Below, piece after piece: positions 1 to 38,047 of a stretch of DNA of 38,047 bases. This DNA comes from Acetatifactor sp. Its GTDB lineage: Bacteria; Bacillota; Clostridia; Lachnospirales; Lachnospiraceae. Location: NCBI GenBank assembly GCA_022511425.1, contig JAFLRO010000019.1:1-38047 (forward strand), in the 5' to 3' direction. The position numbers were made by a program, and so were the translations under genes. The notes below the pieces were generated by a model that made no database searches, was not told the DNA's origin, and was given only the letters and a program-made list of their open reading frames with translations. Each line of letters opens with the position of its first letter. Position 1 is the stretch's first letter.

Positions 1-60
1 AGGCTCAACCGCTGAATATTAGCCTTATCACCGATAAATGGTATGATGATATCAATGATA

Positions 61-120
61 GAGCCGTTGCAAAGGTAGATGCGCACTTCATTCTACTGAT
101 GCAACGGCTCATTTTTATTT
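61..120 (+). terminator. Probable intrinsic terminator of an off-window gene
   Basis: A perfect 10-bp stem (GAGCCGTTGC at 61-70 with its complement at 101-110) encloses a loop that can fold further, and is followed by ATTTTTATTT. This is the usual form of a rho-independent terminator. An open frame runs from base 3 to the stop at 118-120, but it passes through the hairpin, so I do not call it a gene end with confidence. Confidence 0.6.
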
Positions 121-227
121 AGGTATATTTATTTGATTATAGCAGCCATGATATCCTTAAGATAGGTTGGTATCGGATACTTACCGCCACAGGACAGTAT
201 TAGTAAAAGAGCAAGGAGATGATCAGT

Positions 228-2445
228 ATGGCTGAGTTTGCTGAAAGAGAAAAGATTAATGAAAATCGTACCGGCATTCCCACGCAGCTCAAGGAGCGTA
301 TGGAGCAGCGGACAGGAGAGGTATCTTCCCCATGAACTTGGGCATGTGGTGCAGCAGAAGCTGGGACTTGTGCGGGCAAATGCAATGCATCCCCGCGGCG
401 TGGCGATGAACACGGATGAGGGTCTGGAACGGCAGGCGGATGAGATCGGTGCAGGAAAAAGGATTGAAATAGCTCCTACAGGCAATGCGGGTACCGGTAT
501 TGTACAGAGATACAGAATCATGGGAGACTACACGTTTGCCCAGGCACCGGGGAATGAGCAGTACAGCAAAGTGATGGTTAAGAACGGAGAACCGGCATCG
601 GTTTATTTCGAAAAGTCGGCAGTAGATGAGGTACAGCAAGAAGGAACCTTAAGTAAACTTGGCATCAAGGGAACCGGAGAGTCCTTAGCATTTGATGTAT
701 TCCATGAGGGTAAAAATCTTATCAGAAAATTTATCCGTTTTGGACAGGGAAGGATACCGCATGTCGGAAAGATGATAGTGGACGGTTATGGGGATATAAA
801 ACCGGGACAGGCCCAGCCTTTACGTCCGAAAAAAATGGAGAAATATGCATCTGATCTAATGCAAATACAAGATGGAATAACTGGCGATCTGTTGCGGTAT
901 GCAAAAGCGTTATGGAATGATATGATATATCACAAAGTAAAAAGAACAGCTAAACAGCTCGTAAAATATACTGATGAAAAAATTAATCTGTATACAGAGT
1001 ATAACAATAAAAATAATGAACTGGGGAAAGATAAAAAAATAAAAAAAGAATATATAGCAGTTGCTTCCTTGGGCTATGATATCATGCTTGACATGTTCAC
1101 GCTGCGTAATATAGCCTCTAATATAATGAGCAACTCATCGGTTGACATTTACAAAATAAATGATGCATACGAAATTTTCAATGCGGAAATTAATAATGTG
1201 ACCGGTGATGTTAAGGATAAATTTAATGAAATGCTTACAACAGATACAATAGATACTGCATACATATTACCTTTTGCCTCATTGACGGTAAAAGAGTTTT
1301 TGGATCAGGTAAATAATTTGCTAGAAAATGAAGGATTGCTAGCATTATGTGATAAAATTGATGATTATGCCAATATTTTTTCTGATAGGTATAAGCTGCT
1401 TTGCATTGAGAAAAGACACCCGAAAGCTCTAAAAGACATCTATAATTTAATCAGTAAATTCCGTATATTTGTTATAGGGCAACGAGATAACATACTTGCA
1501 CTGGAAATAGTGATTAAGGATCTCGAATATCGTCATAAGCAGGTAATTGAAGAAGAGAAATTATCAAAATATATGCCGGTATGGCCCACCGCGTGTGATA
1601 TGTCTAAGATTCGTCGAACAGAATTAAGCTCTTCAAAAGGTGGTACTGCAGCTTTTAAGATACAAAATTTTGAGGCCGTTAAATGGACAGGTCATCATGC
1701 TACTCCAATCCGCCTGCCTGATTCAGTCATAGGTTCTAACGACCGTCTTTTCATAGAGGATGCTGTTGGAAAGTCTTCCAATACAAATGAACTTGCGAAT
1801 GCGCACTGGGTAGCGCATATTTATGGCATTAGGGAAAATACGACTATGAACCAGCAAGAGAATGGACAACCAGGTGAATATATAGAGTTGGAGTGTAGGT
1901 TCAATAAGCTTTCGAAGGAGTTAAGAGCGCGATTCTTTGCGGAAAATAAAAAAAATAAAGACGGATATTATATTTCGAAGTATACGGATGCATATGATAA
2001 GCAGAGTGAAGTTCGGATAGATTTTGAAGGCGATGTGATACGATATAAGATTGAGCAGGAAAATGCGCCATATGCGACGCATTTTAATATGGATTTGGTA
2101 AAAACAATTGCCGATGATTTTGTTCTTCGAGCCATTAATATAGAGCATAAAGTAGAGTTAGATTGGATCAAATATAGTTTTTTTGCATTTAATTTAGCAG
2201 CTGATAAAAAAGAGTATACAATAGAAAACATAAATCTTAAGGTGCTGCCTGAACATATGGAAACAGTAAAGAATCTTTGGCAGAAACAAACAGATATGGA
2301 AAAAAGTTCGGAAAAATTGAAAAAATTGGAAATAACGGATAATCCAGAAAAGCTAGAAAATCTCAAAAAGCCGGAAGAACTGGGGAAATCCCCAAAGCAG
2401 GAAAAGCCGGAAGAACTGGAAAAACCTAAAAAAGAGAAAAAATAG
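228..2445 (+). pseudogene. DUF4157 (eCIS core, HELGH) protein with frameshifted, internally deleted N-terminus
   Basis: A good ribosome site (AAGGAG) precedes ATG 228. That frame reads MAEFAEREKINENRTGIPTQ and onward, a typical DUF4157 start, but stops after about 35 codons at 333-335. A second frame, open from 238 to 2445, continues the domain with QERYLPHELGHVVQQKLGLV and then RANAMHP. In family members about 35 residues lie between the RTG and the GQERYLPHE segments. Here they are missing and the two parts meet at GGACAGGA (310-317), so the gene seems to have lost an internal piece that also shifted the frame. HELGH is a zinc-peptidase-like motif. DUF4157 proteins are often polymorphic toxins or cargo of contractile injection systems. 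The remaining ~650 residues are not recognised. The last ~50 residues are a K/E/P-rich tail (repeated KPEEL). The long downstream frame is intact, so the break may be recent, or TTG 238 may be used. Confidence 0.7.
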
Positions 2446-2511
2446 TGAAGCAATTTACATTAGCATGAGGGCTGAGAGTTGTTCTCAAGGCAGGAGTACC
2501 AGAAGCTCAAG

Positions 2512-2549
2512 CTATGTATTCCTGTCAGTGTGCTGACAGGAATACATAG
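2512..2549 (+). repeat. Perfect 17-bp inverted repeat with 4-nt loop
   Basis: CTATGTATTCCTGTCAG at 2512-2528 is matched perfectly by its complement at 2533-2549 around TGTG. It is followed directly by GAGG and an ATG at 2560. No T-run follows, so it is not a standard terminator. Its 3' arm runs into the ribosome site of the following tiny ORF, which could make it a translational control element or a small mobile-element end. Confidence 0.7.
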
Positions 2550-2559
2550 GAGGACTATC

Positions 2560-2667
2560 ATGAGCGGAACAGGGGGAAGGACGGGCAAGGGCAATTATAG
2601 TATTAACTATGGATTTCTGGTATTTATTTTTCAGGGTGTGTCGCGAGAGATCATATTCAGTTCATAG
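2560..2667 (+). CDS. Possible 35-residue small protein
   Basis: ATG 2560 has AGGAGG at 2547-2552, seven bases upstream. It reads MSGTGGRTGKGNYSINYGFL and then VFIFQGV, with a Gly-rich start and a short hydrophobic patch. The stop at 2665-2667 lies three bases before the end of the convergent xylosidase gene. Only the start signal supports it. There is no recognisable domain, and it could be chance. Confidence 0.3.
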   Translation: MSGTGGRTGKGNYSINYGFLVFIFQGVSREIIFSS

Positions 2668-2670
2668 ATG

Positions 2671-4674
2671 TTACCAGATCTGCTTTTTTGCAGCTTCTCC
2701 AGAAGCAAAAGGCCCCGGTACGACAGCGATGCCACGATGCTCGCCGAGATAATCACTGTCGAAAACGATTGTGGAGCCATCCGGATTTTCAAATCTCTCC
2801 TCCGGCTCAAAGGCATATCCCAGAATGTCGCTGTTGATGACACCGGCTTTAAACTCACCCAGATATTTATATACATTCGTATCCAGAGTAAATTTCCCAT
2901 CTGTTTCTACAAGTTTTACATAAACATTAGTCGAATTGTCCACAAGATTTGTTTTTTCTTTGTTGCATGCCTTCGCTCCGTTAAAGTATGCATTGCCATC
3001 CGCCCACACGGGAAGATGACCAAAATGGAATTCTTCAAGTTTCCTCATATTGGCAGGTTTATCCAACTCAAAGTTGGCGATCCACTCATCGTAAGTGGGA
3101 TACCCATCAAACACCGCCGTTCCAACCTCCTGATTGTCCGCCATCTTAAAGCCCATATCTTCTTTGACTTCCGCCTTGTTTACGGGCCAGTTTTGGATGA
3201 AGATATTGTTGTAGAAGCGGTTATCACCGTGAAGGATGGTCATGAAACCAGCCACTTCCGTGCGATGCGGGATATGATATGGCGTGTAACGGGGCTGGTT
3301 GATACCGTTTACCGTGTTGTCCGTGCCGCCGCCCACGGCAGTAAATGCTCCGGCAATCAGATTATGCACACAGGCAATTCCCTGTGTTGCGATGCGTACA
3401 GAGGCCTTGGAAAGCAGGATGTTGTTGTCTATGAGGGTGGGGCCGTGTCCGACCTCCACGAAAATGTCCTGACTCATCATGGCACCAGGAGCCATGGGCG
3501 TATTATCCGGCGCGTAGTTGTCGTGTAGGAGATTCTGAGTGATACGAGTTCCCTGTGCCTGCCAGTCACACCAGATTCCCATGGTGGAATGGTGGATGTG
3601 GTTGCGGCGGAAAATTACATCGATTGCAGCGTGGAATTTGATGCCTGCAATCTCAGCGCCGCCGAGCTGCTGCATATTGTTGATATTGTGAATGTGGTTG
3701 TCCTCGATGATACTGAATACACACCCCATGCGCCCTACAATGCCGGTCTGTTCGCAGTGATGGATATGGCAGCGGCGAACGATGTGGCTTCCTACATTTT
3801 CCTTCAGCCATCCGTGATACTGGCCGCGGCATACTGCGTCACGCTCCATCTGTGTGGGGCTTTTTACATGCTTTAGGGTAAAATAATGATCGTTCTCCGG
3901 ATCGTAATATTTTCCGAGAGAAATGCCACAGCATTTGCTATTGCTGATGTCACAGTCTTCAATGATCCAGCCTTTTGACCAGTGGGGGCCGATCATTCCG
4001 TCCTGGTATGCAGCGGGCGGTGCCCAGGTGGTTGCCGCTTTATTGACATTAAAACCGGAAAGAGTGATATAGCTCACGCCGGTCTTGGAAGGCATAAAGC
4101 AGTTGCGGCGCACATTGATCTCCACATTTTCTTCGTTGGGATTGTAGCCCTGAAAGTTGGCATAAATGACAGTTGTGTCACCGTTCTGCTCGGTGTACCA
4201 TTTATATACGGAGTATTCCGGCTCCCAGGAGGGGGGATAGATTTCACCCTTGATGCACTCCTCCAGTGTCTCCGCCTCATATAACTGGCGGTCATTTAGG
4301 TAAACCGCTCCGGTATGTCTTACGGTCGGTGCAAAATACCAGTCGCCGCCTACCAGTGTGGTGTATGGGTTGTAGGTGCCGAATACGCCATTGTTGATAC
4401 GGCAGACCCACACATTCCCCTCGTACTTTTCCCAAGACTTGACTTCTTCCGCACCGGTGATGACAGCGCCAAGCGGTACCTCACTCCGATAGACAATGCG
4501 TGCATCCCCCGTTCCGCCATTCTTTGGGTCTACATATTCCCGGTAGGTGCCCGGAGCCACAACCACTTCATCTCCGGCCTTCGCAATCTGGGCGGCTGTA
4601 TTGATGTGTTTGAAGGGCATTTCTTTGCTGCCGTTCCCATCTCTCTGAGCTGCAGCGTTTACATATATTACCAT
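2671..4674 (-). CDS. GH120 beta-xylosidase, right-handed parallel beta-helix
   Basis: This 667-residue protein has no signal peptide, so it should act in the cytosol, releasing xylose from imported xylo-oligosaccharides. It resembles XylC of Thermoanaerobacterium saccharolyticum, the GH120 prototype, along its length. The N-terminal beta-helix start (residues 1-45, with AGDEVVVAPGTYREYV), the segment WAPPAAYQDGMIGPHWSKGW (217-236), GSHIVRRCHIHHC (295-307) and HAAIDVIFRRNHIHH (348-362) all match what I recall of XylC. By that comparison the nucleophile is D370 in WCDWQAQGTR and the acid/base is E407 in IFVEVGHGP. Length is normal. ATG 4674 is preceded by AGGAGGAGG. The gene stands alone with its own strong promoter and tandem repeats upstream, which points to control by a sugar-responsive activator not in this window. 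Confidence 0.9.
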   Translation of the reverse strand: MVIYVNAAAQRDGNGSKEMPFKHINTAAQIAKAGDEVVVAPGTYREYVDPKNGGTGDARIVYRSEVPLGAVITGAEEVKSWEKYEGNVWVCRINNGVFGTYNPYTTLVGGDWYFAPTVRHTGAVYLNDRQLYEAETLEECIKGEIYPPSWEPEYSVYKWYTEQNGDTTVIYANFQGYNPNEENVEINVRRNCFMPSKTGVSYITLSGFNVNKAATTWAPPAAYQDGMIGPHWSKGWIIEDCDISNSKCCGISLGKYYDPENDHYFTLKHVKSPTQMERDAVCRGQYHGWLKENVGSHIVRRCHIHHCEQTGIVGRMGCVFSIIEDNHIHNINNMQQLGGAEIAGIKFHAAIDVIFRRNHIHHSTMGIWCDWQAQGTRITQNLLHDNYAPDNTPMAPGAMMSQDIFVEVGHGPTLIDNNILLSKASVRIATQGIACVHNLIAGAFTAVGGGTDNTVNGINQPRYTPYHIPHRTEVAGFMTILHGDNRFYNNIFIQNWPVNKAEVKEDMGFKMADNQEVGTAVFDGYPTYDEWIANFELDKPANMRKLEEFHFGHLPVWADGNAYFNGAKACNKEKTNLVDNSTNVYVKLVETDGKFTLDTNVYKYLGEFKAGVINSDILGYAFEPEERFENPDGSTIVFDSDYLGEHRGIAVVPGPFASGEAAKKQIW

Positions 4675-4707
4675 GAACGAACCTCCTCCTCTTTAATGAT
4701 GATGTAT

Positions 4708-4735
4708 ATTATATCATTTTTAATATTGATGTCAA
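4708..4735 (-). promoter_or_regulatory. Sigma-A promoter of the beta-xylosidase gene
   Basis: Read on the minus strand, TTGACA (4735-4730) and TATAAT (4713-4708) are both perfect and separated by 16 bp. They lie 34 bp upstream of the start codon. Confidence 0.85.
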
Positions 4736-4738
4736 TTT

Positions 4739-4782
4739 TGAAACTTTTTAAATACGGAGTTGAAACTTCTTAAATGCAGAGC
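4739..4782 (-). repeat. Two tandem 22-bp direct repeats abutting the xylosidase -35
   Basis: Units at 4739-4760 and 4761-4782 agree at 18 of 22 positions (TGAAACTT-N-TTAAAT-N-C-N-GAG-N on the plus strand), and TGAAAG starts a weak third copy at 4783. The spacing of two helical turns, on one face directly upstream of a promoter, is the arrangement of AraC-family activator sites. The regulator is not identified. Confidence 0.6.
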
Positions 4783-4797
4783 TGAAAGCGCAGTTAC

Positions 4798-4840
4798 AAA
4801 GCCGATGAACCTGTGAAATAGCTCACAGTGCATCGGCTTT
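4798..4840 (-). terminator. Hairpin behind the split SpoIID-like gene
   Basis: AAAGCCGATG at 4798-4807 pairs with CATCGGCTTT at 4831-4840, and CTGTGA pairs with TCACAG inside, giving a long stem. It lies just past the 3' end of the minus-strand gene at 4877. The following T-run is poor in both directions, so efficiency is uncertain. Confidence 0.55.
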
Positions 4841-4876
4841 GTTCTTGCATCTATGCCCTTATAATTCCCTTATATC

Positions 4877-5461
4877 TTATGACCCGGGCTCAGCAATCCG
4901 TGACACACCCACATAAACCTCCGAAATCTCATACCAGGTAGCATAATCCGTCACGCCAGTCTGGGGCAGGTTGAAAACTCCCTGGAAGACCCGGACTGCC
5001 TCAGCTGTTCCGGGACCATAGATGCCGTCGGCGGTGACGGTGGGAATGGCTGGGAAATTTCGGGCTATACGGTTTATCTGCGTCTGGAGCTGACGCACTT
5101 TCTCGCCGGATGCACCGATATTCAGTGCATAGCCAGGATAGGAGGAGGGTACGCCGGAGATGGTGGTGGCAGTGTTGATATACATATCATTGCCATAGTA
5201 GTACCGGATGATCTCGATGGGCGAATACCCCTGATCACCCAGATACTTCGAGCCCCACTGACTTAAACCCGCGCAGGTTACTCTCTGACCGTCGCAGTAG
5301 GAAGTCAAGATGGGCTGCAATACTCCGGGTCTGGATAGGTAGTTGGCAAAGATGGTGTCCACCAGGTAATCAATGTTCTCAAAAATGTTTCTCCCATAGA
5401 TCCATTTCTGGTCGTAGGCGGTGCTGGAGGTTATAGTGAAGTCATATCCCTGGTTCCTGTA
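4877..5461 (-). pseudogene. 3' half of a SpoIID-like / peptidoglycan-binding protein, cut off by an integrated element
   Basis: From the junction codon (TAC at 5461-5459) this frame reads YRNQGYDFTITSSTAYDQKW and continues to the stop at 4877, 194 codons. It holds the end of a SpoIID-like region (AGLSQWGSKYLGDQGYSPIE) and a C-terminal peptidoglycan-binding type 1 domain (IGASGEKVRQLQTQINRI, then DGIYGPGTAEAVRVFQ). There is no start codon or ribosome site at its true beginning. The N-terminal half lies at 17301-17990 on the same strand. Joined at GGTA the two give one frame of about 423 residues. The intact protein would act at the cell or spore wall. While the element is in place this half is probably silent, although an internal start cannot be excluded. 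Confidence 0.85.
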
Positions 5462-7133
5462 CCCCGTGATGAACTTTCATTCGGGGTTGTGGTAAAAAAT
5501 CATTGAGGTTGATTTTAAAGCGTATCACAACCTTATCTTCCTTAATGTCTATTCGCTCTATCAGTCTGTTAACCAGTACTCGCTTTGTTGCCACATCTGC
5601 GTTTAAAAATACATCTTGCCATGATGGAATTTTCTGCCTGATGTCCTCCCAATCATTTATGGTTACAGATACATTGTTTAGCTCGCCTTCCTTTTGTTGA
5701 ATAACCTTTAATTGCCTTTCAGCCTGTTCTTTCTGTTTGTTTATAAGAGAAATCAAATACTCCTCTGACATCAGATAATTGCCTGTCATAGCATCTGGAA
5801 TATGGTCCTCCAAAACATCAATCTTTTTTTGTATATCATCAAGGACTTTTTTCTCTTTTTTCAGTTCGTTTTCCCTTTGCCTGCGCGTTGCGTTTTGGTT
5901 TTTGGTTATTTCCTCAAAAACATTTTCATTTTCCTGCAATATTTCAACATAAGTTGCAAGCGCCTTGAAAATAATAGTCTCTATTTTGTCGGCTCTAAAC
6001 TGCTTTGTCTTCGCATGAGGAATGCCCTGCCATGCATCTTGGCATTTGTAAATGGGAGTTTTACTGGCCCGCTTTTCGCCTGTACCTTTAATTGTCCAGT
6101 AATTATATTTACTGCCATTCACCAGTTTACAACCACAATATCCACAATGGATAACATCTACCAGAGGCAGCATGCCATCATTTCTCTTAATAACATTCAC
6201 ATCTTTATGCTCCAATTTCTTAATATATTTATCTCCTCGCATTTTTCGTCTCTCCTGTGTTCTATCCCATGTTGCACCGTCAATAATCATAATGTTTTCG
6301 TTGGGTTCAAAGGACCTAATCCAGTCTTCACTGTCCAGTCTGTGATATTGGCCGTTGATACGCTCCCTGCGTTTATAAGCCGTATGACCTGCATAAATGG
6401 GATTGGTCAATATGCTTGTTATGGTTCCGCTTTTCCATGCATCGTTGGGAGCTAGGTTTTTGTATCTATCATCCTCATTTAACAGCTTTGCAATTTTAGC
6501 AGAGCCATATTCTTTGTTTAAAGAAAGCTGATAGATATACTTCACAACTTCGGCTTTTTCGGGAATGACTACTAAATTATGTAATGCTCGTCCATGCTTA
6601 CTGAGTTCTCCCGAAAGCACTAACTCATAGCCATAAGGTGCCTTCCCTCCCATAAATTTCCCCTGCTGTACCAGCTTTTGGGCTGTGTCTTTTACCCTCA
6701 TTCCGGTGTCGGAACTGCTTTTTTGTGCATTCCCATATCGGAGAGCTAATATCATTTGCCCCATAATATCATCATTTTCTGGAGAAATACAGCCGTCTTT
6801 AACGGTGTATATGTCAACTCCATAACTTTTTAGCGACATTACATAAGCGCCTATTTCCCACATCAGACGCCCAACTCTATCATCTTTATAAGTAACTAAA
6901 ATGTCGTATTCCTTGTTCCTTGCGTCCTGTAGAGCCTCTTGCAATATATCCCTGTTAGCTACAGAGTTTTTATATCCGCTATTGCTTCCCTCAAAATATT
7001 CTTTTTCGTCTAGTTTCCAATCAACCTGTCTTTCAACGTATTCCTTTACTATTTGTCGCTGTACGGATAAATCTCCATCAGCCTCAAGCTGTTGATTGGA
7101 ACTCACTCTTAATAACATTCGTACTCTTTTCAT
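5442..7133 (-). CDS. Large serine recombinase (integrase/excisionase of the element)
   Basis: This 563-residue protein should integrate and excise the element through a covalent phosphoserine intermediate. The N-terminal resolvase domain has MLLRVSSNQQ (R9, S11 as nucleophile) and the arginine motif TYKDDRVGRL. The recombinase domain follows (GKAPYGYEL near residue 162, ILTNPIYAGH near 239), then a zinc ribbon starting HCGYCGC near 330, a coiled coil of roughly 410-480, and a C-terminal strand region (LVNRLIERIDI). All parts are present, so it looks active. ATG 7133 is preceded by AAAGGAGGCGG. The last residues GVQEPGI and the stop at 5442-5444 are read from host DNA beyond the att core. In a circular form the tail would differ. 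It follows the 77-residue gene at 7184 and shares its regulated promoter. Confidence 0.93.
   Translation of the reverse strand: MKRVRMLLRVSSNQQLEADGDLSVQRQIVKEYVERQVDWKLDEKEYFEGSNSGYKNSVANRDILQEALQDARNKEYDILVTYKDDRVGRLMWEIGAYVMSLKSYGVDIYTVKDGCISPENDDIMGQMILALRYGNAQKSSSDTGMRVKDTAQKLVQQGKFMGGKAPYGYELVLSGELSKHGRALHNLVVIPEKAEVVKYIYQLSLNKEYGSAKIAKLLNEDDRYKNLAPNDAWKSGTITSILTNPIYAGHTAYKRRERINGQYHRLDSEDWIRSFEPNENIMIIDGATWDRTQERRKMRGDKYIKKLEHKDVNVIKRNDGMLPLVDVIHCGYCGCKLVNGSKYNYWTIKGTGEKRASKTPIYKCQDAWQGIPHAKTKQFRADKIETIIFKALATYVEILQENENVFEEITKNQNATRRQRENELKKEKKVLDDIQKKIDVLEDHIPDAMTGNYLMSEEYLISLINKQKEQAERQLKVIQQKEGELNNVSVTINDWEDIRQKIPSWQDVFLNADVATKRVLVNRLIERIDIKEDKVVIRFKINLNDFLPQPRMKVHHGVQEPGI
5460..5463. 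other. Left attachment junction core (TACC / GGTA)
   Basis: These four bases are common to both element ends. To the left the sequence continues the host reading frame. To the right it is the 3' end of the recombinase gene. The true exchanged dinucleotide within it cannot be fixed from one strain. Confidence 0.75.
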
Positions 7134-7183
7134 ATCTGTCCGCCTCCTTTCAATGGCAGCAGGGGAAATAACCCCTGCTTGTG

Positions 7184-7417
7184 CTATGAGATTTTATGTA
7201 CGCGTTCCTGTAAGGCGTTGACGAGTATAGACTTAACTTCCTGTTTAATCAATTCCTCATCATCTGCTTTTTCAGGAAACTCGAAAATAACTCTCATTTC
7301 CTTTTGTTTCATCTCAAACTGTTTGTAGGTTGTATCTGTCAAGGTTTGCTCCTTAGCAACATCATTTAATAAAATGTTATTAGGAGAAAGCCTGTCATAT
7401 TCGATAATACTACCCAT
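7184..7417 (-). CDS. Small protein co-transcribed with the serine recombinase, function unknown
   Basis: This protein of 77 residues starts MGSIIEYDRLSPNNILLNDV. The ribosome site GAAAGGAG (7433-7426) is best placed for ATG 7417. ATG 7423 and TTG 7426 in the same frame are too close to it. The middle (MKQKEMRVIFEFPEKADDEE) suggests a strand followed by a charged helix. I do not recognise a family. It is the first gene of the recombinase transcript, 50 bp upstream of it, so an accessory role such as a directionality factor is possible but unproven. Confidence 0.7.
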   Translation of the reverse strand: MGSIIEYDRLSPNNILLNDVAKEQTLTDTTYKQFEMKQKEMRVIFEFPEKADDEELIKQEVKSILVNALQERVHKIS

Positions 7418-7469
7418 GGACATCAACTCCTTTCTTTGATTTTCTCTACCTCCTTACAAATAAGTTTCA

Positions 7470-7484
7470 ACCACTTTTTGTGGT
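7470..7484. promoter_or_regulatory. Operator copy 1 (ACCAC-T5-GTGGT palindrome)
   Basis: A perfect 5-5-5 palindrome lies between the minus-strand -10 box and the small gene at 7417. The same motif recurs at 7521 and 8652, each time touching a -35 box, so it is probably the site of one element-encoded regulator. Confidence 0.6.
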
Positions 7485-7492
7485 ATGTTTAT

Positions 7493-7521
7493 ATGCTAAC
7501 ATATAAAAATGGATATGTCAA
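7493..7521 (-). promoter_or_regulatory. Promoter of the small gene and serine recombinase
   Basis: On the minus strand TTGACA (7521-7516) and TAGCAT (7498-7493) are 17 bp apart. The -35 touches operator copy 2, and operator copy 1 lies downstream of the -10. Confidence 0.6.
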
Positions 7522-7535
7522 CCACTTTTTGTGAG
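7521..7535. promoter_or_regulatory. Operator copy 2 between divergent -35 boxes
   Basis: ACCACTTTTTGTGAG is the palindrome of copy 1 with a degenerate right arm. It sits exactly between the minus-strand TTGACA and the plus-strand TTGACT, so one bound protein could block both promoters. Confidence 0.6.
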
Positions 7536-7564
7536 TTGACTTGAGAGGGTTAGTGTTGTACAAT
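7536..7564 (+). promoter_or_regulatory. Promoter of the degenerate serine-recombinase homologue
   Basis: TTGACT (7536-7541), a 17-bp spacer and TACAAT (7559-7564) form a good sigma-A promoter. It is divergent from the recombinase promoter and shares operator copy 2. Confidence 0.7.
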
Positions 7565-7596
7565 ATAGGTAGATTATGAAGGAAAGGAGCCTCAAT

Positions 7597-8625
7597 ATGG
7601 AAATAAATAAACAGCATATATATGGATATGCAAGCATTCGAACAGGTCATACAAAGGAAGACCTTGTTACAAGTTTACAAAAGAGAAAAATATATAATCA
7701 ATTTGAAAACTTAATGTTTGCTGTTCCTAAAAATGATGAAGTAGAGCAGGATAGTAATTTTATTGAAAACAATATGATATTTAAAGAAGATGATACTATA
7801 CAGATTGATGTGATGACAAGTGCCAGAAAGGGTATGTATTATAAACTGGATTGCATTATTGAACAGGCAAAAAGAGAATCAAAGAAACCATTTAACACTA
7901 TTATTGTAATAACTTCTTTGAATGCGTTTGGAAATTGTGAGAACATAAAAAGATACTATAAGATTTTTCGTAAAGAAAAGATAGGAATTCTTTATCCTGA
8001 TTACACAAGAGAAAGTGACTTATCTGAATATAGTACCTGTGATTTCGGTTTTAAGCCGCGTTCACAATCAGAATATGACAGAGCATTTGACTTGGTCGAA
8101 AGATTAGTAGATGGAGATATTAAAGATAATAGGGGTCGAATCAGTGATGGATATAGTATAGCATTTAGAACAGCTTTTTGGCTTTATGAACTTTTCAAAG
8201 TTCCAGAAAAGGTTGCAGTTGCTATGTCAGGATATAGCAAGAATGGTTTTCATATGAAAGCTGATAGTTATGAGCAGACAGCCAATTATAAAAAAGAATT
8301 GGAAACCTTTGAAAAGAATTTTGAGATATCAAAGCTTATAAAGAGAAACAGACCTGTGCCAGAAAGTTTTGATAAGCTTATGCATTGGTATGAAAAGAAA
8401 AGGAATTTAGAACTAGCGTGTATACATTGTAAGGTACCCATGATTTTCCCGGTGGACTATAAACGATTGATATTAAAAAATGAGGGGGGAAAGAAAGAAC
8501 TTGCACGTTGCCTTAAATTATACGATGAAGATTTAATCAATAGATTTGAAGAGTGGGTAAAGGAAGGAAACAAACCAACGGAATTTTATCTCTATTGTAG
8601 TATGGAGCAGTATTTATCGAGTTAA
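7597..8625 (+). CDS. Catalytically degenerate serine-recombinase-like protein
   Basis: The 342-residue protein starts at ATG 7597, placed by AAAGGAG at 7583-7589. An earlier ATG at 7576 has no site. Residues 8-16 read IYGYASIRT where resolvases have YGYARVST, so the nucleophilic serine is Arg15 and the conserved arginine is Ser13. Further on, IIVITSLNAFGN stands where active enzymes have a strand and LDRLGR, so the Asp and both catalytic arginines are gone. The order of strand, motif, helix and second strand (EKIGILYPD) still suggests the resolvase fold. The C-terminal half (from about residue 150) is helical and basic with no family I recognise. The loss of every catalytic residue with an intact frame suggests a DNA-binding or inhibitory role rather than decay. 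Divergence from the active recombinase, with a shared operator, fits a regulator. The fold assignment is inference from short motifs. Confidence 0.7.
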   Translation: MEINKQHIYGYASIRTGHTKEDLVTSLQKRKIYNQFENLMFAVPKNDEVEQDSNFIENNMIFKEDDTIQIDVMTSARKGMYYKLDCIIEQAKRESKKPFNTIIVITSLNAFGNCENIKRYYKIFRKEKIGILYPDYTRESDLSEYSTCDFGFKPRSQSEYDRAFDLVERLVDGDIKDNRGRISDGYSIAFRTAFWLYELFKVPEKVAVAMSGYSKNGFHMKADSYEQTANYKKELETFEKNFEISKLIKRNRPVPESFDKLMHWYEKKRNLELACIHCKVPMIFPVDYKRLILKNEGGKKELARCLKLYDEDLINRFEEWVKEGNKPTEFYLYCSMEQYLSS

Positions 8626-8651
8626 TAAAATTTTTATAGGGGCAATGGAAT

Positions 8652-8666
8652 ACCACAAAAAGTGGT
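8652..8666. promoter_or_regulatory. Operator copy 3 (perfect ACCAC-A5-GTGGT)
   Basis: This perfect palindrome has a last base that is the first base of the TTGACA -35 box of the next promoter. A half-site-like AAAAGTGGTTT follows at 8748. Confidence 0.65.
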
Positions 8667-8694
8667 TGACAAAACAAATATATAGTAGTAATAT
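8666..8694 (+). promoter_or_regulatory. Promoter of the 99-residue protein gene
   Basis: TTGACA (8666-8671), 17 bp and TAATAT (8689-8694). The leader to ATG 8818 is about 115 nt and contains a CTCTCTA/TAGAGAG pair (8704-8710 and 8735-8741). Confidence 0.7.
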
Positions 8695-8817
8695 GAATGT
8701 ATCCTCTCTAGAAGGGGATATATTTTTCACAATATAGAGAGCTTATTAAAAGTGGTTTGCTGTTGTGATGAATATAGTAACTGAAATATAACAAATTAAC
8801 GAAAGGAGTGGATTTTT

Positions 8818-9117
8818 ATGAAAAAGATAATTAATGGTAAAAAATATGACACGGAAACAGCAACTTTGATAGGGGAATACTGGAATGGATATGGAGATTT
8901 TTACTGTGTTTTAGAAAAACTTTATCGTAAAAAGACAGGAGAGTATTTCTTATATGCTGAAGGAGGAGCGCTTACGGAGTATGCAGAACATTATGATAAC
9001 GGTCAGTCAGATGCATCACATATTTTTCCCTATACAGAGAAAGAGGCGAAAAACTGGGCCATGAAAAAAATTAGTGTCGATGAATTTGAATCTTTATTCG
9101 GAGAAGTGGAAGAATAA
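8818..9117 (+). CDS. Small conserved mobile-element protein, function unknown
   Basis: The 99-residue soluble protein starts MKKIINGKKYDTETATLIGE at a well-placed GAAAGGAG site. It contains a repeated-strand pattern of the type LYRKKTGEYFLYAEGGALTE, then an acidic C-terminal helix (SVDEFESLFGEVEE). I have the impression of a small protein common on Clostridia integrative elements, but I know no function. It has its own operator-controlled promoter and its own terminator-like hairpin, so it forms a single-gene unit under the same control as the recombinase. Confidence 0.8.
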   Translation: MKKIINGKKYDTETATLIGEYWNGYGDFYCVLEKLYRKKTGEYFLYAEGGALTEYAEHYDNGQSDASHIFPYTEKEAKNWAMKKISVDEFESLFGEVEE

Positions 9118-9125
9118 GCTAAACG

Positions 9126-9171
9126 GGTTAGTAATGCGTGACATACATATTGTCACGTGTTACTAACCTTT
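9126..9171 (+). terminator. Terminator-like hairpin after the 99-residue protein gene
   Basis: GTTAGTAATGCGTGACA (9127-9143) pairs at 15 of 17 positions with the segment at 9151-9167 around a 7-nt loop, followed by CTTTATG. The T-run is short, so termination may be partial. Confidence 0.55.
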
Positions 9172-9301
9172 ATGTAACGCATGTGTTTGTAATGTAATTG
9201 TAATGTAGTGATATGTTTTGAAGTTGATATGAGATGGTTTGTTTTGGAATAAACTGATTTATTATAAAAACTTAATACAAGCATAGAAAGGAGTTGGTTA
9301 T

Positions 9302-9964
9302 ATGCCAAATGAAACAATAATCAAAAGAACTGATATAAACAATTCAATTTTTAAAGAATTAAAAGAAAAATGGCCACCAGTGGCAGCAGATAACGGAGTA
9401 GCGTATAAACAGAAATTGGAGTACCTAACTTTTGAAACTGATTTTATTGAAGACCCGTTGCTACAGATATTAATTAGTAAACATGGATTGGGAGTGATTT
9501 CCGTCATCTTCTATATGCGGACCGAGATGTGCAAGAATGGTTGGAAGGTTAGGCTGGATGGCTTATATTACGATTCATTGGTTGCCAAATGCAGTTTTGT
9601 ATGCAGGTTGGATGAGCAATGTACAACGGACATATTACAGGCATTGATTGATAATAGATGTATGTTTGTAGTTCAGGACACAGAGGTGGAGGAAGGCGAA
9701 TGGCTGACATGTACGCAACAAGTATATAATTATGAGATGGCATGTCAAAAGCGATTTGAGAACAGGAAAAGGCAGAAAAAACACAGGGCTAAGTCAGGGT
9801 CTCAGAGTAATCAGGCAATATCGGCGGGAAAAGAATGTGATGACCCATTTGGCATAAGCTCGGAGCAGGAAAAAGTGAAAAATTATCCTTTCAGTTCAAA
9901 TGTAGGATTTCAAGAAATTGATGACGACCCATTTGGAATATGGAAAAATACGCCAATGGAATAG
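9302..9964 (+). CDS. DUF4373 (Lin1244/Lin1753-like) domain protein, likely replication or DNA-associated
   Basis: The 220-residue protein starts at ATG 9302 behind AAAGGAG. Residues ~39-75 (LEYLTFETDFIEDPLLQILI, then SKHGLGVISVIFYMRTEM) have the D-x-ED/KHG pattern of the DUF4373 N-terminal domain, seen in phage and mobile-element replication proteins next to DnaD-like parts. The middle is followed by a basic stretch (KRFENRKRQKKHRAKSG). The tail is polar and carries DDPFGI twice (near residues 180 and 209), which looks like a short linear interaction motif. There is no ATPase or helicase motif. Its position in the middle of the element would fit an initiator or helper role. The family call is moderate. 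Confidence 0.65.
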   Translation: MPNETIIKRTDINNSIFKELKEKWPPVAADNGVAYKQKLEYLTFETDFIEDPLLQILISKHGLGVISVIFYMRTEMCKNGWKVRLDGLYYDSLVAKCSFVCRLDEQCTTDILQALIDNRCMFVVQDTEVEEGEWLTCTQQVYNYEMACQKRFENRKRQKKHRAKSGSQSNQAISAGKECDDPFGISSEQEKVKNYPFSSNVGFQEIDDDPFGIWKNTPME

Positions 9965-10021
9965 CCAAATAATAACGCTGTAAACCAATAAGTATTTGAA
10001 ATAGACAATATTTATTCTGAG

Positions 10022-10086
10022 AGCGAGGTTAGATGAATGTTGAGTGCATCGAAGATAAGCACGAAAAACATTCATCTAACCTCGCT
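10022..10086. repeat. Perfect 20-bp inverted repeat with 25-nt loop
   Basis: The arm at 10022-10041 (AGCGAGGTTAGATGAATGTT) is exactly complementary to 10067-10086, and GTGC/GCAC inside the loop can extend it. No T-run follows. A stem this long in the non-coding centre of an element is typical of a replication or transfer origin, or an RNA structure. The role is unknown. Confidence 0.8.
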
Positions 10087-10161
10087 TAATTGTATTTGAA
10101 AGAACGGTTGTCGGCTAAATTTCCTCAAAATGTAATAATATCTCTGGAATATTCCATTTTT

Positions 10162-10189
10162 TTGATTTCAAGAAATACTTTGATACAAT
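10162..10189 (+). promoter_or_regulatory. Probable promoter of the tyrosine recombinase operon
   Basis: TTGATT (10162-10167), 16 bp and TACAAT (10184-10189). The next gene starts about 390 bp downstream, so an unusually long leader would result. Confidence 0.45.
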
Positions 10190-10518
10190 ATATATAGAAA
10201 GTGTTTATTTTAAGTATTGAGTATCTAAGTGTTATAGCTTTTTGGAACAGCAGAGAATTTATCAGGTTTCTGTATTATTTCACAAAAGGCAATCCTTTTA
10301 GGAAAAGAGAGAGAAAAATCTCGTAACCCTAATAACGCGGCTATCCTGATAGAAGGGGAGCTGCTTTACATATAATAAGTCCAGTACCGAAGCTGGCAAT
10401 TATCGTGCGGAAATGGATACAGGTCATTCTGCATTATTCCTAAATCCTGTACTATTAGATTTTATCAATCTGATAGTGAGATATTTCCCAAAATTAAAAT
10501 TTGAAGAACGTGTATGTT

Positions 10519-10545
10519 CAAAGCCAGGCGGCTGCCTGACCTTTG
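10519..10545 (+). promoter_or_regulatory. Leader hairpin before the tyrosine recombinase
   Basis: CAAAG-CC-AGGC-GGCT-GCCT-GAC-CTTTG folds into a nested stem ending 33 bp before ATG 10579. No T-run follows it, so translational rather than transcriptional control is the more likely effect, if there is any. Confidence 0.35.
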
Positions 10546-10578
10546 GTTTCTGTACACATTTTCATGAGAGGACGGCAT

Positions 10579-11511
10579 ATGAGCAAAAAAAGTGTCTTTA
10601 AGCATCAGTATAAAGCTGCCTTGCAAAACCAGGTGCGTTTTGGACAATCTAAGCATAAAGACAAGATAGAAGCAAAAGAAAAATGTCGCAGGGAAAATAA
10701 ACCTTATGAAGCACCCAAAGGAATCTATTCCACGAGGACGCTGAACAATTATGACAGCGTGTGTGAGCAGTTCACATCCTGGGTTTTGGAAAACCATAGA
10801 CATGAAGTGAAAAGCTATGCTGATTGTCAAAAATTTGCCGCCGATTGGCTCAAAGCGAAAGAAGAAAAGGGGCTGTCGGCTTGGAGTCTTCATTTATACG
10901 GAGCCGCCTTGGCAGCTTCTTTTGGGGGAATCAGTAAGAATGACTTAGGTTATACTTTCCCTGCCAGAGAGCGCAAAAACATTATCAGAAACAGAAATGA
11001 TAACCTGACAGGGGAATACGCTACCAAAAGACAGCGTGATGCTTACATTATGTTGAAAGCGACTGGTTGCCGCAGGGCAGAATCGTTGCGGTTAAGAAAA
11101 GAAGACTTTAGAGAGCAGCTTGGCAAAGACAATAATCCGACGGGTCTGCTGGAAGTTTTTAAGCGCGGCAAAGGCGGGGTTGAGCGGTGGTGCTTGGTCA
11201 ATCCTCTTTACACAGATTTTGTGAGAGATTTTCTGGCTAAAGTCAAAACCTATAGCCATGCAGGCGAAGAAAGATTGTTTGAAAAGAATGATGTCCCCAA
11301 AGGGGGCATCCATTCGGCAAGGGCTGTCTATGCCTGCGACTTGTATCATTATTATGAAGAGCATGGCTATGCGTCCGGAAAGATATACCACTGCCGAAAG
11401 GAGCTTTACGGAGCGACATATGACAAAGGTATCCTGAAGGAAGTCAGCTATAATCTTCAACATGCAAGAAACAGCATTGTCATCAATTATCTATGGTTGA
11501 TGCGTGAATAA
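10579..11511 (+). CDS. Tyrosine recombinase / phage-integrase family protein
   Basis: From ATG 10579 (GAGAGG six bases upstream) the protein has 310 residues. The N-terminal ~130 residues are a basic SAM-like core-binding region. The catalytic domain shows R165 in ATGCRRAESLRL, a lysine/glycine turn (FKRGKGG, 195-200), H245-x-x-R248 in HSARAVY, H295 in LQHARNS and Y304 nine residues later, the normal H-to-Y spacing. All catalytic residues are present, so it should be able to cut DNA. It lacks the usual arm-binding head. It is a second recombinase in an element whose ends fit the serine enzyme, so it may resolve dimers, act on another site, or belong to an older element. The next three genes follow closely and look like its operon. 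Confidence 0.75.
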   Translation: MSKKSVFKHQYKAALQNQVRFGQSKHKDKIEAKEKCRRENKPYEAPKGIYSTRTLNNYDSVCEQFTSWVLENHRHEVKSYADCQKFAADWLKAKEEKGLSAWSLHLYGAALAASFGGISKNDLGYTFPARERKNIIRNRNDNLTGEYATKRQRDAYIMLKATGCRRAESLRLRKEDFREQLGKDNNPTGLLEVFKRGKGGVERWCLVNPLYTDFVRDFLAKVKTYSHAGEERLFEKNDVPKGGIHSARAVYACDLYHYYEEHGYASGKIYHCRKELYGATYDKGILKEVSYNLQHARNSIVINYLWLMRE

Positions 11512-11556
11512 AATTATCCATAGGCAGAGCTATGGAAGAAAGGAGACAAGATAGAA

Positions 11557-11925
11557 ATGGAATATTTTGACAGGAAAGAACTCAGGGTTCTTTATGTCGC
11601 GTCACAGTGCATATTTTATTTATTGACATTCAAGGTCGAGAAATATGAGAAGCTGATATTAGAAAGTCCCAAATATGAAATCAAGGAAGATGTTCTAAAT
11701 GACATCTACAAAACTCTTTTGGAAAAGAATGATGATTATTACAAGCTCATTTCATATTTTGAAGATGAGATAGGCACGGCGCAAGACGATTTAATCTTTG
11801 GCATTTTCAGCATTTCTCAGCTGACCAGAGCGCAGTTTGCATCCAATATTTTGATAGAGATTGAACTCTTGGATGGACCTATGACAAGTACGAAGATTCA
11901 TTCAAATATGCCTGAAGATTTCTAA
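11557..11925 (+). CDS. Hypothetical helical protein of the tyrosine recombinase operon
   Basis: The 122-residue protein starts at ATG 11557 behind GAAAGGAGA. It is mostly helical and acidic with one moderately hydrophobic stretch (VLYVASQCIFYLLTF, residues 11-25), and ends MPEDF. No motif is recognised. It lies 45 bp after the recombinase and 27 bp before the DUF5688 gene, so it is probably translated from the same message. Confidence 0.7.
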   Translation: MEYFDRKELRVLYVASQCIFYLLTFKVEKYEKLILESPKYEIKEDVLNDIYKTLLEKNDDYYKLISYFEDEIGTAQDDLIFGIFSISQLTRAQFASNILIEIELLDGPMTSTKIHSNMPEDF

Positions 11926-11952
11926 AAAAACGAAGGAAGAGAGGAAGAGAAA

Positions 11953-12840
11953 ATGATGACAAAAAACTTAATAATGGGAGTGATTAAAGAGTCACTTGAA
12001 AAAAGACTTGGAGATGGATACGTTTTAACGCTGAAGCCGGTGCTAAAGAACAATGGCACTATTTTCACGGGCCTTTCCATCCAGAGAAAGGGGGAGTCGC
12101 TGGCTCCGGTCATATATTTGGAACAGTTTGCAGATGATTACATTCACGGAGAACCACTGGAACAGATTGTTGAAATGATACTACATATCTATGAAAAACA
12201 GAGAGCCGACGAATTTGACGTTTCAGATGTCGGCACGTTTGACAAGATAAAGAATAAAATCGTCTATCAGCTCATCAATACAGCTCAAAATGAAGTGCTT
12301 CTGCGCGATATTCCCAGCGTTCCGTTTCTTGATTTATCCATTGTTTTCAGAGTATTGATTGATTCTCAATATACACAAGAAACAGCGTCTTTTCTAGTTC
12401 ATAATTTGCACCTTGAAGCATGGGGAGTGTCTTCAGATGAAGTGTGGGAGGCAGCGCAGGAGAATACGCCGGAGCTGCTGCCGGCGAACATAAGTCCTTT
12501 GGACAATGTGATTCGTGCGCTTCAGCCTGGTTTGTTGGAAGACAGTGAATGCTGTTCCAACAAAATCTATGTGCTGTCCAATGTTAAATGTCAGCTTGGG
12601 AGTTGTTGTATCCTGTACCCACAGATTATGTCAGATTTCGCAGACAGTGTAGGAAGCTTTTATATTCTGCCATCTTCCACACATGAGGTGCTCCTGCTTC
12701 CAGAAGGAGATGGGCTGGATGTAGAGTTCTTGAGAGGAATGGTACATGATGTCAATAGGAAAGAGGTGCCTGAACAGGATATTTTGTCTGACAATGTTTA
12801 TTTCTTTTCAAAGGACACTAAACAGATGAAACAGTTATAG
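11953..12840 (+). CDS. DUF5688 family protein
   Basis: This 295-residue protein starts at ATG 11953 after GAGGAAGAG. It matches the general features of DUF5688, a family frequent on Lachnospiraceae mobile elements: an N-terminal region with VIYLEQFADDYIHGEPLEQI, a central NKIVYQLINTAQNEVLLRDI, a DLSIVFRVLI segment, and a C-terminal half resembling a degenerate peptidase-like fold (SSTHEVLLLPEGDG). No catalytic motif can be seen. The function is unknown. It is followed 11 bp later by the J-domain gene. The family name is from memory of these motifs and not from a search. Confidence 0.7.
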   Translation: MMTKNLIMGVIKESLEKRLGDGYVLTLKPVLKNNGTIFTGLSIQRKGESLAPVIYLEQFADDYIHGEPLEQIVEMILHIYEKQRADEFDVSDVGTFDKIKNKIVYQLINTAQNEVLLRDIPSVPFLDLSIVFRVLIDSQYTQETASFLVHNLHLEAWGVSSDEVWEAAQENTPELLPANISPLDNVIRALQPGLLEDSECCSNKIYVLSNVKCQLGSCCILYPQIMSDFADSVGSFYILPSSTHEVLLLPEGDGLDVEFLRGMVHDVNRKEVPEQDILSDNVYFFSKDTKQMKQL

Positions 12841-12851
12841 AGGTATGACCT

Positions 12852-13331
12852 ATGAAATGGTTTTCTAATATCCAGACAATTGATGAGTTGAGAAATCAAT
12901 ATAAGAAACTCCTAATCAAGTATCATCCAGACAATAATCCTGACACGGATACAACAGCTGTTATGCAGGAAATCAATTCTGAATATGATTCATTTCTCAA
13001 ACAGTTCACAGCAAATCAGACATCTTCCAGAAAATGTGATTATTCCACGGAGACAGAGCTAAAAAGGGTCCTTAACGAAGTCATCAAAATGAAAGCAGAT
13101 ATTGAGGTTGAACTTGTCGGCTTTTGGATATGGATAAGCGGTGACACCTATCCTGTTAAGCATAAGCTGAAAGAACTGAATTTTAAATGGGCCTCAAAAA
13201 AGAAGATGTGGTATTGGGGTGTTTCTGAACACAGATGTACCATTCCTATGGAGATGTCCTCTATCCGTGAAAAATATGGCTCTATCCTCTTTAAGACAAG
13301 GCAAGAGGTAGACGCGATTGACGCACGGTAA
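12852..13331 (+). CDS. J-domain (DnaJ-like) protein of the element
   Basis: The 159-residue protein starts at ATG 12852. Residues 8-50 form a J-domain (IDELRNQYKKLLIKYHPDNN), with the essential HPD at 25-27. J-domains stimulate the ATPase of an Hsp70. The C-terminal part contains a conserved-looking WIWISGDTYPVKHKLKELNF, then KWASKKKMWYWG, which resembles a DNA- or nucleotide-associated domain often found on its own in mobile-element proteins. It is the last gene of the operon before the terminator at 13432. It could recruit host DnaK to an element-encoded replication or recombination complex. That role is inference. Confidence 0.75.
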   Translation: MKWFSNIQTIDELRNQYKKLLIKYHPDNNPDTDTTAVMQEINSEYDSFLKQFTANQTSSRKCDYSTETELKRVLNEVIKMKADIEVELVGFWIWISGDTYPVKHKLKELNFKWASKKKMWYWGVSEHRCTIPMEMSSIREKYGSILFKTRQEVDAIDAR

Positions 13332-13431
13332 CTTCACAACTGAATATAGGAATCATTGACAACTTTTAATGCGAAGGAGATTCTGACTATGATTGAACCA
13401 TTTTAAATTGTTTCCAATTTGGAGAAATTCA

Positions 13432-13467
13432 AAAAGACAGGTGATGAAACCTGTCTTTCTTTTATTT
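13432..13467 (+). terminator. Intrinsic terminator of the tyrosine recombinase operon
   Basis: AAGACAGG (13434-13441) pairs with CCTGTCTT (13450-13457), followed by TCTTTTATTT. A five-codon ORF (MIEPF, 13389-13406) with a good ribosome site lies just before it and may be a gene remnant. Confidence 0.8.
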
Positions 13468-13519
13468 CAAACTTTTGCCGGGAGATACCCTGACATATTA
13501 ACTTAATGTTGGCTGTTTA

Positions 13520-13537
13520 GGGTGGCAGGTGCCACCC
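13520..13537. repeat. 18-bp near-perfect palindrome
   Basis: GGGTGGCA and TGCCACCC are separated by GG only. It lies between the terminator of the plus-strand operon and the 3' end of the minus-strand repressor gene. It is G/C-rich in an AT-rich setting. It may be a terminator stem for the minus strand or a protein site. The role is unknown. Confidence 0.5.
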
Positions 13538-13584
13538 ACTATATATATTATAGAGCCCAAATTTTATAAATCAAATTTTGCCAG

Positions 13585-13791
13585 CTATTGTTCATTCTTA
13601 ATATACACAACAATGTCTTCAACTCTGCAGTCCAGAATTTGGCATAAACGTTCCACTGTCTCCAATGTGACATTTCTATCATGCTTTAATTTATCAATCA
13701 TACTGCGCGAAATATTGTATTTTGTTATAAGCATATATATAGACACTTTTCGCGATTTCATTGTTGCCCATAACGGCTCAAAAGACATCAT
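13585..13791 (-). CDS. XRE-family (Cro/CI) transcriptional repressor
   Basis: This 68-residue protein is a single helix-turn-helix domain: YMLITKYNISRSMIDKLKHD (residues 19-38) followed by NVTLETVERLCQILDCRVED (40-59), the normal XRE spacing, and a short tail. It starts at ATG 13791 behind AAGGAGGAG. It is divergent from the gene at 13978, and the 186-bp gap between them holds repeated ATTGTC/GACAAT half-sites, so it most likely represses itself and its neighbour. Element-borne regulators of this kind usually set the balance between quiet carriage and mobility. Confidence 0.85.
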   Translation of the reverse strand: MMSFEPLWATMKSRKVSIYMLITKYNISRSMIDKLKHDRNVTLETVERLCQILDCRVEDIVVYIKNEQ

Positions 13792-13817
13792 AGGATACTC
13801 CTCCTTCCGTTTATTAT

Positions 13818-13909
13818 ATTGTCATTATCAAGAGAATAAAATTCTCTCGTTCAAGAGATTGTCTCATTGGGGAGATTGTCACTATATAGACAATATTTTT
13901 CTTGACAAT
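13818..13909. promoter_or_regulatory. Operator array between the XRE gene and the 13978 gene
   Basis: ATTGTC occurs at 13818, 13858 and 13875, and its complement GACAAT at 13889 and 13904. The pair 13875-13894 forms a perfect 6-8-6 palindrome. A separate perfect 7-3-7 palindrome (AGAGAAT-AAA-ATTCTCT) lies at 13831-13847. A minus-strand TATAAT overlaps the first half-site (13818-13813). A plus-strand TTGACA (13903-13908) with CACAAT 17 bp further on overlaps the last one. Confidence 0.6.
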
Positions 13910-13977
13910 AAAATGAATACATTGCACAATATTTATAGAATACCTTTATGTGAACCCTGCGAAGGAGAGATTAGATT

Positions 13978-14658
13978 ATGGTAAAACGTTATGAGCCGAG
14001 TAAAGACGAAAGAGAAATAATCGAAGTTCTTAGAAAAGAAATTGGCAAATGCGCCAAGAAGAGCTTTAGGGTAAAATCCCCAAAAGTTATCTTCGATTAC
14101 GAGAATGGAGAAGAGTACGAAAGAGCGAGAACAAACCTTTCATTAAGGGTAAAAATAATAGATGAAGGTGATAAAGGCAAGGAACGTACAAATATTTACG
14201 CTTGGCTGATTAATAATCATCTTCACAACCTTACTATTGGACAATATGCGGCAACCAGCTATTGCTATTTTACTTATGAAAAACTACAGCAAATGGCAAG
14301 AAAGACACCTATTAAACAAGGTAGATGGGTTAAGGTAAAACAGAACCATGAGAAACCCGAACAAAACAAGTCGGTTATAAAACAGGCTCAGAAGACTATG
14401 AAGGTTGCTAAACCTGAACCAGAGAGAAGGAAGACGGATTACGAGGAATATTTGGAAGAACAGGAAGCAAGAAACAGGGAATTTGAAGAATCCCTAAGAC
14501 ATTCTTACTCTGGACCCTACAGAAATACTGCAAATACATCTGATTCATCATATGATGATTATGACGATTATGATGATTATTTGGAGAGAGTTGCTTATTG
14601 CAGACAGTTCGAGTATGACTTCGGAACTAAGAGTACGGTTGTAAGCGACCAATTTTGA
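13978..14658 (+). CDS. Unknown charged protein with acidic repeat
   Basis: The 226-residue protein starts at ATG 13978 behind GAAGGAGA. Residues 1-100 are a mixed fold with basic and acidic residues (VKRYEPSKDEREIIEVLRKE). The centre is basic (KVKQNHEKPEQNKSVIKQAQ). The C-terminal part is acidic with the low-complexity run YDDYDDYDDY near residue 197. There is no membrane segment and no recognised domain. It is divergent from and presumably controlled by the XRE repressor, and is the first gene of the right arm of the element. Confidence 0.75.
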   Translation: MVKRYEPSKDEREIIEVLRKEIGKCAKKSFRVKSPKVIFDYENGEEYERARTNLSLRVKIIDEGDKGKERTNIYAWLINNHLHNLTIGQYAATSYCYFTYEKLQQMARKTPIKQGRWVKVKQNHEKPEQNKSVIKQAQKTMKVAKPEPERRKTDYEEYLEEQEARNREFEESLRHSYSGPYRNTANTSDSSYDDYDDYDDYLERVAYCRQFEYDFGTKSTVVSDQF

Positions 14659-14722
14659 TATATGCTTCTGTTAGTAAAGCTTACGGGAGTATGAAGAAGT
14701 ACGTTGGAAGGGAGGTGTTTTT

Positions 14723-15457
14723 ATGAAGAGAAGAAGTAGTGCAATCGCTGTTGCTCTAATGGTCTTTGCCCTTTCTTTAGCTGGATGTGGTCACGCTATA
14801 TCTGTTGAAAGTACATATACAGCACAAGACAGCGAAATAGAATGGGAGTATGCTGAAAATGAATCGGTTACAACAGACAATGTGGGGACTGCTTTGAATC
14901 AAGAAAATGAAGATACTGGGGAAACAGAGTCAATCGACATTCCTGAAATCGTTGATGGTGCTGATGATGAAAAGGTAGAGGAAACGGATGCCGGTTTGCC
15001 CGTTTTCACTGACTCACCAGCAGAGGACGTAATTACGCCTACACCTGAACAATCCCCTCAGTCTGAGGATTCCTTGTCTGAGACTACCAGCGACTTATGC
15101 GTTGGTGACGCGAAGATTATCTTTGATGAAGTCAACCGCGTTCGCGAAGAGGCTGGTCTTAACGCTCTTGAATGGAGCGATGAACTGGCTGCTGCCGCTT
15201 CAATCCGTGCCGAGGAGATTATTTCGGTTATGGACCATACCAGACCTGATGGGTCAAGCTGGTACACCGTTTCATCCTTGGCATCCGCTGAAAATATCAT
15301 CCGTGGTCCCCATACGGATGGATATGAAATGATGGAGAAGTGGATGGATTCGGAAGGGCACAGGAATAATATTCTAAAGCCCGATTTAAGTATTATTGGC
15401 GTTGCTACTTTATCTACTGACAAGGGTGATACTGGTGTGCAACTATTCGGATATTGA
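14723..15457 (+). CDS. CAP-domain (SCP/PR-1-like) lipoprotein
   Basis: The 244-residue precursor starts at ATG 14723 behind GGGAGGTG. A signal sequence with lipobox LAGC (Cys22) predicts a lipid-anchored protein on the outer face of the membrane. Residues ~25-125 are a Thr/Glu-rich acidic linker. The CAP domain fills the C-terminal ~120 residues: IFDEVNRVREEAGLNALEWS, then HTRPDGSSWYTV, AENI, MDSEGHRNNIL and IIGVATL, ending VQLFGY. The conserved CAP His/Glu residues are present. Bacterial CAP proteins occur on cell and spore surfaces, but activities are mostly unknown. It is cargo of the element, with two further lipoprotein genes behind it. Confidence 0.9.
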   Translation: MKRRSSAIAVALMVFALSLAGCGHAISVESTYTAQDSEIEWEYAENESVTTDNVGTALNQENEDTGETESIDIPEIVDGADDEKVEETDAGLPVFTDSPAEDVITPTPEQSPQSEDSLSETTSDLCVGDAKIIFDEVNRVREEAGLNALEWSDELAAAASIRAEEIISVMDHTRPDGSSWYTVSSLASAENIIRGPHTDGYEMMEKWMDSEGHRNNILKPDLSIIGVATLSTDKGDTGVQLFGY

Positions 15458-15536
15458 GGTGTATTCATTTGGTAATGAGTCAGGCAAAATATATGCTTAA
15501 CTTCCATTGATTAAAGCAAAAAGGAGAGAAAGATTT

Positions 15537-16283
15537 ATGAAAAAGAAAGTGCTAATGATGCTATGTGTTACTATCATGTGTGTGGGATTGGTGGCCTGTG
15601 GGGGCGAAGATGCTAAACCTACAACAAATTCTAACAGTGCAAGTCCTGCGGTAAGTGAATCAACAACGGCTCCCACGGTGACTCCAACCGTTGAACCAGA
15701 GCAAACACCAGTCGCTGAGGATACTTCGGAAAGTGAAGAATTTGAGGATGTAATTGGGGATTATGACTTTGACATTGTCAACATCACAATTGATGACATG
15801 GTTCCTGCTGAATTTGGAGTTGACCTTCCAATCAATAACTCATCAAGCGATTTGACATGGGGCGACATTGGACTGGACGGACTCACCATCTTGTTCCCCA
15901 GAGCTATGTATTGGACTCTTCAGGGGCCTGATATGTCTGGCGTAGTTTATACAATCGCTAACAACGATGACAGAAGTGTTGAGTTCAAGATTAACTTCCG
16001 TGTTCTCGAAGGAGTCGCAAAGGCTGATGGTAAAACTGAGGTCTACGATTACGGTCGTTACATTGTTGGCGTGAGAAACAATGACCCTCGCGCTGGTAAA
16101 GAAGGGGAGAACCTTAAAAGTGCTGGTTATACCATAACAATTTCCGATACGGAAACCAACACTTATGCACAAATTACTATTGGCGCAGGAATGAATACTG
16201 ATAACGGCGAAGAAGTAATCACTGCTTATAGAGAAGCCTTTCTCTCCGACATTCTTGCTCAGGTTGAGGCAATGGCACAATAA
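15537..16283 (+). CDS. Lipoprotein of unknown function
   Basis: The start is ATG 15537 (AAGGAGAG upstream), giving 248 residues. The frame is open further upstream but without a ribosome site. The signal peptide ends in LVAC with Cys21 for lipidation. A Pro/Thr/Glu linker (residues 25-75) leads to a C-terminal beta-rich domain of about 165 residues (from FDIVNITIDDMVPAEFGVDL to the end). No family is recognised. It sits between the CAP lipoprotein and the broken lipoprotein and has the same architecture of signal, linker and single domain, so the three seem to be one surface-protein cassette. Confidence 0.85.
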   Translation: MKKKVLMMLCVTIMCVGLVACGGEDAKPTTNSNSASPAVSESTTAPTVTPTVEPEQTPVAEDTSESEEFEDVIGDYDFDIVNITIDDMVPAEFGVDLPINNSSSDLTWGDIGLDGLTILFPRAMYWTLQGPDMSGVVYTIANNDDRSVEFKINFRVLEGVAKADGKTEVYDYGRYIVGVRNNDPRAGKEGENLKSAGYTITISDTETNTYAQITIGAGMNTDNGEEVITAYREAFLSDILAQVEAMAQ

Positions 16284-16308
16284 AAGGGTTACAAAGGAGT
16301 ATGAGCTT

Positions 16309-17082
16309 ATGAAAAGAAAAGTAGCACTAATCTTATGTACAATTATGTGTACAGTATTAACGGCTTGTGGGGAAGAAAAAGCGTCAGATTCTGATTCTAT
16401 GACAGGAAATGCAATGGTACAGGAATCTGATAGTGGAAGTGATGTCAAGACAGATAATACTTCTGACTTTGCAGATAATGCTACTTTGAATGAAGAGGTT
16501 GCAACAGAGCCAGCCGAAGAAGCGGAAGAAGTTGTGGAGCAGGAAGCACCATAATTTGAGGTAACAGAAAAGTGTGAAAAGCAGTTTTCCGCATTTATAG
16601 CTGCCTGTAAAATTGGACATTACGATGAAAAACTGGGGAATATAACAGATGATGATTACCTGTTCCTGATTGGTGATTATATTTACTATGTTACAAACGA
16701 TTGGATGGAAACGCCGGATGCTGCAGACCTGCCTTTTGATTGGTACAATGGAAATATCACACCGGAAGAAGTCAGAATGTTTGTAAAAGCTGTTTTTGGC
16801 GCGGATATGTCAGAAGATTACTCCTTTACTATAGAAAGGGAATGGGGGTCTCTGTCTGTGACGAATGGAGTGCTGGAAAACAGCTTTGACGGTCAGACGA
16901 TTCAGGTAGTTGGCGGTGCAACTTATTTTGATGACACAGTTGAGACAGAAGGGGATGAAGCGATTGTTGGAGTGTTATATACCACCTATGACCCGGAGCA
17001 GGAAGAACATAGTGTTGTGATTACCTGTGTGCCATCAGGAAACCTTGATATTTTCGGTGGCCTGCAAATAAAAAGTTTTTGA
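16309..17082 (+). pseudogene. Lipoprotein gene interrupted by an in-frame TAA
   Basis: ATG 16309 (ACAAAGGAG upstream) begins a lipoprotein with lipobox LTAC (Cys20) and an acidic linker, but TAA at 16552-16554 ends it after 81 codons. The same frame continues open for 176 codons (FEVTEKCEKQFSAFIAACKI and onward) to the stop at 17080-17082. The joined product would be about 257 residues, the size of the two lipoproteins upstream. The C-terminal domain contains TPEEVRMFVKAVFGADMSED and ends LDIFGGLQIKSF. One C-to-T change (CAA to TAA) would explain it. The later ATG 16705 lacks a clear ribosome site, so the C-terminal half is probably not made alone. A sequencing error or suppression are other explanations. 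Confidence 0.75.
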
Positions 17083-17093
17083 CATTCCTAGTG

Positions 17094-17118
17094 CAGGGAG
17101 CAGAATATCTGCTCCCTG
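17094..17118 (+). terminator. Hairpin after the lipoprotein genes
   Basis: CAGGGAGCAG (17094-17103) and CTGCTCCCTG (17109-17118) form a perfect 10-bp stem with loop AATAT, placed just after the last stop codon. No T-run follows, so it may act weakly or mainly protect the RNA end. Confidence 0.55.
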
Positions 17119-17150
17119 AAAAGCTGTACTGTGCTATTATAATGTTTCTT

Positions 17151-17201
17151 TAAAACAAAGTTGGACATTTAGGAACTGACTTTGTTTTAGAGCTTGTCCA
17201 A
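17151..17201. repeat. Two interleaved inverted repeats near the right end of the element
   Basis: TAAAACAAAGT (17151-17161) pairs with ACTTTGTTTTA (17179-17189), and TTGGACA (17161-17167) pairs with TGTCCAA (17195-17201). The two pairings cannot form one simple hairpin. They lie about 100 bp inside the right junction, where accessory sites for recombination or an RNA switch could be. Confidence 0.5.
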
Positions 17202-17300
17202 ATTATCGGTATTCGATTTCATAGGAATTTTTGCTTGTAATCTTTATTACCAATTCATTGATAATCAAACATCTAAAACCATGAATGACTGTTGATTCCC

Positions 17301-17990
17301 CTACCATTCAGTGAATACACGATTTAATGTAAAAGACATAATCGCCAAGACATTTGCATAAATGGTAGCCTCAGGCCAGGTGGCATAGATTTCACAGGAA
17401 GCCACATTCTTGATGTAATCCCGGTACTTCACCCAGTAGTTGGTAGCGGTGGAATCGTTGGGAGCGCCGTCGTGGACGATGATATATTCAGGAATCACCA
17501 CACGACTGAGGACAATTTCGCCTGTCTCGGCAATTGGCTTGATTTCATCCTCGGGAATTTTGGGCGGGTAATCTCCAAACAGTGTGTGATCAGGAATGAT
17601 CACATCTCGCTCGGGCTGCTCACCGCCCACCGTGGGATTCATTCTGACCGGTTGAAGGGAAAGCTCGCCTGCCAGGACTTCGGAGCCGGACACCAGCACT
17701 GGATCATAACCTTCCGCAGTCACCTCGATATTAAACTCTGAGTAGGGCTGTTCCAGATTTTCAGGCTCCAGAGAGAGCTCCACGGGCGGCGCAGGCAGTT
17801 CTACTGTTGGCGTCTGGCCGGAGCTGTCTGTGGTGAGCTCCATCAGGGGGGAATCAGGATCGCCGGTGTAGGAGATGGTGACAGTGGCGTTCACTACGGG
17901 GATCAGTTCCACGGACGACACCACATTGATCTTAATGGAACCGCTGGAGGAGTTGGTCCCTTGGGCAGCCACCAGTTGGGGATTTGGCAT
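17301..17990 (-). pseudogene. 5' half of the SpoIID-like / peptidoglycan-binding protein
   Basis: The gene starts at ATG 17990 (GAGAGGT upstream, in-frame TGA just before) and runs for 229 codons to Trp229. The stop TAG is then created by the element's first base. Residues ~17-125 form a carboxypeptidase-regulatory-like beta domain (GSIKINVVSSVELIPVVNAT). From about 175 a SpoIID-like region begins (YIKNVASCEIYATWPEATIY, then ANVLAIMSFTLNRVFTEW), and the element cuts inside it. SpoIID proteins are sporulation peptidoglycan enzymes. There is no signal peptide. A mother-cell-type promoter can be proposed upstream. The 3' half is at 4877-5461. Confidence 0.85.
17302..17305. other. Right attachment junction core (TACC / GGTA)
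   Basis: This is the counterpart of 5460-5463. To the right the sequence is the host gene (TGG codon for Trp229). To the left it is element DNA. Joined element ends (circular form) would read ATTCCCC-TACC-CCGTGATGAAC, in which the flanks are imperfect inverted repeats (GTTnATnnC), the usual look of a serine-recombinase attP. Confidence 0.75.
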
Positions 17991-18078
17991 AAATACCTCT
18001 CAATCTGCCGCCGGCAGGCGGCCATACCCGATACAGGGGAAATTTCCGTCCACAACCGCACCGGGTTTAGTTATAGTC

Positions 18079-18104
18079 AATATATGCAGTGGGCAGAATA
18101 AGGT
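18079..18104 (-). promoter_or_regulatory. Possible sigma-K-like (mother-cell) promoter of the split gene
   Basis: On the minus strand AC (18104-18103), a 16-bp spacer and CATATATT (18086-18079) approach the sigma-K pattern AC-16-CATAnnnTA, about 90 bp before ATG 17990. Short patterns like this arise by chance. The sporulation-type product is the only other support. Confidence 0.3.
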
Positions 18105-18128
18105 GCTAATGAGTAAAAAATAGTAGTA

Positions 18129-18157
18129 TTGACAAAGCTATAAACTAATTGTATTAT
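18129..18157 (+). promoter_or_regulatory. Promoter of the GntR/ABC operon
   Basis: TTGACA (18129-18134), a 17-bp spacer and TATTAT (18152-18157). The -10 box is inside the left arm of the inverted repeat described next. Confidence 0.8.
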
Positions 18158-18178
18158 TGTATCATGCAGATAATACAA
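18149..18178. promoter_or_regulatory. Operator for the YtrA-type GntR regulator
   Basis: TTGTATTAT (18149-18157) and ATAATACAA (18170-18178) are a perfect 9-bp inverted repeat. It covers the -10 and transcription start region, a position that would give autorepression. Confidence 0.6.
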
Positions 18179-18253
18179 GACTGCTGTTTGTGGAAATAAA
18201 GCTGAAAAGAGCTGGCCACAGCACTGGAGACAAGAGAGAACAGGAGGAGAGCT

Positions 18254-18619
18254 ATGGCATGGGATTTGGATGCTGACAGACCTATCTACACTCAACTGGT
18301 AGATCGGATCCAGATGCAGATTGTCTCCGGTCACTATTCCCCCGGGGGTAGACTGCCCAGTGTAAGGGAGCTGGCGGCGGAAGCCGCAGTGAACCCCAAC
18401 ACAATGCAGAAAGCATTTGCTGAGTTGGAAAGGAGCGGACTTATCATCACTCAGCGGACAAACGGAAGGACAGTGACGGAGGATGCGGCATTGATCAAAG
18501 AGATTCAGTCAGGTATGGCAAAAGGATTGGTGGATACTTTCTTTGCAAAGATAAAGGAGTTGGGCTATTCTGAGAGCGAGGCTGTGGAACTGTTGAAGAA
18601 TGCATCACAAGCTGACTGA
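18254..18619 (+). CDS. YtrA-subfamily GntR transcriptional regulator
   Basis: The 121-residue protein starts at ATG 18254 behind AGGAGGAG. It has the short YtrA layout: a winged-helix domain (PIYTQLVDRIQMQIVSGHYS, then LPSVRELAAEAAVNPNTMQK for the recognition helix and AFAELERSGLI) and only a ~40-residue dimerisation helix region, with no ligand domain. Members of this group sit in front of ABC transporter genes and repress them, typically released by cell-wall-active compounds. Here the ATPase and permease genes follow by 38 bp and by overlap. Confidence 0.92.
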   Translation: MAWDLDADRPIYTQLVDRIQMQIVSGHYSPGGRLPSVRELAAEAAVNPNTMQKAFAELERSGLIITQRTNGRTVTEDAALIKEIQSGMAKGLVDTFFAKIKELGYSESEAVELLKNASQAD

Positions 18620-18657
18620 TGTTGAGTGCCCGATAAATGGGCAGATAGGAGAAAAGT

Positions 18658-19359
18658 ATGAATGAATTGATTGAGATTGTAGGCTTGACAAAAGCTTACG
18701 ATGCAAGGCATGTAGCGGTGAATAATATCACGTTGACACTGCCCAGAGGCAAGATCATCGGCCTTCTGGGTCCAAACGGCAGCGGCAAGACCACATTGAT
18801 CAAGATGATAAATGGATTATTGACACCGAACCAGGGCAGCATCAGGATAAACGGGCAACCCGTGGGACCTGAGACCAAAGCGCATGTGGCATATCTGCCC
18901 GATCGTACGTATTTATCCGGCAATCAGAGGGTCGATGAAATATTAAAATATTTTTGCGATTTCTATGCGGATTTTTCCAAAGAGAAGGCCCTGGGAATGT
19001 TGCAAAGCCTGAATATTGACCCTAAAAGCAGGATGCGCACCCTTTCCAAGGGCACAAAGGAAAAGGTGCAGTTGATCCTGGTGATGAGTCGGAATGCCGA
19101 CCTGTATGTGCTGGATGAACCCATCGCAGGCGTGGACCCTGCAGCGAGAGATTATATTCTGCAAACCATTATCAACAACTATAATCCCAATGCCACCGTC
19201 ATCATATCCACTCATCTCATTGGGGATATTGAGCAAGTGCTGGATGAGGTGATCTTTATGCGGTACGGTCAGTTGGTACTGTATACGTCCGTTGACAATA
19301 TCCGGGAGCAGCATGGAAAGAGCGTAGACGCTTACTTCAGGGAGGTGTTCGCATGTTAG
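18658..19359 (+). CDS. ABC transporter ATP-binding protein
   Basis: The 233-residue cytoplasmic ATPase has Walker A GPNGSGKT (38-45), a variant signature LSKGTKEK (129-136) in place of LSGGQ, Walker B LYVLDE (149-154), a D-loop (AGVDP) and switch His186. The LSKG form is common in exporters of the YtrB/bacitracin type. The start is ATG 18658, after AGGAG at 18646. It forms a transporter with the permease that overlaps its 3' end by seven bases, and is controlled by the GntR gene before it. The substrate is unknown. Export of, or protection from, a cell-wall antibiotic is the usual role of this arrangement. Confidence 0.92.
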   Translation: MNELIEIVGLTKAYDARHVAVNNITLTLPRGKIIGLLGPNGSGKTTLIKMINGLLTPNQGSIRINGQPVGPETKAHVAYLPDRTYLSGNQRVDEILKYFCDFYADFSKEKALGMLQSLNIDPKSRMRTLSKGTKEKVQLILVMSRNADLYVLDEPIAGVDPAARDYILQTIINNYNPNATVIISTHLIGDIEQVLDEVIFMRYGQLVLYTSVDNIREQHGKSVDAYFREVFAC

Positions 19360-20213
19360 GAAAACTGATAAAATACGAATGGAAGAGTATTTACAAAGTG
19401 GGTTGTATCCTGCTGTTTGCTCTGGGACTGGCAACACTGACAGTATGTCTTAGCTCTATGGCTCCCATGTGGCAGGAGATACGGAACGATACTGACTATT
19501 ATTTTGTGAACTTAGGATCGACCATAATGAATATGGCCAGCGTTTTTTCCTTTTTTCTCTATGTACTGTTGATGGCGGGAGCGGTCTATGCAATCTTTAT
19601 TTACCTGGTAGTACGTTTTTACAAAAGTATGTATACGGACGAGGGATATTTGCTCCATACTCTGCCCGTGACTAAGGGACAGATTCTGGTCAGTAAAATT
19701 CTTGTCAGCACTGTCTGGGCATTCCTGATCTACATCGGCATGATGATCTCCCTGCTCTTTATCGTGTCAGTTATCTCCGGTGAGAGTGTGTTTGAAATTA
19801 TGAAGGTGTTGGCGAATATCTTTGTCGGATTACGGGATCTGCTCAGTGTCTTTATGGGAAGCTATAGTATCACCGGGACTGTTGTTGCTTGTATTCTGTA
19901 TCTGATACTGGGAATTCCCATGGCTGTTATTACTATGTTTGGAGCTGTCTCGCTGGGACAGTTGTCTTCCAAATACAGAGTACTGATGGCCATCCTGTGG
20001 TATGTTGGGATTATGATTGCCAGAGGATTGCTGGGTTTTATAATTCAGGTCATAAGCTATACAGCCCTGATATTTGCAACAGGGGAAGAATACATTATGT
20101 CAAGTTATATGAACATAAGTCTATACTCCAGCCTCATTATCAATCTGCTGCTGGCAGTGGGCTGCTATCTGGCATCCTACCATATCACATCAAAGAAGCT
20201 GAACATGGAGTAA
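19353..20213 (+). CDS. ABC transporter permease
   Basis: The 286-residue membrane protein has six likely transmembrane segments: about 16-36 (VGCILLFALGLATLTVCL), 62-85, 110-140, 155-180 and two more to residue ~275, ending in a short lysine-rich tail (SKKLNME). ATG 19353 lies within the end of the ATPase gene and has AGGGAGG upstream, so the two are translationally coupled. It supplies the membrane part of the GntR-controlled exporter. An extended loop with GESVFEIMK may be extracytoplasmic. Confidence 0.9.
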   Translation: MLGKLIKYEWKSIYKVGCILLFALGLATLTVCLSSMAPMWQEIRNDTDYYFVNLGSTIMNMASVFSFFLYVLLMAGAVYAIFIYLVVRFYKSMYTDEGYLLHTLPVTKGQILVSKILVSTVWAFLIYIGMMISLLFIVSVISGESVFEIMKVLANIFVGLRDLLSVFMGSYSITGTVVACILYLILGIPMAVITMFGAVSLGQLSSKYRVLMAILWYVGIMIARGLLGFIIQVISYTALIFATGEEYIMSSYMNISLYSSLIINLLLAVGCYLASYHITSKKLNME

Positions 20214-20231
20214 AACTCTAACGATAAGTTG

Positions 20232-20262
20232 CGCCGCTGTGCGAGATGCACAGCGGTTTTTC
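20232..20262 (+). terminator. Intrinsic terminator of the GntR/ABC operon
   Basis: CCGCTGTGC (20234-20242) and GCACAGCGG (20248-20256) form a perfect 9-bp stem followed by TTTTTCTTT. Confidence 0.92.
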
Positions 20263-20323
20263 TTTGCATTTTCTGTAATAGTTCAGCTATGAATGAACTG
20301 TTACCATTTTCCTGAGAAATGAT

Positions 20324-20352
20324 TTGCCCTGTCCATTATAGTTTGATATAAT
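20324..20352 (+). promoter_or_regulatory. Promoter of the four-gene DUF5717 operon
   Basis: TTGCCC (20324-20329), a 17-bp spacer and a perfect TATAAT (20347-20352), followed by an ~80-nt leader to ATG 20435. Confidence 0.75.
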
Positions 20353-20434
20353 AGAAATAGTCAGCAGAAAATCGAAAGCAGGGGTGGCGCATGGTATTCT
20401 GCTGAGCAGAACAAGTAGAAGTAGGTGAGTGGGA

Positions 20435-23400
20435 ATGCAGAAGATAATCGATCAGATTCTTGAGGGAAACTTCGACTATGAGAATGGTTCTCTTGATTTT
20501 TCCTGCTCAAAAATAGAGATAACACTGTGCAAGGGGGAACAGTATGAGGGCTCCTTTCACATCTATACCTCTCCTGGTACTATTACCAGTGGAACTGTGA
20601 TTTCCTCCGACCTGCGGATGGAGTGCATGTCAGGTGAATTTGCTGGCGAAGAGGAAATTTATTATTGCTTCCACGGAGAAAATCTGGAGGAAGGCGATGT
20701 TGTAAAAGGTAATTTCTACATTGTCAGCAATCAGGGTGAGTATTACATTCCCTTTGTGGTAAGCGTGGAATATAAGGCTATGGAATCCTCAGTAGGAGCC
20801 ATCAAGAATTTATTCCATTTTGCAAATCTTGCTAAGACTAATTGGCAGGAAGCGGTGAAGCTGTATTATTCTCCGGAGTTTTCCAGAATATTCGCCGGCC
20901 GTGACAGCCAGTTCGCAGATGATTACAGAGCGCTCTCCACCCATGATGGCATGGAACAGAATGTGGAGGAATTTCTTGTTCAGGTCAACAAGAAGCAGAA
21001 GGTGGACTTTCTGGTAGAAGAGAGCGAACTTAACTTAGAAATGGGGATCGAGTTCAGTGCTGAAGGCGTAGCGGAGAGAGAGCTCACAATCATCCGCAAC
21101 GGATGGGGATTCACGCAGCTCTTTGTTGAGTGCAGAGGTGATTTTCTATTTACAGAGAGGGAAATGCTGACAGACGACGATTTTTTGGGAAATCGCTGCC
21201 GGCTGCCGGTATTCATAGACGGAAGTAGATGCTGGAAAGGCCGGAGTTATGGCGAGATATGCCTGTATAACTGCTATGTATCACTAATCATACCTGTGAC
21301 GGTTCGGAATGAACATAATACAGGCTTGAATAAGGTGGAGCTGAACCAGAAGCGTATGACAGTGCAGCTGATGGAGTTCTACATGGCCTTTCGCATGAAG
21401 AAAATTGGCACAGCCACCTGGCTGAAGGAATCAGGAGCGCTGGTGGACCGAATGGTGACATGGAATGAAAATGATGTGACGGCACGTCTTTTTCAGGCGC
21501 AGATGCTGGTCACGGAGGAGCGGTATAATGAAGCTGGTTGGATTCTGGATCATGTGTCTGAACTTTTAGACAAGGGAGCGGGCAGCAGTACTCTGAGAGC
21601 TTATTACTTGTATCTGACTACGCTGATACACCGTGAGGAGAAGTATGTGGACAGGGTGACGGCTGAGGTGGAGCAGATCTATCACGGAAATGACACTGAC
21701 TGGAGGGTGGCATGGCTGCTTCTCTATCTCTCTCAGGATTACCGCAAGTCGGTGACGGGAAAGTGGATGTTTCTAGAAAGGCAGTTTGACATTGGGTGCA
21801 CGAGCCCCATTCTGTATATGGAAGCTATCTCCATGATCAACAACAACCCCGCGCTTTTGAGAAAACTGGGAGCATTTGAGCTGCAGGTTGTCTGGTACGG
21901 TGTCAGACAGGATTTACTGAAGCAGGAGACAGTTGAGCAGATATTGTATCTGGCAGGAAAAGTGCGTGAGTTTTCACCGGTGCTTTACCACATACTGGTT
22001 AAGCTCTATTCCCGAAAAAACGATGTCCGGATCCTGCAGGAAATATGTACACTCCTGATCAAGGGCGGAAGGACAGGAGATCAGTATTTTGAGTGGTATA
22101 AGGCAGGTGTGAATGCAAAGCTGCGCATCACTAACCTGTTCGAGTACTATATGATGTCGCTTAATCTGAAAGAGGTTCAGGAACTGCCTCGGACAGTGTT
22201 GATGTATTTTTCCTACCAGACCAATCTTGATTATGAGCACAGCGCCTATCTCTATGATTACATTGTCCAGCATGCTGACAAGCTGACAGAGATCTATGAT
22301 GTATATCAGCCCAGGATGGAGCAGTTTGTGCTTGAACAGATCAAAAAGGAACATATCAATCGCCCGTTGGCCAACTTGTACAATCGTCTGCTGCAGCCGG
22401 GAATGATAGATGAGAATACTTGCGGACCGCTGTCCAGGCTGCTTTTTGCCCATTTGATCCGGGTGGAGGACGACAGGCTTAGAAAAGTATATGTGTACCA
22501 TCCGGGTAACCTGTATCCCGCAGAATACACTATAAACGACCGACAGACATGGGTTGCATTATATGGCAATAATTACACTATAGTGTTTGAGGACGCATGG
22601 AACAACCGGTTTATCCGAACGGCAGAGTATACGTTGGAAAAGTTAATGATTCCGGGTAAGTATCTGCGAATGCTGACCCCTTACCTGCAGCAGAGCCCTG
22701 AGCTGGATCTGTATCTGTGCGAGGGCGACAGGGAGGACGGGGAGAATACGGAGGAGAAGCTTAAGGAGAATATCCGGCGTTCACTCCGTGTGTTGAATGC
22801 CGGGTATGCAGTGCCTGAGCTGCGGCGTGAATTGTATCTTCGGGTGCTACATTATTACTATGATGTGGATGATATGCGTGCCCTGGATGAATATCTGACT
22901 CAGATCCCGGCGGCGGAGCTGACAGTGGAGGAGCGCAGCAGTGTAATTCAATACATGGTACTCCGGGGTCATTATGAACTGGCTCGGACCTGGTTGGAGG
23001 AATATGGGCCCTACTTTATTGACCCTAAGGTTTTAGTACGGCTGATAAGTCCTCTGATGCAGAAGAATAATATGATTGAGGACCCTATTCTGACAGCAGC
23101 TGCGGTCTATGCTTTCAGCCGGGAGAAATACGACGGCACGGTGCTGCAATATCTTTCCATGTATTATCGTGGAATGACAAAGAACATGCGGGATATTTGG
23201 AAAGCAGCCCGGTCCTTTGACGTGGAGTGTTATCGGCTCAGTGAGACCATCCTGATGCAAATGCTGTACTCAGGTGCCTTCGTGGGCGAAAAGATGGAGA
23301 TTTTTCATTATTATGTATCACAAGGGGCGAAACCGGAGGTGGAGGAGGCCTTTTTGGCTCAATGCGCCTTTGACTATTTTGTGAGACAGCGTGTCACTGA

Positions 23401-24016
23401 GAGCGATGTTTTCAGGGAAATCCAGTACATGTACATGAGGGGCGAGTCGGTGCAGAAAGTGTGTAAGCTTGCACTGCTGAAATATTATTCAGATAATATC
23501 CAGGAACTGAGAGGTGATACAGAGCGAATCGTGGAGGAACTTCTCAGGGAGCTGATGTCAGAGGGAATCCATCTTGAGTTCTTTAAAGAATTCAGGGGCT
23601 TTACCTGGGTACAGCAGGAACTGGCGGACAAGACGGTCATTGAGTACCGCGCTGATCCCAGGAGCAGAGCCTGCATTCACTATGTGATCACTCATGAAGA
23701 AGGCGGATCTGAAGAGTACATATCAGAGTATATGCGGGAGGTGTACGGCGGGGTATGCTTCAAGGAGTTTATCCTTTTCTTCGGAGAGAGTCTGCAGTAT
23801 TATATCACGGAGGAGAGAGACGGCGAATCCCAGCTGACGGAGAGCGGTACACTGCAAAAAAATGACCATAGCGGCGGTGCGAATGACAGCCGATACCGTC
23901 TGGTCAATGACATCGTAATCAGCAGGACATTACATGACATGGACACCATGGATAATCTGCTGGAGGAGTATTACAGAAAGGATTACCTGAACGGAAGACT
24001 GTTCCAGCTGAAATAA
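20435..24016 (+). CDS. DUF5717-type giant repeat protein
   Basis: The protein has 1193 residues from ATG 20435 (AGGTGAG upstream; GTG 20429 is less likely). There is no signal peptide or membrane segment, so it is probably cytosolic. Residues 1-~115 are a beta-rich domain of Ig-like type (SKIEITLCKGEQYEGSFHIY). From about 130 to 1100 it is an almost unbroken array of helix pairs of TPR-like character (ARLFQAQMLVTEERYNEAGW; LRAYYLYLTTLIHREEKYVD; ELYLRVLHYYYDVDDMRALD), ending in a mixed domain to LNGRLFQLK. This fits the Lachnospiraceae family I know as DUF5717; the name is from memory. The function is unknown. Its size and repeat form suggest a scaffold for the three proteins encoded behind it: the Hsp70/actin-fold protein starts 43 bp later. 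Confidence 0.8.
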   Translation: MQKIIDQILEGNFDYENGSLDFSCSKIEITLCKGEQYEGSFHIYTSPGTITSGTVISSDLRMECMSGEFAGEEEIYYCFHGENLEEGDVVKGNFYIVSNQGEYYIPFVVSVEYKAMESSVGAIKNLFHFANLAKTNWQEAVKLYYSPEFSRIFAGRDSQFADDYRALSTHDGMEQNVEEFLVQVNKKQKVDFLVEESELNLEMGIEFSAEGVAERELTIIRNGWGFTQLFVECRGDFLFTEREMLTDDDFLGNRCRLPVFIDGSRCWKGRSYGEICLYNCYVSLIIPVTVRNEHNTGLNKVELNQKRMTVQLMEFYMAFRMKKIGTATWLKESGALVDRMVTWNENDVTARLFQAQMLVTEERYNEAGWILDHVSELLDKGAGSSTLRAYYLYLTTLIHREEKYVDRVTAEVEQIYHGNDTDWRVAWLLLYLSQDYRKSVTGKWMFLERQFDIGCTSPILYMEAISMINNNPALLRKLGAFELQVVWYGVRQDLLKQETVEQILYLAGKVREFSPVLYHILVKLYSRKNDVRILQEICTLLIKGGRTGDQYFEWYKAGVNAKLRITNLFEYYMMSLNLKEVQELPRTVLMYFSYQTNLDYEHSAYLYDYIVQHADKLTEIYDVYQPRMEQFVLEQIKKEHINRPLANLYNRLLQPGMIDENTCGPLSRLLFAHLIRVEDDRLRKVYVYHPGNLYPAEYTINDRQTWVALYGNNYTIVFEDAWNNRFIRTAEYTLEKLMIPGKYLRMLTPYLQQSPELDLYLCEGDREDGENTEEKLKENIRRSLRVLNAGYAVPELRRELYLRVLHYYYDVDDMRALDEYLTQIPAAELTVEERSSVIQYMVLRGHYELARTWLEEYGPYFIDPKVLVRLISPLMQKNNMIEDPILTAAAVYAFSREKYDGTVLQYLSMYYRGMTKNMRDIWKAARSFDVECYRLSETILMQMLYSGAFVGEKMEIFHYYVSQGAKPEVEEAFLAQCAFDYFVRQRVTESDVFREIQYMYMRGESVQKVCKLALLKYYSDNIQELRGDTERIVEELLRELMSEGIHLEFFKEFRGFTWVQQELADKTVIEYRADPRSRACIHYVITHEEGGSEEYISEYMREVYGGVCFKEFILFFGESLQYYITEERDGESQLTESGTLQKNDHSGGANDSRYRLVNDIVISRTLHDMDTMDNLLEEYYRKDYLNGRLFQLK

Positions 24017-24058
24017 GGACGGGTTCATAGCCGCGTTGACGGCAGAATGTGAGGAGAG

Positions 24059-25348
24059 ATGGGCTTATTTGGCAGTGATAAGTTAATACTGGGATATGAT
24101 TTGGGCAACGAGTACTGTCAGATCAGCTATGCCTTCTCGGATTCCGGGGAGGTGGAGACGCTTTCCCAGGTGGCGGGAGCACAGAGCTACAATATTCCAG
24201 CTGTGTTGTGCAAACGAACGGGAGTGAACCAGTGGTTCTACGGGAAGGATGCCCTGCGATATGCGGAGGAAAATCAAGGTATTTTGGTTGACAATCTGTT
24301 GGGGCAGGCTCTGGATGGCGAACCTGTCATCATTGAGGGTGAAAGCTTTGAGCCGGTGGCGCTTCTGGCTCTGTTTTTCAAGAGAAGCCTGGGGCTTTTG
24401 ACTCAGGTAGCTTCATCAGAGCGGATCGGCGCCCTGATGATCACCTGTGAGATGGTGGACAGCCGGGTACTGGAAGTGTTGAACCGCATGATTGCGGCAG
24501 TTCATCTGAAGACGGACAAAGTGGCATTTCAGAGCCATACGGAGAGTTATTATAACTATATGTTAAAACAGCCGCAGGAGTTGTGGACGAACCGTTCCAT
24601 GCTGCTTGATTATCGCAGCAGCTGTGTTCGGGTATACCGCATGGAATGCAACAGGAGAACCACGCCGGTGGTGGTATTTATTGAAGAGGATGTACACCCG
24701 TTTTACCTCTGGGAACCACTGCCTGAGGAAGAACCAGCGCGGGAGAAGCGGATTGAGGAGATGGACAGAGCTTTGCTTCGGATAGCAGAGGATGCCATGA
24801 TGTCTCAAGTGGAGAGCGTATATCTGATCGGCGACGGCTTTGAACAGGAGTGGATGAGGGAATCTCTGAGGTATCTCTGTAAGGGACATCGGGTTTTTCA
24901 GGGGAATAACCTGTTCAGCAAAGGAGCATGTTATGGGATGCAGGAACGCCTGAACCTCAGTGAGACGGGAAAGGAGCATGTGTTCCTGGGCCGGGATAAG
25001 CTGAAGGCAAATGTTGGCATGCAGATACTCAGACAGGGAGAGGAATCATATTATGCCCTGCTGGATGCCGGCGTCAACTGGTACGAAGCAGATTGTACCC
25101 TGGAATTCTATATTCGAGACGGCAATGAGATTACCCTGCGGGTAATGCCCCTGACCGGAAAGAACGGCAAGGAGGCAAAGATTATCCTTGAAGATTTCCC
25201 GGGCAATATCGCCAGACTGCGGGCGCACTTTTATCTGGAGGCGGAGAATCTGCTTGTGATAGAGGTCCATGATTTGGGATTCGGGGAATTTCGGGCATCT
25301 TCCAGGCATATCTGGCAGGAGAGGATAGAGCTTTATTCCCGCGAGTAA
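24059..25348 (+). CDS. Degenerate Hsp70/actin-fold protein (DUF5716-like)
   Basis: The 429-residue protein starts at ATG 24059 behind GAGGAG. The N-terminus LILGYDLGNEYCQISY (residues 9-24) is a phosphate-1-like loop as in DnaK, with D14 retained. FYGKDALRYAEEN (60-72) matches the following DnaK segment. LLDYRSSCVRVYR (182-194) stands at phosphate 2 with the Asp kept but the glycines gone. VYLIGDGFEQEWMRESL (254-270) and LFSKGACYGM (285-294) resemble the adenosine motif. The C-terminal ~130 residues are a beta-rich domain like a substrate-binding part. It may bind nucleotide weakly or not at all. The association with the giant repeat protein and a TPR protein suggests a chaperone-like or cytoskeletal complex. 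I believe the family is DUF5716, but this is not checked. Confidence 0.75.
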   Translation: MGLFGSDKLILGYDLGNEYCQISYAFSDSGEVETLSQVAGAQSYNIPAVLCKRTGVNQWFYGKDALRYAEENQGILVDNLLGQALDGEPVIIEGESFEPVALLALFFKRSLGLLTQVASSERIGALMITCEMVDSRVLEVLNRMIAAVHLKTDKVAFQSHTESYYNYMLKQPQELWTNRSMLLDYRSSCVRVYRMECNRRTTPVVVFIEEDVHPFYLWEPLPEEEPAREKRIEEMDRALLRIAEDAMMSQVESVYLIGDGFEQEWMRESLRYLCKGHRVFQGNNLFSKGACYGMQERLNLSETGKEHVFLGRDKLKANVGMQILRQGEESYYALLDAGVNWYEADCTLEFYIRDGNEITLRVMPLTGKNGKEAKIILEDFPGNIARLRAHFYLEAENLLVIEVHDLGFGEFRASSRHIWQERIELYSRE

Positions 25349-25360
25349 AGAGCTAGGCGA

Positions 25361-25374
25361 CCGTGCTTGCACGG
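25361..25374 (+). repeat. Short intergenic hairpin in the DUF5717 operon
   Basis: CCGTGC-TT-GCACGG lies 13 bp after the Hsp70-like gene. No T-run follows, so it is more likely an RNA-stability or attenuation element than a terminator. Confidence 0.45.
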
Positions 25375-25431
25375 ATATTTGACTGAGGTGGTTATTGACA
25401 ATTGCTGCTTAGGCGGCAGGTAGGAGCTGTT

Positions 25432-26286
25432 ATGCGCGTCAGTGTATGTGTGGGTGATTATGCAAAAACTCCATATTGTATCCCGGGACTGGAAATGAAT
25501 GTGTATTGCCTGGAGGAGTTAAGTTACTGCTTGAAGGAGAACGCTTTTCTGCTGGATCTGTCACTGATGAATGACGGACTGCTGCACTGGATTGATCAGG
25601 AGTGCGGTCAAAAGGAACTGACCAGAGCACTGTACCCCCTGATACACAGGCAGGGTTCTTTGAGTGCTTTTGTGGGCATGGTACTGAATTATACGGGACT
25701 GTACAATGAGACGGAGACCCGGGAGGTGGAACAGATCCTGAAGCAGGGTGCCGGCTTAAGCCGTATTGAAAAGCGCAAGAGTCAGGTGGATTATCTGGTG
25801 AAAAAGAAGAAATATATGGCAGCTATTCGTGAATATGATAATCTGATAGCGAAATGGCGAGAATTAGAAAAAAAAGAGGAACCTCTTCCGGCGGTGAGTT
25901 GTCTGTCAGCCATCCTGCACAACAAAGGAGTGGCGCTGGCAGGGCTTATGCTCTATGACAGAGCGGCGGAGTGTTTTCTGGCAGCCTACGAGACGGTTCA
26001 GGATCCGGATTGCTACCGGGATTATCTGGCTGCTAAGCGGATGACACTCTCCGAGGAGGAATATGTGGGCTTTGCTGCGGAGCAGGCGGAGGATTACGGG
26101 CATACTCTGGAGCTGGAGAAGGATCTGGAACAGATTCTAAATGAGTGGGAGCAGCAGCCTGAGTATCTGTTGCTGTACAACCGCCGGGAAAGGCGAAACG
26201 GTGTCGACAGACAGAGTTATTATGCCGAGGGTGACAGGATGATCCAGACTTTGAAAGACAGTTATCGCAGCTGCGTGAGCATTTGA
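25432..26286 (+). CDS. TPR-like helical protein of the DUF5717 operon
   Basis: ATG 25432 is chosen because of TAGGAG at 25421-25426, giving 284 residues. Residues 1-60 are a small mixed domain (MRVSVCVGDYAKTPYCIPGL). The rest is helical with TPR-like pairs (KKKYMAAIREYDNLIAKWRE; LHNKGVALAGLMLYDRAAEC followed by FLAAYETV). No catalytic motif is seen. The stop overlaps the region of the next gene's start, so the two are translated together. It probably bridges the cytosolic scaffold and the coiled-coil membrane protein that follows. That is inference from order and architecture. Confidence 0.8.
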   Translation: MRVSVCVGDYAKTPYCIPGLEMNVYCLEELSYCLKENAFLLDLSLMNDGLLHWIDQECGQKELTRALYPLIHRQGSLSAFVGMVLNYTGLYNETETREVEQILKQGAGLSRIEKRKSQVDYLVKKKKYMAAIREYDNLIAKWRELEKKEEPLPAVSCLSAILHNKGVALAGLMLYDRAAECFLAAYETVQDPDCYRDYLAAKRMTLSEEEYVGFAAEQAEDYGHTLELEKDLEQILNEWEQQPEYLLLYNRRERRNGVDRQSYYAEGDRMIQTLKDSYRSCVSI

Positions 26287-26300
26287 TGGGAGTATTGTCA

Positions 26301-27464
26301 ATGGGATTTTGGAAGAAACTTTTTAGACGAGGCGCGCAAAAGGAGCCTGCAGAGCAGGATTTCGAGAATGTGGTCAATATCCGAAATGAGGTTGATTTGT
26401 CAGATGACGAGCAGAGAAGGCAGTATGTGACGGATTGCCTGGAGCAGGCAGCCGAGGCCACCAAGGAAATAAATCTTCTGGGGGGCGAGTATTCTCGGGT
26501 GACGGCATATTTGACCGATATGGAAGAGATTGAGGCGCTGCCTTCTGAGGAACGGGAAGCCTTGAACAGTATAGCTAGGCGGATGGTGGCTCTGAGCCGG
26601 GAGCGGGAGCGGTATAAGGATAAGAAGAACCGCATGAAGGATTCGGATTATTACCGGATACGTCAGCAGGAGAATGAGATTCAGGAGGGTATCGATAAGC
26701 TGAAGGAGTGCGAGAACTATGGGGATATGGTAAAACAGGACATGCAGCGTCTGGAGAGGGAGCGCCATGCTTATGCCTACCGCAGGGGGGAGCTTGAAAG
26801 CATGCTGAACAATCTGCGGGGAATGGCTGTAATCTTTTTGGTGGCTCTGGCAGCCTGCTTAGTGATGCTTTTGGTACTGCAGTTTGGCTTTGAGATGAAC
26901 GCGCAGGTGGGATATATTATCTCTGTGGGGGCGGCAGTCATAGCTATCGCTGTGCTATGGGCAAAATACACCGATGCGGAGCGGGAGAAACGCAGGGTGG
27001 AGCGGGCAGTCAACAAGCTGATCCTGTTGCAGAACAAGGTGAAGATTCGGTTCGTGAATAACAGCAATCTTCAGGAATATCTTCGTATCAAGTACAGCAC
27101 AGACAGTGCGGCAGCGCTGGAGAAACTTTGGAAACAGTACACCCAGGAGAAGGAGGAGCGAAAGGAGTACGCGGAAGCAGAAGCTAAGCTGGATTACTAC
27201 CAGAAGCAGCTTCAGGCAAGGATGGCAAATTATCATGTTACAGCTCCGGACAGATGGGTGAATCAGCCAGGGGCACTGTTAGACAAGCGGGAGATGGTGG
27301 AAATGCGACATGAATTGATCCTGCGTCGCCAGGCTCTCAGAAAGCAATTGGACTACAACAACGGTCTGGCAGAGGACTCCCGGAAGGAAATCATGGACAT
27401 TGTGAAACGATATCCTGCCTATGCTGCGGAAATCATGGAAATGGTGGATAAATATGAAGACTGA
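26301..27464 (+). CDS. Coiled-coil protein with two central transmembrane segments
   Basis: ATG 26301 is supported by GGGAG eight bases upstream. An ATG at 26286 lacks such a site. The 387-residue protein has a basic start (GFWKKLFRRG), a long charged coiled coil (~30-170, rich in E, R and K), two hydrophobic segments (174-195, MAVIFLVALAACLVMLLVLQ; and 203-221, VGYIISVGAAVIAIAVLW), and a second coiled coil to the end. Both ends would face the cytosol, with only ~8 residues outside. It would anchor the operon's soluble proteins to the membrane. No family is known to me. Confidence 0.82.
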   Translation: MGFWKKLFRRGAQKEPAEQDFENVVNIRNEVDLSDDEQRRQYVTDCLEQAAEATKEINLLGGEYSRVTAYLTDMEEIEALPSEEREALNSIARRMVALSRERERYKDKKNRMKDSDYYRIRQQENEIQEGIDKLKECENYGDMVKQDMQRLERERHAYAYRRGELESMLNNLRGMAVIFLVALAACLVMLLVLQFGFEMNAQVGYIISVGAAVIAIAVLWAKYTDAEREKRRVERAVNKLILLQNKVKIRFVNNSNLQEYLRIKYSTDSAAALEKLWKQYTQEKEERKEYAEAEAKLDYYQKQLQARMANYHVTAPDRWVNQPGALLDKREMVEMRHELILRRQALRKQLDYNNGLAEDSRKEIMDIVKRYPAYAAEIMEMVDKYED

Positions 27465-27491
27465 GGGCGAGTACGGAACGTCACTAGACTA

Positions 27492-27520
27492 TTGATTTAT
27501 AGGGGGCAATAAGATATAAT
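27492..27520 (+). promoter_or_regulatory. Promoter of purC
   Basis: TTGATT (27492-27497), a 17-bp spacer and a perfect TATAAT (27515-27520). The ~90-nt leader contains AATGAGC-TT-GCTCATT (27537-27552) and TGCCCGC/GCGGGCA (27588-27605), the latter five bases before the ribosome site. Confidence 0.75.
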
Positions 27521-27618
27521 GAGCGTTAGCAAGAAGAATGAGCTTGCTCATTCGGCGATAATAGGGAGCGCAATGGAAGACAATGGATGCCCGCCAGAGC
27601 GGGCAGGGAGGTATAAGC

Positions 27619-28323
27619 ATGAAGAAACTGGAACAGCTCTATGAAGGCAAGGCAAAAAAGGTTTTTTTGACTGATGATCCCGATGTCCTGATCGTGGATT
27701 ACAAGGATGATGCCACTGCATTTAACGGAGAGAAGAAGGGAACTATTGTTGGCAAGGGTGTGATCAACAATAAGATGACCAATCACGTGTTTAAACTGCT
27801 GGAGAAGGAGGGGGTGCCCACTCACTTTATTGAGGAGCTCAGCGATAGAGAGACCGCCGTAAAGCGTGTGGAAATCGTGCCTTTAGAGGTGATTATCCGT
27901 AATGTGGCAGCAGGCAGCTTTTCCAAGAGACTGGGAGTTCCTGAGGGAACACCTTTCACTGAGCCTACCATCGAGTTTTCCTATAAGAATGATGAGCTGG
28001 GTGATCCCCTGATCAACGATTACTTTGCAAGGGCGTTGGATCTAGCTACCTGGGAGGAGATTGAGACCATAAAGAAGTACGCCTTTAAGGTGAATGAAGT
28101 GTTGAAGGCATATTTCCTTCAGGCAGGCATTAAGCTCATTGACTTTAAGATTGAATTCGGCCGCTATCACGGTGAGATCATTCTGGCGGATGAGACTTCT
28201 CCCGATACCTGCCGTCTCTGGGATGTAAATACCAACGAAAAGCTGGACAAGGATCGTTTCCGCCGTGATCTTGGCAATGTGGAGGAAGCGTACAACGAGG
28301 TGTTTAAGCGTTTGGGATTATAA
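27619..28323 (+). CDS. purC: Phosphoribosylaminoimidazole-succinocarboxamide synthase (SAICAR synthase)
   Basis: This enzyme joins CAIR and aspartate with ATP to give SAICAR, in purine biosynthesis in the cytosol. From ATG 27619 (AGGGAGGT upstream; an ATG at 27583 lacks a site) it has 234 residues, the normal length. The signatures are all present: [10 protein letters not shown] (6-15), an ATP-binding region [15 protein letters not shown], the family pattern [19 protein letters not shown] and [11 protein letters not shown]. It has its own promoter and is followed by purF 106 bp later, so the purine genes form a run purC-purF-(small gene)-purB-purF paralogue. Confidence 0.97.
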
Positions 28324-28332
28324 AAGAAACTT

Positions 28333-28407
28333 AGGCAAAGGCGCCGGATCCGTGGGGATTCTGCGCCCTTGCGGAAATGATACGGACCACGTGTTTTTGC
28401 CTTTTTA
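28333..28407 (+). other. Foldable purC-purF intergenic segment
   Basis: AGGCAAA (28333-28339) can pair with TTTGCCT (28396-28402), followed by TTTTTAAATT, and shorter pairs (GGCGC/GCGCC) lie inside. It could be a terminator with a long stem or an attenuator controlling purF. It does not match the guanine or PRPP riboswitch cores as I know them. Confidence 0.4.
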
Positions 28408-28429
28408 AATTAGAAAGGTGAGAAAATCA

Positions 28430-29878
28430 GTGATCAGTCAGATTTATGTTCAGACGGAGGAAAACGACAAGCTGCGGGAAGAGTGCGGCGTCTTTGGCGC
28501 CTACGACTTTGATGGTGGGGATGTGTCCTCTGCCATTTATTATGGTCTGTTAGCGCTTCAGCACAGAGGGCAGGAAAGCTGCGGTATTGCTGTCAGTGAC
28601 ACAAGCGGCCCTAAGGGCAAGGTTCTGTCTTCCAAGGATATGGGGTTGGTGAATGAGGCATTTACCCCCGAGCACCTTGAGAAGTTGAAGGGTGACATCG
28701 GTGTGGGCCATGTGCGCTATTCCACCGCCGGAAGTTCCACACGTGAAAATGCCCAGCCGCTGGTACTCAATTATGTCAAAGGCACTTTAGGCCTGGCACA
28801 CAACGGCAACCTGATCAATGCACCGGAGCTCAGGCGCGAGCTTGAGTACACCGGAGCAATTTTCCAGACCACTATTGATTCCGAGGTCATCGCTTATCAT
28901 ATTGCAAGGGAGCGCCTGAACTCAAAGACAGTGGAGGAAGCTGTGGGCAGGGCAATGACGAAGATCAGGGGGGCATACTCCCTGGTGATCATGTCACCCA
29001 GAAAGCTCATCGGCGCCAGAGATCCCTTTGGTTTTCGGCCGTTGTGTATCGGTAAGCGGGATAACACATGGCTGTTGGCCAGTGAGAGCTGTGCCCTGGA
29101 CACTATAGGTGCAGAGTTTGTCCGGGATGTGCGTCCCGGAGAGATTGTCACGATCTCACCCGAAAAAGGCCTGGAGTCCTTTATGAGCCATACCCTTCCT
29201 CCGGAAGAACAGGCTCGATGTGTCTTTGAATACATATATTTCGCACGTCCGGACAGTATTCTGGATGATGTCAGCGTATATCATTTCCGGCTTATGGCAG
29301 GTAAGTATCTTGCCATGGATTCGCCTGTGGAAGCCGACCTTGTGGTGGGAGTGCCTGAGTCCGGCAACTGTGCAGCTCTGGGTTATTCTCTTCAGTCCGG
29401 TATTCCTTACGGAACAGCCTTTGTGAAAAACACATATGTGGGGCGCACTTTCATCAAGCCCAAGCAGAAAAGCCGCGAGAGCAGTGTGCAGGTAAAGCTA
29501 AATCCCATCCGGGAGGCAGTGGAGGGAAAGCGGATCATTATGATCGACGATTCCATCGTCCGGGGTACTACTTCCGACCGCATTGTCCGCATGCTTCGCG
29601 AAGCCGGGGCAAAAGAGGTTCATATGCGCGTCAGTTCCCCGCCTTTTCTGTGGCCTTGTTATTTTGGAACCGATGTACCTGCCAGAGAGCAGCTCATAGC
29701 CTACAACCGGGATGTGCCGGAGATCTGCCGCATGATAGGAACGGATACATTGGCTTATCTGAGGTTGGAGCGGCTTCAGGAAATCATGGGGGACAAGCAC
29801 TTGTGTACAGGATGTTTTACCGGGAAGTACCCTATGGAGCCGCCTGTTGAGGATATTCGCGGGGAATTTGAGATGTAG
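28430..29878 (+). CDS. purF: Amidophosphoribosyltransferase
   Basis: This enzyme makes 5-phosphoribosylamine from PRPP and glutamine, the first step of purine synthesis. GTG 28430 (AAAGGTGAG upstream) gives 482 residues. As in Bacillus subtilis PurF there is a propeptide, here 18 residues, before the nucleophile Cys19 in CGVFG. The glutaminase domain has LQHRGQESCG, HVRYSTAG and HNGNL. The PRPP loop is IIMIDDSIVRGTTSDRI. The four Fe-S cluster cysteines are recognisable in ARCVFEY, LWPCYFG and LCTGCFTG. All sites look intact, so this is the working enzyme, unlike the paralogue at 31779. Confidence 0.97.
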   Translation: MISQIYVQTEENDKLREECGVFGAYDFDGGDVSSAIYYGLLALQHRGQESCGIAVSDTSGPKGKVLSSKDMGLVNEAFTPEHLEKLKGDIGVGHVRYSTAGSSTRENAQPLVLNYVKGTLGLAHNGNLINAPELRRELEYTGAIFQTTIDSEVIAYHIARERLNSKTVEEAVGRAMTKIRGAYSLVIMSPRKLIGARDPFGFRPLCIGKRDNTWLLASESCALDTIGAEFVRDVRPGEIVTISPEKGLESFMSHTLPPEEQARCVFEYIYFARPDSILDDVSVYHFRLMAGKYLAMDSPVEADLVVGVPESGNCAALGYSLQSGIPYGTAFVKNTYVGRTFIKPKQKSRESSVQVKLNPIREAVEGKRIIMIDDSIVRGTTSDRIVRMLREAGAKEVHMRVSSPPFLWPCYFGTDVPAREQLIAYNRDVPEICRMIGTDTLAYLRLERLQEIMGDKHLCTGCFTGKYPMEPPVEDIRGEFEM

Positions 29879-29959
29879 GGTGAAGACTATGTCATTTAGC
29901 TCGATTGTGATTTGCGTAGGTAGTCCTATAAAAATCGCATAAAAGGAGGAAAAGACATA

Positions 29960-30151
29960 TTGAATAGATTACGTTTAATGAGTATTATATTTATCTTTAT
30001 CGCAATTATTGCGTTCATACCTTTGACCATAGAGATCTTTGGAGATATGAACCTTAATGTTATAAAAATTTCTGCAAGCATTATGTTGGTCGGGTTAATT
30101 AGTAGCTGTATATGTTCGTTTATCAGAGCTATTGGTGAACTAAAAGGATAA
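29960..30151 (+). CDS. Small two-helix membrane protein
   Basis: TTG 29960 is preceded by AAAAGGAGGAAAA at 29940-29952. The 63 residues form two hydrophobic helices (7-26, MSIIFIFIAIIAFIPLTIEI; and 36-57, VIKISASIMLVGLISSCICS) with a short polar end. No family is recognised. It is more AT-rich than the purine genes that surround it, so it may be an inserted or fast-evolving gene. The strong ribosome site is the main support. Confidence 0.6.
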   Translation: MNRLRLMSIIFIFIAIIAFIPLTIEIFGDMNLNVIKISASIMLVGLISSCICSFIRAIGELKG

Positions 30152-30223
30152 ATGAACACCATACAGCAACACAAAAAATGAAACACGAATCTAGTTGTAT
30201 TGAAGTTGAAGGAGATTATTTCA

Positions 30224-31675
30224 ATGAGTACGGACAGATACCAAAGTCCCCTTTCTGAGCGTTATGCCAGCAAGGAGATGCAGTACATTTTTTCACCGGA
30301 CATGAAATTTCGCACCTGGCGCAGGCTTTGGATTGCTTTGGCTGAGACAGAAAAAGAGCTGGGTTTAAGTCAGAACGGCGTTCCTGTCATCACTGACGAG
30401 CAGATTGCGGAATTGAAGGCTCATGCTGAGGACATCAACTATGATGTGGCTAAGGCCCGTGAAAAGGAAGTGCGTCACGATGTGATGAGCCATGTCTATG
30501 CATACGGACAGCAGTGTCCAAAGGCGGCTGGTATTATCCACCTGGGAGCAACCTCCTGTTATGTGGGCGATAATACGGACATCATTGTCATGACAGAAGC
30601 CCTGAAACTGGTGAAAAAGAAGCTGGTGAACGTAATTTCTGAGCTGGCTGATTTTGCAGAAAAGTATAAGGCTCAACCCACTCTTGCATTCACTCATTTC
30701 CAACCCGCTCAGCCCACTACTGTGGGAAAGCGCGCTACTCTGTGGCTGCAGGAGTTCTATCTTGACCTGGAAGATCTGGATCATGTACTCTCTACCATGA
30801 AGCTGTTAGGCTCCAAGGGAACTACAGGCACCCAGGCTTCTTTTCTGGAGCTCTTTGACGGTGATCAGGAGACGATAGATAAGATTGACCCTATGATTGC
30901 TGAGAAAATGGGTTTTAAGGAGTGTTATCCTGTGTCGGGACAAACATATTCCCGCAAGATTGACACGAGGGTTGCCAATGTACTGGCAGGTATTGCAGCC
31001 TCCGCGCATAAGATGAGCAATGATATCCGCCTGCTTCAGCATCTGAAGGAGGTGGAGGAACCTTTCGAGAAGAGCCAGATTGGTTCCTCGGCAATGGCGT
31101 ATAAGAGAAATCCCATGAGAAGTGAGCGCATTGCTTCTCTGTCCAGATATGTGATGGTGGATGCCCTGAATCCCGCTATCACGTCAGCTACCCAGTGGTT
31201 TGAGAGAACCCTGGACGACTCCGCCAACAAGCGTCTTTCCATTCCCGAGGGTTTCCTTGCTGTGGATGGCATTCTGGACTTGTGCCTGAATGTGGTAGAC
31301 GGGCTGGTGGTGTATCCCAAGGTTATTGAAAAACATTTAAGGAGCGAACTGCCCTTCATGGCAACGGAAAATATCATGATGGATGCTGTAAAGAACGGCG
31401 GCAACCGTCAGGAGCTCCACGAGCGCATCAGGGAGCTTTCCATGGAGGCCGGCCGGAATGTGAAGGTGGAGGGAAAGGAAAACAATCTGCTGGAGCTGAT
31501 TGCAGCGGATCCCGCATTCAACATGACTCTGGAGGAGCTGCAAAAGACCATGGAGCCCGAGAGATATGTGGGGCGTTCCAAGGAGCAGGTGGAGGCATTT
31601 CTGTCCGGTGTGATCAGGCCGCTGCTTGAGGAGAATGAAGAACTGCTGGGACTGAAGGCGGAGATCAATGTATAG
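30224..31675 (+). CDS. purB: Adenylosuccinate lyase
   Basis: This enzyme splits SAICAR to AICAR and adenylosuccinate to AMP, releasing fumarate. ATG 30224 (GAAGGAGA upstream) gives 483 residues, typical of the longer PurB type. Superfamily regions: conserved region 1 near HLGATSCYVGDNTD, the TLAFTHFQPAQPTTVGKR segment with the catalytic histidine, and the signature GSSAMAYKRNPMRSERI on the flexible loop. The next gene, 103 bp on, is the second PurF-like protein. Confidence 0.97.
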   Translation: MSTDRYQSPLSERYASKEMQYIFSPDMKFRTWRRLWIALAETEKELGLSQNGVPVITDEQIAELKAHAEDINYDVAKAREKEVRHDVMSHVYAYGQQCPKAAGIIHLGATSCYVGDNTDIIVMTEALKLVKKKLVNVISELADFAEKYKAQPTLAFTHFQPAQPTTVGKRATLWLQEFYLDLEDLDHVLSTMKLLGSKGTTGTQASFLELFDGDQETIDKIDPMIAEKMGFKECYPVSGQTYSRKIDTRVANVLAGIAASAHKMSNDIRLLQHLKEVEEPFEKSQIGSSAMAYKRNPMRSERIASLSRYVMVDALNPAITSATQWFERTLDDSANKRLSIPEGFLAVDGILDLCLNVVDGLVVYPKVIEKHLRSELPFMATENIMMDAVKNGGNRQELHERIRELSMEAGRNVKVEGKENNLLELIAADPAFNMTLEELQKTMEPERYVGRSKEQVEAFLSGVIRPLLEENEELLGLKAEINV

Positions 31676-31778
31676 CAAGGAATTGGTTCACTCTGGCGAG
31701 TAATGTGGCGGACAGCCGTGTTTGTATGTGTATTTGATTTTAACAGACTGACCATAAGACCTGAAAAGGAGAAAATAA

Positions 31779-33185
31779 ATGGGTGGATTTTTTGGAGTCG
31801 CTGCTAAGGAAGACTGTGTGTTTGATCTGTTTTTTGGAACGGATTACCATTCTCATCTGGGCACCAGGCGTGCGGGAATGGCAGTCTATAACAGGGAGAC
31901 CGGATATGAGAGAGCAATTCACAACATTGAGAATGCTCCTTTCCGCACGAAGTTTGACAAGGATCTCAATGATATGCACGGCCATCTGGGCATTGGCTGC
32001 ATTTCGGATTACGAGCCACAACCCCTCATGATCCGATCCCACCATGGCACCTATGCGATCACCACGGTGGGCAAGATCAACAATACGGACGAGCTGGTAA
32101 AGGAGCTTTTTTCCAAAGGTCATTCTCATTTTCTGGAAATGAGCGGCGGCGACATCAATGCCACTGAACTGGTGGCTTCCATAGTCAATCAGGAGGAGAA
32201 CCTGGTGGACGGCATACGCCATGCGCAGGAGATCATTGACGGATCCATGACCATTCTTCTGATGACTCCGAAGGGCATTTATGCAGCCAGGGACAGGCTG
32301 GGCAGGACACCTGTAATCATAGGAAAGAAGGAAGGTGCCCACTGCGTTTCCTTCGAGAGCTTTGCCTATTTGAATCTGGGCTATGTGGAAGAGAGGGAAC
32401 TGGGTCCGGGCGAAATCGTGGTGGTAACGCCTGAGGGTGTGCAGACTCTGGCAAATCCCGGAAAGGAAATGAAGATTTGTACTTTTTTGTGGGTATACTA
32501 CGGCTATCCTTCATCCTCTTACGAGGGGATCAGTGTGGAGCAGATGCGTTATAACTGTGGTTCCCTCTTGGCGGAGAGAGACAATGTGCAGCCGGATATT
32601 GTGGCAGGTGTGCCGGACTCCGGTACGGCTCATGCCATCGGATATGCCAACCGGTCAGGAATTCCTTTTTCCAGACCTTTTATCAAATACACGCCGACCT
32701 GGCCACGATCCTTTATGCCGACAATCCAGACTCAGAGGAACCTGATTGCAAAGATGAAGTTGATTCCGGTACAGGAATTGATTCAGGATAAGAGCCTTCT
32801 TTTGATTGATGACTCCATCGTGAGAGGTACACAGCTTCGGGAGACCACGGAATTTCTGTATCAGAGCGGTGCAAGGGAGGTTCACATCCGCCCGGCATGT
32901 CCGCCCCTGTTGTTCGGCTGTAAGTACCTGAATTTTTCCCGTTCTTCCTCGGAGATGGATCTGATTGCCAGAAGAGTGCTGAAAGAGATGGAGCAGGAGG
33001 GCAGGGAGATTGATCTGAAGTATTATGTGGATCCGGATTCGCCCCAGTATGCAGAGATGGTTGATCGGATTGGCCGACAGTTGAATTTTACCACGCTGCG
33101 TTACCATAGACTGGATGATATGATCGCGTCCGTGGGAATTGATAGAATCAAGCTTTGCACCTATTGCTGGGACGGCAATGAGTAG
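31779..33185 (+). CDS. PurF paralogue with a destroyed glutaminase site
   Basis: The 468-residue protein starts at ATG 31779 behind AAAAGGAG and aligns with PurF along its length. The first residues are MGGFFGV where PurF has CGVFG, so the nucleophilic Cys is Gly2. Other glutaminase residues are also lost: HVRYST is replaced by IGCISDY and HNGNL by TVGKINN. The phosphoribosyltransferase side is kept: PRPP loop LLLIDDSIVRGTQLRET, GVPDSGTAHAIGYA, and Fe-S cysteines in KICTFLW, LFGCKYLNF and LCTYCWDGNE. It could use free ammonia, form mixed complexes with the intact PurF, or act as a regulator. It stands in the purine cluster behind purB, so the role is probably in purine metabolism. Calling it a plain amidophosphoribosyltransferase would be misleading. 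Confidence 0.9.
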   Translation: MGGFFGVAAKEDCVFDLFFGTDYHSHLGTRRAGMAVYNRETGYERAIHNIENAPFRTKFDKDLNDMHGHLGIGCISDYEPQPLMIRSHHGTYAITTVGKINNTDELVKELFSKGHSHFLEMSGGDINATELVASIVNQEENLVDGIRHAQEIIDGSMTILLMTPKGIYAARDRLGRTPVIIGKKEGAHCVSFESFAYLNLGYVEERELGPGEIVVVTPEGVQTLANPGKEMKICTFLWVYYGYPSSSYEGISVEQMRYNCGSLLAERDNVQPDIVAGVPDSGTAHAIGYANRSGIPFSRPFIKYTPTWPRSFMPTIQTQRNLIAKMKLIPVQELIQDKSLLLIDDSIVRGTQLRETTEFLYQSGAREVHIRPACPPLLFGCKYLNFSRSSSEMDLIARRVLKEMEQEGREIDLKYYVDPDSPQYAEMVDRIGRQLNFTTLRYHRLDDMIASVGIDRIKLCTYCWDGNE

Positions 33186-33214
33186 TGCAAAAGACAAGAG
33201 GTGTTCTAATAACT

Positions 33215-33943
33215 ATGTTAAGGCTATTTTATGTGATTTTTATCTCACTGCCGTTTGTGTTATATTACATTCATAAGGCACATTATATTACAAAACACAG
33301 GGAAAAGTATTCCGAGGAGCAGTGCTATCGAATTGCGCGGAGATGTATCCGGATTATGATGATTAATGGGCGTATCAGGACAGAGGCCTATGGAACGGAG
33401 TTGCTGCCCGAGGAGGGTGGGTATGTTATGTATTCCAATCACCAGGGGAAGTATGATACTCTGGGAATCATGATTTCCCACAGTAAGCCCTGTACCATTG
33501 TCATGGATGCAACCCGCTCCAAGATGCCTATTGCAGATCCCTTTATCAACCTGGTCAATGGCAGCAGGCTGGACAAGACCGACATGAAAAAACAGGTAAA
33601 TACTATCATGAAGATTGCGGAAGAAGTGAAAAACGGCCGGAGGTATATCGTATTTCCTGAGGGAGGATACGATCATAACAGAAACGATTTACAGGAGTTC
33701 ATGCCGGGTGCTTTCAAGTGCGCTACCAAATACGGAGCGCCCATCGTGCCGGTGGCAATCATAGATTCTTATAAAGTTTTCGGCATTAATTCGCTCAGAA
33801 AGGTGAAGACCCAAGTACATTTTCTGAAGCCCATCTTATTTGAGGAGTATCAGCATATGAACACCCAGGAGATTGCGCAAATGGTGAAAGAGCGGATTGC
33901 TGCTGTGATCTCAAGACAGCTGAAAGCCCGGAACGCAGGATAA
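33215..33943 (+). CDS. plsC: 1-acyl-sn-glycerol-3-phosphate acyltransferase (PlsC family)
   Basis: From ATG 33215 the protein has 242 residues. A GTG at 33185 in frame lacks a ribosome site. A hydrophobic N-terminus (LFYVIFISLPFVLYYIH, 4-20) anchors it to the membrane. The catalytic motif is NHQGKYD (H76, D81, the HX4D pair), with the substrate motif FPEGG at 147-151 (FPEGT in most members) and a PIVPVAI strand. It should transfer an acyl chain to lysophosphatidic acid in phospholipid synthesis, although this family also contains other glycerolipid acyltransferases. It follows the PurF paralogue closely, so they may share a transcript. Confidence 0.85.
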   Translation: MLRLFYVIFISLPFVLYYIHKAHYITKHREKYSEEQCYRIARRCIRIMMINGRIRTEAYGTELLPEEGGYVMYSNHQGKYDTLGIMISHSKPCTIVMDATRSKMPIADPFINLVNGSRLDKTDMKKQVNTIMKIAEEVKNGRRYIVFPEGGYDHNRNDLQEFMPGAFKCATKYGAPIVPVAIIDSYKVFGINSLRKVKTQVHFLKPILFEEYQHMNTQEIAQMVKERIAAVISRQLKARNAG

Positions 33944-33946
33944 GCA

Positions 33947-34063
33947 TCAGTTATTATATTCGCAGATATATCCGATTGTTCCTGAATATTCTATGTTCCA
34001 TTTATGGGGATTGCTGTAGGTATCCTGAAGGACATACCGCTCCTTTGCAGAATTGTAATACAT
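33947..34063 (-). CDS. Possible 38-residue small protein
   Basis: On the minus strand ATG 34063 has GGAGG at 34074-34068, a strong ribosome site. It reads MYYNSAKERYVLQDTYSNPH, then KWNIEYSGTIGYICEYNN. The composition is normal for a folded polar peptide, rich in Tyr and Asn, with no membrane segment. It begins 56 bp after the histidine kinase gene on the same strand and stops three bases from the end of the acyltransferase gene. No homologue is known to me. Confidence 0.45.
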   Translation of the reverse strand: MYYNSAKERYVLQDTYSNPHKWNIEYSGTIGYICEYNN

Positions 34064-34118
34064 ACAGACCTCCGTACTTTGTTTTCCCTTTTTTGTGTGC
34101 CTATCGGTCTGCTGAAGG

Positions 34119-35516
34119 TCATTTCCTCAGTCGGTCACTTGTTTTTGGCAGTATTACTTCAAACTGTACCCTTCCATGTTCTAAAATCTTTGCCCGGATA
34201 TCCCCTTTGTGCAGTTCTGTGATGGATTTAGCGATGGAAAGACCGAGCCCGTAGCTGCCGTCGGGAGTGCGGGCTTTGTCCGCACGGTAAAAGCGTTCGA
34301 ACACTTTCTCCGGATCAAAACCTTCTGAAGCTGTGCAATCATTAATAACCTGGAGCCGCACCGATTTATCGGCGGTGAGGCGAACCGCAATCTTGCCTTT
34401 CTCATCGCAGTATTTCACTGCATTGTCCATCAGGATGGAGACCAGCTGCCGAAGCTTGGATTCGTCGCCGGTGTAAGCAATATCATCAGCAATATCCAGG
34501 GTGAGAAGCCTGCCATTGGCATGGATCAGATTCTCAAAGGATTTTGCCGTGTCATACACAGCATCACTGAAATTAAAGGAAGAGAATACGGGCTTCTGCT
34601 CCTCGTCCATCCTAGCAAGGGTAATCAGACTGCGTACCAGCCCGCTCATTTTGCCCACCTGCTTGTCAATACTATCGAACCATTCACTGTCTCCGTAAAT
34701 CATCCTGGCCAATTCATTATTTGCGGAAATCACTGTAAGAGGAGTCTTCAATTCATGCCCGGCATCCGTCACAAACTGCTTTTGCTTTGTATAGCTTTCC
34801 GCGATGGGTTTGACCGCCCTGCCGGAGGCAAAGATGATGATAAGCAGTACCACGAAGAAGCTCAAGATGCCGATAATGGCTGATACAGACAGCATGGTAA
34901 AGACGGAGTACAGGGTGGAGGAAGCATTGATAAGACCGATGACGGTCTCTGTTCTGCCTTCCTGCGTTTGTCTGGTAACCATGCGGTATTTATAGTATTG
35001 ATGCCATCCTTCCGTCTTCCCACTGTCCAAAATTTTGGACACTATAGTTGCCAACTCTTCTGAGGTGTAATTTTCTGCATTGTCCTGGCGGACCTCTGCA
35101 ATACTGCCATCAGCGTTCAACAGGATTACACAGCCGTCGGCGCGCACGCGCAGATTATCCTCAAATCGGGGTATCAAACGGAAATCACGGTCAGGATTTG
35201 TCCGGTCCGTCAAAGGCGAATCTGGCTGTTTGGACAAATCGCGGAAATCCTGAGAAGCACCGGGAGGGGGAAACTCCTGGGAACTGCTCCCGGGTGTTAC
35301 GCCGTCTGTAGGAAATGTCGGAAGGCCGGACATATTGCCGTGCCGTTTATCGGAATCATTGCCATACTGATTAAGGATCATATCCAGATGAGAGGAGAGC
35401 AGTCTGTTATTCTGTACAAAGAAAATGCAGTTGATGGATCCCACTACTGCCAGAATTACGGCGAAAAGCGCAGCAGCAGTGATGGAAATAAATTTCTTGC
35501 GCAGCTTTGGTATCAT
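34119..35516 (-). CDS. Sensor histidine kinase
   Basis: The 465-residue membrane kinase partners the response regulator before it; the genes overlap by ATGA at 35513-35516. It has TM1 (12-34), an extracytoplasmic region of ~170 residues that is Pro/Asp-rich in its first part (FPPPGASQDF) and then PAS-like (RADGCVILLNADGSIAEVRQ), TM2 (209-230), a HisKA helix with H254 in DAGHELKTPL, an N-box with N365 (LMDNAVKY), and the G2 motif YGLGLSIAKS (422-431). The G1 glycines are weak (NDCTASEGF). The signal is unknown. Confidence 0.93.
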   Translation of the reverse strand: MIPKLRKKFISITAAALFAVILAVVGSINCIFFVQNNRLLSSHLDMILNQYGNDSDKRHGNMSGLPTFPTDGVTPGSSSQEFPPPGASQDFRDLSKQPDSPLTDRTNPDRDFRLIPRFEDNLRVRADGCVILLNADGSIAEVRQDNAENYTSEELATIVSKILDSGKTEGWHQYYKYRMVTRQTQEGRTETVIGLINASSTLYSVFTMLSVSAIIGILSFFVVLLIIIFASGRAVKPIAESYTKQKQFVTDAGHELKTPLTVISANNELARMIYGDSEWFDSIDKQVGKMSGLVRSLITLARMDEEQKPVFSSFNFSDAVYDTAKSFENLIHANGRLLTLDIADDIAYTGDESKLRQLVSILMDNAVKYCDEKGKIAVRLTADKSVRLQVINDCTASEGFDPEKVFERFYRADKARTPDGSYGLGLSIAKSITELHKGDIRAKILEHGRVQFEVILPKTSDRLRK

Positions 35517-36199
35517 GATTGCTTCCTTTCACTCTTTTCCAAACAGTACCCAACGCCTCTGATTGCCTTGATATTAACGGGCGCTCCCAACTTATCAAAC
35601 TTTTTTCTGAGATTTGAAATATATACCCACACAATGCTGACTTCTACATCCGAATCCCATCCCCAGATGCGCTCCATGAACTGTTCTGTGGAGATCACGC
35701 TGCCCGGAGACTGCATCAGAAGCTGCAGCATCTGAAACTCTTTGCTCACCAGACGTATGCTCTCTTTGCAAAAGCTTAACTCGAAGGTGGATACATCCAG
35801 CTTCATTCCTTCAAATTCAAGCACATCAGTGTGATATTGCTCCTTTCTGCGGAGCATGGCACGGACTCTTGCCAGCAATTCGTTAGCGGCAAAGGGCTTT
35901 GGCAGGTAGTCATCGGCTCCGGCATCCAAGCCGTTTACCCGGTCATCTACATCGCTCTTTGCAGTCAACAGCAATACAGGTGTCGTCACACCGCCTGCTC
36001 TCAGCTTTTTTAGTACTTCTAAGCCGTCCATGCCGGGCATCATGATGTCCAGCACTAACCCGTCATACTCTCCGCCAGCGGCGTAGTCATAAGCGTCATT
36101 TCCGTTATGAACCGCATCCACGCTGTAATTGTTATGCTCAAAAAGCGCTGTCAGGACTTTGGCGATATCCTTGTCGTCATCCGCAATCAAAAGACGCAT
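35513..36199 (-). CDS. OmpR-family response regulator
   Basis: The 228-residue protein starts at ATG 36199 behind AAGGAGG. The receiver domain shows the acidic pocket D7-D9, phosphoacceptor D51 (LVLDIMMPGMDG), T79 and K101 (YLPKPF). A C-terminal winged helix follows (KEFQMLQLLMQSPGSVISTE, then VWVYISNLRKKF and IRGVGYCLE). It is activated by the kinase encoded directly behind it. Its targets cannot be read from this window. Confidence 0.95.
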   Translation of the reverse strand: MRLLIADDDKDIAKVLTALFEHNNYSVDAVHNGNDAYDYAAGGEYDGLVLDIMMPGMDGLEVLKKLRAGGVTTPVLLLTAKSDVDDRVNGLDAGADDYLPKPFAANELLARVRAMLRRKEQYHTDVLEFEGMKLDVSTFELSFCKESIRLVSKEFQMLQLLMQSPGSVISTEQFMERIWGWDSDVEVSIVWVYISNLRKKFDKLGAPVNIKAIRGVGYCLEKSERKQS

Positions 36200-36257
36200 G
36201 ACTATTCCTCCTTAACTTTGTCTAAATATGCATATTGAGCAATTGATTTCCCTGGTT

Positions 36258-37145
36258 TTATGCCTCAGGAATCTCTGTCATCATCACCGACCGATACCAA
36301 AGACTTCCTCCGTTTTGTATAACAAAAGCTTTATGTTCCTTAGCTTTTTCCCCGTTTCCTAACAGCAGGGCAATTTTATAAAGATAAAAGTTTTTACTTA
36401 CCTTTGCTGCCATGGATTGCGCCTTGGCTTCATACTGACTTAGAAGGTTATATAGTTCCTGATATTCGCCCTTGTTACTCAACTGAACAAAATGGGGATA
36501 CTGCATTATTTCCATATAACGGGACCGAAGGGGCGTTTTTAGTTGTAAGCCATTCTGAACAAAAGATGCCTTTTGACAGTGCGCCTCCATCTCTTCATAG
36601 TTTTTCTTATACCCTGCCAGCTCTATGGCTATCATTTCATAATAAAACTGCCCCCAAGTGTTGGTACAATATTTTGCTATCAATGACTGCACTTTTTCAG
36701 CATCCTCTATGCGGCCGGCTGCCAACAGCCCCTTTCCCAGATTATAATAAAACACGCCCCAGTAGTTATTCCAAGGCTTTGCATCTGACATCAGATAACT
36801 GTAGAGTTCCAGAAATTTGACTACATCACAGTCTTGGGTCAATATGTTAATAATCTTAATTGTTTTATTATAGCGATAGACATAGAGCAATAAAAATAAA
36901 CATAAAGGAGGTAGAATAAGTAAAATATAATACACATCTACGGATAGTGCATTAATCCAGTTTGTCATCCCCCATATATTTACTATTTCGAGAGTTCCGA
37001 TAATAACAACCCAGCTTATTATTAATATCTTTATTGCTCTTACTGTATATATGAAATGATTTACAAACTTTTTATTTTCCGGTCGAATCTCAATTTCGAC
37101 CAAGGAAATGAAATCTGCATACTGTTGTGTTATGTGTTTTCCCAT
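36258..37145 (-). CDS. Two-TM protein with TPR-like cytoplasmic domain
   Basis: AAGGAGG at 37158-37152 best fits ATG 37145, giving 295 residues. ATG 37148 is too close, and the longer open frame upstream has no start signal. After a short N-terminus come two membrane segments (AIKILIISWVVIIGTLEIVN near 33-52, and YYILLILPPLCLFLLLYVYR near 72-91). The ~200-residue remainder is helical with TPR-like units (YYNLGKGLLAAGRIEDAEKV; YEMIAIELAGYKKNYEEMEA; YKIALLLGNGEKAKEHKAFV). No enzyme motif is seen. It lies upstream of the two-component genes on the same strand with 58 bp between, so co-transcription and a role in that signalling path are possible but unproven. Confidence 0.75.
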   Translation of the reverse strand: MGKHITQQYADFISLVEIEIRPENKKFVNHFIYTVRAIKILIISWVVIIGTLEIVNIWGMTNWINALSVDVYYILLILPPLCLFLLLYVYRYNKTIKIINILTQDCDVVKFLELYSYLMSDAKPWNNYWGVFYYNLGKGLLAAGRIEDAEKVQSLIAKYCTNTWGQFYYEMIAIELAGYKKNYEEMEAHCQKASFVQNGLQLKTPLRSRYMEIMQYPHFVQLSNKGEYQELYNLLSQYEAKAQSMAAKVSKNFYLYKIALLLGNGEKAKEHKAFVIQNGGSLWYRSVMMTEIPEA

Positions 37146-37326
37146 CATGTGCCTCCTTATATTTTTTCGGCGCTTTACACTGTAATGAGTACTTTCCTTT
37201 AATATCCTACCATAATAACGGCCATATAGGAAGATTGAAAAATATATGCTCTGTTTTTTTAAAATTTCATGCCGATATATCATACAGGTACACGGATGTA
37301 TCCAAAGGCACACATGGATGGTGATT

Positions 37327-37342
37327 TGTTGAATAAATTCAA
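37327..37342. repeat. 16-bp palindrome GTTGAATaaATTCAAC
   Basis: A perfect 7-2-7 palindrome lies 46 bp before the coiled-coil gene, between it and the divergent membrane protein gene. The size and symmetry suit a repressor site. No regulator is assigned. No clear promoter was seen in 37149-37388. Confidence 0.4.
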
Positions 37343-37388
37343 CCTCACCGGTAGTTAAGTCCGTTAAAACGGGCAGGTGGGAGCAAGT

Positions 37389-37973
37389 ATGAAGATTGGA
37401 GAAGCGCAGCAGCTATACAGGGAGCAGGTAAAGGAATTCAGGACACAGAAATCAGCTATATCAAAACAGTTGGAGAACCTTCGCTCAAAGATGGAAAACT
37501 CGCCGGAGGGGAAGGAGAATTATGGCTCTGAAGCAGCAACCTTGGAGCTGACCTTGGACGCACTGGATGAAAAACAAAAGGAGTACCAGGATTATCTGGA
37601 CAAACTGGCGGATCAGTACTGTGCGTACTGGAATGCTGCCGCGGCAGAGCAGCAGAGGGATGCCACGGCGGAGTATACCGCTGAGCTGGGAAAGATCATG
37701 GAAGTGGCACGTCGTCTCATGAAGGGATCCATCGTACCGGCATCGGACGAGAGGAAGCTGATGGAATACAGTATGGATCTGTATCAGGCAGCTAAGAATA
37801 TCGGCGCAATCATACAGCGGGAAAAACGGGAAAAATATAAATCCCTTTGGGGCGAAGAGGAAGAGAAAGAATACGACGATCCCAGAGAGGTCGCAGAGAA
37901 TGCGGAGGCGTCAGGAGCGGCGCCTGAGATTGTGTCTGTGGAAGACACGATGGCATCGGTTTCTCCCAGTTGA
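37389..37973 (+). CDS. Coiled-coil protein of unknown function
   Basis: ATG 37389 has AGGTGGGAG just upstream, giving 194 residues; GTG 37377 in the same frame overlaps that site. Residues 1-110 are strongly helical with heptad character (LYREQVKEFRTQKSAISKQL; LDALDEKQKEYQDYLDKLAD). A second helical part follows (SDERKLMEYSMDLYQAAKNI), and the tail is acidic and Ala/Ser-rich. There is no signal peptide or membrane segment. It resembles small conserved Lachnospiraceae proteins without assigned function. It stands alone with a terminator directly after the stop. Confidence 0.8.
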   Translation: MKIGEAQQLYREQVKEFRTQKSAISKQLENLRSKMENSPEGKENYGSEAATLELTLDALDEKQKEYQDYLDKLADQYCAYWNAAAAEQQRDATAEYTAELGKIMEVARRLMKGSIVPASDERKLMEYSMDLYQAAKNIGAIIQREKREKYKSLWGEEEEKEYDDPREVAENAEASGAAPEIVSVEDTMASVSPS

Positions 37974-37996
37974 AGGCACAATCAATGTGCCTTTAT
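37974..37996 (+). terminator. Terminator of the coiled-coil gene
   Basis: AGGCACA-ATCAA-TGTGCCT starts immediately after the TGA stop and is followed by TTATCG. The stem is perfect at 7 bp but the T-run is short. Confidence 0.6.
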
Positions 37997-38047
37997 CGCT
38001 AAAGATTATGATTTATGTCTATATGAACCACAAGTATTCCAGCTGGG

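Follow-up and report, generated by a model that had tools for sequence, protein, structure and literature searches.

Several mobile elements that interrupt sporulation genes have been described. The skin element of C. difficile lies in sigK and encodes the recombinase CD1231 and the directionality factor CD1234; in the account of that system, mother-cell control acts on the directionality factor only (PMC5025042). The SPbeta prophage splits spsM of Bacillus subtilis, and the gene is reported to be reconstituted in sporulation (PMC4191935). In Bacillus cereus ATCC10987, gin, described as a non-phage element with serine recombinases, occupies gerE and is excised in sporulation (PMC5595907), and vfbin (in spoVFB) and yin (in yabG) are reported from Bacillus weihenstephanensis and one C. 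botulinum strain (PMC10747680).

We analysed a 38,047-nt contig of Acetatifactor sp. (JAFLRO010000019.1, here the window), in which an 11.8-kb element splits a gene for the spore cortex-lytic enzyme SleC. Like the C. difficile skin described in PMC5025042, it sits in a mother-cell gene and carries a large serine recombinase, probably expressed from a vegetative promoter, and its excision is predicted to restore the gene precisely. Unlike skin, it targets not sigK but sleC, itself reported as a sigma-K target in C. difficile; its recombinase family was tied to sleC in the loci examined and spread over many genera, and motif scans found no sigma-E-driven directionality factor in sleC elements. 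It resembles SPbeta as described (PMC4191935) in being a mobile, phage-linked splitter of a spore gene, its integrase family also occurring in large viral contigs (L193, L194), but it is smaller, has no structural phage genes among the scanned ORFs and has another target. With gin it shares a serine recombinase and a mother-cell gene as target, but gin is reported as 28.6 kb with three recombinases, against one serine recombinase and a small conserved ORF here (PMC5595907). Insertions in sporulation genes are also what vfbin and yin represent, prophage-like in that report (PMC10747680), whereas here one family has a recurrent target, with three sites and three-piece genes. The locus would class as a sporulation gene-intervening (skin-like) element, in a gene not known as a target. 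In heterocyst-forming cyanobacteria (XisF and the fdxN element), DNA is removed in a terminal cell and a gene can hold several elements; there organism and development differ, and the window's recombinase matched the NCBIfam XisF model weakly, far under its cut-off (72 bits against 375).

Our main reading, with a probability of about 0.78, is that a mobile, phage-related element is excised in the sporulating mother cell and sleC rebuilt; from the sequences we infer that excision occurs, that it is limited to the mother cell and that a directionality factor takes part. The element would have been integrated by its own large serine recombinase at a fixed sleC site, where codon 229 meets codon 230 (core G-TA). 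sleC would be dispensable in vegetative growth. During sporulation the recombinase would join attL and attR in the mother cell with the help of a directionality factor, perhaps encoded by a small ORF upstream of it, releasing the element as a circle and restoring sleC, which would be transcribed from its own sigma-K-type promoter; the spore chromosome would retain the element.

SleC is reported as the major cortex-lytic enzyme of C. difficile, essential for germination (PMC3789822). Colonisation of a new host by gut commensals is decided by germination; if sleC is rebuilt by excision in each mother cell, germination of many gut bacteria would hang on a mobile element; such strains may have been annotated as sleC-defective. 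DNA elimination in heterocysts would then have a counterpart in spore formers, and the settling of mobile elements in mother-cell genes, where the spore germ line never pays, would be explained. For several target sites, recombinases and the attachment sites that go with them would also be available as pairs defined by sequence.

The interrupted sleC gene and the element ends

The gene halves, the recombinase and the attachment sites are located as follows.

17304..17990, minus strand: sleC 5′ half, codons 1-229, ATG at 17990, open to ...FTLNRVFTEW
17302..17305, minus strand: attL core GGTA, read from the sequence
17283..17286, minus strand: attP right arm motif ATTC, 15 nt to core TA
5442..7133, minus strand: large serine recombinase, 563 aa
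5479..5482, minus strand: attP left arm motif GAAT, 17 nt to core TA
5460..5463, minus strand: attR core GGTA, read from the sequence
4877..5461, minus strand: sleC 3′ half, Y230 to stop, beginning (Y)RNQGYDF...

The initial annotation had described two same-strand frames meeting at GGTA and reading, when joined, as one 423-residue protein. Both halves and the GGTA junctions were found as described, and joining them computationally gave 1272 nt with a single open frame of 423 aa. The 5′ frame ends at a TAG (17303-17301) that lies barely within the element, and the first listed in-frame start of the 3′ half is a GTG at 5362, 33 codons in. The proposed serine-recombinase element of ~11.84 kb, exactly restoring the gene on excision, agreed with an excised stretch of 11,842 bp and a rejoined frame; its GC content was 38.4%, against 52.8% for the joined gene.

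Residues 15-420 of the joined protein matched PDB 9h68 (“Spore cortex-lytic enzyme pre-pro-form”, E = 7.9e-133). The peptidoglycan-binding domain first annotated was recovered by Pfam (PG_binding_1, E = 1.8e-13), but the SpoIID-like region scored just 17.7 bits, under the cut-off of 23, and that gene label was dropped for SleC, the better match. Judged by homology, the split gene is sleC, for the cortex-lytic enzyme of spore germination. An uninterrupted colinear homologue, proposed earlier as a check, was present in the same genus (82%, G022), with dozens more across the family, and precise excision would restore the conserved W-Y-R-N junction. The window's genome also carries a SleC paralogue (44%, C130).

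The recombinase carries Resolvase (PF00239, 1.9e-16) and Recombinase (PF07508, 6.7e-16) domains, both above the Pfam cut-off, and with this catalytic and recombinase pair it classes as a large serine recombinase; a Zn ribbon fell under the cut-off. It also matched the phrog_95 integrase (2.9e-73), and its final codons fall in sleC DNA, past the attR core. The locus thus shares with skin-like elements an interrupted sporulation gene, short common cores, an exact frame on recombination and its own recombinase beside one end. When joined, the element ends rebuild an attP that is contiguous in the 146-kb viral contig L194, and the attP architecture was seen in 16 of 24 elements. Other listed junctions at the window's site (site A) share the core GTA, reduced to TA alone in L071; at the junction of a SleC paralogue (L072) the core sequence differs. 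A rejoined attB, sought in the window's assembly with ≤3 mismatches, was absent. Pattern scans of viral contigs for a small-element circle found none for the patterns tried and returned the L194 contig again and one other match (L279), which had no recombinase or sleC match and was taken as chance.

Small ORF, cargo and promoters

Upstream of sleC and of the recombinase, and in the element's interior, lie the following features.

18078..18104, minus strand: sigma-K/E-like sleC promoter, AC-N16-CATATATTG, 96 nt before the ATG
7576..17082, both strands: cargo region, from the ORF list and domain scans
13585-13791, minus strand: HTH_26 regulator within the cargo
7467..7533, minus strand: two CACAAAAAGTGGTTGA copies around a TTGACA box, before the small ORF/recombinase operon
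7184..7426, minus strand: small ORF of 80 aa, conserved, adjoining the recombinase on its upstream side

By tblastn at E ≤0.006, the small ORF had matches in 17 of the 23 other elements, 15 of these at <1e-3. It had no acceptable Pfam match and no PHROG family, and is perhaps a candidate recombination directionality factor. The cargo includes a 349-aa ORF common to the element of L111 (65%), a Xer-like ORF, DUF5688, a DnaJ-like and a CAP-domain protein, and lipoprotein-like ORFs. Phage structural genes were not found among 10 window ORFs searched in PHROGs, nor named by one Pfam and one NCBIfam scan of part of the element's ORFs, so that on the window ORFs scanned the element does not class as a prophage. 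Among named phages and plasmids the best relative had ~25% identity, and blastn of the window element against L080-L119 and L191-L194 gave no DNA-level match.

In C. difficile, sleC is reported as a sigma-K gene expressed in the mother cell. The last base of the window's sleC promoter differs from CATANNNTA, and a sigma-K-like motif occurred in 59 of 109 sleC upstream regions (6.5 in shuffles). Motif and homology together predict expression of the split gene in the mother cell. The CACAAAAAGTGGTTGA/TTGACA region may be a vegetative promoter with operators, and the window's recombinase operon looks vegetative and repressed. Upstream of recombinase operons there was no excess of sigma-E/K motifs (CATANANT in 11/43, shuffles 8.4; TATAAT in 15/43, shuffles 9.7), nor was one found upstream of the small ORF, in a scan whose regular expression picked up no small ORF for 12 of 41 elements. 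Over whole elements, strict sigma-E/K motifs numbered 58, against 41-48 in five shuffles. One good lead came from the L081 element, where a full sigma-K-like match stands 24 nt ahead of the start of a small ORF.

Distribution of split sleC genes

Among 150 sampled genomes of the Lachnospiraceae, 100 carried both sleC and spoIVA, 46 neither and 2+2 were discordant; all 14 split genomes carried spoIVA. By this co-occurrence, SleC is carried by spore formers. sleC was split in 14 of 102 carriers, in 5 at site A and in 9 at a second site (site B). The 102 leave out weak SleC matches (G002, G072, G089; E >1e-4), and the split count excludes G051 (ambiguous, at a contig end) and G074, G076, G098, G130 and G066, whose contig breaks were judged from coordinates; G074 and G076 read through site A. 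YabG (PF05582), considered as a SleC-processing partner, was found in 0/15 genomes, including G022 with its intact sleC, and was therefore uninformative.

A sleC piece was present at 40 of 41 named loci with the window's recombinase family and adjoined the recombinase at 37 of those 40, which also included five genomes with sleC in three pieces. The pieces lay on the same strand at all 24 site-A loci having both, and at site B in 5/5 and 4/4 further loci. The window's element is thus not a one-off but a member of a mobile family, and the site it occupies is one among at least three in sleC. Cultured commensals with a site-A split include Sellimonas caecigallum SW451, Mediterraneibacter catenae SW178 and Blautia glucerasea MSK.21.93, and Hominisplanchenecus murintestinalis NM72_1-8 is a strain with sleC in three pieces. 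At site B, the recombinase of G047 was truncated. One genome (G309) had a split cotJC with a shortened 3′ piece beside an intact cotJC copy.

That many relatives have sleC split, be it at the window's site or elsewhere and in some cases into three pieces, suggests DNA removal during sporulation. For a broader form of this idea we see an even chance: programmed mother-cell DNA elimination would be family-wide among Lachnospiraceae spore formers, with sleC put together anew in every sporulation, its two or three pieces joined by separate recombinases, intervals of up to 61 kb including ordinary chromosomal genes removed, cotJC and an M23 peptidase gene treated alike, and DNA rearrangement gating germination.

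Selection on the halves and alternative explanations

An ordinary mobile element might simply inactivate sleC, excising for transfer only, in a host that does not germinate or relies on the paralogue. The paralogue's presence and the recombinase operon's lack of a mother-cell motif excess fit this, as does the elements' mobility. L080 and L081 have identical recombinases and 97% DNA identity over 4.3 kb of element, with sleC 5′ halves at 65%; judged by these identities, sleC elements move between species, and recently. Splits were scattered over the sleC tree, with 24 changes, at least 12 of them forced by starred branches (70 intact rows only; G143, G042 and G319 not included). With near-identical elements in distant hosts, this excluded a single ancient inherited event for the site-A splits; given scatter and recent transfer, decay may not yet be visible in the youngest insertions. 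Nevertheless, stops or frameshifts were found in 0/31 5′ and 0/40 3′ site-A pieces (0/71; matches >45% identity, one duplicate included, L068 = L092; L095 and L109, the same records as G032 and G143, omitted here and from the tree). dN/dS was 0.027 and 0.035 in two genome pairs that have the split in common and a recombinase dS of similar order, the only pairs informative in both sleC and recombinase dS, most others being near-identical or saturated in dS; by these ratios, the informative pairs show strong selection on the sleC halves. In one starred clade all 9 sleC rows were split at site A, with recombinases down to 62% identity where sleC was 92%, so that a single shared insertion is not assured. 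The three retained pieces in five genomes, the second recombinase family, which strikes sleC and other sporulation genes, and the paralogue's occurrence in a same-genus genome whose sleC is intact also argue against inactivation, which we consider unlikely.

Less probable still is stochastic excision in growing cells, by which an excised minority would form germination-competent spores (bet-hedging or phase variation) outside developmental control. The vegetative-looking promoter of the window operon, the palindromic core TA and the occurrence of elements in both orientations would suit it. On the other hand, some elements and site-B intervals carry ordinary chromosomal-type genes (CheC/CheD, Fe-ADH, serine dehydratase) that would vanish from growing lineages, and vegetative excision followed by sporulation should clear the element from spores.

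The stop right past the junction would allow a 229-aa 5′ fragment, and the halves could be separate polypeptides that assemble with no need of excision. This is very improbable. In 37 split genomes the 3′ half offered its earliest in-frame start a median of 33 codons inside, and only 2/37 had a Shine-Dalgarno start within the first 120 codons; the first 33 codons past the junction were about as conserved as the remainder (mean 75% identity), with Y230 and R231 in 37/37. Lacking a usable start, the 3′ halves make sense only when rejoined. Intact halves, selection, the missing 3′ start and the precise join thus make a developmental switch in a gene not known as a target, as first suggested for this locus, the best-supported reading, with excision predicted.

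An assembly chimera, conceivable for a draft of 198 contigs, is the least probable alternative, as the arrangement recurs in dozens of other assemblies, including large scaffolds of 3.8 Mb (G104 C1) and 3.2 Mb (L087).

Split sleC genes in the window and among Lachnospiraceae

Two gene halves in the window were separated by an inserted element:

17990-17304, minus strand: 5′ half of sleC, meeting the element at GGTA
5461-4877, minus strand: 3′ half of sleC, meeting the element at GGTA, 11.84 kb from the 5′ half

When joined computationally, they gave a single frame of 423 residues. PDB 9h68 (spore cortex-lytic enzyme, pre-pro-form) matched residues 15–420 of this product (E 7.9e-133), and Pfam detected PG_binding_1 at its C-terminus, with SpoIID, the likeness named in the initial annotation, below threshold. 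Judged by sequence similarity, the split gene is sleC. The split-gene structure in the window is secure. The inserted DNA had a GC content of 38.4% versus 52.8% for sleC, and carried a large serine recombinase gene, whose 3′ end overlapped the attR junction, and a co-directional small ORF; no phage structural genes were detected in the cargo among the ORFs scanned. Excision would cost the recombinase (5442-7133, minus strand) its last 5 residues and replace them with 32 residues encoded at the opposite element end (predicted change from 563 to 590 aa). At the attL end (14723-17082) lay a run of lipoprotein-like and CAP-domain genes, the CAP protein matching a PHROG labelled sporulation protein.

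Among 150 family genomes, a clear sleC (three weaker SleC matches being dropped) was found in 102. Both sleC and spoIVA were present in 100 genomes, sleC only in 2, spoIVA only in 2 and neither in 46. The nearest intact copy, from the same genus, was 82% identical. sleC was split in 14 of the 102 carriers, all 14 with spoIVA. Five were split at the window's position between codons 229 and 230 (site A). Both halves were found in G000, G104 and G032, and only the 3′ half and the recombinase, without a 5′ half, in G042 and G143. The other nine were split near residue 293 (site B, core GGNTGACC), eight having a recombinase of another family beside sleC or in the interval; none was found for genome G132. 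In G047 the site-B recombinase was truncated (locus L048, 2058-2915, minus strand; possibly a broken gene, with an open frame of just 285 aa), and both sleC pieces were present.

Site-A recombinases, attachment sites and mobility

A profile built from four site-A recombinases was searched against a GTDB-based collection, yielding 41 named loci (two being the records of G032 and G143). A sleC piece was present in 40, abutting the recombinase in 37 of them, and the sole locus without one was a 23% match. In a second, larger and overlapping sample of 397 family genomes, all 12 strong recombinase matches adjoined a sleC piece (a SleC paralogue in locus L072), versus none of the 6 weak ones. The L072 paralogue (genome G315; pieces 33% and 52% identical) was split at the corresponding place, and its recombinase (36% identical) had a TGA inside the frame.

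In all 24 elements whose two pieces fell within a single locus, the pieces were on the same strand, the arrangement that excision requires. The recombinase lay at the 3′ half or, convergently, at the 5′ half (10/40). In serine integrases, a palindromic central dinucleotide allows both orientations, and both placements fit the palindromic central TA. Joining the element ends rebuilt an attP, GAAT-N17-TA-N15-ATTC, in 16 of 24 elements, including the window's; when both strands of 313,386 nt of linear element sequence were searched, the motif turned up twice.

Recombinase relatives were found at 44 loci on viral contigs, four being 63–74% identical, two of these with a sleC piece. In the other two, on the IMG/VR contigs L194 (146 kb) and L193 (68 kb), no sleC piece was detected within the 5-kb flanks. 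L194 had the attP architecture contiguous behind the recombinase, with dUTPase, tail and cell-wall-binding genes; in L193, with NrdD and an appendage-like gene, the architecture had TA on the other strand and was less certain. It thus seems that the site-A integrase family is present in large phages. NrdD-, dUTPase- or radical-SAM-type genes accompanied these integrases on the two contigs.

On a SleC tree of 121 rows (70 intact), the distribution of site-A-only splits called for 24 changes and that of site-B-only splits for 9, with starred branches forcing at least 12 and at least 7 of them, respectively. Loci L080 and L081 had 100% identical recombinases and 4.3 kb in common at 97%, versus sleC 5′ halves only 65% identical. 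All nine rows of one starred clade were split at A, and repeated insertion there is possible because their recombinases differ.

sleC was in three pieces in five genomes. Four of these combined the site-A split with one at B or no more than a few codons away from it; the fifth combined it with a break near residue 305, a third site. One of the five, G401, carried its three pieces on a single contig, all on the same strand, the second and third lying 61.5 kb apart; in each of the remaining four genomes the third piece was on a different contig. Locus L111 had a pair of distinct site-A recombinases, sharing 40% and 70% identity with the window's, inside one interrupted sleC, which may reflect stacked elements or tandem insertion.

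Use of the split gene and timing of its probable excision-based repair

Developmental excision of the element is strongly inferred (probability about 0.78). No stops or frameshifts were seen in 31 5′ pieces and 40 3′ pieces of site A (one duplicate included); partial pieces terminated at contig ends or a second split. Two genome pairs with a split in common, and with synonymous divergence similar in order of magnitude for recombinase and sleC, qualified for dN/dS, the remainder being near-identical or saturated. Values were 0.027 for the 5′ half (L097/L105; recombinase 0.16) and 0.035 for the 3′ half (L098/L099; recombinase 0.14). Across 37 3′ halves, a median of 33 codons preceded the first in-frame start, and only two had a Shine-Dalgarno-preceded start within the first 120 codons; identity between genomes was 75% over the first 33 codons and 76% and 69% further on. 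By these coding constraints split sleC is still used, and must be read through the junction, because the 3′ halves are without a usable early start yet conserved there.

Some elements and site-B intervals contained chromosomal-type genes (CheC/CheD, iron alcohol dehydrogenase, family-3 glycosidase, serine dehydratase), whose frequent loss growing cells could probably not afford, which would speak for excision in a terminal cell.

Upstream of sleC, AC-N15-18-CATANNNT occurred in 59 of 109 regions versus 6.5 in shuffles (maximum 13), and sigma-G-like and TATAAT motifs were without clear excess in these regions. The window's sleC had AC-N16-CATATATTG 96 nt before its start. The sigma-K regulon of C. 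difficile includes sleC (PMC3789822). Regions upstream of the recombinase operon showed no excess of this sigma-K-type motif, and the window's operon had a TTGACA box in front of it. In C. difficile skin the recombinase is likewise sigma-A-driven, with timing set by a sigma-E/SpoIIID-controlled directionality factor (PMC5025042). By analogy, the small ORF directly upstream of the recombinase, matched by tblastn in 17 of the 23 other elements, is a candidate directionality factor. For the copy in L081, a possible start had a full sigma-K-like match 24 nt upstream. In the window, the TTGACA box (7467-7533) was flanked by two identical 16-mers, CACAAAAAGTGGTTGA, which may serve as operators for the HTH_26 regulator encoded at 13585-13791.

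Targets of sporulation gene-intervening elements named among the full-text matches listed and in PMC10747680 are sigK, spsM, gerE, spoVFB and yabG; no split sleC or cotJC was among the full-text matches listed, subscription journals being mostly outside their scope. What would be new compared with known cases is the repeated targeting of a germination gene, with three sites and genes in three pieces, together with a recombinase family that is mobile, linked to phages and tied to its target sleC.

Site-B recombinases and other target genes

The site-B recombinase family had matches (E 1e-90 or better) in 50 of 394 family genomes. At 30 loci examined, a sleC piece was detected by tblastn in 16, and one more (L238, in G016) belonged to a known split sleC. 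Among the remaining 13, one adjoined an M23 peptidase piece and seven (L248, L250, L252, L257, L260, L261 and L262) a truncated cotJC, the gene for a manganese catalase of the spore coat. Two-piece cotJC occurred in seven genomes (G271, G014, G276, G309, G017, G105 and G169), two of them also having an intact copy; one was G309, where the 3′ piece was short and decayed-looking and the intact copy lay elsewhere in the genome. In G271 the pieces were on one contig and the same strand, 35.7 kb apart. At L249, a gene confirmed as M23 peptidase appeared to be cut at GTPII, its pieces flanking a site-B-type recombinase.
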